DNA from: Galerina marginata | Lineage: Eukaryota; Basidiomycota; Agaricomycetes; Agaricales; Galerinaceae | Reading direction: 5' to 3' | Length of the DNA: 64,000 nucleotides | Assembly: GCA_023014335.1 (NCBI GenBank) | Contig: JAECYW010000028.1 | Location: forward strand, 124,001-188,000 | Part shown: positions 1-64,000 of the stretch, piece after piece | Numbering within the stretch: the first letter of the stretch is position 1 | How the letters are laid out: every line of letters begins with the position of its first letter | The notes under the pieces: generated by a model | Databases searched by the model: none | Told to the model about the DNA's origin: nothing | Seen by the model: the letters and a program-made list of their open reading frames with translations, nothing else | Made by a program: the position numbers and the translations under genes

Positions 1-173
1 TCAAGAAAAGAATCTTGTACTTGCTGTTTATGCATAGATAATTAATTATATTAATATAATGGGTGGGTGGTTGGGATAATAATACTTTATATATCTAAAT
101 AATTAAATATGTACATTAAGCAGAAAAAAGGACGAATACATGCCATGCGAAGCAATGGCCCACTACACCAAGT
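1..173 (+). mobile_element. 3' end of an HPE-B-like element
   Basis: Only the right end is in the window. It shows AAAAGGACGAATACATGCC followed by the small hairpin GCCATGCGAAGCAATGGC (138-160 region) and a tail ending ACCAAGT at 173. The LINE-1 5' UTR starts directly at 174. The subterminal box GGACGAAT is a variant of the GGACTCAT box of the other HPE-B copies, so this may be a further subfamily. The first 100 bases are AT-rich and show nothing else. Confidence 0.6.
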
Positions 174-250
174 AACTTGTTCATCACGCAACAACCACTC
201 GTCCGATCTTATCGAAACTTGGTACACCGCTTCACCGCACACTATCGATC

Positions 251-2131
251 ATGCCTCCCAAGCCTGGGGACGAGCGCCCGCAAAGCGCCTGCGATACGGG
301 CCAGACAAGTCGAAACACCCCCCCGGTCTTTACTGCATCTCCTGCAGTTGGATCTTCTGGTTCTGCTGCACCTTCTGCAGCCAGAGCTCGCTATACCCCC
401 GATGTCCCTGCCCAGGAACGTCGGGGACCTTCCAGGCCGTCCTCTAGGGCGTCCAGTTCAACGGTTCAGCCCTCTGCGCACGGACCACCCCCCTCTGATT
501 CGGAGATGGCTGACTTTGAGCCCTCCTCAGACGATCAGGATGGCGATGAAGCAGTCACTGAAGGGAGTGTAACTGTGTCATCCATTGCTGTCACCATCGA
601 GCGCGCCACCAAGGCTCTCCTTAGGGGGAGACCTAGTGTTGATGCTTCTCTTGCCGGGTCTCGACGACTCGCTTCCGGGGTTGTTGATTTTATCACAGCC
701 CTCAACAATGCTGGGTGGATAGATGTTTCCACCGGCGCCCCCCATAGATTCGTCGGATTATCCGAAGCAATCCTCCCTTTCTTTCAGCTTCCCCGGGGAA
801 TGGACGTCGACGACCAGACGATCCGTCACCCTGTTGCAGCTGGCTCATCCGCCCCAGCCCTCTTCCCTCCGGAGAGGTCTGGACCCCCCGACGTTCCCCC
901 TCCTCCCGATAGGAAAGGCAAGGGGAACGCCGACCTTCCGAAAGGAGGTTGGAAACCAGTCCAACCGCAACCGCGGCCTGCAAAGGCCAAGGAGGTGGTT
1001 CCTTTTCAGAGGCCTCCCCCGCCGATTCCTCTACACTCCAAGCCCGGCAGGGCGTAGAAACCCGCTTGCGCGGGCTATGCAGCTGCCGCGGCTAAGCCTG
1101 CTGCTTCGGCGGCTGGTCCCTCCAAAAGGCCACTTACGCCTTCTGTCCCCCAGGGCAATCCCGCTCCTGCTAAGAAGCAGAAGAGGGAGACCCCTCTCTT
1201 CACATCGTCGGGTCCCTCGCGCAAGCAGGTTCTCGTTGACTTCGCCTTGCCCTCACCCCCCGCGGCTGAGGGCGATCGTCTTCTGGACATCATCACGAGG
1301 TCCTTATCCACCCATGGAGGCAGCGTCAAGGCTGAATCCGTCTCTCAGGCTTATCGAGGCTACTTGATTGCCACCTCCGGTGTTCCTCGCGAAAAGGATA
1401 TCGATATCATTCGCGGGTGCGTTCACGATTTCTTCCCAGATGATATCAGCGATAAAATCTGGGTTGGCCTCCCGGCCTTGAAGTCTTACCTTCGAGTGCT
1501 TGATGTCCCCACGTACCAGCCCAACCAGGCCGGTCCTACCCATCCAGATCATATAAGGCAGGCGATGTATAAGTCTGCCCTCACTGATCTCCTTCACCTC
1601 GACGGCCCCGTTAGGCTCGTCCGCAACACCAAGACCAGTACTACTAGTACTGCGTACTTCAACATCTGGGATTCCAAGACGGGATCTCGTGCCCGGGTGC
1701 TCATTGGGCGTTCTTTCATGCTCGGTCCGCACACCTTGATTATCAAGGAGTCCAACCGCAAGGCCGGCGTCCCCCAGTGTCAGCGCTGCTGGCGTTGGGG
1801 CCATGCCATCGCGGCGTGCAAGGCTTTGTCCTTGCGCTGCCCTATCTGTTCAGGTCCCCACCTGGAGGAACATCACCAAGACCATGCGGCTTGCTGCAAG
1901 GGCTCCACCAAGAGCAACCCGCCCATCCCTGCCACGCCAGCGGGTGAGCCGTGCCCACACCACCACCGCTGCTCCAACTGCAAGAAGGAGCACTCCGCCA
2001 CCTCGAACAAGTGTCGGTTCTGGGGCCTCCGCTTCGATCGCCCGGCGATTGACGCTCTCTATGCGCAGGTATGTGAACGCGTTGTCGTTCGTCGTCCAGC
2101 TTCCTCCTCTAACCCGTCGTCCCTAGCTTGA
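251..2131 (+). pseudogene. LINE-1 ORF1 (nucleic-acid-binding protein) with one nonsense codon
   Basis: Begins MPPKPGDERPQS and reads in one frame to a TGA at 2129-2131, 626 codons, except for a TAG at 1055-1057 where LINE-4 has CAG (a C-to-T change, as expected of RIP-like or deamination decay, though a single case proves nothing). The N-terminal half is Pro/Ser/Ala-rich and probably disordered. The C-terminal third holds zinc knuckles: CQRCWRWGHAIAAC then CPICSGPH...CC and CSNCKKEHSATSNKC, roughly residues 508-595. In LINEs such ORF1 proteins coat the element RNA and accompany it into the nucleus. The stop overlaps the ORF2 start as TGATG, suggesting termination-reinitiation. Confidence 0.85.
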
Positions 2132-3550
2132 TGCCAAGGACACCCGACGAGATTAGAGTACTCTCGTACAACGTAGCTAAGAATTCGTTAGCACTCGATG
2201 TATGCCTGTCCACGCTCGTTGAAATATACGACGTAATCTTTGTCCAAGAACCGCCCTGGCGTATCGTAAGACAAGCTCCCAGCACTGTTTCGAAAGAAGG
2301 TGATGATGTTATTGGGACTGCAAATCATCCGGATTGGATTCCGATGTTTTGCCCCCAGCCCGCAGGAGTATCACCCCGTTGTATCGCTTTTGTGAACAAA
2401 GGGCTTGGGCTGCTTCGGCCTTCTCTGCGACGTGATCTCATTGACAGTCGCGATATTGTCCTGCTTTCTCTTTATTCAGGAAAGCATATCTTTAACATCA
2501 TGGGTGTTTACTCAGATGCTGAACATACGGCTATTAAGCTCCTCGCTGAAAAAGCCAATTCTCTCCCGCCTATGGTCTACATGGGCGGGGACTTCAACTG
2601 TCACTCTTCGGAGTGGGATCCTGACTGCCGCTCTCATGGCACGACGGCTATCTCGCTGCTAGACACAGCAGCTTCCCTCGGCCTCGAGTTAGCTATTCCT
2701 AGCAACCCAGGTCCGACTTTCATTTCGCACAATCCAGATCTTAGACCCTCAGTCATCGATCTGGTGTTCGTTCCGCCGGCTCAAGCTGTGTCTCTCACGA
2801 CATGCCTCAAACCGGAACTTAAGATGCAATCGGACCATGTTCCGATTAGCACTTTTGTCCCCGTCAGATCTTCCCGGTTAGACGCCGGTAAAAGATCGGT
2901 ACCGCTCGTCGATCAGCATCAATACCTGACTGGCATTCTTGCGCAGATCTGGGGTCTCCCGATCACAGATCTCACTTCCCCGGAGCTCGTTGAGGCTGCG
3001 GCTAACACCGTTGCTGAGATCTTTGCAGAAGCGTTTAATCGCTTCTCGAAGCCGAAATCTGTCACCTCCCGGTCCTCCTCTTGGTGGACTCCCGAGTGTG
3101 CCGAATCCCTGGCTACTTATCGCGCTTCCCTCTCGAGGCACGATTGGAAGTCTTTCCGCAAGCTCTGCAAAGAGGTCAAACGCAAGTTCTTCGAAGAACG
3201 TATCGTCGACATTGCATACTCCAACAAACGCCCCTGGGATTTGATGAATTGGACCCAGAAGCAAGTGTTACCCGCCTGCGAGGCTCTCTCTTACCAGGGA
3301 GCCCCGTGTATCTCTCTTGATTCCCTTTGGGACGCCCTTCACAGTACGTATAACTCGGCCTCTGGCCGAGAGTATGATCTCTCTCCCTTGGACCAAATCC
3401 CCGCCATGCCGGTTAGGGATTGGGTTCCCTTCTCCATGTTCAAACTCACGGAGGCTCTCTCCGCGTGTTCGAGCAGATCCGCTCCGGGCCCCGACCACAT
3501 CAGTTGGGCAAACCTGAAGTGGTTTGTTAAGAAGGAAGGCAGCGCCGCCG
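2131..3550 (+). pseudogene. LINE-1 ORF2, first part: AP-like endonuclease and start of reverse transcriptase
   Basis: Starts at the ATG in the TGATG overlap (MPRTPDEIRVLSYNVAKN). Endonuclease/exonuclease/phosphatase fold motifs are visible: YNVAKN near residue 14, VQEPPW near 40, GGDFNCH near 152, SVIDLVF near 208 and SDHVPI near 235. This domain nicks the genomic target for target-primed reverse transcription. A linker follows, then the start of the RT region with the motif SAPGPDHISW. The frame is cut at 3550 by an inverted-repeat element; RT resumes at 4330. No other stop is seen in this stretch, so the endonuclease itself reads as intact. Confidence 0.85.
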
Positions 3551-4322
3551 GACTGGTAGCTGCCAATTTAATCATTCCACTGTGGTAAGTGCCATAGCAA
3601 GAATCTGATATAAGGCCGGTAAAAGTTATGATTTCGAGATCATTAATTTACCGGATGGTTTCATACTCATTCTTGCCCAAGTGTTTCATAATTCCCAGAG
3701 ATTAAATCATATCTTTCTGAGAGTGATATCATAACTTATATATGACGATTTCATATCTTTCTGGCAGGATTTCATTCCAAGTTTCTGTTTCATAACTTTT
3801 TTAGAGGCATTTCATTTCGCTTTATAGCTGTGAATTAATTATATAATCAGTGTACATACTCTGAAAATGCCTTATTTGTCATCATCAGCACCTGGTCTCT
3901 TCATATTTGTGCCTCAAATTGAAATTTACTTTAAATTGGCCCTGCATGCCAGCAGGGTACTTACCTAAGCCATTTGAACAGTCAATTTGATCTATTTCCA
4001 GATTTGGAATGGGGTATATCATTAAATATTTGCCTGTGGATTTATGAAATCCATAATGATTTGAAAAAAAAAATGAAATTGTAATGAATTCCTACCAGAA
4101 AATTATGATTTCAGAATGATTTCAGAATGATTTTAGAAATGATTTCACTTCCAAAAAAATATGATTCAATCTCTGGGAATTATGAAATCACTTAGGCAAG
4201 AATGAGTATGAAACCATATGGTAAATTAATGATCTCGAAATCATAACTTTTACCGGCCTTATATCAGATTCCTGCTATGGCACTTACCACAGAATGAATG
4301 ATACCATTGGCAGCTACTAGTG
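3551..4322. mobile_element. Element G: non-coding inverted-repeat DNA transposon (about 770 bp) in the RT gene
   Basis: The ends are inverted repeats of about 120 bp: GACTGGTAGCTGCCA at the left against the complement of TGGCAGCTACTAGTG at the right, continuing through TTACCGG and CTCATTCTTGCC. It is flanked by GCCGCCG at 3544-3550 and 4323-4329, a 7-bp target duplication (possibly 8 with one mismatch). Removing the element and one GCCGCCG restores the LINE reading. No reading frame is present, so it is a MITE. The right terminus matches that of the element at 38012-39123. Confidence 0.8.
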
Positions 4323-4329
4323 GCCGCCG

Positions 4330-4958
4330 ACCTTTTCCTCCGGATTGCCAACGGATGCCTTGAGCATTCGCATTGGCCTTCCGCCTTTAAGGATTTGCTT
4401 TCGGTTATCATCCCGAAACCCGGCAAGCCTTCCTACTCCACTCCAAAGTCTTTCAGGCCAATTGTGCTTTTGAATACTTTGGGGAAACTCATCGAGAAGA
4501 TGATCTCAAACCGCATTCAGTTTGACGCTGTCAAATTTGATGTTTTTCATCCAAATCAGGTTGGGGGCGTTTGGCAGCGCTCCACTGAGGATGCTGGCCT
4601 CTACCTGACGCACATCGTGCGCGCTGGGTGGGCTAAGGGACTTAAAACGAGCGTCTTGGCGTTCGATCTGGCCCAATTCTTTCTGTCCATAAATCACGAC
4701 GTTTTATTGGCGGTCCTTGCCAAGCAGGGGTTTCCACCGAATGTGGTGAAATTCTTTGCTTCTTACTTGGTTGGCCGTTCCACGCAGTATGCATGGAACG
4801 CCTTCGTCTCTCCGCATCGGTCTGCAGACGTGGGGGTGGGGCAGGGTTCTGCTCTATCACCTGTTCTGTCGGCCCTTACGCTGGTGCCCATCATGCGCCT
4901 CTTCGAGCAGCATCGTGATAAATGCTGGCTCCTTTCCTATGTCGACGACGGTACACTC
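4330..4958 (+). pseudogene. LINE-1 ORF2, reverse transcriptase core
   Basis: Continues ORF2 after element G. RT motifs in order: SFRPIVLLNTLGKLIEKM, AFDLAQFFLSINHD (metal-binding Asp), GVGQGSALSPVLSAL, and the catalytic box YVDDGTL near 4939-4959. The protein copies element RNA at the nicked target. The frame stops just after YVDD where an HPE-A sits, and about 1.5 kb of the LINE (RT thumb, linker and most of RNase H) is missing on the other side. The remaining sequence has no stops, so most damage comes from the two insertions. Confidence 0.85.
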
Positions 4959-5345
4959 ACTTGGTCAGAGGCCATTGCTGCGCATGGCAAAAACAAGTTC
5001 TTACTTTGTGGGTGCATGTTACGAAATAATTATATGTTAAATAAGTAAATAATGCATAGTCCGCTCAAATCTGAACCGATTGGGATGATCTTATACTCAA
5101 AAAAAGCAGAAAAATGAGACGGATCTAACAAGCCTAAAATCAACTGGTCACGTGACCAGGAAGGCCCTGATTTTTACGAATTTCTTGATACCAAGATCAT
5201 CAAAATTGGCCCAGTAATGGCTGAGATACAGAAACCATGCAGGGTCACTATAGCAGTGGGAGAATTTCCAACCATTGCGTTAGAAACCATTTCTGCCTGC
5301 TATGCAGGCCGGAAAACAAGTTCTTTTACTACGTAAGAACTTGTA
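4959..5345 (-). mobile_element. HPE-A, short form, bridging a 1.5-kb LINE deletion
   Basis: Minus orientation: ACTTGGTCAGAGGCC with the 3' hairpin at the left, and ACTACGTAAGAACTTGTA (5' hairpin) at the right. The left flank is the LINE at GTACACTC, just past YVDD; the right flank is AAGGGTGGGCC, near the end of RNase H. In every intact LINE copy these points are about 1.5 kb apart. A clean insertion does not explain this; recombination between two HPE-A copies in one LINE does. Confidence 0.85.
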
Positions 5346-5648
5346 AAGGGTGGGCCTTATATTCGCGAATCCGGAGGTGATGCCGCTTCCTTCGCGCGCT
5401 TGTGCAGGTGTATAATGAATCATGCGCCAATCGGTTCGTATTACGACCAGTTTAACATCCAAGAGCCTCATGGCTGCCCCCGCTGCGGCGCTCCTCGCGA
5501 GACCTGCTCACACATCCTAAAGTACTGTCCACGGTACGATAGACAGTCCCCAACCGATCGTTTACACGGTTTGTTGATGTTTTTGTTGGAGAACCAAGAA
5601 GCTTTCTCCTTTGCCCGCCAAGCGGCAGCACCACAAGGCATTGGGTAA
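5346..5648 (+). pseudogene. LINE-1 ORF2, C-terminal CCHC finger
   Basis: Encodes the end of ORF2: LCRCIMNHAPIGSYYDQFNIQ, then CPRCGAPRETCSHILKYC (C-x2-C-x8-H-x4-C) and ends PQGIG with TAA at 5646-5648. This finger is common downstream of RNase H in I/Tad/Jockey-type LINEs and probably helps bind RNA or target DNA. It is separated from the RT by HPE-A and a deletion. Confidence 0.8.
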
Positions 5649-6308
5649 GGTGTTCCGCGTGGGCTCACTGCTCAGAGAGGCCTTGATACCTTCTCCCGGG
5701 TTGCGTCAGTTGGGGGAGGTCCAATCCCTCCTTCAGACGAGGTTGACAGGCCAAGGACGGGATGGTGCAGTTCCGCGCGTTCTTCGCGTTTCGTACCCGG
5801 TTGCATTCGCTACGACCGGTGGTTACTTTGCGGCCCATATCTCGAATGGTAGCTGCTCTTTTGGCTTGCGCGGCGGTTCTTTTTCCAGTTCCGTCGGTTG
5901 GGGGCCTTATCCCCGCATCTGCTTATTCCTTTCGCTGGTAGGGGTTTTGGGTCGTCAAGGCGCGGGTGGGTGAAGGTTTTCGGGTCGGGTCTGGGTCTTG
6001 AAGTGGGCGTCGGGTTCGGAAGATGGAGAGAGTGCAGCAGCTGCGGCTGCCAGGAGATGTGCGGGCGGGCTTCGGCTCGTCCAAACGTGGATGTGCGGTG
6101 CTTATGGGTGGTGGTCCGTCCCCCTCGGCTAAGGCCTGGCGCACGAAGGACGCCGTTGGAAGGATTCGGAAGAAGCGGATGGTTCGGGTCTGGTTCGGGG
6201 ATTAGTAGTTTACTGCGCGCTTTCGACCGGGGATTTGTATTAGTTAGGCGACCGGACTGCTTTCGCGCACCGGTATATAAATTGTTGATTTAAAAAAAAA
6301 AAAAAAAA
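5649..6308 (+). other. LINE-1 3' UTR and poly(A)
   Basis: A GC-rich 640-bp 3' UTR shared by all LINE copies here. It contains several long spurious frames on both strands, none with protein-like features. The poly(A) of 17 nt directly follows GTTGATTT. LINE-6, 7 and 8 carry a variant 3' UTR that marks a second subfamily. Confidence 0.8.
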
Positions 6309-6694
6309 TCCGAGTATACACCCATGATGTTGAAAGTAAACCTCCCCGCATACAGGGAGATGAGGACAATGTCACGGCTATCAATAAGATCACGGCAAAG
6401 GGAAGGCCGTAGCAGCACTAGCCCTCTGCTCACAAAAGCGATGCAGCGGGGCGCTACTCCAGCGGGCTGGGGGCAAAACATCGGAATCCAATCCGGATGA
6501 TTCGCGGTCCCAATAACATCATCACCTTTCTTAGAAACGGTGCTGGGGGCTTGTCTTACAACACGCCACGGCGGTTCTTGGACGAAGATCACGTCGTATA
6601 TTTCAACGAGCGTGGACAGGCATACATCAAGGGCTAACAAATTTTTAGCTACGTTGTATGTAAGTACTTTAATCTCGTCGGGTGTCCTTGGCAT
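6309..6694 (-). pseudogene. LINE-2 ORF2, N-terminal endonuclease fragment
   Basis: Starts MPRTPDEIKVLTYNVAKN at 6694 and shows VQEPPWR, then runs to FNIMGVYSD where LINE-1's poly(A) begins. The catalytic GDFN and SDH motifs are lost. The start overlaps the ORF1 stop as TGATG, as in LINE-1. Confidence 0.8.
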
Positions 6695-7574
6695 CAAGCT
6701 AGGGACGACGGGTTAGAGGAGGCAGCGGGACGACAAACGACGGGGCGTTCACATACCTGCTTATAGAGGGCTTCGATCCCTGGACGATCAAAGCGAAGGC
6801 CCCAGAACTTGCATTTGTTCGAGGTGGCAGAGTGCTCCTTCTTACAGTTGGAGCAGTGGGGGCGGTGAGGGCACGGCTCCCCCTCTGGCGTGGGGGGGAT
6901 GGGCGGATTACTCTTGGATGAGCCCTTGCAGCAAGGTGCATGGCCTTGGTGTTGCTCCTCCGTATGCGGACCCGAGCAGAGTGGGCAGCGCAAAGCCAAG
7001 GCCTTGCACACCATCATGGTGTGACCCCACCGCCAGCAGCGCTGACACTGGGGGACACCGGCTTGGCAGTTCGACTCCTTGATAACAAGGACGTGCGGAC
7101 CGAGCATGAAGGTGCGCCCAATGAGCGCACGGGCGTGGGAGCCGCCCGACTTGGAGTCCCAAATATTGAAGTACGCAGTACTTGTGGTACTAGTCTTGGT
7201 GTTGCGGACGAGCCTGACGGGCCCGTCGAGGTGAAGCAGATCCGCAAGAGCAGACTTATACATAGCCTGTCTTATGTGATCCGGGTGAGTGGGTCCCGCC
7301 TGGTTAGGCTGGAACGCTGGAACGTCGAGCACACGAAGGTAGGACTTCGAGGCTGGGAGGCCAACCCAGATCTTGTCGCCAAGATCGGGGAAGAGTTGGC
7401 GCACGCACCCTCGTATGATCTCAATATCACGTTGATTGGGCACGGCAGAGGTGACGACCGAATAGCCCCGGTACGCCTGGAGAACGGATTCAGCGCAAAC
7501 ACTTGCTCCGTGGGTAGACAGGGCCTTGACAACAGTGCCCCACAGCTTGTCGAGGCGTGGAGAAGTCAATCAAG
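6694..7574 (-). pseudogene. LINE-2 ORF1, C-terminal zinc-knuckle part
   Basis: Carries CQRCWRWGHTMMVCKALALRC, CPLCSGPHTEEQ and CSNCKKEHSATSNKC, matching LINE-1 ORF1 closely but with many substitutions, so it is a diverged copy. It ends SNPSSLA with TGA at 6694-6696. The N-terminal side is interrupted by HPE-D at 7575 and continues at 11307-11560. Confidence 0.8.
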
Positions 7575-7701
7575 ACTTGTTAAGAGGCCATTGCTCTGCA
7601 TGGCAAATACGAGTTCTTTTTCTTCTTAATTCTCTTTATCAAAGATTTTTCAATATATTATTGGGTTGTATATCAAAGATAGATTTTATCATATTTTTAC
7701 C

Positions 7702-8460
7702 TGCATAGAGTAGCAGTACATGGCAAAAACAAGTCCTCATGTACTATGTCTCAGTAATTGATTAATAACAAAGTGAGATGTTATCTGATTGGACTAGTGT
7801 TTTGAAGTCTGGTCTAGTCTGGTTTTTTCGCATTTTTGGCAAGGACTAGGACTGTAACTGGTTCTAGAAATTTATAAATGTTCAAAAAACTGGACTGGAC
7901 TGATAACAACCGGTCCTCATCAGTTTTTTTGCAGTCCTGGACCAGTCTTGGTCTTAACCGGTTGCCAGCCAGTCTCAACTGGTTTTTTGATACATTAACA
8001 TCAAAATTTAGTGTAGATATATGAATATAATTTGTAAAGATCATATATACCTTTAAAACAAGTCTAAGAACATTAAATTCTGTTGAGAATTGCCAATTAT
8101 ACAGAAATATTCACCATTTCCTACTCTTGTGGGAGTTTCAAAATGGTTTGTTTTATTTTTCAGCATGATGAACTTTGTCTAAAATTATGATACATAGTGC
8201 ATTTTAAAGGGAAAAATAAGGGCTACAAAACTACTGGTTTGGACTGGTCCTAGGACCAAAAACTGGTCCTCAAAGATTGGTCTTTTTCTGGTTTTTCATT
8301 CTCAAATATCAAAAGACCAGACTGCTGGTCCAGTATTTTTGCAGTTTGGTCCAGTCTTTTTGCAGTCTTTTCCAGTCTTAGGACCGGACTTCAAAACACT
8401 AGATTGGGCTGATCCTGAACTCATTGGAAAGGTAATAAAAAGATGCATTTTATGGTATAA
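7702..8460 (-). mobile_element. Partial HPE-C nested in HPE-D
   Basis: CATGGCAAAAACAAGTCC near 7719 and the following stretch match the HPE-C at 27686-28435 on both sides of the hAT MITE: ATTAATAACA...TTATCTGATTGG before it and CATTGGAAAGGTAATAAAA after it. The far end is not recognisable, so the right limit is approximate. Confidence 0.55.
7795..8401. mobile_element. hAT-like MITE, 607 bp
   Basis: Terminal inverted repeats TAGTGTTTTGAAGTC at 7795 and its complement ending at 8401. Flanked by GATTGGAC (7787-7794) and GATTGGGC (8402-8409), an 8-bp duplication with one mismatch. TAG-type ends plus 8-bp duplications fit hAT. No coding capacity; the interior is full of CTGGTCC/GGACCAG units. Confidence 0.75.
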
Positions 8461-8562
8461 ACCAGAAAATCACTAGTTTAGCTTGTACACAGTACTTATG
8501 CTTGCTATGCATTTGTAAAAGTAGTCTAAAGATATAAAGCTAGTAAGTTATTGCTTTATATC

Positions 8563-8965
8563 AAGTTTTAATCCACACAGAAAGCAAAAAAAAAGGATAA
8601 AAAAGCGCCAGCAAAGCACTTTTCTAGCCCACACACAGTCAACTGATATGACCTGTGCTAGAAAAGAAAGCTATCTACAAATAAAAGTGCCCTAAAAACA
8701 TATATCTAGCTATATACTACTGTCTATCAAGTTTTACTCTACACAAAAAGGTAAAAAAGAGGTAAAAAAGCGCCAGCAATGCACTCTTCCAGCCTCATAA
8801 TCTATACTAGGGAAAAAAGCTATCTACTAATATAAGTACATTAAAGACTCATATTTAGCTAGTTAGTATTGAGTCTATTAAGTTTTAAACTACATAAAAG
8901 GCACAGAAAAAAAGGGGGAAAAGTGCCAGCAAAGCACCTTTCTGCTTTATACAAACTTATAATGA
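8563..8965. repeat. Degenerate tandem repeat, three units of about 155 bp
   Basis: Units begin with AAGTTTTA, pass through an A-rich tract and reach GCGCCAGCAAAGCAC at about 8605, 8769 and 8921 (third unit GTGCCAGCAAAGCAC). The HPE-D at 32884-35526 keeps a single unit near 33412, so the tandem state differs between copies. Confidence 0.65.
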
Positions 8966-9001
8966 ATCTAAAAAGAAAGAGACAACAGTTAGTAAGCTTT
9001 G

Positions 9002-9072
9002 ACCAGCATGTCATGGTATCCCCTCAGCGAGGGGTACACTATCGGCCTATCCGGGTGGACTAACATGCTGGT
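9002..9072 (+). other. Candidate folded RNA/DNA motif in HPE-D (copy 1)
   Basis: ACCAGCATG at 9002-9010 pairs with CATGCTGGT at 9064-9072. Inside, CCCCTC-AGC-GAGGGG forms a second stem. The homologous place at 33496-33566 keeps both stems, with CCTCTC/GAGAGG inside, i.e. one C-G pair replaced by T-A. CCTATCCGGG is kept in the loop side. I do not recognise a known RNA family. Confidence 0.4.
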
Positions 9073-9151
9073 AAAGAAGAAAGAAAGAAGTGATGAGCTG
9101 GTAGTTTATAACTATGTGACATATGTTACAAGTCACACAAATTTATCTAAT

Positions 9152-9196
9152 CCAATAAGATAAGATAAGATAAGATAAGATAAGATAAGATAAAAA
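9152..9196 (+). repeat. Microsatellite (ATAAG)n
   Basis: Eight or so units of ATAAG after CCAATAAG, ending in ATAAAAAGATA. It is absent from the 33.5-kb HPE-D copy. Confidence 0.85.
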
Positions 9197-9456
9197 GATA
9201 ACTCTGGTATTGTATATACTGATTGTATATAGTTGATTTTCAGGATTCTCCATACTTAATTGATAATTGATCTAATAAGCAATAAAACATCCAATATTTT
9301 GAGAATTGTGGTAGTAGTGACTGAGACAAACTTCTATCAGATTTGCTGTGGCTACATAGAGTACTATTATTACAAAGCCTTGAATTTTATAATTTTTGTA
9401 TGAATTGACTAAGTACTAACATTTTAAATGTAAATTTAGAGATTTTTTTTTTTTGG

Positions 9457-9500
9457 GTGGCTGTGCAGAGTACCTATGCGTCGGTGCTCTGCACAGCCAC
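9457..9500. repeat. 44-bp imperfect palindrome (GTGGCTGTGC type)
   Basis: GTGGCTGTGCAGAGTACC on the left faces GTGCTCTGCACAGCCAC on the right; two or so centre positions mismatch. A relative of the perfect palindrome at 10224-10267. Confidence 0.75.
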
Positions 9501-10223
9501 AGAAAATATTGTTTTCAGTGTCTCTCAACCATCACTGCCTCAATTCTTATGAAAATAATATTAAAAAAATTGCAAAATTCAGGCCTTTCCAATGGTATTT
9601 TGCACAGCCACAGAATATACCAGCTAGCCACAATCAAACAACAACAAAATATTTTATTCAATCTATTAAGCTGAGTTTTTCATGGATTCCTTTAAAATAA
9701 AATGTATAATTAGTAGAAAATTCAGGGCTATCAAATAGTAAACTATTAGCAAAGGTCATATGACTTTAAAATTGCCAAATTTTGATATTTTCAAATTTCA
9801 GTTATTTAAATTGAAGGAAATTGATGATTTGACTGTGCTGAACATCTTGATGTGTTAGCATACCCATACAAATAATGATCTCATGGTTTAATATTATCCA
9901 AATTATTGGTTTTTCAATGTAATTGACTTCTATTTCCATTACTTAAACCAAGTTTATCACATTTAAAGGATGTGGGAAATAATTTTAAACTCAGGAACAG
10001 CAAAGATTTATTCCTTACATAATCTAGTCCCTCCACCTTCACTAAAGCTGAGGAGCCCCCAAAAAAGGCTATATTGATTAAAAAGATATAGATGTAACAG
10101 TGATATAATATTAGATAAGAAAAAGTGATTGATGACTAAAATATATAGGAAACACATGCATAGCTACCTAAAGAAACAACCAGCATAACTTGCTTTTAAA
10201 AGCATTTTAGAATTTTGTGATTT

Positions 10224-10267
10224 GTGGCTGTGCAGAGTACCGACGCGTCGGTACTCTGCACAGCCAC
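10224..10267. repeat. 44-bp perfect palindrome (GTGGCTGTGC type)
   Basis: GTGGCTGTGCAGAGTACCGA continues into its exact reverse complement with centre CGACGCGTCG. No mismatch over 22 base pairs. Confidence 0.9.
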
Positions 10268-11306
10268 AATAAAAACCGCAGATTTTTATTTAAAAGGCAT
10301 TTTAGAAGTTTTAAAGCTTTATATGTACATAATGTTAGACTTTCAAAATAAAGTGTGTTACTAGTGATTTACACTAATAAGAGCACAATAAGCTTAGTTT
10401 ACACAAGGGATTACATGTTGGTACATATGTGATTATCTTACAGAGTGAGATATGACCATAGTTGTTCACAATATTGTGTTTGAAATAATTGTGATACAGA
10501 ACTCCAAATTACTGTTAATAAGAAGATGACCAAACAGTAAAACTTTTTACATAATATCACTTTTATCTTCTGATTAAGAGTTGTAATGTTGTTGTTATAC
10601 ATATATGTTTTCATCCAATATAGCCTCTTGGGGGCCTCCCTGAGCTTTAGCATATCAAAAAGAAAGAGCTCAGTAAATAAAGTGTAAAATGCTCAGTTCT
10701 GTAGAATGTTCAAGCAAAGTAGAATTTTAAATTATTAGAAATATATTTCGAGAGTTGTAGCTGTGCAGATTCAAAGGTAGATTTTTAAGATATTATTGAA
10801 TTGAAAGCCTTTAGACTTTCAATCACATTTGTTTAGAGAGGAACATATAGAGAAATATAGAGGAAAAGTTAAACAAGTCCTACAAATAGTATTATTTATT
10901 ACTTGGATGTAGTGGAAGTGATATAGAAGTATGTAAATAGATATACAATCAACGTAAATAGGGTTTCATCATATAAGCTATATATAAACCATAGCAACCA
11001 GAGTAAGAGCATGTAACTGACTGCAAAGTCAAAGAAATGATATTTGATCACGTTACTGGCAAGACCTAACCTTAGTTTAGGTGTCTAGGAACCAAAGCTA
11101 AAAATAGACCCTAGCAACGGACATCAGACAACCATTCCCATGGTCAATAATAATTTTGAAACTATTAGAAAAGTTTGTAGACTTTTAATTCAGGGTTGGT
11201 CACAAAAAGTGAAGCAGTGGGAGAATTTCCATCATTTTTGTTAGGAACCATTTGCTTCTGCTATCGAGTGTAGAAAACGAGTTCTTTTACTACGTAAGAA
11301 CTCGTA

Positions 11307-11560
11307 ACCTGCTTGCGCGAGGGCCCTGACGAGGTGAAGAGAGGGGCGTCCCTCTTCTGCTTCTTAGCAGGAGCGGGATTACCCTGGGGGGCAGAAGGCG
11401 TTATGGGCCTTTTGGGAGGACCCGCCGAGGCGGGCTTAGCTGCAGCAGCCGCATAGCCCACTCGGGGTTTCTGCGTTCTGCCGGGCTTGGAGTGAAGAGG
11501 GACCGGGGGAGGAGGCCTCTGGAACGGAACAACCTCTCTAGCCTTAGCAGGCCGGGGCTG
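11307..11560 (-). pseudogene. LINE-2 ORF1, middle segment
   Basis: Encodes the Ala/Pro/Lys-rich linker GYAAAAAKPASAGPPKRP followed by APAKKQKRDAPLFTSSGP and the stretch up to RKQV. It joins precisely to 7574 when HPE-D is removed. On the right it breaks into the middle of an HPE-A at 11561. Confidence 0.8.
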
Positions 11561-12578
11561 ACCTGTTCACACAAGCCAAAAAGCGCAAATTTGTGTGAAT
11601 TTACACTTAAAACAGATTTCAGTGAGCTAGATATGCTAAAATGTGTTGCCCAGACCAATCTAGAATAATGTACAAATATTTACATATGTTTTGCAATGAT
11701 GTCATGGTGTCCAAATCAGGCAAACAGTCAGCTCAACTTGGTGAAAATCCGAAAATTGGTGTTAAACTAACTGGATAACCCATAAAAGGCACACCAAACA
11801 TTGCAAAACATGACCAAATAACATGGAAATAATGTTCTAGAAGCTTACATAATCAAACTCACAGCAGGACTTTGTGCAATTGCCTTGGATTTGGTAATGC
11901 ACCAACTTGGACAAAAATATTCTCAGGGATATGTCATGTAATATGTGTGCACAGACCACCTATTAGGTAAAAAAACATTATCAGTATTTTTATTTTATTT
12001 CAATGCCTTTAAAATCTCTCAATATAGCTTATTTACTGTGTTTTCAACAATATTCCGCATTTGGTAAGTCACATCAAAATGTGACAATACGCATGTGACA
12101 CCATCTTTTAGCCCTGATTTTTCTGATAATTACACACCTTGTTTCAAGACAATCTGATAAAAACTAAGTGACGTATGAATTAATCTTTTTACAAGTTCTT
12201 ATTGTAGTCTAATAATTAATCTTGTTACAAGTTCTTACATAGTAAAAGAACTTGTTTTCCGGCCTGCATAGCAGGCAGAAAACATTCCTAACGCAATGGT
12301 TCGAAATTCTCCCACTCATATAGTGACCCTGCATGGTTAATGTATCTCAGCCATTACTGGGCCAAATTTAATGATTTTGGTATCAAAAAAATCGTAAAAA
12401 TCAGGGCCTTCCTGGTCATGTGACCAGGCCGTTTTAAGCTTGTTAGATCTGCCTCTTTTTTCTGCTTTTTTTGAGTCCAAGATCATCCAAATCGGTTCAG
12501 ATTTGAGCGGACTATGCATTATTTACTTATTTAACCTGTATTTATAGTCAGACGTGTGAAAAGTAAGAACTTGTTTTT
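11561..12578 (+). mobile_element. HPE-A with 5'-truncated array, target of the KDZ element
   Basis: 11561-12225 is the interior of a long HPE-A unit lacking its first 230 bp; 12226-12578 is the terminal unit, cut at AACTTGTTTTT. The missing 3' hairpin and tail (TGCCATGCGCAGCAATGG...ACCAAGT) lie at 25145-25182, beyond the KDZ element. The 5' side joins LINE-2 ORF1 without a proper HPE start, so that end was lost. Confidence 0.8.
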
Positions 12579-12952
12579 CAGCCTTAGACGCTGGGATTTT
12601 ATATGAAATAGGGTAGCTACCCACCATAGGTGATATGTCCAGCCCCATATCTGTCTGCCCGGGTAGCTACCCAGGGCATTTAGAACACTTGCCTTAAGGT
12701 GCCGGGTGTGCCGGGGAAGGTGTTTGATGGGCGCGATTTGGGGCGGCTTCCTGTAAACACATGTAAACATTGCGAATGCTGCTCCGGGATGCCCGAAAGT
12801 GGTTATTTCGGTCCTGCTCGTTGTGCTGGGCGGATTCGGGCGGGATAAAAACTGATTTTGGGTGGGATAAAATTGTTCTATCCATATCAGGCGTTTGCGC
12901 GCACGTCGGGGTGCGGGAAGGGATGGATTAGAGAAATCGCTTTTGGATGACG
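12579..12952 (+). repeat. Left terminal inverted repeat of the KDZ element
   Basis: Starts CAGCCTTAGACGCTGG and includes GGGTAGCTACCCACC, then the GC-rich block down to GGATGACG at 12945-12952. The outer and inner limits were set by comparison with 24772-25144. 12953-13329 is a spacer carrying the 3' flank of the next gene; nothing else was seen there. Confidence 0.8.
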
Positions 12953-13329
12953 CTCGGGTTATTCGGGGATTAATCAACTTGGGCTATTTTTACACCAGGT
13001 ACGCGATATCGTCAGTGACTCCTAAAAATAGATCCAGCTTCCAGCACAACCGAAACACGAAATTGGGTGCCATCCACTCCTGCTTTACACGTTCCACTCA
13101 ATAAAATGCGTAGAATAACAACCGAATGTAGTAAAAACAGAATGGTACTACTTTTGTTACAGAAACCGAACGGAAATGGGTGGATGCATCGCAGACGATC
13201 CGGATGACGCTACAACACTGCCAGCTAGCCACTTGCCGTTTTCGGAATCTCGGTACATCTCCAAAATAAAATTGAAAATGACTACAGATTGGTACATGCA
13301 ATAAACTAAAACATGACAGACATTGCTGA

Positions 13330-15912
13330 CTAGAGAGTAGATACATGAGTAAGCACGAACTCCAAGTCCTTCACCGCCTGAAGCCATTTGCCAGAACCTC
13401 GCGACTTGCCAGTGTTCACGCCCCAAAAGAATAACGCCGCGAACACACTGAGTAGGCCGTTAACACCGGGCCTCTTGAGAGGCTCCCAGTCACCATCGAA
13501 CAAGTCAAAGGCAACGGAGCCGTCAGGCAAACGACGCCAGGCGGGTTGCAAGGCGGCCCACCACGCACCGAAGTCTTGCTCGTACTTCTTGGTGTCGGCA
13601 ATGCTAGGGCGGTAGGTGGTCGAGCGGGCACGGGCTATCCAGTCTTTGATCGCCATAGGTCGCTTCGTGGCCTTGAGGGGAGCAATCTCCTTGTAACCCT
13701 GCTGTTTCTCAAATGAAGCCCAGGCCCGTACAGCCTCCACCCAGTGTCCGCCAAGGTTCTCGGAGAGTAGCATCTTCAATGCATCGGAGAACCACTTCGG
13801 CGCATCCGCAGGTGGCGCGATGGGGTCAGAGGGTGGGTTAGAATCGACAAGAGCGGGTTGGGAAGAGGTTGAAGCGTTGGTGCATTTTTTACGGGGATTA
13901 GTGAGGGCAGAGGTGGCTACCTTGGCAGGGATGGGGGTAGTGGCCACAACTTTTGACACACGGGTGGCGGAAGGCGCTTTGGACAGGCGTCCGACACGAC
14001 CTTCGCTCACGCGACCCTTATTAGTTGAGGTGCAAGGGCGTTTCGCTTGGGTATCACCTGTGGTGTCGGCATCGGCTCGCCTTTTGGTCCCTTGACGCGT
14101 GGCCACTGACTCGTCAGGTGGAGTACAATTGGCGAGGGGCGTAAGAGCTTGAGTTGCGAGCCCTGACGAGAGGGGGGGAGAAGGGACTGGAGAAGGTGCG
14201 GGAGCGATATCCTTCGTCAAAGTCGGATGAAGAGACGCAAGTGATGGCGCAGGCGATGGCGCAGGCGATGGCGCAGGCGATGGCGCAGGCGATGGCGCAG
14301 GCGATGGCGCAGGCGATGGTGCAGGCGATGGTGCAGGCGATGGTGCAGGCGATGGCACGGGCGATGGCACGGGCGATGGAACACCCGACAGAAGAGATGA
14401 TACCTGAACAGAAAGCAACGGGGAAGGCCTGGCAGAAATTGACTGAAAAGGTACGTCTCGCGGCGGCTCCACCCCCGGCGTGGACCCCCACGTCGGGGGA
14501 TTGTCTTCAGGAGTATCGTCTTCAGCCGAAGGAGGTTGTCCGGGAGGAGCAGCACCTGGGGAAGGTTCAAGTGGGGAGACTGACGCCGGGGTTGCAGTGG
14601 ATCGTGCGGTAGTTGAATCGTTGGTCGTCAGGGTCTCGGCGTCGAGGGTATGTAAATCGACTCCCTCTTTTGCGAGCTCTGCGGCCTGCAAGGGTGCGAA
14701 TCCATCCTCAGCAGACAAAGCACGGGCCCGGCACTCCTCAGGTGCTAAAACAGTAGATGATTAGATAGAAACCGTAAAAAAGATGAGAATAAACTTACTG
14801 TAACATGCTTGAAGAAATGAACCAAAAACTGGTATGATGTATTTCTCGTATCTCAACCGCTCGAAGCGACCGAACGACATCTTCACATCGCCAGGAGTCG
14901 TGCCCGAATGGACGCTGAAGCACGAGTTAAGTTAGATGCTGGACGGGGAAAAAGAAAAGGTAAATACCTAATGATATTCAATCGACCTCCATGCGCCGGC
15001 TCAGGCCCACCAACAAGAAGGGTTGTTTTGCAGCCCGTGGCTTCAGCTACAGCATCCAAGAACAGCTGAGCGAATGCAGGCAGGGCCTCCAAGCACCTAT
15101 GAACCGTCAGAAAAGAAAGAACAGGGGGAAAAAACGCTTACCTTTGTCGTGCGACCGGGTCAGTGGAAGGCGGGCTTTCCAATTCGCGTTTCCACTGAGC
15201 CAACCTCTCTTGTTGCTCCTCTTTAGCCTGTATCTCCCACTGCACTTGCTCTTCCTTCGATAATTTGGCGAAGATGCTCTTCGCGATTTTGTCACGGAAT
15301 GCCGCTAATTTGTCGCGGTGAACTCCCCCAACCTTCCTCGTTTGTGCTTTGACTTCGTGTTCAATGGCGTCGCGTTGAGTCTTCCGCCAGGTGTTTACGG
15401 CGCTTCGTTGGCGAGGGCGCTGAATCGCCACGCCCGTGAGTTTATGCAAGATGAGTCGGTAAGGATTGTCGAGGCCAGACTCCATGGAATTGATGTCGTG
15501 GTCTTTCATATACTGGTAAGCCATCCACCGCTTGATTTGCTGCAACGCCACTGTCAACGCCGAACAACACAACACAACATCCAATTCGGGCACTCACCGC
15601 TTTGCGGAAACTTATCAACTTCCGTCTTTCGTCCATCTTCTCCATCGCAGCAGCGTAGTCATCTGGAGAGAGTACGTCCGGGTCTGGCTCTTCTGGTTCT
15701 GGCGCCGGTTTGTTATCATCAACGGCCTCCAAGAACTCGGCTGAGGGCTCCTCGTCATTCGGCAAGTCGACCGGGAAGCGCAGGAAGAAGCGCTTGTAAA
15801 TGTGGGCCAAGGCGTCGGCAGCATAACCGCCAGCAACACCGTCGCTGTACCCGGCCTTTTCGCTCATGAGGAACTCCTTTCGAAGGCCTCGAAATGCCCC
15901 TGGATGGACCAT
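13330..15912 (-). CDS. KDZ-element-associated hypothetical protein, five exons, about 790 aa
   Basis: Proposed exons on the minus strand: 15912-15598, 15539-15142, 15096-14968, 14914-14799, 14744-13330, all with GT-AG introns of 45-58 nt; the lengths sum to 2373 nt (791 codons including stop) and phases agree. The start MVHPGAFRGLRKEFLM is the first ATG. Residues 105-240 are charged and helical (KAQTRKVGGVHRDK, AKEEQQERLAQW). A conserved-looking core follows: FAQLFLDAVAEATGCKTTLLVGGPEPAHGG, then MSFGRFERLRYEKYIIPVF. A long PSPAPSPAP repeat region and a Trp-rich C-terminus (KWLQAVKDLEFVL) end it. I remember such LxxGGPEP proteins beside KDZ transposases in agaricomycetes, but their function is unknown to me. 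Confidence 0.75.
14241..14386. repeat. 12-bp minisatellite in the hypothetical gene
   Basis: Twelve or so copies of GGCGATGGCGCA (plus strand), with GGTGCA and GGCACG variants grouped in blocks. On the coding strand they give the Pro-Ser-Pro-Ala repeat; the other frames also stay open, which explains the two long overlapping spurious frames here. Confidence 0.9.
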
Positions 15913-16089
15913 AGCCTACAGAACTGAGGTAAGAATCGAAGTATCGTCGCGCCTCGCAGAGAATGAACTTACAGGCTGGTTTTCAGGTCGAAGATTAAGT
16001 CGAAGGTTAATAGAAGTAGAGGGTCGAAGTTGAAGAGGTAAAAGGCGGGAGCGAGGCGCGTCGAGGTGTTGAATTGAATTTGTATTTGT
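15913..16089 (-). other. Upstream region of the KDZ-associated gene
   Basis: Carries repeated TCGAAG units (GGTCGAAGATTAAGTCGAAGG, GGGTCGAAGTTGAAG in two blocks). Probably the promoter and leader of the leftward gene; it is cut at 16089 by the HPE-A array. No clear TATA box. Confidence 0.4.
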
Positions 16090-18234
16090 TACAAGTTCTT
16101 ACGTAGTAAAAGAACTTGTTTTCCGGCCTGCATAGCAGGCAGAAATGGTTCCTAACAAAACCAATGGAAATTCTCCCACTGCTATAGTGACCCTGCATGG
16201 TTTCTGTATCTCAGCCATTACTGGGCCAATTTCTATGATCTTGGTATCAAAAAAATCGTAAAAATCAGGGCTTTCATGTGGCATGTGTATCCAGGGTCGA
16301 TTAGGTCATGTGACCTGCTCACACAACCCAAAAAGCGCAAATTTGTGTGAATTTACACTCAAAACAGATTTCAGTGAGCTAGATATGCTAAAATGTGTTG
16401 CCCAGACAAATCTAGAATAGTGTACAAATATTTACATATGTTTTGCAATGATGTCATGGTGTCCAAATCAGGCAAACAGTCAGCTCAACTTGGTGAAAAT
16501 CCGAAAATTGGTGTTAAACTGACTGGATAACCCATAAAAGGCACACCAAACATTGCAAAACATGACCAAATAACATGAAAATAATGCTTTAGAAGCTTAC
16601 ATAATCAAACTCACAGCAGGACTTTGTGCAAATCCCTTGAAATCAGTTGAGGCACCAAGTTAGACCAAAATATTCTCAGGGCTATGTCATGTGATATGTG
16701 TGCACAGACCATCCCTTAGGTAAAAAAAACATCATCTGTATTTTTATTTTATTTTAATGCCTTTAAATCTCCCAAAATAGTGTATTTCAAACAATATTCC
16801 GCATTTGGTAAGTCACATCAAAATGTGACAATACCTATGTGTCACCATCTTTTAGCCCTGATTTTTCTGATAATTACACACTTTGTTTCAAGGCAATCTG
16901 ATAAAAACTAAGCAACGTATGAATTAATCTTTTTACAAGTTCTTATTGTAGTCTAATAATTAATCTTGTTACAAGTTCTTACGTAGTAAAAGAACTTGTT
17001 TTCCGGCCTGCATAGCAGGCAGAAATGGTTCCTAACAAAACCAATGGAAATTCTCCCACTGCTATAGTGACCCTGCATGGTTTCTGTATCTCAGCCATTA
17101 CTGGGCCAATTTCTATGATCTTGGTATCAAAAAAATCGTAAAAATCAGGGCTTTCATGTGGCATGTGTATCCAGGGTCAATTAGGTCATGTGACCTGCTC
17201 ACACAACCCAAAAAGCGCAAATTTGTGTGAATTTACACTCAAAACAGATTTCAGTGAGCTAGATATGCTAAAATGTGTTGCCCAGACAAATCTAGAATAG
17301 TGTACAAATATTTACATATGTTTTGCAATGATGTCATGGTGTCCAAATCAGGCAAACAGTCAGCTCAACTTGGTGAAAATCCGAAAATTGGTGTTAAACT
17401 GACTGGATAACCCATAAAAGGCACACCAAACATTGCAAAACATGACCAAATAACATGAAAATAATGCTTTAGAAGCTTACATAATCAAACTCACAGCAGG
17501 ACTTTGTGCAAATCCCTTGAAATCAGTTGAGGCACCAAGTTAGACCAAAATATTCTCAGGGCTATGTCATGTGATATGTGTGCACAGACCATCCCTTAGG
17601 TAAAAAAAACATCATCTGTATTTTTATTTTATTTTAATGCCTTTAAATCTCCCAAAATAGTGTATTTCAAACAATATTCCGCATTTGGTAAGTCACATCA
17701 AAATGTGACAATACCTATGTGTCACCATCTTTTAGCCCTGATTTTTCTGATAATTACACACTTTGTTTCAAGGCAATCTGATAAAAACTAAGCAACGTAT
17801 GAATTAATCTTTTTACAAGTTCTTATTGTAGTCTAATAATTAATCTTGTTACAAGTTCTTACGTAGTAAAAGAACTTGTTTTCCGGCCTGCATAGCAGGC
17901 AGAAATGGTTCCTAACAAAACCAATGGAAATTCTCCCACTGCTATAGTGACCCTGCATGGTTTCTGTATCTCAGCCATTACTGGGCCAATTTCTATGATC
18001 TTGGTATCAAAAAAATCGTAAAAATCAGGGCCTTCCTGGTCACGTGACCAGGCCGTTTTAGGCTTGTTAGATCCCCCTCATTTTTCTGCTTTTTTTGAGT
18101 ATAAGATCATCCCAATAGCTTTACATTTGAGCGGACTATGTATTATTTACTTATTTAACCTTTATTTATAGTCGCACTCACCTTGAAAGTAAGAACTTGT
18201 TTTTGCCATGCGCAGCAATGGCCTCTGACCAAGT
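16090..18234 (+). mobile_element. HPE-A head-to-tail array 1 (880 + 880 + 385 bp)
   Basis: Unit starts (TACAAGTTCTTACGTAG) lie at 16090, 16970 and 17850. Units 1 and 2 are practically identical over 880 bp, including each internal change. Only unit 3 has the HPE-A 3' end (GTAAGAACTTGTTTTTGCC, small hairpin, ACCAAGT at 18234). Each long unit has a decayed second start, TTTTACAAGTTCTTATTG, about 35 bp before the next unit. Such arrays are expected of rolling-circle replication that reads past its end. Confidence 0.9.
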
Positions 18235-20691
18235 ATGTTTTGAGTAGGTTTCTCTATATGCTTTTTATTTGCATGGACGCAAACTTTCGCCTGAAAAATC
18301 AATTGGTGTCTAATTACTCGCAGGACCCTGGGCTAGGAAATGGTTTGGCCTACATGATACCAAGGGTGCCATATGAGAGCTACGTCCTCAGCCGTGCCAA
18401 CGATGAAGATGTAAGTCGCCCGTTTCGCTTCCGTGTCCCTCGCTAATACGTCCTCCAGATACATACTTGTGTTGGCCTACAGGCTCTCGCAAAGGCAAAC
18501 ACAAAGTACTCCAAGGGGTTGAGGTACACCGGAGTAGGGGGGGTCGTATGTGGGCGAAGCGAAATGGTGATGCCCTTGGGTGTAGGAAATCTACAGAAGG
18601 GAGAAAGGTGTGTACTTAAGGCCGAATTTATTGCTGCTTTCTGACGCTCGTCCAGATACCCGAATATGGACTACATATTCGGATCTGTCATCCGACTCTT
18701 CATCTTCCTTCAGCTAATTCTCATTAGCTATGACGTTTGCTGCCAGTGGGTGGTGAACCTTTTAAAACGGCACGGCGAACATTGGCCACCTGAAATCAGC
18801 ATACCCGGTTCCATGAAGATTATCCCCGCGATTCCGAAACTCCACGAGCCCTCGCACGGGGGTGGCGATCATGAAATGTTTTCATTCAACTTCATCCCTG
18901 GCGTCGGGGAAACGGACGGGGAATGCATAGAGCGACTATGGGGGCCACACAACATTCTCGGTAACGCCACCAAGACCCAAGGACCTGGATCCCGACAGGA
19001 CGTTTTGGACGACCATTTCAATTTCTGGAACTGGGAGAAGTACGTTGGACTCGGACGCACCCTTGCTCGAAAGTTCAAAGCCGCCGTCGCTCTTCGCAAT
19101 ATCCAGACCGAGGGACAAAGAGGCCTGACTGCGTCGTTGGACGAAAACCTGGTGGCGAAGTGGGAGGATATGTGCGTACAGTGGGAACGTGAAGGCTTTA
19201 AGAAGACCAGGAAAAATCCTTACAAAACCGACGGTCTTGGTAAGCGTTGCCGTTATTCAACATTCGCATTACTGATCTCCCTTTCTGACAGAATTGACCG
19301 AGGCGCAGGTTAAGAAAGACTTAGCGGAGGAAGAAGGTCGTCAGCTGGCAGCGGGTGGCGTCGCACTGCATGCAACTGGCCCTTCCGCCTTTTTAGTTAT
19401 GGCTCTCGATATCGAGGACACACAGTAAGTAGTGTTTCTTGATAGTCTATTTCTCCTTTACTCACTTTCGCATAGAAGAAGGATTCGTCGACTAGCCAAA
19501 GATGAGTTTAACATGACCTTAACCCAGGGGGGCAACCTCGCCGAGCAGCGGAACCAACTCACCATCCGAATGCGCTCTTGGGAGCGTTTACAATCGATTT
19601 ACATGCCTGGCCTGCTCCAATATCGCGCCGACCTCCTCGCTCGTGTACCAGCCGCCGCCGACATTTCCCAGTATCCTGAGGACGCCAAGCTCTGGCTTCC
19701 CAGCGACATCCCTGCTGAACGCCGGGCCAATGTTTGTCTTGCCCGTCTAGAGGATTCGGAGGAGAGACTTCGAACTGCGCAGTGCTACGACGCCTTGGAG
19801 AATATTCGGCACATCCTCAAGGTCAAAAGCCGCATGGTTCATTTCAAGAACAAAAACGTACGTGGCCAACGCGACGGAACACGCTCGCGGTCGGTAATCG
19901 ATGGGATTCACGAAAGGGCTCGAGCTGCCGCAGAGAAGTATCGTGCAGCCAGGAACGCGAAGATGCAGCTCTCAGGTCCAGGTGACTGGGAACTCGTGCT
20001 GCAGGTGCTGCGTGATGGAGATTTGAGGTTGTACCAGGACCCTAATCGACTGAGACCACGACAAGCAAGAAAGGGAACCCTCGAGGATGACCAGCTGGAC
20101 ACAATTGAGGAGGAGGAGGAAGACCGTATTGGAACTACTGGCGAGGACGACCAGACTGGACCCAGTGACGACCCGAGCCATATGCTCTATAACGAGCCTC
20201 GCACCCGCCGCGATGGAACAGGAGAGACAAGGAGGACATTGTCCTGGATATGGGTCACACAACTACGAAAACCAGACCCCGCAGACGAAACCGACGACAT
20301 ACTACGAAGTGAATGGGCAAAGAGCCGGGCACGGGCTGCTAGGGCAACGGAGGAGGTCCTGCTTCTCAAAGAGGAGATGCGTCGTACCTCGGAATATCTC
20401 AACTACACCGTGGCCTTGTGGAAAACGCGTGCCAACTCTGCACCAACCGCCATCGTCGAGCTTGCTGAGGGTCGGGCAGCATTCGCCACCTGCCAAGCTA
20501 CTTTGCAACACGACCTCAACCAGCACTTCATGGCGTTGTGGAAAGCGCCCCTGGACACCGAGAGCGACAAGAACGACGGCGATGAAGACGTGGCAGGTGA
20601 TGAAGACGAGGCAGGTGATGAAGACGAAGGCGACGAAGAGGACCTCCCGGACGAAGCTCATGCACCTAACACCTGGGACGATGCTATTTAG
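18235..20691 (+). pseudogene. KDZ transposase, C-terminal part, five exons
   Basis: Exons: 18235-18410, 18459-18607, 18656-19239, 19292-19424, 19476-20691, with GT-AG introns of 48-52 nt and matching phases (about 752 codons). RNase H-like DDE features: MDANFRLKN, then DPGLGNGLAYM, TCVGLQALAKANTKYSKG, YPNMDYIFG, ISYDVCCQW (likely catalytic Asp), PKLHEPSHGG, FIPGVGETDGECIERLWG (likely catalytic Glu), TKTQGPGSRQDVLDDHFNFWNW. These are the KDZ signatures known from basidiomycete elements. The C-terminus is coiled-coil-like and ends in an acidic repeat (DEDEAGDEDEGDEEDLP). The N-terminal CxC cysteine region and first catalytic part are missing; HPE-A array 1 takes their place. No stop codons in the remainder, so loss is recent. 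Confidence 0.85.
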
Positions 20692-21263
20692 ATGGTCTTT
20701 CGTTACATTGTAGCCTTATTTTACTGTCTTCATTATGTTAATTACTTTAGTTGACTTGAGTATGTGGAATGCCTTTTATTAAGGGTGGGACTACATATCT
20801 CGCAAGTTAGTATATTTGAGATTTGAGAACTTCAACAAATTCAAAAGGGCGAAGTCACCTGATGGCGTCACTTTGTTGATTGATTTTCGCTTGCTCAGTA
20901 CTCACCACTCTCCCATCATCTTGCCTCGCCCCGCCAACCTGGTAAACCCACCGGCCCCACCGACCCTCCACATATGCAGCGGTACTTAGGCAACAATCGG
21001 CCACCGACTAGAAGAGAAGCAAAGGTGCTGATGTCAGTGCGAACAACGGACGAAACCGGACGGCGAGACCAAGGAGGGATTTGGGCGATGACAGGATTCG
21101 GATAGACCAGCAAGTATGGGAGCTTGGCAGGTGTGAAGGATATAAGTCTTCCAGTGTTGCCAACAGCGAGGGGACGATTTCGGGACGCAAGAGGGTTGGG
21201 GGGACGATTCATGTGTGTTCCCCTAGTTCATATACTTCCACACCACTGCCGTTGGTCACTTTT
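20692..21263. other. Spacer downstream of the KDZ transposase
   Basis: About 570 bp with mixed composition; short frames only. Likely 3' UTR and interior of the KDZ element. Nothing recognised. Confidence 0.4.
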
Positions 21264-24228
21264 TACAAGTTCTTACGTAGTAAAAGAACTTGTTTTCTAC
21301 ACTTGATAGCAGAAGGAAATGGTTTCTAACGCAATGGTTGGAAATTCTCCCACTGCTATAGTGACCCTGCATGGTTTCTGTATCTCAGCCATTACTGGGC
21401 CAATTTTTATGATCTTGGTATCAAAAAATTCGTAAAAATCAGGGCTTTCATGTGGCATGTGTATCCAGGGTCAATTAGGTCATGTGACCTGCTCACACGA
21501 CCCAAAAAGCGCAGATTTGTGTAAATTTACACTTGAAATGGATTTCAGTGAGCTAGATAGGTTAAAATGTGTTGCCCAGACCAATCTAAAATAATGTACA
21601 AATATTTACATATGTTTTGCAATGATGTCATGGTGTCAAATCTGGCAAACAGCCAGCTCAACTTGGTGAAAATCCGAAAATTGGTGTTAAACTGACTGGA
21701 TAACCCATAAAAGGCACACCAAACATTGAAAAACATGACCAAATAACATGAAAATAATGTTTTAGCAGCTTACATAATCAAACTCACAGCAGGACTTTGT
21801 GCAAATCCCTTGAAATCAGTTAAGACACCAAGTTAGACCAAGATATTCTGAGGGATATGTCATGTGATATGTGTGCACAGACCATCTCTTAGGTAAAAAA
21901 ACATCATTAGTATTTTTATTTTATTTTAATGCCTTTAAAATCTCTTAAAATGGCTTATTTACTGTGTATTTCAAACAATATTCCGCATTTGGTAAGTCAC
22001 ATGAAAATGTGACAATACATATGTGACACCATTTTATAGCCCTGATTTTTCTGATAATTACACACTTTATTTCAAGGCAATCTGATAAAAACTAAGCGAC
22101 GTATGAATTAATCTTGTTACAAGTTCTTACGTAGTAAAAGAACTTGTTTTCTACACTTGATAGCAGAAGGAAATGGTTTCTAACGCAATGGTTGGAAATT
22201 CTCCCACTGCTATAGTGACCCTGCATGGTTTCTGTATCTCAGCCATTACTGGGCCAATTTTTATGATCTTGGTATCAAAAAATTCGTAAAAATCAGGGCT
22301 TTCATGTGGCATGTGTATCCAGGGTCAATTAGGTCATGTGACCTGCTCACACGACCCAAAAAGCGCAGATTTGTGTAAATTTACACTTGAAATGGATTTC
22401 AGTGAGCTAGATAGGTTAAAATGTGTTGCCCAGACCAATCTAAAATAATGTACAAATATTTACATATGTTTTGCAATGATGTCATGGTGTCAAATCTGGC
22501 AAACAGCCAGCTCAACTTGGTGAAAATCCGAAAATTGGTGTTAAACTGACTGGATAACCCATAAAAGGCACACCAAACATTGAAAAACATGACCAAATAA
22601 CATGAAAATAATGTTTTAGCAGCTTACATAATCAAACTCACAGCAGGACTTTGTGCAAATCCCTTGAAATCAGTTAAGACACCAAGTTAGACCAAGATAT
22701 TCTGAGGGATATGTCATGTGATATGTGTGCACAGACCATCTCTTAGGTAAAAAAACATCATTAGTATTTTTATTTTATTTTAATGCCTTTAAAATCTCTT
22801 AAAATGGCTTATTTACTGTGTATTTCAAACAATATTCCGCATTTGGTAAGTCACATGAAAATGTGACAATACATATGTGACACCATTTTATAGCCCTGAT
22901 TTTTCTGATAATTACACACTTTATTTCAAGGCAATCTGATAAAAACTAAGCGACGTATGAATTAATCTTGTTACAAGTTCTTACGTAGTAAAAGAACTTG
23001 TTTTCTACACTTGATAGCAGAAGGAAATGGTTTCTAACGCAATGGTTGGAAATTCTCCCACTGCTATAGTGACCCTGCATGGTTTCTGTATCTCAGCCAT
23101 TACTGGGCCAATTTTTATGATCTTGGTATCAAAAAATTCGTAAAAATCAGGGCTTTCATGTGGCATGTGTATCCAGGGTCAATTAGGTCATGTGACCTGC
23201 TCACACGACCCAAAAAGCGCAGATTTGTGTAAATTTACACTTGAAATGGATTTCAGTGAGCTAGATAGGTTAAAATGTGTTGCCCAAACCAATCTAAAAT
23301 AATGTACAAATATTTACATATGTTTTGCAATGATGTCATGGTGTCAAATCTGGCAAACAGCCAGCTCAACTTGGTGAAAATCCGAAAATTGGTGTTAAAC
23401 TGACTGGATAACCCATAAAAGGCACACCAAACATTGAAAAACATGACCAAATAACATGAAAATAATGTTTTAGCAGCTTACATAATCAAACTCACAGCAG
23501 GACTTTGTGCAAATCCCTTGAAATCAGTTAAGACACCAAGTTAGACCAAGATATTCTGAGGGATATGTCATGTGATATGTGTGCACAGACCATCTCTTAG
23601 GTAAAAAAACATCATTAGTATTTTTATTTTATTTTAATGCCTTTAAAATCTCTTAAAATGGCTTATTTACTGTGTATTTCAAACAATATTCCGCATTTGG
23701 TAAGTCACATGAAAATGTGACAATACATATGTGACACCATTTTATAGCCCTGATTTTTCTGATAATTACACACTTTATTTCAAGGCAATCTGATAAAAAC
23801 TAAGCGACGTATGAATTAATCTTGTTACAAGTTCTTACGTAGTAAAAGAACTTGTTTTCTACACTTGATAGCAGAAGGAAATGGTTTCTAACGCAATGGT
23901 TGGAAATTCTCCCACTGCTATAGTGACCCTGCATGGTTTCTGTATCTCAGCCATTACTGGGCCAATTTTTATGATCTTGGTATCAAAAAATTCGTAAAAA
24001 TCAGGGCCTTCCTGGTCACGTGACCAGGCCGTTTTAGGCTTGTTAGATCCGCCTCATTTTTCTGCTTTTTTTGAGTACAAGAACATCCCAATCGGTTCAG
24101 ATTTGAGCGGACTACATATTATTTACTTATTTAACATGTATTTATGTAATAACATTTCTCGAGGTACTGCCTCACCCCCAAAGTAAGAACTTGTTTTTGC
24201 CATGCGCAGCAATGGCCTCTGACCAAGT
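21264..24228 (+). mobile_element. HPE-A head-to-tail array 2 (3 x 854 + 403 bp)
   Basis: Unit starts at 21264, 22118, 22972 and 23826. The three 854-bp units differ at very few positions (one seen: CCCAGACC against CCCAAACC in unit 3). They form their own variant: hairpin side TTTTCTACACTTGATAGCAG instead of the GCCTGCATAGCAGGC hairpin, distinct from array 1. The last unit switches to the short interior with CCTGGTCACGTGACCAGG and carries the only 3' end (ACCAAGT at 24228). Confidence 0.9.
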
Positions 24229-24771
24229 TTATTTCCGTGGGTGTTCTCTCAACCTCACTGCCGCCATTCGTATGTAGTCTTCCTGCTTAGCTGTTGCTCT
24301 TTCAGCAAGAAAAATGTAGTTATCTACGATTAATTTGATTTATTTCTATCTATGTGTTCTCAGACGGAATGTTGAAATCTCGCATACCACAGTCTCCTCT
24401 CCCGAGTCTCATAACGCACTGATTTCACTCGCTGAAGTGCCACGACATACGCATCCGAAAATGGAAAGCGATCGCAAGGTAAGGCGTCATCCAGATGCTC
24501 AACGACGCATCCATCGATTGCCGTTGAGTTTTTGTAATAAAAATGATGCCTGTGCATCAATACTTGCTTTTGCTTTCGTAATATGGTTTTTTATTATCAG
24601 AAAGGCGCGAAGTAGCAGCGGGCAGCGTAATTTCATTGTATTCGAACCCAATCCACCATCCGAACCGAACCTATTTCAAGAAAGCCTGGGCCGAGTGATC
24701 TTGTGCCTGGAATAAAAATAGTTCACAGATCCGACGCCATTGATCCCAAAATAAATCGCCCATATTTGGAA
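24229..24771. other. KDZ element interior before the right inverted repeat
   Basis: 540 bp. A 126-codon frame at 24335-24715 resembles nothing I know and is probably chance. CGAACCGAACC repeats near 24660. Confidence 0.4.
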
Positions 24772-25144
24772 CGTCATCCACAAGCCATTTCTCTAATCCA
24801 CCCTTTCCCGCTCCCCGACGTGCGCGCAAACGCCTGATATGGATAGAACAATATTATCCCATCCAAAATCAGTTTTTATCCCGCCCGAATCCGCCCAGCA
24901 CAACGAGCAGGACCAAAAATACGGCTTTCGGGCATCTCGGAGCGTCATTCGCAATGTTTACATGTATTTACAGTAAGCCGCCCAAAAGTGCGACCGTCAA
25001 ACACCTCCCCGGCACACCCGGCACATAGAGAAGAACATTTGGTTGCTTGTGGATAACTACCCAAGCTCACAGCTGAGGGGTTGGATATATCACCCATGGT
25101 GGGTAGGTACCCATATATGATATATAAGGTCAGTATCTACAGGT
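24772..25144 (-). repeat. Right terminal inverted repeat of the KDZ element
   Basis: Reverse complement of 12579-12952: begins (minus strand) CCTGTAGATACTGACC, then GGGTACCTACCCACC and the shared GC-rich block to GGATGACG. Beyond it at 25145-25182 are the remaining HPE-A 3' hairpin and tail, so the element lies inside that HPE-A. Confidence 0.8.
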
Positions 25145-25182
25145 GTGTTTTTGCCATGCGCAGCAATGGCCTCTGACCAAGT

Positions 25183-25880
25183 TGCTTCGGATGGTTGGCA
25201 TTACCCTTCCCTTTATCGCGCTTGGCTGGGGGAGGGGGTACGTCGGGAGGTGCTGCTCTCTCCGGAGGGAAGAGGGCCGCGGGAGATGGTCGCACGGGGC
25301 GGCGGATGGTCTGATCGACCTCCATCGACTCCGGGATCTGAATGAACGGCATGATGGCCTCAGAGAGGCCAACATGGTTGTGGGCGGGGCCGGTGGATGC
25401 ATCGATCCACCCGGTGTTCTTGAGAGCTGCAACAAAGTCGACGGTGGAAGAGGCGAGTCTGCGAGACCCAGAGAGAGAAGAGTCGACACTCGGTCTCCCT
25501 CGAAGGAGAGCCCTAGTGGCTGATTCAAGGATTGCTGCGATAGCCGAGGAGGAGTCACTCCCTCCCGTGTCCCCCTCATTGCGAGCTAAGTATTCCGACG
25601 GAGTAGATGGCTCGTAATCGGCCATTTCTGAGTCGGAGGGGGGTGGTCCGTGCGCAAAGGGCTGAACCGTAGAGCTGGACGCCCTGGAGGACGGCCTGGA
25701 AGGTCCTCGATGTTCCTGAGCAGGGACATCGGGGGTATAACGAGCTCTGGCTGCAGAAGATGCAGCAGAACTGGAAGATCCAACTGCAGGAGCTGCAGTA
25801 AAGACCAGAGTGGTGGGGGCTCTTGTCTGGCCCGGATCTTGGGCGCTCGGCAAGCGCTCGGTCCCAGGCTTGGGAGGCAT
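25183..25880 (-). pseudogene. LINE-2 ORF1, N-terminal part
   Basis: Pro/Ser-rich N-terminus, RARYTPDVPAQEHRGPSRPS, then ATRALLRGRPSVDSSLSGSR and ASTGPAHNHVGLSEAIMPF, all colinear with LINE-1 ORF1 residues 1-230. No stop inside; the frame is ended by HPE-A. Confidence 0.8.
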
Positions 25881-26017
25881 TGTGGGTGAGGTGCTGTTAG
25901 GTGGTGTACCAAGTTTTGAGGAGATCGAACGAGTGGTTAAAGCGTGATGAACAAGTTGAATGACGAGCAGATATTCTCACACTGACTACCAATATGGTAA
26001 AAGGCAAGAAGGGATGG
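25183..26017 (-). mobile_element. LINE-2, 5' end with ORF1 N-terminus
   Basis: Antisense. ORF1 starts at 25880 (MPPKPGTERLPSAQDPG) and is open to 25183 (NANHPK), where the HPE-A inserted. Upstream (plus coordinates 25881-26017) is the 5' UTR, ending CCATCCCTTCTTGCC, the same place where LINE-4 begins (44417). This fixes the 5' end of a full-length LINE. Compared with LINE-1 the protein differs at many sites, as in the other LINE-2 segments. Confidence 0.8.
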
Positions 26018-26061
26018 CTTCGAAGATCAAGGCAAACACTGGAAACAACTTCATTAAACGA

Positions 26062-26534
26062 GTGGGGGGTACATCATATGGCTCATCAGCACGCGCGGGG
26101 AGCCGCTCATTTCCCTGTGGACTTCGGATCACAGGTTACCTTCGATTGCCTTCGCGCAGAAGGCGATTCTCGCGTGGCAGCGCGCTGGGCTAAGGCTGCA
26201 GCTGACCGTCCACAACATCTGGGTCGCAATTTCCTCCAGCTTTCGACGCTGGGGAAGAAACCGCGACCCATTCGACCGGCTACTCGCAAGGGTGGACCTT
26301 ATATTCGCGAGTCAGGAGGCGACGCCGCTTCCTTTGCATGCTTGTGCAGGTGTATACTGAATCATGCGCCAATCGGTTCGTACTACGACCGGTTTAACAT
26401 CCAAGAGCCTTTTGGCTGCCCCTGCTGCAGCGCTCCTCGCGAGACCCGCTCACATATCCTAAAGTACTGTCCTCGGTACAATAGACAATCCCCAACCGAT
26501 CGTTTACACGGTTTGTTGATGTTTTTGTTGGAGA
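26062..26534 (+). pseudogene. LINE-3, 5'-truncated ORF2 fragment (RNase H end and CCHC finger)
   Basis: Encodes GVHHMAHQHARGAAHFPVDFGS through CRCILNHAPIGSYYDRFNIQ, CPCCSAPRETRSHILKYC and TDRLHGLLMFLLE. It starts 45 bp right of the LINE-2 5' end; the intervening 26018-26061 is unassigned. The sequence stops at TTGGAGA where an HPE-A begins; its continuation (ACCAAGAAGC...) is at 28721 in reverse, explained by an inversion of 26922-28721. Confidence 0.75.
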
Positions 26535-26921
26535 ACTTGGTCAGAGGCCATTGCTGCGCATGGCAAAAACAAGTTCTTACTTTGTGGGTGCGTGTTACGA
26601 CATAAATATATGTTAAATAAGTAAATAATGCATAGTCCGCTCAAATCTGAACCGATCAGGATGATCTTATACTCAAAAAAAGCAGAAAAATGAGGCAATT
26701 CTAGCAAGCCTAAGATCAACTAGTCACGTGAGCAGGAAAGCCCTGATTTTTACGAATTTTTTGATACCAAGATCATCAAAATTGGCCCAGTAATGGCTGA
26801 GATACAGAAACCATGCAGGGTTACTGTATGAGTGGGAGAATTTCCAACCATTGCGTTAGGAATGTTTTCTGCCTGCTGTGCAGGCCGGAAAACAAGTTCT
26901 TTTACTACGTAAGAACTTGTA
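26535..26921 (-). mobile_element. HPE-A, short form, left edge of an inverted interval
   Basis: ACTTGGTCAGAGGCC at the left, hairpin end AAGAACTTGTA at 26921. The flanks TTGGAGA and ATCTCTTTCC are not neighbours in any intact LINE (they are about 500 bp apart in the wrong order), so the element marks a rearrangement junction. Confidence 0.85.
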
Positions 26922-27421
26922 ATCTCTTTCCACTATGTTCCCACTAACCTCAAGTGGGGCGTACATCATATGGCTCACCAACATGCTAGGGGAGCCACTC
27001 ATTTCCCCGTGGACTTTGGTTCGCGGGTTACCTTTGATCGCCTTCATGCAGAGGGCGATTCTCGCGTGGCGGCACGCTGGGCCAAGGCTGCAGCTGACCG
27101 TCCACAACATCTGGGTCGCGACTTCCTCCAGCTTTCAACGCTGGGTAAGAAACCACAGCCCATCCGTCCGGCTACTCGCAAGATTGGGCCTTATATTCGC
27201 GAATCAGGAGGTGACGCCGCTTCCTTCGCGTGCTTGTGCAGGTGTATACTGAATCATGCGCCAATCGGTTCGTATTACGACCGTTTTAACATCCAAGAGC
27301 CTCACGGCTGCCCCCGCTGCGGCGCTCCTCGTGAGACCCGCTCACACATCCTAAAGTACTGTCCGCGGTACGATAGACAATCCCCAACCGACCGTTTGCA
27401 CGGTTTGTTGATGTTTTTGTT
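26922..27421 (+). pseudogene. LINE-4 RNase H/CCHC segment, in inverted orientation
   Basis: Encodes the stretch from SFHYVPTNLKWG-like sequence to TDRLHGLLMFL, including CPRCGAPRETRSHILKYC. It reads on the plus strand although the rest of LINE-4 is on the minus strand; turning 26922-28721 around places it directly next to 29982. At 27421 it abuts a 3' UTR piece in the opposite direction without a poly(A). Confidence 0.7.
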
Positions 27422-27685
27422 CCTAACCGCCCAGTCCCGCGAGGGAGGGACGGCCCCCACCGCTACGCCAATACCATGTTTGAATGAGCCGAAGCCCGCC
27501 CGCACATCTCCTGGCAGCCGCAGCTGCTGCACTCTCTCCGCCTTCCAAACCCGATGCCCACTTCAGAACCCAGACCCGACCCGAAAACCTTCACCCACCC
27601 GTGCCTTGACGACCCGAAACCCATACCAGCGAAGGAAATAAGCAGATGCGGGGATAAGGCCCCCAACCGATGGAACACCTAAATG

Positions 27686-28435
27686 ACTTGCATAGCAGCC
27701 ATTGCTGCACATGGCAAAAACAAGTCCTTACGTATTTTATGTCAGGTAAATGATTAATAACACAGTCAGATCTTATCTGATTAGGCTGACTTGGTCAGAG
27801 GCCATTGCTGCGCATGGCAAAAACAAGTTCTTACTTTCTAGGTGAGTCCGACTATAAATAAAGGTTAAATAAGTAAATAATGCATAGTCCGCTCAAATCT
27901 GAAGCTATTGGGATGATCTTATACTCAAAAAAGCAGCAAAATGAGGCGGTTCTAACAAGCCTAATTGCGCCTGGTCACGTGACCAGGAAGGCCCTGATTT
28001 TTACAAATTTTTTGATACCAAGATCATAAAAATTGGCCGAGTAATGGCTGAGATACAGAAATTGGTGCAGGGTCACTATATGAGTGGGAGAATTTCAAAC
28101 CATTGCGTTAGAAACCATTTCTGCCTGCTATGCAGGCCGGAAAACAAGTTCTTTTACTATGTAAGAACTTGTAATCTTGGATTCGTTGGAAAGGGAATAA
28201 AAGGGCGCATTTTGAGGTAATGAAATGGCCTGATCACGTGACCAGGTTGCCCCTGAATTGTGTGATTTTTCTGATACCAAAATCATTGTAAATGGTCAAG
28301 AAATGGCCAAGATATCATGATTTTAGTGAAGTTTGACAGCGTGAGAGAAAATCAACGAAATCAGAGGTCGCACTGCAAGCCATTTGGCTTGTTCTCTGGA
28401 TAAGAACAAGTCCTTTTACTACATAAGGACTTGTA
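27686..28435 (-). mobile_element. HPE-C, with a nested HPE-A
   Basis: Minus orientation: 3' end ACTTGCATAGCAGCC with hairpin GCCATTGCTGCACATGGC and AAAAACAAGTCCTTACG at the left; 5' hairpin AAGTCCTTTTACTACATAAG followed by GACTTGTA at the right. Inverted pair ACAAGTCCTTA/TAAGGACTTGT, 11 bp perfect. HPE-C alone would be about 365 bp; an HPE-A is inside. A CTGATCACGTGACCAGG palindrome lies in the interior, parallel to that of HPE-A. Confidence 0.8.
27789..28173 (-). mobile_element. HPE-A, short form, nested in HPE-C
   Basis: ACTTGGTCAGAGG at 27789 to AAGAACTTGTA at 28173. Flanks TTAGGCTG and ATCTTGG are contiguous in the HPE-C relative near 8402-8420 (GATTGGGCTGATCCTG), so the insertion is precise and without target duplication. 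Confidence 0.85.
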
Positions 28436-28721
28436 AACCACTGCACAAGCCAAAAGTGCAGCTACCATTCGAGATATGGGCTGCAGGGTAACCACCGGTC
28501 ATAGCAAATGCAACCAGGTACGAAACGCGAAGAACGTGCGGAACTGCACCACCCCATCCTTGGCCTGTCAACCTCGTCTGAAGGAGGGATTGGACCTCCC
28601 CCAACCGACGCAACCCGGAAGAAGGTATCAAGGCCTCTCTGAGCGATGAGCCCGTGCGGAACGCCTTACCCAATGCCTTGCGGTGCTGCCGCTTGGTGGG
28701 CAAAGGAGAAAGCTTCTTGGT

Positions 28722-29981
28722 TACAAGTTCTTACGTAGTAAAAGAACTTGTTTTCCGGCCTGCATAGCAGGCAGAAAACATTCCTAACGCAATGGTTGGA
28801 AATTCTCACACTCATACTGTGACCCTGCATGGTTTCTGTATCTCAGCCATTACTGGGCCAATTTTGATGATCTTGGTATCAAGAAATTCGTAAAAATCAG
28901 GGCTTTCATGTGGCATGTGTATCCAGGGTTGATTAGGTCATGTGACCTGCTCACACGACCCAAAAAGCGCAAATTTGTGTAAATTTACACTTAAAATGAA
29001 TTTCAGTGAGCTAGATATACTAAAATATGTTACCCAGACCAATCTAGAATAATGTACAAATATTTACATATGTTTTGCAATGATGTCATGGTGTCCAAAT
29101 CCAGCAAACAGTCAGCTCAACTTGGTGAAAATCCGAAAATTGGTATTAAACTGACTGGATAACCCATAAAAGGCACACCAAACATTGCCAAACATGACCA
29201 AATAACATGGAAATAATGTTCTGGAAGCTTACATAATCAAACTCACAGCAGGACTTTGTGCAATTGCCTTGCATTTGGTAATGCACCAACTTGGACCAAA
29301 ATATTCTCAGGGATATGTCATGTGATATATGTGCACAGTCCGTCTCTTAGATAAAAAAAAAACATTATCAGTATTTTTATTTCATTTTAATGCCTTTAAA
29401 ATCTCTCAATATAGCTTATTTACTGTGTTTTCAACAATATTCCGCATTTGGTAAGTCACATAAAAATGTAACAATACACATGTGACACCATCTTTTAGCC
29501 CTAATTTTTCTGATAATTACACAATTTATTTTAAGGCAATCTGATAAAAACTAAGCGACGTATAAATTAATCTTTTTACAAGTTCTTATTGTAGTCTAAT
29601 AATTAATCTTGTTACAAGTTCTTACGTAGTAAAAGAACTTGTTTTCCGGCCTGCATAGCAGGCAGAAAACATTCCTAATGCAATGGTTGGAAATTCTCCC
29701 ACTCATACAGTGACCCTGCATGGTTTCTGTATCTCAGCCATTACTGGGCCAATTTAAAATTTGTAAAAATCAGGGCTTTCCTGCTCACGTGACTAGTTGA
29801 TCTTAGGCTTGCTAGAATTGCCTCATTTTTCTGCTTTTCTTGAGTATAAGATCATCCTGATCGGTTCAGATTTGAGCGGACTATGCATTATTTACTTATT
29901 TAACATATATTTATGTTGTAACACGCACCCACAAAGTAAGAACTTGTTTTTGCCATGCGCAGCAATGGCCTCTGACCAAGT
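28722..29981 (+). mobile_element. HPE-A, two-unit form (891 + 369 bp), right edge of the inverted interval
   Basis: Unit starts at 28722 and 29613; 3' end ACCAAGT at 29981. The flanks (LINE AGCTTCTTGG on the left, CCAGCGTTGAGG on the right) are out of register, complementary to the junction at 26535-26921. Unit 2 has a small deletion around 29755. Confidence 0.85.
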
Positions 29982-30506
29982 CCAGCGTTGAGGATCAGCC
30001 TCAAGCCAGGTTTCAAGGAGTTTGCAAGCGTGCAGCAAGTGAGACTGCGATGAATGCAAGGATGTGTCAAGGGCCTGCTTTGCCATAGCAATCAAGTCCG
30101 TGAATATAGCGATGTGCCTGCATTGCCGCCTGGTGGCGGCCTTGATGGCACGACAGATGGCCGACATTTCCGCGTCGGGCGCGGTGGTACGACCCACAAG
30201 CCATCTGAAGCAATCAACTTCAACGCCTTGTGAAAAGATGACCCCAGCCGCAACGGACTGAGTGGCCCTATTGGGATTGACATTCACGTAAACGCTAGCG
30301 TCTGTCCCAATGCAGACACCTCCTTCATCCCACATGAACATGTCGAAGATGAAGTCAAAGTAATAGTTGAAATCCCTGTCCTCGTTGAGCGGGGCCAGAG
30401 ATTCCTCGAAGGTGACCCACGACCAGTAACGATCGCGGAAACAATGACCTGGCCGGGCATGCGAAGCCATAGCCTCCAAACGCTCGGTCAGAATGGGGAG
30501 CTTCTT
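29982..30506 (-). pseudogene. LINE-4 ORF2, RNase H domain
   Basis: Encodes LEAMASHARPGHCFRDRYW, then the RNase H signature CIGTDASVYVNVN (first catalytic Asp), VGRTTAPDAEMSAICRAI (Glu) and IAIFTDLIAMAKQALD (second Asp), ending at LETWLEADPQ next to the HPE-A. The domain removes the RNA strand during element integration. Interrupted on the upstream side by LINE-8, with its target duplication at 30492-30506. Confidence 0.8.
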
Positions 30507-31342
30507 CGGCTGCCCCCGATGCGGTGCTCCTCGCGAGACCCACTCGCACATCCTCTCGTACTGCCCAGGCTATGAGAGACCCGCTCCGACGGACCGGTTA
30601 CACGGTCTTTTGGAATTCCTGTTGGAGAATCCCACCGCATTCTTCTTCAAACGCCCCGCCGCAGGCATAGGCTAACTGTGTCCGCGCGGTTCTCTTCGCC
30701 CAGAGAGGCCTTGATACCCGCTTCGGGTTGCTGCAGGCGAGGGAAGTCCAATCCCCAAGCCGGCAGAGGTTGACAGGCCAAGGACGGGGTCGTCGTGCCC
30801 GCGCGTTCTTCACTCCTTGTACCCGGTTGCATTCGCTACGACCGGTGGTTACAGAGTCGCCCGCATCTCGAGCGTTAGCAACATTTTTGGCTTGGGCGGT
30901 CGCGGTTCGTTCATTCGTTCTTGCGATCGGTTGGGTGCCTTAACCTCCCGCTCTGTCTTTTCAATATGGCTGGTATGGGTGTTGGGTCGTCAAGGCGCGG
31001 GTGGGTGAAGGTTTTTGGGTCGGGCTTGGGTTTGGAAGTGGGCGTCGGGTTTGGAAGGCGGAGAGAGTGCAGCAGCTGCGGCTGCCAGGAGATGTTTGGG
31101 CTTCGGTCCTTACGTGGTATTGGCGTAGCGGTGGGGGCCGTCCCTCCCTCGGGACTGGGTGGTTAGGTGGTCCGTCCCCCCTAGCAAAGGCCTGGCGCAC
31201 AAAGGACGCCGTTGGAAGGATTCAGAAGAAGTGGATGGGTTCGGGTCTGGTTCGGGGATTAGTAGTTTACTGCGCGCTTTCGACCGGGGATTTGTATTAG
31301 TTAGGCGACCGGACTGCTCTCGCGCACCGGTATATAAATTGT

Positions 31343-31375
<33 letters not shown>

Positions 31376-31388
31376 TGGGGAGCTTCTT
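30492..31388 (+). repeat. 15-bp target duplication around LINE-8
   Basis: AATGGGGAGCTTCTT at 30492-30506 and again at 31374-31388 (its first A shared with the poly(A)). It bounds LINE-8 and is the LINE-4 sequence present once in LINE-5 (complement at about 45537-45551). Confidence 0.9.
30507..31374 (+). mobile_element. LINE-8: 5'-truncated subfamily-b LINE inserted in LINE-4
   Basis: Starts inside the CCHC finger (CPRCGAPRETHSHILSYC), stop TAA after RPAAGIG at 30673-30675, a 3' UTR and about 26 A's (31349-31374). It is flanked by a 15-bp duplication, the hallmark of target-primed reverse transcription. PGYERPAPTDRLHGLLEF and the 3' UTR match LINE-7, not LINE-1 to LINE-5, so it belongs to a second subfamily active later than LINE-4. 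Confidence 0.9.
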
Positions 31389-31637
31389 GACAATCTCCGA
31401 AATAGGACCTTTCGTGTTCAGCTTTTGACAGCGGGACATCGAATGGTAGGAGAGGGGGTGAGGCGTAGCCTTGCCCAACATGTGTCCGGCCAATAAAGAC
31501 CGAACGGGATGAGTCTCTGAGAGGGTACCGACGCGCAAAATTGTGCGGTAGTTAAGCCTCTCAAGGAGAAGATGAAAGGGGAAGAGGCCAGCAAGGGCCT
31601 CTACACCAGGACTGGGGGACGTAGAAAACGCACCTGT
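31389..31637 (-). pseudogene. LINE-4 ORF2, linker between RT and RNase H
   Basis: Encodes RVGTLSETHPVRSLLAGHMLG and MSRCQKLNTKGPISEIVK, colinear with LINE-5 ORF2. It joins RT at 32028 when the HPE-B is removed: CACCTGT|AATCCAGAG. Confidence 0.8.
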
Positions 31638-32027
31638 TATGAGTCTTTTGATTTATCAAAAACTCATTCATTATTCCAGGACTTAGGCCAAAAATTGATT
31701 CATTCATCCATCAACACCGCGGTAAAAACCTTCCTATTACAAACAATTGTCCATATCTCAGCCAGTTCTAGGCCAATTTTTATGATCCTGCCACCAGTAA
31801 ATCCCATTTTTCGCCCCCTACACGTCACGTGACGTGGCGCATTTAGGCTTAAAATAACCGCCTTAACAATCCCTACAATTTGAGTATAAGATCATATTTC
31901 TTGGACTAGATTTCAATGCACAGGACAATATTCTTTGTATTTTGTGCTTTTTTATATGAATAATATCGTATCCAATTTAAAAAAGACTCATACATGCCAT
32001 GCGCAGCAATGGCCCACTCACCCAAGT
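31638..32027 (+). mobile_element. HPE-B, 390 bp, precise insertion in LINE-4
   Basis: 5' hairpin TATGAGTCTTTTGATTTATC; 3' end AAAAGACTCATACATGCC, hairpin GCCATGCGCAGCAATGGC, tail ACCCAAGT. The inverted pair is ATGAGTCTTTT/AAAAGACTCAT, while the copy at 36365 has ATGAGTCCTTT/AAAGGACTCAT: both ends changed together. The empty site is visible in LINE-5 near 44880 (TGGATTACAGGTG). Confidence 0.9.
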
Positions 32028-32883
32028 AATCCAGAGAGCAGCCTTGCGCTGCATCTGACCTAAAAGCTTCAAGGCGCCCTTACAGCGAGCGCCTTCGAAG
32101 AACCAGAGACGATACCCATAGGTGGCTATGGGCACCACGCAAGATCGGTAGAGGAGCCTCTTCTCAGTAGGCTCCAAACCGCGAGTGGACGAACCAAGCA
32201 TTCTCATGGCTTTCACCGACGAGAATGCCTTGGTTGAGTAAAATCGCACATGCTCATGGAAAGTGAGCTTGCGGTCAAAAAAGAAACCCAAGTACTGCCA
32301 GAACGGCTTGGGCTTCAAGAGAGTCGCTCCAGTGAATGGGGCGTAGCCCAGATCAATTGAAGGGTTGTAATCCGAGTGCGACCTGTCGAAGTGATAAATC
32401 TCCGACTTGTCGTGCTCGAGGACAAGAGCGAACTGAGTGAACAGTTCGAAGATGACCTTGTAAGCTTTTTTGAGGAGCAAACAATTTACGTCAAGCGACT
32501 TCAACTGCACAATAAGTGTACCATCGTCGACGTAGGAGAGGAGCCAGCATTTATCGCAATGCTGCTCGAAGAGGCGCATGATGGGCACCAACATAAGGGC
32601 CGACAGAACAGGTGATAGAGCAGAACCCTGCCCCACCCCCATGTCTGCAGACCGATGCGGAGAGACAAAGGCGTTCCATGCACAGTATGCATGGAACGAC
32701 CAACTAAGTAAGAAGCAAAAAAGTTCACCACGTTTGGTGGAAAACCCTGCTTGGCAAGCACCGCCAAGAAAACATCGTGGTTTATTGACGGAAAGAATTG
32801 GGCCAGATCAAACGCCAGAACGCTCATTTTAAGTCCCTTAGCCCACCCAGCGCGTACAATGTGCGTTAAGTAGAGGCCAGCAT
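32028..32883 (-). pseudogene. LINE-4 ORF2, reverse transcriptase core
   Basis: Minus strand: ..NAGLYLTHIVRAGWAKGLK, AFDLAQFFPSINHD, GVGQGSALSPVLSAL, LLSYVDDGTLIVQLK, then EHDKSEIYHFDRSHSDY and PKPFWQYLGFFFDRKLTFHEH. A frameshift lies near 32680 (two frames cover the two halves) in a duplicated GCATGGAACG/GTATGCATGG stretch. Bounded by HPE-D and HPE-B. Confidence 0.85.
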
Positions 32884-33495
32884 TACGAGTTCTTACGTAG
32901 TAAAAGAACTCGTTTTCCACACTTGATAGCAGAAGCAAATGATTCCTAACGCGAACGATGGAAATTCTCCCACTGCTTCATTTTTTGTGACTGACCCTGA
33001 ATTAAAAGTCTACAAATTTTGTAATAGTGGGAATTATTTTTGACAGTGAGAATGATTGTATGATGCGGGTTGCTATGGGCTATTTTTAGCTTTTGTGTTT
33101 AAAACCTAAGTTAGGGTTAGATTTTTTGTGTAGCACTACTGAGCACTATGGCTAGTGTTCTTTTGCAAAACAAATATAAGTTCTAAACTAACTACTATAG
33201 ACTGCTTAGAATACTCTAGTCTACAAAAAACACTAGAGAGGCACACCAGAAACCCTATTCTAGCCTATAAACAATCAACTAATATGTTATACCAGGAAAA
33301 GAAGATATTTACCTATAAAAGTACTTAAAACTTAGGTTTCTCTACTAAATTCTGCCTATAACTACATAGAAGACACAATAAAGTCAACAAACCATGTAAA
33401 AGGCCATAAAAAGCGCCAGCAAAGCACTGGTATAGCCTAGAACTAAGGTAAAAGAAACCTAGAGAAAGAGGAACAATAGTTAGTAGGATACCTTG

Positions 33496-33566
33496 ACCAG
33501 CATACCATGGTAGTCCTCTCAAGAGAGGTACACTATCATCCTATCCGGGACAACTGGCATGCTGGT
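33496..33566 (+). other. Candidate folded RNA/DNA motif in HPE-D (copy 2)
   Basis: ACCAG at 33496 pairs with CTGGT ending 33566; inner stem CCTCTC-AA-GAGAGG. Conserved with 9002-9072 including CCTATCCGGG and the downstream AAAGAAGAAAGAAAGAAG. Confidence 0.4.
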
Positions 33567-33657
33567 AAAGAAGAAAGAAAGAAGCGATGAGCTGGCAGTT
33601 TATGACAGTGTGAAATGTGTCATGTGATTTTGTTTTTTTTAGGGTTAAGGTTCCAAT

Positions 33658-33699
33658 GTGGCTGTGAGAGCTCCGTCGCGACGGAGGCCTCACAGCCAC
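33658..33699. repeat. 42-bp near-perfect palindrome (GTGGCTGTGAG type)
   Basis: GTGGCTGTGAGAGCTCCGTC against GACGGAGGCCTCACAGCCAC; one or two mismatches. Centre TCGCGA. Confidence 0.85.
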
Positions 33700-34337
33700 C
33701 AAATAACACCTAAGGTTAGGTTTATTTTGTATTTTAGCCATATCTCACTGATTTTTCAATCAAATCCAATGATTCTAATACCAATAAAAGGGGAAAAATC
33801 AGATGGTTTCATATCAACAGACAGAAAGTTGAAAAAAAATCCATCAAATTAGGTAATATGTTAGAAAATGCGTATAATTGTAGTGCTCTGCTTCATGTTC
33901 TTCTACTTTCCCCTTGCTTAGTTAAAAAACATTGCTCTAGTAATATTAGGAGTAAGATTTGGTGCATCTGAGTTAAAAATCATTTCCCACATGTCTTAAA
34001 CATGATAAAAGTGGCTCAGATTGCAGAAATCACCTGAAAAAAAAGTCAAATCACTCAAAAAATGCACTTTTAATGTTATTGAACCCAGAGATCAATATTT
34101 ATAGGTGTATGACCATCCACCAAAGTTTTTAACTTTCTTAAATTACCAAATTTCTTTAATTTAAACGATTAAAATATCAAAATGTCCAAATTTTGCAATT
34201 TTGCAGTCATGTGACGTTTGCGCACAGACCACCATTCTATAGCCGTGAAATTTCTGCTTTTTATACATTTTATTTTAAAGAAATCCATGAAAAACTCAGC
34301 TCAATAAAGTGAATAACATAAGTTGTAATAATTTGAT

Positions 34338-34664
34338 GTGGCTGTGCAGAATACTTTGTGGCTGTGCATGATACCATTTGAAAGGCCTGAATTTTACAAA
34401 TTTTTTGACATTATTTTTGTGAGAATTGACCCAGTAATGACTGAGATACACTGAAAACAATATTTTGGTGTGGCTGTGAGACCTCCGTCGCGACGGAGGT
34501 CTCACAGCCACATTGGAACCCTAACCCTAAAAAGCAAAATCACCAATCTACATTTAAAACATCAATTACTGGGTCAATTCTCACAAAAATAATGTCAAAA
34601 AATTTGTAAAATTCAGGCCTTTCAAATGGCATTATGCACAGCCACAAAGTATTCTGCACAGCCA
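34338..34664. repeat. Fold-back element, about 325 bp, with a 42-bp perfect central palindrome
   Basis: Outer arms GTGGCTGTGCAGAATACTTT (34338) and its complement ending 34664; arms of about 130 bp each. The centre, 34470-34511, is a perfect palindrome GTGGCTGTGAGACCTCCGTC|... with centre TCGCGA. No frame. Confidence 0.85.
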
Positions 34665-35526
34665 CACCAAATTATTACTTTCAATGTATTTTATTTATTA
34701 CTCAGTCAATTCTTGCAAAAATGATATCAGAAAAATTGTAAAATTCAAGCCTTATAAATGTAGTACTTTTCTGATTACAAATATATTAATATCATGTGAC
34801 CAGGTAATTTTTTTTATTGAGAAATAGCTTTTGGACACAAGTCTCCAAATCAGTAATCACATTGTAATATGCTCGAATCTGATTCAAATTGCACAAATTT
34901 AATATTAAAAAGACCAGAAAATTCAGGGCAATTAAATAGCTGGATAACTATTTGCAAATATTTGGCTTTGTTTGTTTTATTCAAGAAATAAGTATTTTGC
35001 ATCTATGAGAGAAAAGTTCTGGAAAACAAAAAAAAATGTGTAAAATATGAGATATTTTTTGGAGTCCAAATATATTATACAATGTAATCTGGCAACTTTC
35101 TTGTTCAAAAAATGATAAAGATAGGAATATAGATATATTATACCATCACAGCTTTCTGAATTCTGGTCAAAATATTGTGAATTTTGTATCATAAAATTTG
35201 GAAAATTCTTGATGATCCACTGCTTATATTTATACTGACAAATATTTACAAATATTTGCAACATTCCTAAAATACTTTTATTTAATATTCAAATTATTTA
35301 TTTTATTGTACATGTAAATACTGAGCTATGATTACAATTTCCTTGGGTCTTTAAATATTTCTTGATGTTCTTAATAATGGGGTAGTTGATACCAAAGTAC
35401 TTCACCAACCTACTGTATGATAAGTTAGTCTGGCCCATTTATTATATAAACTTATTGAAAAAAGAAAAAAGAAAAAGAAATAAAGAACTCGTATTTGCCA
35501 TGCGCAGCAATGGCTGCTTCACAAGT

Positions 35527-36364
35527 CCTCAGTGAAGCGCTGACGGACGCCCCCAACCTGATTTGGATGAAAAACATCAAATTTGACAGCGTCAAACTAA
35601 ATGCAATTTGAGATCATTTTCTCGATGAGTTTCCCCAAAGTATTCAGGAGCACAATCGGCCTGAAAGACTTTGGGGTGGAATAGGAAGGCTTGCCAGGTT
35701 TTGGAATGATAACCGACAGTGAATCCTTAAAGGCGGAAGGCCAATGCGAATGCTCAAGGCATCTGTTAGCAATCCGGAGAAAGTGGTCAGCAGAGCTGCC
35801 CTCCTTTTTGACGAACCACTTCAGGTGTGCCCAACTTATGTGGTCGGGGCCCGGAGCAGATCTGCTCGAACACGCAGATAAAGCTTCCGTGAGTTCGAAC
35901 ATGGAGAAAGGAACCCAATCCCTAACCGGCATGGCAGGGATTTGGTCCAGAGGAGAGAGATCATACTCTCGGCCAAAGGCCGAGTTATACGTACCGTGAA
36001 GGGCGTCCCAGAGGGACTCAAGAGAAATGCACAGGGCTCCCTGGTAAGAGAGAGCCTCGCAGGCGGGTAACACACGCTTCTGGGTCCAATTCATCAGATC
36101 CCAGGGGCGCTTGTTGGAGTATGCAATATCGACAATGCGTTCCTCGAAGAACTTGCGTTTAACCTCTTTGCAGAGTTTGCGGAAAGACTTCCAATCGTGC
36201 CTCAAAAGAGAAGCACGATAAGAAGCCAGGGATTCGGCACACTCGGGAGTCCACCAAGAGGAAGACCGGGAGGTGACAGATTTTGGCTTTGAGAAGCGAT
36301 TGAACGCTTCTGCAAAGATCTCAGCAACGGTATTAGCTGCAGCCTCGACGAGTTCCGGGGAAGT
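35527..36364 (-). pseudogene. LINE-4 ORF2, linker and start of reverse transcriptase
   Basis: Encodes SWWTPECAESLASYRASLL-like sequence, CKEVKRKFFEERIVDIAYSN, NWTQKRVLPACEALSYQG, the RT entry SRSAPGPDHISWAHLKWF, and SFRPIVLLNTLGKLIEKM. Compared with LINE-1 the frame is uninterrupted across the place where element G sits there, so this copy is the empty site for element G. Confidence 0.8.
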
Positions 36365-36968
36365 TATGAGTCCTTTGATTTATCAAAGACTCATTCTTTA
36401 TAAACCCAGAACTTAGTTGAAAATTTCATTAATTGATTGATCATTCAACACCGCGGAAAAAAATTTCCCAAAAAGGAAAATTTTGACCAAATGATTGATT
36501 TAGGTCTTTTGACCAGAAATCTGAAAAAATCATGTGACTAGCTATTCCTGTTCCAGAGATATTGACCTTTTAACTCCAAAAATCACAAAAGTGCCAGCTT
36601 TTTTCAAGTTTTTTGCATTTTTCTCAATAAGGAAAGCAGCTAATCATATGTTTTTTAACAGATTCAGGGTCCTCAAATCATTTCCCACAGCTTTGTTTTT
36701 TTTCTCCTGAAATGGGAATTGCCAAATTCAGTAGCTTGTTCCCACCCTATATAACAAGTTGAACTTTGAAACTTCTTTCTTTTTTTCCTCCATCACAAAT
36801 GCAGCTATTGACTTAGTTCTTCTTGATATGTTCTCTGACTACTCTCTACTATTATTTAGGATACTTTTCCAGCTTCCAAGGTGTTTGGTTGTGCTATTAA
36901 CTTTTGACCTTTTGAAATTGAAAAGGACTCATATATGCCATGCGAAGCAATGGCCCACACCCACAAGT
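36365..36968 (+). mobile_element. HPE-B, 604 bp, immediately followed by HPE-A
   Basis: 5' hairpin TATGAGTCCTTTGATTTATC then AAAGACTCATTC; 3' end AAAAGGACTCATATATGCC, hairpin GCCATGCGAAGCAATGGC, tail CACCCACAAGT. The next base begins HPE-A (TACAAGTTC). Together they occupy one LINE-4 site, GGGGAAGT|GAGATCTG, which is intact in LINE-1 near 2970. Confidence 0.9.
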
Positions 36969-37375
36969 TACAAGTTCTTACGTAGTAAAAGAACTTGTTT
37001 TCCGGCCTGCATAGCAGGCAGAAATGGTTTCTAACGCAATGGTTCGAAATTCTCCCACTCATACTGTGACCCTGCATGGTTTCTGTATCTCAGCCATTAC
37101 TGAGCCAATTTTTATGATCTTGGTATCAAAAAATTCGTAAAAATCAGGGCCTTCCTGGTCACGTAACCAGGCCGTTTTAGGCTTGTTAGAACCGCCTCAT
37201 TTTTCTGCTTTTTTTGAGTATAAGATCATCCCAATCGGTTCAGATTTGAGCGCACTACATATTATTTACGTATTTAATATGTATTTATTTAATAACAGTG
37301 TAAGTCTTCAGGCACTGCCTCACACCAAAGTAAGAACTTGTTTTTGCCATGTGCAGCAATGGCCTCTGACCAAGT
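36969..37375 (+). mobile_element. HPE-A, short form, abutting HPE-B
   Basis: 5' hairpin at 36969, GCCTGCATAGCAGGC hairpin, interior, 3' end ACCAAGT at 37375. The 3' hairpin has GTGCAGC instead of GCGCAGC. It shares the exact boundary with the preceding HPE-B, so one inserted at the end of the other. Confidence 0.9.
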
Positions 37376-38011
37376 GAGATCTGTGATCGGGAGACCCCAG
37401 ATCTGCGCAAGAATGCCGGTCAGGTATTGATGCTGATTGACGAGCAGTACCGATCTTTTACCAGCATCTAACCGGGAAGATCTGATGGGACAAAAGTGCT
37501 AATCGGAACATGGTCCGATTGCATCTTAAGTTCCGGTTCAAGGCATGTCGTGAGAGACACAGCTTGAGCCGGCGGAACGAACACCAGATCTATGACCGAA
37601 GTTCTGAGATCTGGATTGTGCAAAATGAAAGTCGGCCCCGGGTTGCTAGGAATAGCAAGCTCGAGGCCGAGGGAAGCTGCTGTGTCTAGCAGCAAGATAG
37701 CCGTCGTGCCATGAGAGCGGCAGTCAGGATCCCACTCTGAAGAGTGACAGTTGAAGTCCCCGCCCATGTAGACCATAGGCGGGAGAGAGTTGGCTTTTTC
37801 AGCAAGAAGCTTAATAGCCGTATGTTCAGCATCTGAGTACCCGAGTAAAGGGAAAGCAGGACAATATCGCGACTGTCAATAAGATCACGTCGCAGAGAAG
37901 ACCGAAGTAGCCCAAGCCCTTTGTTCACAAAAGCGATACAACGGGGGGATACTCCTGTGGGCTGGGGGCAAAACATCGGAGTCCAATCCGGATGATTTGC
38001 AGTCCCAATAA
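37376..38011 (-). pseudogene. LINE-4 ORF2, endonuclease domain
   Basis: Encodes FCPQPTGVSPRCIAFVNKG, GGDFNCHSSEWDPDCRS, SVIDLVFVPPAQAVSL and SDHVPISTFVP. One frameshift near 37830 (TLYSGTQMLN against NIMGVYSDAEH of LINE-1) has broken it. Element E separates it from the N-terminus at 39124. Confidence 0.8.
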
Positions 38012-39123
38012 GCAGCCTATGCCACTATATGAAGCAATCAGCTTGGACAGTTGTCCAAAATCCATTTTATATCAGGTTGGACAACTGTCCTTTGGACAGT
38101 TTACCAACAGGATATATAAGGCGTATATAATAGGGTAGGTACTATATGATACGTATGGTAGACATGGTAGAGCTTATTTGTTTGGCTTTTGATGTGATCA
38201 ATACTAATCATGTGACTTTGAATTTGCCTCTATTTACATGCTTGTCGCACATTTATGTAATTTTATGGCCTCAAATGCAAATAAATATAAATATAGAGTC
38301 TCAGGGCCACTGCCTCCATGCTATAAATGGCAACAAAGGTACAATTACCCAAAATGGCAGTGTTTAGTCAGCCTGCTAATTTTGGACTTAGTACCAATTG
38401 CGATAAGTCCCTTAACTTATTAATTAACACTAAAATGCTTGTATCCTAATAAGGAAGGTACCTATCTGTGTGATTTAAAATTTTAATAGGGTCTAAAAAT
38501 AGATTGTGTTCTTTTGAGACCCTCTTTCCTTTTTGGGAAAATTTCCCGTCAGCCAAAATTTCTCATAGCTGGCTTTTTTTCAGTTTTTTGCGTTTTTCTC
38601 TGTGAAAAAAAAAGCTAGGCACAAAATTTTAATGGATTCAGGGTCAGATGGCTTGGCAGCACATTTTTTGTCAGAGGCACAGCCACATCCGAGCACATCC
38701 TGAAAAGGCTCGGCAAACTAGCATCACTTTTCATATCTTCATGGGAAATGTGATTGATGGCATCATTTAAATGGATTCAGGGTCGTCTACCTGATACGAT
38801 CATTTTTCGTCAGAGGCACAGCCACATCTGAGCACATTCAGGGATGGCTTGGTAAACTGTCCAAGCTGTCAAAAAGTAATGCAGTTTTGCCGAGCCTTTC
38901 TAGGATGTGCTCGGATGTGGCTGTGCCTCTGACGAAAAATGATTGTATCAGGTAGACGACCCTGAATCCATTTAAATGATGCCATCAATCACATTTCCCA
39001 TGAAGATATGAGCATATATATATGTTGTTGGTAAACTGTCCAAAGGACAGTTGTCCAAGCTGATATAAAATGGACTTTGGACAACTGTCCAAATTTGATG
39101 TCTTAAACTAGCAGCTACTGGTG
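38012..39123. mobile_element. Element E: 1.1-kb inverted-repeat DNA transposon
   Basis: Flanked by CCAATAA at 38005-38011 and 39124-39130, a 7-bp duplication of LINE-4 sequence. Subterminal inverted arms of about 70 bp contain TTGGACAGTTGTCCAA and TTGGACAACTGTCC; a second inner inverted repeat (about 38670-38960) contains CAGAGGCACAGCCACATC. The right terminus CAGCTACTGGTG resembles element G's CAGCTACTAGTG, and both have 7-bp duplications. No transposase. Confidence 0.8.
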
Positions 39124-39318
39124 CCAATAACATCATCACCTTCTTTCAAAACAGTGCTGGGAGCTTGTCTTACGATACGCCAGGGCGGTTCTTGGACAAA
39201 GATAATGTCGTATATTTCAACGAGCGTGGAAAGGCATACATCGAGTGCTAACAAATTTTTAGCTACGTTGTACGAAAGTACTCTAATCTCGTCAGGTGTC
39301 CTTGGCATCAAGCTAGGG
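39124..39318 (-). pseudogene. LINE-4 ORF2 N-terminus and ORF1 stop
   Basis: MPRTPDEIRVLSYNVAKNLLALDV and VQEPPWRIVRQAPSTV. The TGATG overlap with the ORF1 end is retained. Cut by elements E and F. Confidence 0.8.
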
Positions 39319-41152
39319 AGGTCTTAGTGATGCCCCACTGATTCCTGCAGGATTCCGGCCGGAATATCGCAATTCCGCGGATTCCTGCCGGAATCGGAAT
39401 AGCAGAGGGACCAGCCAAATAGGACAATTCCGTGGGCTATAATCCGGCGGAATACGGCGCGGAACGTCCGGAATGGGGAATTGGGTGGGATTCCGCGGCG
39501 GAATATGCGAGTTACATCAGCGATTACGTAACCTTCCCACTGCCCATGGTTTGTTGATTCTCTCACGTCCTGCCGGTCTCTTTCCTGTCAACCACCACCA
39601 CCACCCTCTCCTCCCTCCCTACTCGTTTGATGCGCCCCCCAGGCCGCGACCTTTCGCCGCCACGTCCACCCGCGCGCTCACGACTGGCTGGCGCCACGTC
39701 GACCCCGCCACATCACACCACCCGCCACGTCGAACGTCGCCGGCCCCACCACCACGACTCCAACACCTCCCTACCCCGTCGCGAATGCCACGTCAAGGGC
39801 TCTAGAGGATGAAAAGCGCGTCTGCTACGTTGCAGCGGCTTACGGAGTGGGGGGAAAAGGACCAGAGGTACCGGTAAGCACCCCCAACCCGATTCACACA
39901 TCCCGCACCCCCGTTGATACCCCAGCGTCCACATCAGGCACGTCCGCTGCCGTTTCGAACCAACGGCAGCCGCGGAAACGACCACGTCGACCCCAGCTCG
40001 ACCCCTCCGCCCTCATTTTGAATCAACACCGGCCACGTCACCCCCCACTGCCGCCGGATTTGACCTCGCGTCGCCCCCGAAACCCTTTCGAGCCCATGGC
40101 GGCCTCGTTAGCCCCCACCACCCGTGCGCTGGGACTCCCGCGGCGCCCAGCTGCACCCATCAGCGCCCATCGCCCACCCGTTCGCATCCGTTTTGCGAAT
40201 GGGACCCGATGCCCATCACCCCGCCGCCGCGTTTTCGAGCCCGACCCACCATTAGCACCCGAGGCGCTACCCACCACCGCCACGTCAATGCCTACCACCA
40301 CTGCGTCGCCCGCGCCACGTCGAACAAACGCCGGCCCCGCCTCCACGACCCCACAGCTCGCTGACGTGGCGCGAATACCACGTCACGGAGCTCGCAAGAC
40401 AGGTAAGCACCCCAGCCACCATCGTAAGCCCCCCGTTGACGCGTTTGCCACAGACGCCGCCATTTCGAGCCGGCACACACGTCGCCTCCTCGGGCCCAAC
40501 GTTGTCATTGCCGCTCCGCGCCCCCAGCCCGTACCACCACCACCACGTTCCCCTCGCCACGTCGAACGAACGCCCACCGCGACTCCACAGTTCAACGAAC
40601 CGCGGGGTTTAGGGAGTGAAGATAGGCCCACAGGCGCCCGGTAAGCTCCCCAGCCCATTCACATCTATTTGAACTCACGCCGACTCGTTTAACCCACCCG
40701 CGGCTGCTACCACACTCACACCCGCCCTCCAACTCCCCGCGCCGACTCGTTTCGCGAACGGCCGCCGAACTCCCGCAGCTGCGCCGCTGCGTTTTGTGTA
40801 CAGCCCCCCCTCCGTTTATTGTAGATATAATTAAAGTAATAATTAGAATAAACTACTATAACTAACTGTAATGTAATATATGATGTTTAATATCAATAAT
40901 AGACTGTAATTGTGATTTAACAGTGAAGTTAGCAAATGGTCAGAAAAACATCAGTCAGATGACCTACAATTGGTACTATTCCGTCTATTCCTTGGGGAAT
41001 CCTTAGGGAATATAGGGAATCCACAGGAATAGAGGGAATAGAAGGAATTCCCCAAGGAATAAAGGGAATTCCCTCCATTCCACTGGGAATCCTATAGGAA
41101 TAGAGGGATTCCTGTCATTCCTAGGGAATCAGTGGGGGAATGAAAAGTACTG
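39319..41152. mobile_element. Element F: 1.83-kb DNA transposon with GC-rich captured-looking core
   Basis: Flanked by AAGCTAGGG at 39310-39318 and 41153-41161, i.e. an 8- or 9-bp duplication of LINE-4 ORF1. Terminal inverted repeats of about 27 bp share CCCCACTGATTCC; the outer halves are diverged. Both ends are dense in GGAAT/ATTCC subterminal repeats. The core (39590-40800) is over 60% GC, unlike its surroundings. 8-bp duplications suggest hAT, 9-bp suggest Mutator-like; I cannot decide. No transposase. Confidence 0.75.
39590..40700 (+). repeat. Three degenerate repeats ending in a splice-donor-like GGTAAGC inside element F
   Basis: Each repeat has CCACGTCGAACG, GCC(GG)CC, CTCCA(C)A, CGCGAATRCCACGTCA and ends GGTAAGC(A/T)CCCC, at 39871, 40401 and 40641. 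The frame 39847-40644 (265 codons, Pro/Arg/Thr-rich) has no recognisable domain and is most likely non-coding. Confidence 0.5.
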
Positions 41153-41221
41153 AAGCTAGGGACGACGGGTTAGAGAAGGAAGCCGGACGACAAACGACAA
41201 CGCGTTCACGTACCTGCGCAT

Positions 41222-42507
41222 TACAAGTTCTTACGTAGTAAAAGAACTTGTTTTCCGGCCTGCATAGCAGGCAGAAAACATTCCTAATGCCAAGGACAGA
41301 AATACTCCCACTCATATAGTGACCCTGCATGGTTTCTGTATCTCAGCCATTACTGGGCCAAATTTAATGATTTTGGTATCAAAAAAATCGTAAAAATCAG
41401 GGCTTTCATGTGGCATGTGTATTCAGGGATGATTAGGTCATGTGACTTGTTCACACGACCCAAAAAGGGCAAATTGGTGTGAATTTACACTTAAAGCAGA
41501 TTTCAGTGAGCTAGATATGCTAAAATATGTTGCCCAGACCAATCTAGAATGATGTACAAATATTTACATATGTTTTGCAATGATGTCATGGTGTCCAAAT
41601 CAGGCAAACAGTCAGCTCAACTTGGTGAAAATCTGAAAATTGGTGTTAAACTGACTGGATAACCCATAAAAGTCACACCAAACATTGCAAAACATGACCA
41701 AATAACATGGAAATAATGTTCTAGAAGCTTACATAATCAAACTCACAGCAGGACTTTGTGCAATTGCCTTGGATTTGGTAATGCACCAACTTGGACCAAA
41801 ATATTCTCAGGGATATGTCATATGATAGGTGTGCACAGACCACCTGTTAGGTAAGAAAACGTTATCACCATTTTTTATTTTATTTTAATGCCTTTAAAAT
41901 CTCTCAATATAGCTTATTTACTGTGTTTTCAACAATATTCCGCATTTGGTAAGTCACAAAAGGTGTGACAATACGCATGTAACACCATCTTTTAGCCCTG
42001 ATTTTTCTGATAATTACACACTTTATTTTAAGGCAATCTGATAAAAACTAAGCGACGTATAAATTAATCTTGTTACAAGTTTCTTATTGTAGTCTAATAA
42101 TTAATCTTGTTACAAGTTCTTACGTAGTAAAAGAACTTGTTTTCCGGCCTGCATAGCAGGCAGAAAACATTCCTAACGCAATGGTTCGAAATTCTCCCAC
42201 TCATACAGTGACCCTGCATGGTTTCTGTATCTTAGCCATTACTGGGCCAATTTTGATGATCTTGGTATCAAAAAAATCGTAAAAATCAGGGCTTTCCTGC
42301 TCACGTGACTAGTTGATCTTAGGCTTGCTAGAATTGCCTCATTTTTCTGCTTTTTTTGAGTATAAGATCATCCCAATAGCTTCAGATTTGAGCGGACTAC
42401 ATATTATTTACTTATTTAACATGTATTTATCTAACACTCTTGGTATGTCTCCATCCCCAAAGTAAGAACTTGTTTTTGCCATGCGCAGCAATGGCCTCTA
42501 ACCAAGT
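41222..42507 (+). mobile_element. HPE-A, two-unit form (889 + 397 bp), precise insertion in LINE-4 ORF1
   Basis: Unit starts at 41222 and 42111; 3' end AACCAAGT at 42507. LINE-4 reads CCTGCGCAT|AGAGAGCGTC across it, exactly as LINE-1 near 2060 in complement. No target duplication. Confidence 0.9.
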
Positions 42508-44280
42508 AGAGAGCGTCAATTGCCGGGCGATCGAAGCGGAGGCCCCAGAACCGACACTTGTTCGAGGTAGCGGAGTGCTCCTTCTTGCAGTTGGAGCAGC
42601 GGTGGTGGTGTGGGCATGGCTCACCTGCTGGCGTGGCAGGGATGGGCGGGTTGCTCTTGGTAGAGCCCTTGCAGCAAGCTGCATGGTCTCGGTGATGCTC
42701 TTCCAAGTGAGGACCCGAGCAGATGGGGCAGCACGAGGACAGAGCCTTGCACGCCGCGATGGCATGGCCCCAACGCCAGCAGCGCTGACACTGGGGGACG
42801 CCGGCTTTACGGTTGGACTCCTTGATGATCAAGGTGTGCGGACCGAGCATGAAGGAGCGCCCAATGAGTGCCCGGGCGCGAGATCCCGTCTTGGAATCCC
42901 AGATGTTGAAGTATGCGGTACTAGTCGTACTGGTCTTGGTGTTGCGGACGAGCCGAACGGGGCCGTTGAGATGAAGGAGATCAGTGAGAGCAGACTTATA
43001 CATCGCCGGCCTTATATGATCTGGATGGGTGGGACCTGCCTGGTTGGGCTGGTATGTGGGGACGTCAAGCACTCGAAGATAAGACTTCGAGGCCGGGAGG
43101 CCAACCCAGATCTTATCACCAATATTGTCTGGGAAGAAATCATGAACGCACCTGCAAATGATATTGATATCCTTTTCGCAAGGAACGCCGGAGGTGGCAA
43201 TCGAGTAGCCTCGATAGGCCCGAGAGACGGATTCAGCCTTAACGCTGGCACCGTGAGCAGACAAGGACCTCGTGATGATGTCCAAAAGACGATCGCCCTC
43301 AACCGCAGGGGGTGAAGGCAAGGCGAAGTCGACGAGAACCTGCTTGCACAAGGGACCCGACGAGGTGAAAAGAGGGGTTTCCCTCTTCTGCTTCTTAGCA
43401 GGAGCGGGATTGCCCTGGGGGACAGAAGGCGTGAGCAGCCTTTTAGAGGGACCAGCCGCCAGAGCAGCTGGCTTAGCCGCAGCAGCCGCATAGCCTGTAT
43501 GAACGGGTTTCTGCGCCCTACCGGGCTTGGTGTGTTGAGGAATCGGCGGGGGAGGCCTCTGAAATGGAACCACCTCCTTGGCCTTCGCAGGCCGCGGTTG
43601 CGGTCCCCTTGCCTTTCCTGTCGGGAGGAGGGGGAACGTCGGGGGGTCCAGATCTCTCCGGTGGGAAGAGGGCTGGGGCAGATGAAGCAGCTGCGACAGG
43701 GCGACAGATTGTCTGATCGTCGACGTCCATTCCCTGGGGAAGCTGAACAAAAGGGAGGATTGCCTCGGATAATCCGACAAATCCATGGAGGGCGCCGGTG
43801 GAAACATCAATCCAACCAGCATTGTTGAGGGCTGCAATAAAATCAACAACCCCGGAAGCGAGTCGTCGAGACCCGGCAAGAGAAGCATCAACACTCGGTC
43901 TCCCCCTAAGGAGAGCCTTAGTGGCGCGCTCAATAGTGACGGCAATGGATGCCGCAGTTACACTCCCTTCAGTGACTGCTTCATCGCCGTCTTGATCGTC
44001 TGAGGAGGGCTCAAAGTCAGCCATCTCCAAATCAGAGGGGGGTGGTCCGTGCACAGATGGCTGAACCGTAGAACTGGACGCCCTAGAGGACGGCCTGGAA
44101 GGTCCCTGACGTTCCTGAGCAGGGACATCGGGGGTATAGCAAGCTCTGGCTGCAGAAGGTGCAGCAGAACCGGAAGATCCAACTTCAGGAGCTGCAGTAA
44201 AGACCGGGGGGGGTGTTTCGACTTGTCTGGCCCGTATTGCGGGCGCTTTGCGGGCGCTCGTCCCCAGGCTTGGGAGGCAT
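42508..44280 (-). pseudogene. LINE-4 ORF1
   Basis: Starts MPPKPGDERPQS-like at 44280 and carries RPSVDASLAGSRRLASG, the A/P/K-rich linker, LDIITRSLSAHGASVKAES and the knuckles CQRCWRWGHAIAAC, CPICSGPHLEEH, CSNCKKEHSATSNKC. Two defects: a deletion of about 38 bp near 43602 relative to LINE-1 shifts the frame, and HPE-A splits the last codons (41162-41221). Otherwise close to LINE-1. Confidence 0.8.
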
Positions 44281-44417
44281 GATCGATAGTGTGCGGTGAA
44301 GCGGTGTACCAAGTTTCGAAGTAATCGGACGAGTGGTTGTTGCGTGATGAACGAGTTAAGCGACGTCAAGGTTTTCTCACGCTGTGTACCAATATGGTAG
44401 AAAGCAAGAAGGGATGG

Positions 44418-44908
44418 ACATAAATTGTTTGCTCCTCAAAAAAGCTTACAAGGTTATTTTCGAACTGTTTACTCAGTTCACCCTCGTCCTCGAGCACAAC
44501 AAGTCAGAGATTTATCACTTCGACAGGTCGCACTCGGATTACAAACCTTCAATTGATCTGGGCTATGCCCCATTCACTGGAGCGACTCCCCTGAAGCCCA
44601 AGCCGTTCTGGCGGTATTTGGGTTTCTTTTTTGATCGCAAGCTCACCTTCCATGAACATGTGCGATTCTACTCGACCAAGGCATTCTCGTTGGTGAAAGC
44701 CATGAGAATGCTTGGCTTGTCCACTCACGGTTTGGAGCCTACCGAAAAGAGGCTCCTTTACGGATCTTGCGTGGTGCCCATAGCCACCTATGGGTATCGT
44801 CTCTGGTTCTTCGAAGGCGCTCGCTGCAAGGGCGCTTTGAAGCTTTTAGGTCAGATGCAGCGTAAGGCTGCTCTCTGGATTACAGGTGCGTTCTCTACGT
44901 CCCCCGGT
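44418..44908 (+). pseudogene. LINE-5 ORF2, end of reverse transcriptase
   Basis: VIFELFTQFTLVLEHNKSEI, PKPFWRYLGFFFDRKLTFHE, RSCVVPIATYGYRLWFFEGA and KLLGQMQRKAALWITGAF. This is the thumb region after the catalytic YVDD. Open throughout until HPE-A. Confidence 0.8.
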
Positions 44909-45315
44909 TACAAGTTCTTACGTAGTAAAAGAACTTGTTTTCCGGCCTGCATAGCAGGCAGAAATGGTTTCTAACGCAATGGTTGGAAATTCTCCCACTG
45001 CTATAGTGACCCTGCATGGTTTCTGTATCTCAGCCATTACTGGGCCAATTTTTATGATCTTGGTATCAAAAAAATCGTAAAAATCAGGGCCTTCCTGGTC
45101 ACGTGACCAGGCCGTTTTAGGCTTGTTAGATTCGCCTTATTTTTCTGCTTTTTTTGAGTATAAGATCATCCCAATCGGTTCAGATTTGAGCGGACTACAT
45201 GTTATTTATGTATTTAATATGTATTTGTTTAATAACAGTGTAAGTCTTCAGGCACTGCCTCACCCCAAAGTAAGAACTTGTTTTTGCCATGCGCAGCAAT
45301 GGCCTCTGACCAAGT
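44909..45315 (+). mobile_element. HPE-A, 407 bp, type example with empty site
   Basis: TACAAGTTCTTACGTAGTAA plus AAGAACTTGT forms a 10-bp stem at the 5' end; then GCCTGC-ATA-GCAGGC; interior with CCTGGTCACGTGACCAGG; 3' end GTAAGAACTTGTTTTTGCC, GCCATGCGCAGCAATGGC, tail CTCTGACCAAGT. LINE-5 reads CCCCCGGT|CCTGGTGTAG across it; LINE-4 at 31600-31625 shows the uninterrupted site in complement. No duplication of the target other than possibly one T. Confidence 0.95.
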
Positions 45316-46623
45316 CCTGGTGTAGAGGCCCTTGCTGGCCTCTTCCCCTTTCATCTTCTCCTTGAGAGGCTTAACTACCGCACAATTTTGCGCGTCGGTA
45401 CCCTCTCAGAGACTCATCCCGTTCGGTTTTTATTGGCCGGACACATGTTGGGCAAGGCTACGCCTCACCCCCTCTCCTACCATTTGATGTCCCGCCGTCA
45501 AAAGCTGAACACAAAAGGTCCTATTTCGGAGATCGTCAAGAAGCTCCCCATTCTGACCGAGCGTTTGGAGGCTATGGCTTCGCATGCCCGGCCAGGTCAT
45601 TGTTTCCGCGATCGTTACTGGTCGTGGGTCACCTTCGAGGAATCTCTGGCCCCGCTCAACGAGGACAGGGATTTCAACTATTACTTCGACTTCATCTTCG
45701 ACATGTTCATGTGGGATGAAGGAGGTGTCTGCATTGGGACAGACGCTAGCGTTTACGTGAATGTCAATCCCAATAGGGCCGCTCAGTCCGTTGCGGCTGG
45801 GGTCATCTTTTCACAAGGCGTTGAAGTTGATTGCTTCAGATGGCTTGTGGGTCGTACCACCGCGCCCGACGCGGAAATGTCGGCCATCTGTCGTGCCATC
45901 AAGGCCGCCACCAGGCGGCAATGCAGGCACGTCGCTATATTCACGGACTTGATTGCTATGGCAAAGCAGGCCCTTGACACATCCTTGCATTCATCACAGT
46001 CTCACTTGCTGCACGCTTGCAAACTCCTTGAAACCTGGCTTGAGGCTGATCCTCAATGCTGGATCTCTTTCCACTATGTTCCCACTAACCTCAAGTGGGG
46101 CGTACAACATATGGCTCACCAACATGCTAGGGGAGCCGCTCATTTCCCCGTGGACTTTGGTTCGCGGGTTACTTTCGATCGCCTTTGCGCAGAAGGTGAT
46201 TCTCGTGTGGCGGCGCGCTGGGCCAAGGCTGCAGCTGACCGTCCACAACATCTGGGTCGCGACTTCCTCCAGCTTTCAACGCTGGGTAAGAAACCGCGAC
46301 CCATTCGTTCGGCTACTCGCAATGGTGGGCCTTATATTCGCGAATCTGGGGGCGACGCCGCCTCCTTCGCGTGCTTGTGCAGGTGTATACTGAATCATGC
46401 GCCAATCGGTTCGTATTACGACCAGTTCAACATCCAAGAGCCTCATGGCTGCCCCCGCTGCAGCGCTCCTCGCGAGACCCGCTCACACATCCTGAAGTAC
46501 TCTCCTCGGTACGACAGACAATCCCCGACTGACCATTTGCACGGTTTGTTGATGTTTTTGTTGGAGAACCCAGAAGCTTTCTCCTTCGCCTGCCAAGCGG
46601 CAGCACCGCAAGGCATTGGGTAA
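45316..46623 (+). pseudogene. LINE-5 ORF2, linker, RNase H and CCHC finger (longest intact piece)
   Basis: Open for over 400 codons: RVGTLSETHPVRFLLAGHML, KLNTKGPISEIVKKLPIL, the RNase H set GTDASVYVN, DAEMSAICRAI, AIFTDLIAMAKQ and the region HMAHQHARG, then CRCILNHAPIGSYYD and the finger CPRCSAPRETRSHILKYS (final Cys changed to Ser). Stop TAA after PQGIG at 46621-46623. The Ser substitution would remove one zinc ligand. Confidence 0.85.
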
Positions 46624-47283
46624 GGCGTTCCATGCGGGCTCGCTGCTCAGAGAGGCCTTGATACCTTCTTCCGGGTTGCGTCGGTTGGGGGAGGTCCAAT
46701 CCCTCCTTCAGACGAGGTTGACAGGCCGAGGACGGGGTGGTGCAGTTCCGCGCGTTCTTCGTGTTTTGTACCCAGTTGCATTCACTACGACCGGTGGTTA
46801 CTTTGCGGCCCATATCTCGAATGGTTGCTGCTTTTTTGGCTTGCGCAGATGGTTCTCATATGCGATCATTCGGTTGGGGGCCTTATCCCCGCATCTGCTT
46901 ATTTCTTTCGCTGGTATGGGTTTTCTGGTCGTCAAGGCGCGGGTGGGCAAAGGTTTTCGGGTTGGGTCCGGGTTCTGAAGTGGGCATCGGGTTTGGAAGG
47001 CGGAGAGAGTGCAGCAGCTGCGGCTGCCAGGAGATGTGCGGGCGGGCTTCGGCTCGTTCAAACGTGGTATTGGCGTAGCGGTGGGGGCGTCCCTTCCTCG
47101 CGGGACTGGGCGGTTAGGTGGTCCGTCCCCCTTAGCAAAGGCCTGGCGCACAAAGGACGCCGTTGGAAGGATTCGGAAGAAGCAGAGGGGTTCGGGTTCG
47201 GTTTGGGGACTAGTAGTTTACTGCGTGCTTTCGACCGGGGATTTGTATTAGTTAGGTGACCGGACTGCTTTCGCGCACCGGTT

Positions 47284-49546
47284 ACGAGTTCTTACGTTAG
47301 TAAAAGAACTCGTTCTTATTCTGACTTTCCGCTAATTTGCTTGCAGTGCGACCTCATTTCTCGTTGATTTTCTCTCACGGCTTCACTTTTTTTGTAGTCT
47401 TTGTTCCTAGTTACTACAAATGTTTGTAGTCTTTTAATTCAAAAAATGAAGTCGTGAGAACACATTTGATGACAACTTTGATTGATTGGTGATGCATCAT
47501 TTTCCCTAGTAACCATCTGTTGCACGTTGCCAATGTGATTGATTCCCAAAATAATACATCATTCAATTGCCCAACTGCTAAACCTTCTTAATAAAAACTG
47601 ATCCCATTAATTTTCCAAGTAATATCTTTTTTTTTTCAGGAAAATTGGTGCAGAATAGCATAAAATACATCAATCCTCAGTATTGATTGCTTAAGGTAAC
47701 ACATTCTAAATTTAGCTTGATTGATTGATGGGATCAATGACATCACATTGTTATATTTATGACATCAGATCCATCACTTCCCTTGGTAACCAATGATGCA
47801 ATACTCTGATATGCCACCAATGACTCTCTCTTATAATGCCCATACGTCACCAAATAGTCCGATTCCCACAACAGACATTTAGTATGATTTATAGCCCTGA
47901 ATTTTCTGAAAATTCTACAATTTATTTCATCAGAATCCGTGAAGAATTGATAGAGATACACCTAAAATAAATACTTATGTGTATGAATATTGCACATTAA
48001 TGACATCACGATCCTTAATTGACTGATGACGCACGCCGAGGTCAAAAATGACTATAGTCGACCCATTTTTGACCTCATGATCGAATTATTAGGCTTTTAG
48101 CATGCAGATCTGATCTGCGGGGTGAGAATGTTATGTAATAAATCCGGAAAAAATATTAAAAAATAGCCTGAATTTTTCTGATTACAAATATATTAAAATC
48201 ATGTGACCAGGTAATTTCCTCATTGAGAAATGACTTTTGGACGTGAGTCTGCAAATCAGTAATCAGGCTCTAACATGCTCAGTTCTGACTCAAATTACAT
48301 AATTTTAATATCAGAAAATCCAGAAAATTCAGGGCAATAAAATAGGTGGATAACTATTTGCAAATATTTGGTTCTGTTTGTATTATTCAAGAAATAAGCA
48401 TTTTGCATCCAAGCGTGGGAAAGTTGTGGAAAGCAAAAAAAATTTGTAAAATAAGAGAAACTTTTTCTGAGTCCAAATATACTTATACCATGCAATTTGA
48501 TAACTAAATTGTCAAGCAAATGCCCAAGATAAGAGATTAAATATATTATAATATCATAGCTTCCTGGATTCTTGTTCAAATATCATGAATTTTGTATCAT
48601 AAAATTTGCAAAATTCTGGGTTATTTGCTGAGTTTATTTATGCTCACAAATATTGACAAATATTTGCACTATTCCTTAAATACTTCAATTTATTATTCAA
48701 ATGAATGATTTCATTACTAATTGTAAATGCTGAGGAATTGTGTCACTTTTTTTTGAGTCTTTAAATATTTTATGCTGTTTTTATTTAGTCTAAAAATTAT
48801 AATCAATAGCTGGGTATTTGATTTTTTTTTTTTTTTTTTTTTAAATCAACAATTTATATACCGGTGCGCGAAAGCAGTCCGGTCGTCTAACTAATACAAA
48901 CCCCCGGTCGAAAGCGCGCGATAAACTACTAATCCCGAACCGAACCCGAACCCCTCCGCTTCCCCCGAATCCTTCCAACGGCGTCCTTTGTGCGCCAGGC
49001 CTTTGCTAGGGGGGACGGACTACCTAACCGCCCAGTCCCGCGAGGGAGGGACGGCCCCCACTGCTACGCCAATACCACGTTTGAACGAGCCGAAGCCCGC
49101 CCGCACATCTCCTGGCAGCCGCAGCTGCTGCACTCTCTCCGCCTTCCAAACCCGACGTCCACTTCAGAACCCAGACCCGACCCGAAAACCTTCACCCACC
49201 CGCGCCTTGACGACCCGAAACCCATACCAGCCATATTGAAAGACAGATTGTGAGGTTAAGGCACCCAACCGATCGCGAGAACGAATGAACGAACCGCGAC
49301 CGCACAAGCCAAAAATGTCGCTAACGCTCGAGATGCGGGCGACTCTGTAACCACCGGTCGTAGCGAATGCAACCGGGTACAAGGAGTGAAGAACGCGCGG
49401 GCACGACGACCCCGTCCTTGGCCTGTCAACCTCTGCCGACTTGGGGATTGGACTTCCCTCGCCTGCAGCAACCCGAAGCGGGTATCAAGGCCTCTCAACA
49501 TAAAGAACTCGTATTTGCCATGCGCAGCAATGGCTGCTTCACAAGT
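47284..49546 (+). mobile_element. HPE-D variant with nested LINE-6
   Basis: 5' hairpin TACGAGTTCTTACGTTAGTA followed by AAAGAACTCGT; 3' end AAAGAACTCGTATTTGCC, hairpin, GCTTCACAAGT at 49546. LINE-6 lies at 48822-49495. The left flank is LINE-5 3' UTR but the right flank (TTATAATAACAAG) is not, so one side was exchanged. The interior 47462-48567 recurs inverted at 58640-59752. Confidence 0.75.
48822..49495 (-). mobile_element. LINE-6: 3' UTR-only copy of subfamily b
   Basis: T-tract of about 20 at 48822, then the 3' UTR in antisense, practically identical to LINE-7's 3' UTR. It is 5'-truncated at GGTATCAAGGCCTCT. No clear target duplication found. Confidence 0.85.
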
Positions 49547-51622
49547 TTATAATAACAAGACTAATCTGAAGAATCCGTCTGGTACAGGGAAAAGTACGCG
49601 TTCACGTAGAATGGACGCATCGACCCGAGGGCGAACACTAATGGGTTGTTGTTGGGGAAAATAGAAAATAGATAACAAAATCAAAGACTCTGCCTCTTGG
49701 GATCGCGGGGTACGTCACTGAGACGCGTACGGGACTTGATTACTTTAGACTCTTGAAAAACGGGATAACGCCACTCTGGGATGCGTATGACTCTCTTGGG
49801 GTTACCAAAACCCTACTTGACAGGAAGAAACTCTGCAATGTCTGGTGTAGTCTACAACTATCTGAGTTGCCTCTACCACAGTCCAGGTCTTAGACACGCG
49901 ACGCACTACCAAAGTATGGGTTACCGCGGCTAATCGGATGGCCACTGAAGCCTCTTCAAGTCAAATAGATGACAGGTGTAAGAGATCGTTGTTCAAGTCC
50001 TTAAGTCTTTCAAAATCAAGTACGTTCACTCTGATCACAAAAGGTGAAATTCCGTCTAAGACAAATAAATCTGTTTATTCAAAATTCCGCGAAGTCAAGT
50101 TAACACTTAGACTTGGGGGTGTGGGCCATTGCTGCGCATGGCATGTATGAGTCCTCTTCAATTTCAAATTAAAACATCTCTTACTTCAAGTACAATTTAA
50201 TTATGTAAAATAATATGAGAAAACCAGATGTCTTAGAGGCCAAGAGAGTGTTTTAGATAATAGATGAAAATAGCCAGAGGTCATAGCAAAAAAACCAAGT
50301 CAATAGCTTCATTGGTGATAGAGAAAAAGAAGCTTCAAAGTTCAACTTATTATATTAGATGGGAGAAAGTTACCCAATTTGGCAATTACTTTTTAGGAAA
50401 AAACAAACAAAGTTGTGGGAAATGATTTGAGGACCCTGCATCTGTTGAAATCATGTGATTAGCTGCCTTCCTTATTGAGAAAAATGCAAAAAAGTTGAAA
50501 AAACCTGGTGCTTTTGTGATTTTTGGACTTAAAAGGTCAATATCTCAGGAACAGGAATAGCTAGTCACATGATTTTTTCAGATTTCTGGTCAAGAGACCT
50601 AAATCAATTATTTGGTTAAAATTTTCCTTTTTGGGAAATTTTTTTCCGCGGTGTTGAATGATCAATCAATCAATCAATCAATCAAATTCTCAACTAAGTT
50701 CTGGGTTTATAAAGAATGAGTCTTTGATAAATCAAAGGACTCATAAAATCTCAAAGAGGTTCTGGCGAACGTTCAAGATATAATCTCGTGGGTGGTAAAT
50801 TGCTTGTCTTTTTCTACATACGCGTACAGCTTTTATACTACTGAGAATAATATTTACATGTGATACAATGAAGGACTCGGCCTTTTACAAACAGCTGAAC
50901 CGGATGCCAAGTTTCTTGTTTACTAAGCTTTTCTGTTTCTTGCATAAGCTATCTTTCTGGTTGGCACGGGTATGCGTCGATATTACTCCTTTGGTAAGAA
51001 CGTTCAGAGGTTCTTGCTGATACAAGACCGTAAAACGCATCCCGATGTGCCGGGTCTAGGCTCTATCTGTGTGTTGCGGAAGGTGCACCCATATGTTTCG
51101 ATGGACGGGCCCGCACGGTAATCTTATCTTATCTCAGTCTTCGGATGCGCACTGTTATTCGCGTCCGTTATTGTTCGCCCGAGATGTCTGTGGGACTCGA
51201 CTCGGCAATCCTTCCTTTTACAGTAAGGTCGAGACTCGAGAAGCCATCACGGTCAAGACCCGGCAGTTCCCATCACTTGTGTTCCGGGTTCGCGAGCTTG
51301 TTACTTGATTTGTCAGGTGGTGCCGCGTCGGCACCATAGTTGTGGGTCCTATTCTTCGGATATCTGTCCCTATTTGTTTAGACGCTAGAGACCTGTGCCT
51401 GTCAGTTAGGCGCACAGGTAGGCCCGCGTTCACAGTCCTCGCATTATTACCGCGCTTCGTATACGGACACGTACCTGTAATTAGAAGCACATAGTTTAAC
51501 TCGGACTTCGTCGCGTACAGTAGTTTCCTCTAGTCTTGGCTGGCTTACACTGATTGTCCGAGACTTAGACAATGAGCCACGCAAGATAAATCATTATTCT
51601 AAGTCCAATATTGGTATGAGGA
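49547..51622. other. Unassigned sequence around an HPE-B
   Basis: Moderate GC, many CG dinucleotides and no convincing frame (the longest are under 91 codons). Possibly remains of an LTR element or of host intergenic DNA; no LTR ends, primer-binding site or pol motifs were found. Confidence 0.3.
50111..50745 (-). mobile_element. HPE-B, 635 bp
   Basis: Minus orientation: ACTTGGGGGTGTGGGCC, GCCATTGCTGCGCATGGC, ATGTATGAGTCCTC at the left and GATAAATCAAAGGACTCATA at the right. Interior matches 36365-36968 (AGCTGCCTTCCTTATTGAG and others), plus a (AATC)n run near 50663. Flanks CAAGTTAACACTTAG and AAATCTCAAAG carry no duplication. Confidence 0.9.
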
Positions 51623-52919
51623 ACTTGGTCAGAGGCCATTGCTGCGCATGGCAAAAACAAGTTCTTACTTTCAAGGTGAGTCCGACTATAAATAAAGGTT
51701 AAATAAGTAAATAATGCATAGTCCGCTCAAATCTGAAGCTATTAGGATGATCTTATACTCAAAAAAAGCAGAAAAATGAGGCGATTCTAACAAGCCTAAA
51801 ACGGCGTGGTCACGTGACCATGACCTAATCGTCCCTGGATACACATGCCACATGAAAGCCCTTATTTTTACGAATTTTTTGATACCAAGATCATCAAAAT
51901 TGGCCTAGTAATGGCTGAGATACAGAAACCATGCAGGGTCACTATAGCAGTGGGAGAATTTCCATTGGTTTTGTTAGGAACCATTTCTGCCTGCTATGCA
52001 GGCCGGAAAACAAGTTCTTTTACTACGTAAGAACTTGTAACAAGATTAATTAATTGACTACAATAAGAACTTGTAACAAGATTAGTTCATACATCACTTA
52101 GTTTTTATCGGATTGCCTTGAAACAAAATGTGTAATTATCAGAAAAATCAGGGCTAAAGGATGGTGTCACATACGTATTGTTACACCTTGATGTGACTTA
52201 CCAAATGCGGAATATTGTTTGAAATACACTATATTGGGAGATTTAAAGGCATTAAAATAAAATAAAAATACAGATGATGTTTTTTTGACCTAAGGGATGG
52301 TCTGTGCACACATATCACATGACATATCCCTGAGAATATTTTGGTCTAACTTGGTGCCTCAACTGATTTCAAGGGATTTGCACAAAGTCCTGCTGTGAGT
52401 TTGATTATGTAAGCTTTCAAAACATTATTTTCATGTTATTTGGTCATGTTTTGCATTGTTTGGTGTGCCTTTTATGGGTTATCCAGTCAGTTTAACACTA
52501 ATTTTCGGATTTTCACCAAGTTGAGCTGACTATTTGCCTGATTTGGACACCATGACATCATTGCCAAACATATGTAAATATTTGTACATAATTCTAGATT
52601 GGTCTGGGCAACACATTTTAGCATATCTAGCTCACTGAAATCCATTTCAAGTGTAAATTTACACAAATTTGCGCTTCTTGGGTCATATGAGCAGGTCACA
52701 TGACCTAATCGTCCCTGGATACACATGCCACATGAAAGCCCTTATTTTTACGAATTTTTTGATACCAAGATCATCAAAATTGGCCTAGTAATGGCTGAGA
52801 TACAGAAACCATGCAGGGTCACTATAGCAGTGGGAGAATTTCCATTGGTTTTGTTAGGAACCATTTCTGCCTGCTATGCAGGCCGGAAAACAAGTTCTTT
52901 TACTACGTAAGAACTTGTA
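51623..52919 (-). mobile_element. HPE-A array, minus orientation (417 + 880 bp)
   Basis: 3' end ACTTGGTCAGAGG at 51623; 5' hairpins end at 52039 and 52919. The 880-bp unit matches those of array 1 with more differences, so this is an older array of the same structure: only the unit next to the 3' end carries that end. Confidence 0.9.
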
Positions 52920-54099
52920 ACAGGTAAAAAACCGAAAATTCAGGGCTGGCCGAAGGGCCATTCCTTCAGCGCAAGAGACTGTGCTGCGGGCGTATAGCGA
53001 CCTTTGTGCATCATGCAGAATGTGTCCGGATGATTTTTTGCCTTCTTGTGCATCTTCCTCTTGAGTCTTCGTCTTGCAGCCTCAAGCCGCCAACACCTCT
53101 TCCAGAGAATCATGCGACGGTATGTAAGATTTTTCTGTGCTTCAACAAGTGCTTTAATCCTTGCCTACCCCCTTCGTAAGATCCACTTGATTATGGAGAC
53201 ATGGACTAATTCTTACCTGTAGAAGGGAGGTGGATTCATCAGCGGCCTGCTTTAGGTCATTAAACTTCTTGCCCAGCATATTAACAACCTCACGAAGGCG
53301 AGTAGCATCAATCTTGGCCTGCTTGAGGTCACTCTTACTTCCTGCTGCAGCTTTTTCCAATCTACAGGTGCGTCTTTGTGCGTTCGTGTTGTCTCCTTTA
53401 CCTTGTTCTGGAGGTCATTGTTCTCCTTCTTCAGCTGTCTGATAACCTTGGTAGGTGACTGCAGTGGGATTGTGTTCATCATTTCTCCGAGAGGATTTCT
53501 TTGCTGGTCATGGGCATTTTCTAGATTTTTGCAGCTTGACTGTTGTTGTTTCCTGGTTCTTTTACTGCGTTTTCGGGGTTCTCGAGCCATTGAAGGTAGT
53601 AGGGTATAGTATTAGTGAGATTTAGTGAGGTATATGGGGTATAGGTAGCCAGAGACGCGATTGATTCCGCTTCATGCAGACTCTCGACGCGTCCAAGACA
53701 CGTGTTACGTAATCTCTTAATTGGGTTTTGGTGTAGCAAAAGTATTTACAATTTTTCTCTTTTGTCACACCAGCTCCAGGCCCAGTAAATACTTTGATAC
53801 GCTCCTCTGGCCATATGCTTGGGGGCCTTAGCTTTGATTTTTTTCAAACTACTATTATAACTGGCTTTCCATGTTGTTTTACCTGTTTTACGCGCGAATT
53901 TAAAAAAATTAAAGCTAAGACCCCCTGTGGAATTACTTAATATCTCGATCTGCGCATAAATTTGAGGCAAGGAGGAGGTAACCGGCTTAAAATATTGATT
54001 ATCCATAATCACTAAGACGTTGGCAGGAAAACAACATGTACAAACAAACCGGCTCTCAAAGAGGCCATGCGCCTCCTCACTTGTAAAAATTGCCTGGTC
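52920..54099 (-). other. Low-confidence gene remains between HPE-A copies
   Basis: A minus-strand reading from an ATG at 53590 (MAREPRKRSKRTRKQQQSSC, then KVIRQLKKENNDLQNK) continues after a frame change as KSDLKQAKIDATRLREVVNM and KKFNDLKQAADESTSLLQ, giving a basic N-terminus plus coiled coil. A GTAAAG...CTGTAG intron at about 53355-53394 does not restore phase, so it may be a pseudogene. A 124-codon frame at 53746-54120 (minus) is unrecognised and overlaps an HPE fragment. Confidence 0.35.
53154..53590 (-). pseudogene. Possible coiled-coil protein fragment
   Basis: Lys/Arg-rich start and heptad-like Leu spacing (IRQLKKENNDLQNKVKE; LREVVNMLGKKFNDL) suggest a coiled coil. Two overlapping frames must be combined; the end reaches a GTAAGAAT donor-like site near 53215. 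I do not recognise the family. Could be host or transposon-borne. Confidence 0.35.
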
Positions 54100-54191
54100 A
54101 GGCTGAGATACAGAAACCATGCAGGGTCACAGTATGAGTGGGAGAATTTCGAACCATTGCGTTAGAAACCATTTCTGCCTGCTATGCAGGC
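54100..54191 (-). mobile_element. HPE-A fragment
   Basis: 92 bp of the 5' part of HPE-A in minus orientation (GGCTGAGATACAGAAACC to CTGCTATGCAGGC), lacking both ends. It lies 18 bp from a full HPE-A in plus orientation, forming a small inverted pair. Confidence 0.8.
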
Positions 54192-55227
54192 TATCAGTTT
54201 CATCCAAATTACAAGTTCTTACGTAGTAAAAGAACTTGTTTTCCGGCCTGCATAGCAGGCAGAAATGGTTTCTAACGCAATGGTTTGAAATTCTCCCACT
54301 CATATAGTGACCCTGCACCAATTTCTGTATCTCAGCCATTACTGGGCCAATTTTTATGATCTTGGTATCAAAAAATTTGTAAAAATCAGGGCCTTCCTGG
54401 TCACGTAACCAGGCCGTTTTAGGCTTGTTAGAACCGCCTCATTTTTCTGCTTTTTTTGAGTATAAGATCATCCCAATAGCTTCAGATTTGAGCGGACTAT
54501 GCATTATTTACTTATTTAACCTTTATTTATAGTCAGACTCACCTAGAAAGTAAGAACTTGTTTTTGCCATGCACAGCAATGGCCTCTGACCAAGTCATCA
54601 TATGGCACTACACCTGCATGAGTATCTTTGTCGGTTTGGTCCAGTCCATGGTTGGTGGACGTTTCCATTTGAAAGGTTGATTGGCATGCTGGAACGGATA
54701 CCAACTAACTTTAAAATAGGTACATTTGTTGTTACTTCTATTTTCTTTTTGCTGAATGCTCAATTCCTCAAAGGGGAACTCGAACAGACAATGTCGGAGA
54801 GCTTTACCTGAGCTGCGAACCTTCGAGCATTTGTTCATAAAACAAATCAGTGCCCGCCTGCCATTCTCAACTGCCAATTGATTTTCAGTCGACTCATCGA
54901 CCCACGTGCTCACAATACCTTAACTTCAAACGTAATGAGTTTTGTGGCTGGTGACCAACCAGAAGTTGTTGTCTGGAACCCTATGGCTACCTCAAAAGTC
55001 CCCTTGAAGCTCCAATCGGCCCTAGGTCTATATGGTATCAACGAAAAAGTAGACAAAGCACACTTCCTGTCAAATATCACCATTTGTGGGTCACGCTATA
55101 TGACTTCTGCCAAGGGTTTTGGGAATTCATCCGTGTTGATGGGGCTGCCCTCTTCAGATGTGAAGGTTCCTGTGGTCATAGATTCAATCTTCAAAATCTG
55201 AGCTTTGACCGATACTGTGAAGATCCT

Positions 55228-55229
<2 letters not shown>
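54192..55229 (+). pseudogene. CACTA/Tnp2-like transposase-associated gene fragment
   Basis: 54192-54209 plus 54596 onward read YQFHPN-HHMALHLHEYLCRF, GPVHGWWTFPFERLIGML and IPTNFKIG...GELEQTMSESF. The GPV(H)xWWxFPFER and GELE motifs are those I know from the DUF4218-like tail of fungal Tnp2 (CACTA) transposases. An HPE-A splits it without loss of a base; a TGA stands in frame at 54809-54811, after which the same frame continues (LRAFVHKTNQCPP, WNPMATSKVPLKLQSALGLY). LINE-7 ends it at 55229. The catalytic part would lie upstream, beyond the HPE fragment. Confidence 0.65.
54210..54595 (+). mobile_element. HPE-A, short form, precise insertion in the Tnp2-like gene
   Basis: 5' hairpin at 54210, 3' end ACCAAGT at 54595. 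Removing it joins CATCCAAAT to CATCATATGG, i.e. ...HPN|HHM... of the protein. The 3' hairpin has GCACAGC. The target is not a LINE here, so insertion does not depend on LINE sequence. Confidence 0.9.
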
Positions 55230-55264
<35 letters not shown>

Positions 55265-57629
55265 ACAATTTATATACCGGTGCGCGAAAGCAGTCCGGTC
55301 GTCTAACTAATACAAACCCCCGGTCGAAAGCGCGCGATAAACTACTAATCCCGAACCGAACCCGAACCCCTCCGCTTCCCCCGAATCCTTCCAACGGCGT
55401 CCTTTGTGCGCCAGGCCTTTGCTAGGGGGGACGGACCACCTAACCGCCCAGTCCCGCGAGGGAGGGACGGCCCCCACTGCTACGCCAATACCACGTTTGA
55501 ACAAGCCGAAGCCCGCCCGCACATCTCCTGGCAGCCGCAGCTGCTGCACTCTCTCCGCCTTCCAAACCCGACGTCCACTTCAGAACCCAGACCCGACCCG
55601 AAAACCTTCACCCACCCGCGCCTTGACGACCCGAAACCCATACCAGCCATATTGAAAGACAGATTGTGAGGTTAAGGCACCCAACCGATCGCGAGAACGA
55701 ATGAACGAACCGCGACCGCACAAGCCAAAAATGTCGCTAACGCTCGAGATGCGGGCGACTCTGTAACCACCGGTCGTAGCGAATGCAACCGGGTACAAGG
55801 AGTGAAGAACGCGCGGGCACGACGACCCCGTCCTTGGCCTGTCAACCTCTGCCGACTTGGGGATTGGACTTCCCTCGCCTGCAGCAACCCGAAGCGGGTA
55901 TCAAGGCCTCTCTGGGCGAAGAGAACCGCGCGGACACAGCTTATCCTATGCCTGCGGCGGGACGTTCGAAGGAGAATGCCGTAGGATTCTCCAACAAGAA
56001 TTCCAAAAGACCGTGCAACCGGTCCGTCGGAGCGGGTCTCTCGTATCCTGGGCAATACGAGAGGATATGCGAGCGGGTCTCGCGAGGAGCACCGCATCGG
56101 GGGCAGCCGTGAGGCTCTTGTATGTTAAACCGGCGGTAGTACGCACCGATTGGCGCATGATTCAGTATACACCTGCACAAGCGCGCAAAGGAAGTGTTGT
56201 CACCTCCTGCTTTGCGAATCCAAGGACCGCCCTTGCGGGTATCCGGGATTATAGTAACGACCTTCTTGCCCAGCTTGCGAAGCTGGAGGAAGTCGCGACC
56301 AAGATCTTGCGGACGATCCGTTGCAGCCTTAGCCCAACGACGCGCCGCGGTGGCGTCCGCCTCCGAACGGAGACGATCGAGAGTGACCCGTGAACCGTGG
56401 TCCACAGGCCGGTGAACGGAGCCAGCAGCGTGCTTGTGCGCCTCATGTTGCATACCCCACTTAAGTTTAGAGGGGACGTGGTGGAATGATAACCAGCGCA
56501 GCGGATCGCCCGCCAGCCAGGTCTCGATGAGTTTGCACGCACGCAGGGAGTGAGCCTGTGACGAGTGCAAGGATGGGTCGAGGGCTCGTTTCGCAGCTGC
56601 GATCGAGTCCGTGAAGATTGCAATGTGCTCGCAAGCGCGCTGGGTGGCGAGCTCGAGAGCACGGACGACAGCCGACAGCTCCGCGTCAGGCGCGGTAGCA
56701 CGGCCTACAAGCCACCTGAAGCGATTAACTTCGGCGCCCTGTGAGTAAAGCACCCCTGCCGCAACAGCCTGAGTAGCCTTTTTGGAGGCGGAGACCCGCA
56801 AGGGCCTCCACACCTGGGCCTGGGGACGTTGAGAACGCCCCGGTAATCCAGAGAGCAGCCTTGCGCTGCATCTGGCTTAATAGCTTCACAGCGCCCTTGC
56901 ACTTAGCGCCGTCGAAGTACCATAAGCGGAACCCATAGGTAGCTATGGGCACCACGCAGGAACGGTATAGAAGCCGCTTGGAGTGCGGTTCCAGACCTTT
57001 GGTAGACGACCCCAGCATTCGCATAGCCTGAACTGACGAGAATGCTTTGGTCGAGTAAAAGCAAACGTGCTCATGGAAAGTGAGCTTCCGATCAAAGAAG
57101 AAGCCCAAGTACCGCCAGAACGGTTTGGGCTTCAGGGGAGTGACTCCGGTGTATGGGGCAAAGCCCAGGTCAATCGGAGGGTTGTAATCCGAGAACGACC
57201 TGTCGAAGTGGTAAATCTCCGACTTGTCATGCTCGAGGACGAGCGCGAACTTAGTAAAAAGCTCGAATATAACCTTGTAAGCTTTTTTGAGGAGCAAACA
57301 ATTTTGGTCGAGCGACTTCGACTGCACAATGAGTGTACCGTCGTCGACGTAAGAGAGGAGCCAGCACGCATCGGGGTGCAGCTCGAAGAGGCGCATGATC
57401 AGCACCAAGCACAAAGCCGACAGAACAGGAGAGAGAGCAGAACCCTGCCCTACCCCCACGTCTGCAGACCGAGGCGGAGAAGTGAAGGCGTTCCACGCAT
57501 ACTGCGTGTGACGCCCAACGAGATACGAGGTGAAGAACTTCACCACATTCGGTGGAAAGCCTAGCCGGGAGAGGACCGCCAATAAAACGTCATGATTTAT
57601 CGAAGGAAAAAATTGGGCCAGATCGAACG
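55230..57629 (-). mobile_element. LINE-7: 5'-truncated subfamily-b LINE
   Basis: T-tract of about 29 at 55230, 3' UTR, ORF2 from RNase H back to RT motif A (AAATTGGGCCAGATCGAACG at 57610-57629). It lies in the Tnp2-like gene. Possible target duplication TCCTTCT/TCCTCCT is imperfect. It is diverged from LINE-1 and close to LINE-8 in protein and to LINE-6 in UTR. Confidence 0.85.
55941..57629 (-). pseudogene. LINE-7 ORF2: RT and RNase H with an internal deletion
   Basis: RT part: VLSRLGFPPNVVKFFTSYLV, GVGQGSALSPVLSALCLVLI, LLSYVDDGTLIVQSK, FWRYLGFFFDRKLTFHEH. RNase H part: QAVAAGVLYSQGAEVNRFRW, APDAELSAVVRALELA, IAIFTDSIAAAKRALD, then CRCILNHAPIGAYY and CPRCGAPRETRSHILSYC, ending AAGIG with TAA at 55941-55943. 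Around 56785-56810 about 400 bp are missing relative to LINE-5, removing the linker and the first catalytic Asp (GTDAS), and the frame shifts there. Confidence 0.85.
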
Positions 57630-58243
57630 TCCTCCTTTGAAACAGCTGGATTAGGTGCGGTTATTGCAGTCATATCTCTTGTGAGAGTGTCGCAGCCTGT
57701 GCAACAGGATGAAGACTCTGATATGCTAGACATTACTCTGGGTCTAAACCAGTTAGACCTATGATGTTAAAATTGTTGTGTACAATTGTTGGAATACGAC
57801 AACTAATTAAAAATCGTGCTCAATGGCCCATTGAGTTTGAAAGTGAAGTGACTTGCTGAATCTCAGCGTCACGTAGCGTCTTCAACTTTGCCTCCCGCCA
57901 TCATTGTCCACGGTTGTTATGAACTAAACCTACGCTGAGAACGGCCAATCCTACTGTGTCGTTTGGGCTGATTCCTTCTTCAACACACTTGAGGAGCGAC
58001 GGAAGTTTGAGGCTGACGAGGATGACGGGCAGGTGGAGGAATCGGTCAAGAATTGGTGTGATATTAGTGAGTCGCTACAAGCGTGCTTTCATTGCGCTGT
58101 CTGACCATTTCAAAGCCATTCAGTGTTTCCTAGTACCTATGATATTCATGGCTCTTCGTATGTCCTTTCGTTAGTTTTAAAGAGCCCATCTAATCCTTTT
58201 TGTAGACTACATAGTCCAAGGTCACCGATACGATGCATTGAGA
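57630..58243. other. Flank of LINE-7: end of the Tnp2-like locus and unassigned DNA
   Basis: 57630-57764 reads LGAVIAVISLVRVSQPVQQD and EDSDMLDITLGLNQLDL, a plausible acidic protein end, perhaps of the interrupted Tnp2-like gene. The rest has no clear frame. Confidence 0.3.
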
Positions 58244-58639
58244 ACTTGGTCAGAGGCCATTGCTGCGCATGGCAAAAACAAGTTCTTACTTTGGGGTGAG
58301 GCAGTGCCTGAAGACTTACACTGTTATTAAATAAATATATATTAAATACATAAATAATATGTAGTCCGCTCAAATCTGAACCGATTGGGATGTTCTTATA
58401 CTCAAAAAAAGCAGAAAAATGAGGCGGATCTAACAAGCCTAAAACAGCCTGGTGAAAGCCCTGATTTTTACGAATTTTTTGATACCAAGATCATCAAAAT
58501 TGGCCCAGTAATGGCTGAGATACAGAAACCATGCAGGGTCACTGTATGAGTGGGAGAATTTCAAACCATTGCGTTAGAAACCATTTCTGCCTGCTATGCA
58601 GGCCGGAAAACAAGTTCTTTTACTACGTAAGAACTTGTA
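58244..58639 (-). mobile_element. HPE-A, short form, at the edge of an inverted HPE-D segment
   Basis: ACTTGGTCAGAGG at 58244 to AAGAACTTGTA at 58639. The right flank is HPE-D interior (TCCAGGAAGC); the left flank is unrelated, so this is another junction at an HPE-A rather than a clean insertion. Confidence 0.85.
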
Positions 58640-59752
58640 ATCCAGGAAGCTATGATATTATAATATATTTAATCTCTTATCTTGGGCATTTGCTTGACAA
58701 TTAAGTTATCAAATTGCATGGGATAAATATATTTGGACTCAGAAAAAGTTTCTCTTATTTTACAAATTTTTTTTGCTTTCCACAACTTTCCCACGCTTGG
58801 ATGCAAAATGCTTATTTCTTGAATAATACAAACAGAACCAAATATTTGCAAATAGTTATCCACCTATTTTATTGCCCTGAATTTTCTGGATTTTCTGATA
58901 TTAAAATTATGTAATTTGAGTCAGAACTGAGCATGTTAGAGCCTGATTACTGATTTGCAGACTCACGTCCAAAAGTCATTTCTCAATGAGGAAATTACCT
59001 GGTCACATGATTTTAATATATTTGTAATCAGAAAAATTCAGGCTATTTTTCAATATTTTTTCCGGATTTATTACATAACATTCTCACCCCGCAGATCAGA
59101 TCTGCATGCTAAAAGCCTAATAATTCGATCATGATTGACATTGTGCACAGCATGATGCACGCCGAGGTCAAAAATGACTATAGTCGACCCATTTTTGACC
59201 TCGGCGTGCGTCATCAGTCAATTAAGGATCGTGATGTCATTAATGTGCAATATTCATACACATAAGTATTTATTTTAGGTGTATCTCTATCAATTCTTCA
59301 TGGATTCTGATGAAATAAATTGTAGAATTTTCAGAAAATTCAGGGCTATAAATCATACTAAATGTCTGTTGTGGGAATCGGACTATTTGGTGACGTATGG
59401 GCATTATAAGAGAGAGTCATTGGTGGCATATCAGAGTATTGCATCATTGGTTACCAAGGGAAGTGATGGATCTGATGTCATAAATATAACAATGTGATGT
59501 CATTGATTCCATCAATCAATCAAGCTAAATTTAGAATGTGTTACCTTAAGCAATCAATACTGAGGATTGATGTATTTTATGCTATTCTGCACCAATTTTC
59601 CTGAAAAAAAAAAGATATTACTTGGAAAATTAATGGGATCAGTTTTTATTAAGAAGGTTTAGCAGTTGCGCAATTGAATGATGTATTATTTTGGGAATCA
59701 ATCACATTGGCAACGTGCAACAGATGGTTACTAGGGAAAATGATGCATCACT
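58640..59752 (-). mobile_element. Inverted HPE-D interior segment (1.1 kb)
   Basis: Reverse complement of about 47462-48567 with few differences (for example an insertion of about 40 bp near 59135-59150). Includes the palindromic GAGGTCAAAAATGACTATAG region near 59163. Neither HPE-D end is present. Confidence 0.85.
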
Positions 59753-60216
59753 GTGAGGTGGACTTGTCCTCACGGAGGGTCAATGTAAGACGATAAGCCG
59801 GCGAGCGTTGGTGTGAGACCTTTGCAGATAGTCGTAATCGGGAGTCGCTGAATAGGTCGCAAACGCGCGAGTTAGCGCCGAATCAGCACTCTCACGCGTC
59901 CTGTCGACTTTGAAACAAAGTCGATGACCCGCACTCAGCACCCGTTTCCCAGTCGAAGGTTCTAGTCGTTCACAGGGCGTCGAGACACTCGAGAGTGGAA
60001 GTTTGGGTGTAAGAAAGATAATCATTTCCTCATGTTTGACACGAGGTACATAGCACAGTTTACGTAATCATACAATACAAGTCTAACTACTCCGAAGCGT
60101 GTATGGGAGAGTCGACGCATTTGGTGAGAGGAGTTAAAAGAAAAGAAAAAGAAAAAGGTACGACTTATTTCATATACTCATCTCACATAGCCCCCCTACT
60201 CTTTCATTGCACGCGT
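59753..60216. other. Unassigned region before the decayed gene
   Basis: GC-moderate with GTGAGG-TGGACTTGT-CCTCAC hairpin at 59755-59775, which resembles an HPE terminal hairpin but lacks the TA start. No frame above 81 codons. Probably 3' flank of the minus-strand gene. Confidence 0.3.
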
Positions 60217-61898
60217 TTACAGGACTCGATACTCGGGGATTTGGATTTTCGATATAGCCATTCTATCCCAGTCCGTAGGGACCGCGAAACGTTCACAGAT
60301 CAGACGGATTTCTTCAAAATTCTCGGGGGATGGTTTATATGCAGCATAACGATCGTTGAACGGGCAGAAAACTTTCGTCCACTCGGTTTGGCTGAGTGGC
60401 TTGGCTTTCTTCGAATCGATCCTGTCGGCGATATAATTGAAGAGAGCTTCGAGAGGAGGATTCCAGATGCCAGCCCAGTGATGGCAGCGTTCTTCGAGGA
60501 TCTCAGGAGGAGGATACATCCATCGCTCAGCGGATCCCTTGTCGCTTGGAACGTAACCCAGTAATATGTGTTTCTCAGCCTCCGACACTTCATCCCAATG
60601 GATCCCGAGGTACATAATTTGATCGGAGTCGTTAGCGCCTCGATAATGACGCATGACTTGAATGGAAGGCCCGTCCATGAGACGTTGTACGATTTCGGGA
60701 CCTCCATATCGACGGGCTACCCAACTGTAAGGACCCCCGAGCGCTAAAAAACCTGGGGCTTGAGGACGACCCAAAACGTCTGTGGTACTCGTTAAGTAAG
60801 CAGGAACGACAGCGGTTTCGGAATTGAAGGAAAATGGAGCCTCCACAAATCCAGTAGCGTAGTAATTCTTAGCTCCCGTTCGCTCCAGAGTAGTGATCCG
60901 TTTCGGGGTCCACTTGTCGAAGTGTCGAAGGGGGATCCCGATGCTGAAAGCCAAGCCGTGATTCAGCGCGTAAGTCAGAACATCCCTCATAGACCGCATG
61001 AAAGGATTCGTGTTTGCTACTAGTCGCATTCGGGCTTGATCATCCCATTCATGAATGACGAGGTGGCCATACCTCAAGAGGTTTGGGTTCCAATCATCCC
61101 GATCCGCGAATTGAGGAACACGTCCTGGGAAGGCAAGAATCTCCGATATGACCGTGAGGGCTCGACGAAAAGTTTCGGCAGGGCGCTCGGGAAGCGGACG
61201 AATCGGTGAGGTGATTCTAGGCATCGGGGACCTTGAACGTTCTCTCGGGAGTGACTGGGAGGCGGCAAGAGTTCTAGAACGACGGTTGACTATGGGACGA
61301 ATGTTGATTAAAGTCCCATTGTCATCGTCGATAAGCATATTCTGGCCTTCAACCTGTCGAGTGTCACTGGGATGGAGGTTGAGCTCTGTTTCTGCGCCAG
61401 CAGTCATTGACAGTCTATCGAGCAAAGATGGAGGCCCCTCTGGGATAGGTTCCTGCATATAGGCTTTGAATGGAGATCGCGAGTCCAACCTAGCAAGGAG
61501 GGAAAGGCCGGACAAGCCGGTTTGCAAAACTCCAGAATAGAATTGAAAACCCTTCCCGGGATAGGGGCAAAAATCCCTTTGAATCGTTCGCGCAGTCCTG
61601 AGAGATCGTCAAGATCATCGTTAGGAGTACTCCAGGTGGGCATGGGTAGAGCCGAATTGTCTTTGACCCTCCAACGCCAGAGAATGATTCAAGGATCGTC
61701 GTCCTCGGGCAAAGTCGCAGTGGTGAATCGATAAGTGTGAACCACAAGTTCCCTGAAAGTATCTGACAATTGGATAGGCCGAGCTCCCCAGTTTTCGAAG
61801 TATATCACCGCGATTTTCCTAATGTTGCGTATGGCGGTAACTTCACCTTCGTCGGGTCTCTCCAAAGGTTGGAAGTAGTCGTCGAAAGCTTCGGCCAT
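60217..61898 (-). pseudogene. Decayed agaricomycete-type hypothetical protein gene
   Basis: Minus strand. 61898-61692 reads MAEAFDDYFQPLERPDEGEV and WGARPIQLSDTFRELVVHTY, then TGA (61689-61691), and the same frame continues to 61600 (WSTPNDDLDDLSGLRERFKG). After a frame change near 61500 a 414-codon stretch from the ATG at 61458 runs to 60217: SMTAGAETELNLHPSDTRQV, ILAFPGRVPQFADRDDWNP, HEWDDQARMRLVANTNPFMR, FSIGIPLRHFDKWTPK, PGFLALGGPYSWVARRYGGP, GPSIQVMRHYRGANDSDQIM, HILLGYVPSDKGSAERWMYP. I recall this protein type as an expanded family of unknown function in Agaricales; no catalytic motif is evident. Read as one gene of about 540 codons with one stop and one frameshift. Confidence 0.6.
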
Positions 61899-61900
61899 GT

Positions 61901-62408
61901 TATGAGTCCTTTGATTTATCAAAGACTCATTCTTTATAATCCCAGAACTTAGTCAAAATTTTGATTCATTCATTCATCCATCAACACCGCGGGAAAAATT
62001 TTCCAAAAAGATCAACAGGCATCATTTACAGGTAAAACATGTCTCATCACTATTAAACATTAATTTTTTGCATTCAACCAATTTATAAAGATAGTATGTG
62101 GATTTGAAATATATATATGTTAAAAAAAAAATTCATTTTAAGTATACTTTGAGCATTAAAGTGTCAATTTTCATGATTCTGATATTAAAAAAATTTGAAA
62201 AATATGAGGCTTCAAAGTCCTAAATTTTGGAATTTTTTTGATATTACTTTTGTGAGATTTAACATAGTAATTATTAAAATGCAGTAATAAAAAAGAAATT
62301 AGTGTAACTGTGCAAAATACCATATGGCTGTTGACTTTACCATTGCAAAGACCCAAATTTTACAATTTTTTAACATCACTTCCATGAGAATTGACCCAGT
62401 AATGGTTG
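61901..62408 (+). mobile_element. HPE-B, 3'-truncated, 2 bp upstream of the decayed gene's ATG
   Basis: 5' hairpin TATGAGTCCTTTGATTTATC, AAAGACTCATTCTTTATAA and the HPE-B signature CAACACCGCGG. No 3' end is found; from about 62290 the sequence resembles HPE-D interior (CTGTGCAAAATACCATATGG, GAGAATTGACCCAGTAATGG). Right limit is approximate. Confidence 0.65.
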
Positions 62409-62416
62409 AGACTAGC

Positions 62417-62436
62417 GCGGTCGCGTGCTTCGCACG
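62417..62436. repeat. Short hairpin GCGTGCTTCGCACGC
   Basis: Six-bp stem, three-base loop, just right of HPE-like sequence. Could be a 3' hairpin of another rolling-circle element. Confidence 0.4.
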
Positions 62437-62455
62437 CTCCATTCCCAAATGCAGA

Positions 62456-62506
62456 CCACAATTTACTTTCGTATCTCACGTGACAGGATACGAAAGTAAT
62501 TTGTGG
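62456..62506. repeat. Long hairpin, 20-bp stem and 11-nt loop
   Basis: CCACAATTTACTTTCGTATC pairs with GATACGAAAGTAATTTGTGG, one mismatch, loop TCACGTGACAG. Resembles HPE 5' hairpins in design but not in sequence. 62507-63109 to the right shows no convincing frame and is probably the promoter and leader of the next gene. Confidence 0.7.
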
Positions 62507-63109
62507 TAACGGATATACGGCCCGTTGTTGTGTTCGGAAGTGGACGTAGCGTGAACATGGATTTTCTTAGAGGTTATCCTTCTGTGTTAGACACGAAATT
62601 ATTGTAATTTGTTTTGAGAAAGTGAAAAGAGATGTGAAACAGCAGTCAAGAAAACTAATTTTACGCTAAACGGGGGATTTTTGAGTTGGGAGTACCGAAG
62701 GTTGTGGGGAGGCATCTTCTTGCGCTTTAGTCACACGCTTTGTAGGTTTGGCATTGTCATACCTTTTTCAGTTATAGCGTGCTCTCTTTTGTCTATCATC
62801 CTCATGTTCATGTTTATCCGCAGGGCGTTTGACGGCATGTTCCTCAACGGTTTCTTTCTTCAAAAAGTCGATGAGGTGAACGTGGGGGAGACCTCGTTTT
62901 TGGAACTCAATCATCGGTGTGTAATAGCAAGGAACCTGTAATGTCTATTGGGTCAGTGCTCGTAGCATTTTTGGTAAATACCAACCTGGCTAACCGGGAT
63001 CGTCATTTTGTGGTGGTCGTAGATGTTAAAGGGCAATTCGTCATCATGTCTCAGATTAAACGATTCGATTGCACTCTTTCCACTGACACCAACACGGGAC
63101 AAAATTGTG

Positions 63110-64000
63110 ATGACAACTATTCATATTCAGAACGCAGATGCAGTGGAGGACCTCTATTATGCGACGGAGATGATGGAAATGATCTTCGCAAAGTGTTCAT
63201 GGTCAGCATTGATGTCTCTTGCAGGGAGCAGTCAACGAATTCAAACGATTGTTGAGCAAATTGTCCAGCGGAGGATATTTGAAGCGCTTAAACAATTTAT
63301 TCCAGAAGGATTTTTTGAAGAATTTTTGGATTTGATTGATGATACGGGTGCAGGAATACTGGGAGGAGTCGTTCGCAGCATAATGTCTGCATGGCTATGG
63401 ATTCATCAGTACGTCCGGCCAATGCACATGAATGTGGCGATTCCTCTAGATGAAAACAATCGATCACTTCGTCGTTGGCGGGATTTTTTGCGTCGGGCAG
63501 GATATCGTCTCAGTTCATTCAATAATGCCAATTATTGGAGTTTTGATGCGACTATAAAGAGAACATGTGTTATGCGGTCAGAAATTGTGAGTGGATTTTG
63601 ATTTTGATTGAATCATATTGACGATTTCAAGGAACCTACACGCAGCATTCGCATTGTCGAATCAGCCAGTAACGATATTTTACCGGTGGTGCTCAGTGGA
63701 CCACAAACGTCGTCTTTCTATCTGTTGACGATGTCTGCTGTTTATTGCTTCTACCCACAGTTGTTTGCCTGTCAAGAGAACGTTATTGCGCGTCATAGGT
63801 TATATGGGGAGCTTTTAGATGCCTTCGCCTTTGGGTTGACAACATATCCTCATACTGCGGCAATGACAAAAGCATGCGGGGAGGCATGTCCTGCTGTTTG
63901 GCGCAAAACAGAGAATTTAGAAGGAATTGGCGTCTTCCACTGGCAAAAATTCAAAGGGGATGGTTTCGAGAACAGGAGATATTTGTGGCGGATTCATGGT
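63110..64000 (+). CDS. Hypothetical protein with F-box-like N-terminus, partial at window end
   Basis: Exon 1 63110-63586 (MTTIHIQNADAVEDLYYATE), intron 63587-63631 (GTGAGT...TTTCAAG, 45 nt, phase 0), exon 2 from 63632 to beyond the window. The region MIFAKCSWSALMSLAGSSQR followed by IVQRRIFEALKQFIPEGFFE looks like a degenerate F-box-like helix pair; then GAGILGGVVRSIMSAW and, in exon 2, SNDILPVVLSGPQTSSFYLL and CFYPQLFACQENVIARHR. I remember this layout from large families of unknown function in mushroom genomes. ATG at 63110 is chosen because protein-like sequence starts there; the frame is open upstream to 63023. At least 282 codons without a defect. Confidence 0.65.

Follow-up and report, generated by a model that had tools for sequence, protein, structure and literature searches.

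Matched and mismatched ends among hairpin-ended repeats of Galerina marginata, rolling-circle elements of the Helitron2/Helentron class

The window analysed here, a stretch of 64,000 nucleotides from contig JAECYW010000028.1 of the Galerina marginata assembly GCA_023014335.1, carries many repeats that begin with a terminal hairpin, which raises the question of what kind of mobile DNA they are and why their two ends match. A sequence-only reading had described four subfamilies, A to D, in which a subterminal arm at the 3' end is the reverse complement of the left arm of the 5' hairpin, and all four are as described, including the B-group pair with CTTTT/AAAAG at 31638 and CCTTT/AAAGG at 36365 (the former termed B' below). 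These short, mostly gene-less repeats fall within Helitron2/Helentron, an established class of rolling-circle mobile DNA for which matched ends are a described hallmark; less ordinary here are a lineage that moved although its ends match incompletely, and what seem to be parent elements about 33,000 bases long.

The elements have in common a core and a CAAGT tail, as had been noted. The core GCCATGCNNAGCAATGGC has 21 matches in the window at up to two mismatches against 0.04 expected, which rules out a chance origin, and 661 exact matches in the 69.3-Mb assembly (reversed control, 0). Exact core matches were also seen in seven viral contigs, where no arm adjoins them; these look unrelated, and a protein scan of the viral contigs found nothing. 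The features of the window are collected in Table 1.

Table 1. Hairpin-ended elements in the window, with two candidate giant elements elsewhere in the assembly
Feature	Position	Strand	Remark
E-type autonomous Helitron2, 3' end	1..173	+	5' end C21:113526; length 10,648 bp; frame for Rep-helicase shortly before window start
A element	4959..5345	-	
D element	7575..11306	-	~3.7 kb
A array	16090..18234	+	two units of 880 bp lacking a 3' end, followed by one with 3' end
A array	21264..24228	+	three units of 854 bp, followed by one with 3' end
Core + CAAGT tail, solitary 3' end	25139..25182	+	without 5' end; arm also lost
A element	26535..26921	-	
C element	27686..28435	-	interrupted by nested A element
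A element nested in C element	27789-28173	-	
A array	28722..29981	+	one 891-bp unit + terminal unit
B' element (CTTTT/AAAAG)	31638..32027	+	
D element	32884..35526	+	2,643 bp
B element	36365..36968	+	internal-deletion derivative of B autonomous element
A element	36969..37375	+	inserted directly behind CAAGT end of B element 36365..36968
A array	41222..42507	+	one 889-bp unit + terminal unit; empty site covers whole array
A element	44909..45315	+	407 bp
D element	47283..49546	+	GTTAG loop variant
B element	50111..50745	-	
A array	51623..52919	-	one 880-bp unit + terminal unit; empty site covers whole array
A element	54210..54595	+	
A element	58244..58639	-	
B-type 5' hairpin	61901..61930	+	no matching 3' end in window
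Candidate giant D elements	C6:1792275-1825606; twin C6:1884572-1851243		lengths from end coordinates

A profile search with PF14214 gave 120 matches in the genome, in two score classes. Three autonomous proteins combine PF20209, PF14214 and PIF1, and one partial protein combines PF14214 and PIF1; the latter pair is found in proteins P0001 and P0002, the B protein and the partial E protein, with shared element ends. The Rep-helicase proteins contain the string TLHLHLLLW or TLHMHMLLW, which we take to be the HUH motif, and the string YVTDYVTK or YISDYVTK, presumably the YxxxYxxK motif, and the helicase part resembles solved helicases, among them Helraiser 7LCC. The autonomous copy with Rep and helicase between the same ends, for which a search had been suggested, thus exists, and one such copy ends in the window at position 173. 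Autonomous partners are present for B, E, D and, judged by the 3' arm, A. The small B copy consists of the first ~580 bp and the last ~60 bp of the B autonomous element and is derived from that element by internal deletion.

The insertion sites agree with the rolling-circle nature proposed for the short elements. Among 51 joined flanks, preselected for T at -1, 17 spanning matches were obtained, one of which was dropped as a self-match, and the remaining 16 usable empty sites have no target duplication. T is at -1 in 52/52 unique non-array flanks, counted in a set without the T requirement, and C is never at -2. C is at -5 in 33/51 joined flanks, resembling CAAGT; this falls to 21/52 once array junctions are removed, so that no strong claim is made for a likeness of the target to CAAGT.

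The repeats are best read as non-autonomous and autonomous members of the Helitron2/Helentron lineage with a Rep-helicase rolling-circle mechanism, to which we give a probability of about 0.94. The autonomous copies with the same ends encode a Rep (HUH, two tyrosines) fused to a PIF1-type helicase; the inverted repeats are asymmetric, terminal at the 5' end and subterminal at the 3' end, upstream of the 3' hairpin; a 5' hairpin involves the 5' repeat (-7.2 to -8.8 kcal/mol, DNA parameters), which bears out the suggestion that the 5' end also folds; and insertion adjoins a T without target duplication. Canonical Helitrons (Helitron1; Helraiser) are similar in Rep-helicase, 3' hairpin and lack of target duplication, but are described as having 5'-TC, CTRR-3', an AT target and no inverted repeats, features not found in the present elements, with their TA...CAAGT ends and inverted repeats. 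An endonuclease domain is described for Helentrons sensu Thomas et al. (PMC4067079), whereas no endonuclease family was reported by Pfam at E <= 0.01 in the four proteins here, three of them cut at the locus edge; since a review attributes the AP endonuclease to animal and certain fungal Helentrons, the domain is not a defining feature of all Helitron2.

With one representative taken per type, the left arm of the 5' hairpin and the 3' arm agree at 11/11 positions for A, B, B' and C and at 10/11 for D; the stem of the hairpin itself (9-10/11, ungapped) is less perfect than this agreement in the first four types. When the five 3' arms were assigned to the five 5' arms, the true assignment was the sole best among 120, with duplex energies for A, B, B', C and D of -12.4 to -13.3 kcal/mol for matched and -3.0 to -11.0 kcal/mol for crossed arms. 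Taken together, A, B, C and D show each of the four combinations at arm positions 3 and 7, each time with a matching change at the far end, and B and B' differ at position 8, again with a matching far-end change. Across the whole assembly, 41 B/B' 3' ends were found, 37 with a 5' partner by position and four with none; the paired ends comprise 22 GG with a CC left arm, 14 AG with CT and one AA with CT, and the predicted covariation between ends was seen, with no crossing of CC and CT. One base is unmatched in two of the 37 pairs, at C14:42137 (left-arm position 9) and C23:2357854 (the AA end).

A fifth type, E, missed by the sequence-only reading, has its 3' end at positions 128-173 of the window and arms that are not fully matched. 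All 13 position-paired E-type 3' ends have a B-type 5' arm, with 2 mismatches in 11, and Rep is present in 11 of these 13 elements; when an E-type 5' hairpin that could be the genuine partner of the E 3' ends was searched for at up to three mismatches, none was found. Both boundaries of the E autonomous element are set exactly by an empty site. The ends thus vary together by subfamily, but the statement that they always match fails for E. E moved with two arm mismatches and two B/B' pairs have one unmatched base each, so perfect pairing is not required, and the view that the ends must match is not supported. Selection for arm matching is plausible in view of a handful of subfamily-level changes; copy counts are no proof of it, because copies inherit both ends together.

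Several alternatives bear on these results. Short elements in many copies with inverted repeats might be MITE-like, DDE/TIR elements or Cryptons with palindromic ends, but the 16 empty sites without target duplication, the asymmetric position of the repeats and the Rep-helicase of autonomous relatives with the same ends make this extremely improbable, protein domains and empty sites together excluding a DDE, MITE or Crypton identity. Matching could also reflect shared descent only, each subfamily coming from a single inverted-repeat ancestor whose two ends were inherited, with no present selection on pairing. Copies within a subfamily do descend together, so that genome-wide counts add little independence, and E keeps its two-base mismatch through many insertions (13/13 paired); a one-time origin, however, would give matched changes time and again only if the ends were under constraint or underwent gene conversion with each other, and the changes at positions 3, 7 and 8, together with the best-of-120 arm assignment and the matched and crossed duplex energies, render descent alone unlikely.

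A further possibility is that the arm, as duplex DNA, is a Rep binding site conserved at both ends, which would match since a single protein variant has to bind the two of them, and not through arm-to-arm pairing. Such a site would produce the same pattern, and E and B have identical 5' arms, as though a B-like Rep were still reading the 5' end; E nevertheless tolerates a 3' arm that differs from its own 5' arm at 2/11 positions, and on balance we lean against this explanation while taking it as a possible one.

In the Helitron2/Helentron reading with pairing arms, the HUH (Y2) Rep-helicase of autonomous relatives would nick the 5' boundary, between the host T and the TA of the arm, and one strand would be displaced, with termination at the 3' hairpin and CAAGT. 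Two partners would be open to the 5' left arm, namely its neighbour, with which it forms the 5' hairpin, and the subterminal arm at the 3' end; pairing with the second would join the cleavage sites and the 3' hairpin, at termination or in a circle junction, and may for this reason cause the arms to drift as pairs. The circle would insert after T without target duplication, and an internal second 5' end would yield sub-circles and multimers, which we propose as the source of the tandem arrays. Long units are 99.9-100% alike within arrays (three arrays with at least two long units) and A-array units are 85-95% alike between arrays, a homogeneity as expected of rolling-circle multimers; an empty site for the whole array was found in 3/6 arrays tested.

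In the definition of Helitron2 by Bao and Jurka (2013, PMC3627910), the 5' repeat already forms a 5' hairpin and the two ends are proposed to pair, a hypothesis supported there by compensatory changes between two related elements. The earlier statement that Helitron2/Helentron elements have a hairpin only beyond the 3' repeat was mistaken, the 5' hairpin being part of this definition and both hairpins being present in FoHeli1 and FoHeli2. Bao and Jurka state a 3' repeat 20-30 bp from the end and insertion after TTTT, whereas here the distance is about 35 bp and insertion follows T with no C before it, and the E-type mismatch and very long D-type autonomous elements also set the present elements apart. 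FoHeli1 and FoHeli2 of Fusarium oxysporum (PMC5148889) are alike in their hairpins at both ends, asymmetric inverted repeats, multiple-5'-terminus copies and amplicons with joined ends, but are described with other end sequences, an ATTTT end, insertion between TNAT and A and a length of 5-6 kb. Helentron/HINE and DINE-1 elements (Thomas et al. 2014, PMC4067079) likewise have palindromic subterminal inverted repeats (in many families), a 3' palindrome, families set by 11 bp of identical repeats and non-autonomous derivatives, some with tandem repeats; their insertion at a TT dinucleotide, with variable T runs, differs from that seen here. General background is given in PMC4289320 and PMC9741609.

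The D-type autonomous elements seem to be giant, as judged from their ends and Rep-helicase part. Two copies of ~33.3 kb measure 33,332 and 33,330 bp by end coordinates, and a 41.5-kb D-type insertion has an empty site. Probably, giant autonomous Helitron2 elements, ~31-35 kb long when nested inserts are not counted, drive the D lineage (perhaps also A); the Rep-helicase would lie within the final ~8 kb of such an element, some 20 kb away from the 5' hairpin. Alongside them, an E lineage keeps unmatched arms, which possibly pair via tandem G.A mismatches. A review gives 14 kb for fungal Helitrons and up to 39 kb for those of maize, so that the candidates exceed twice the fungal figure quoted there; a literature search on giant Helitrons found no paper.

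If confirmed end to end, the giant D elements would widen the span of sizes known for self-mobile rolling-circle elements, and one would then ask what they carry. One genome holds five matched end types (A, B, B', C and D) and a naturally mismatched, mobile type E, which together with the autonomous partners and the empty sites form a good natural set for testing Helitron2 arm pairing in transposition. Should the unmatched arms of the E lineage pair via tandem G.A mismatches, the arm-pairing rule would become directly testable.

The elements are built in a constant order (T-A-arm, 5′ hairpin, ..., arm′, short spacer, GCCATG..GCAATGGC hairpin, tail CAAGT), where arm′ is the subterminal 3′ arm, and their 5′ hairpins have folding energies of -7.2 to -8.8 kcal/mol (DNA parameters). 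The sequence-only reading was correct in its description of the arms of types A to D, and in separating B (CCTTT/AAAGG) from B′ (CTTTT/AAAAG). For A, B, B′ and C (one representative of each), all 11 positions of the 3′ arm match the left arm of the 5′ hairpin, and the right half of the hairpin, compared ungapped, is matched at 9 or 10/11; the D representative scores 10/11 in both comparisons. In the B copy L006, the right arm is B′-like but the left and 3′ arms are both B, and thus the 3′ arm here tracks the left arm. Passages of Bao and Jurka 2013 (PMC3627910) state every feature that the reading singled out, including the compensatory changes and the pairing hypothesis, while excerpts of Chellapan et al. 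2016 (PMC5148889) describe fungal elements with hairpins at both ends and with multiple 5′ termini, and of Thomas et al. 2014 (PMC4067079) families defined by such repeats. Because these features are already present in published descriptions, the elements belong to Helitron2, as a new member.

Partners were assigned by position and strand only, using 81 B-type 5′ hairpins and 55 B/B′/E 3′ ends. A 5′ partner was located for 37/41 B/B′ 3′ ends, this pairing leaving four GG ends without one. The pairs comprise 22 with a CC left arm and GG end, 14 with CT and AG, and one with CT and AA, with no CC/CT crossing among the 37; a single unmatched base occurs in two (C14:42137, at left-arm position 9, and C23:2357854, the AA end; C-numbers denote contigs). 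Of the 120 ways to assign 3′ arms among the five matched types, the true one was the sole best. Because copies inherit their 5′ and 3′ ends jointly, this covariation is a small number of independent events.

The claim that arms always match is contradicted by a fifth type, E, with a B-type 5′ arm and a 3′ arm (AAAGGACGAAT) mismatched at two of 11 positions. The matching left arm would be ATTCGTCCTTT, and no 5′ hairpin of this kind was found at up to 3 mismatches. Position pairing joined 13 of the 14 E 3′ ends to a B-type 5′ end, always with left arm ATGAGTCCTTT (13/13 mismatched), and left one without a partner; 11/13 paired elements enclose a Rep match. One of them ends at window 173, where an empty site confirms both ends, and a further copy lies at C21:232588 (99.97% identity over 9.2 kb). 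Since E elements are mismatched yet inserted, unmatched arms are no bar to transposition. The two mismatches consist of a G.A and an A.G opposition side by side, both within a pyrimidine-GA-purine setting, and weaken the model duplex energy from -13.2 to -8.4. DNA can accommodate tandem G.A pairs stably, and such pairing would make the E exception less severe.

The shared core motif has 21 matches at up to 2 mismatches (0.04 expected) in the window, which corresponds to C21:124001-188000, and 661 exact matches in the 69.3-Mb, 43-contig assembly (reversed control, 0). Typed by arm, the assembly's 3′ ends comprise 461 A, 92 D, 41 B/B′ (26 GG, 14 AG, 1 AA), 14 E (13 exact) and 11 C, four of the last having a CATGT core and thus not counting towards the 661 exact matches; subtracting the typed ends leaves about 47 core matches that fit no A-E arm pattern. 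The matches listed crowd into blocks (e.g. C1 333-582 kb, C6 1.66-1.94 Mb), with exceptions such as a second group on C4 and another on C39. Among these matches, the blocks span about 150-450 kb, often one per contig, with nested elements (C6, C10, C12, C14, C21, C23, C34, C40, C42, C43), and such crowding and nesting suggests centromeric or other heterochromatin.

The Rep-side family PF14214 has 120 matches in the assembly. PF20209, PF14214 and PIF1 occur together in three frames, 2,146-2,653 residues long, of which two are truncated by a locus edge, and PF14214 with PIF1 in a partial E frame. Nine autonomous E elements fall in the range 9.9-11.0 kb and two exceed it, and the window's short B element is an internal-deletion derivative of the autonomous B element on C34. 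Three 3′ ends combine an A arm with the autonomous-type core; no 5′ end was seen for them, and the third, C14:190748, has no PF14214 match within 20 kb upstream among the matches listed.

Autonomous B elements, and A-arm 3′ ends with a Rep match
Feature	Position	Strand	Length	Observation
B autonomous	C34:2405786-2414599		about 8.8-9.0 kb	ends matched
B autonomous	C6:1838765-1829786		about 8.8-9.0 kb	ends matched
A-arm 3′ end	C23:2199730	-		Rep match 4,965 bp away
A-arm 3′ end	C10:426011	+		Rep match 6.7 kb away

The last ~200 residues of the Rep-helicases P0001 and P0002 contain NYSCSYDSL ... HF ... WYHDG. Pfam gave no match in this stretch, which resembles a cysteine protease, with Cys, His and Asp present; PMC9741609 describes deubiquitinases encoded by Helitrons. 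A second PF14214 class (loci L009-L027, about 150-210 bits) lies mostly outside the element blocks, although L013, adjoining the window on the right, is within one; these are perhaps canonical Helitrons in the same genome.

All 16 usable empty sites have boundaries at T^ and after CAAGT, without duplication, and the base before the element is T in 52/52 unique non-array flanks (preceding base C in 0/52). Several elements at window 24000-32500 lie within copies of other repeated coding-like sequence, from which empty sites came. At window 36365-37375, an A element has inserted exactly behind the CAAGT terminus of a B element, so that element ends can themselves be targets. Arrays consist of long units without a 3′ end (A, 880, 854, 891 and 889 bp; B′, 656 bp) followed by one 3′-end-bearing unit, with junctions reading ...CTTGT/TA. 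The long units are 99.9-100% identical within each of the three arrays having at least two, identity between A arrays is 85-95%, and joined-flank searches gave a whole-array empty site for 3/6 arrays. Rolling-circle multimers that went in as a single piece, or that expanded shortly afterwards, would fit this better than repeated self-insertion.

Among the 92 D 3′ ends, 52 have a D 5′ partner at 1.6-4.7 kb, 26 form a distinct group (spacer TTTTTGCC, core GAAGC or AAAGC), and of the remaining 14, 12 lack a partner and two pair at 52-54 kb. A typed Rep match lies within 14 kb upstream of 22/26 TTTTTGCC-spacer ends. Partners were found for 17 of the 26 (nearest 21.7 kb, farthest 57 kb), while nine had none with the exact 5′ pattern, which misses diverged ends. 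Once the 52 D 5′ ends already paired were set aside, 17/26 have an upstream same-strand D 5′ end no more than 60 kb away, including 12 at 30-42 kb; the three control placements give 4, 6 and 8, of which 1, 2 and 2 fall in the 30-42 kb range. Two oppositely oriented D copies on C6 measure 33,332 and 33,330 bp from 5′ T to CAAGT end; their 3′-most 8.76 kb are identical, and the alignment halts at the 3′ terminus. L049, a piece situated 9.6-13.1 kb from the 3′ end, is shared by several copies (95 matches, 40/80 candidates scored). A palindromic motif in it (about 75-129; C6:1812575-1812629) has telomere-like CCTAACCCTAA ... TTAGGGTTAG ends and is repeated inside putative giants, recurring ~0.6-0.9 kb in from the D 5′ end in five L049-bearing copies. 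On C4, a plus-strand copy is interrupted near L049 positions 2806/2807 by a ~41.5-kb minus-strand segment, whose right edge coincides exactly with a D 5′ end and whose left edge falls within a few bases of a D 3′ end; judged from these edges, the interrupted copy is the empty site of a putative giant D element. The lengths of the putative giants derive from end positions, and the sequence compared lies on either side of a middle of ~20 kb. The review PMC6431247 puts fungal Helitrons at 6-7 to 14 kb and the maize maximum at 39 kb.

What makes these elements of interest is the E lineage with its mismatched arms, together with the arrays and the putative giants.
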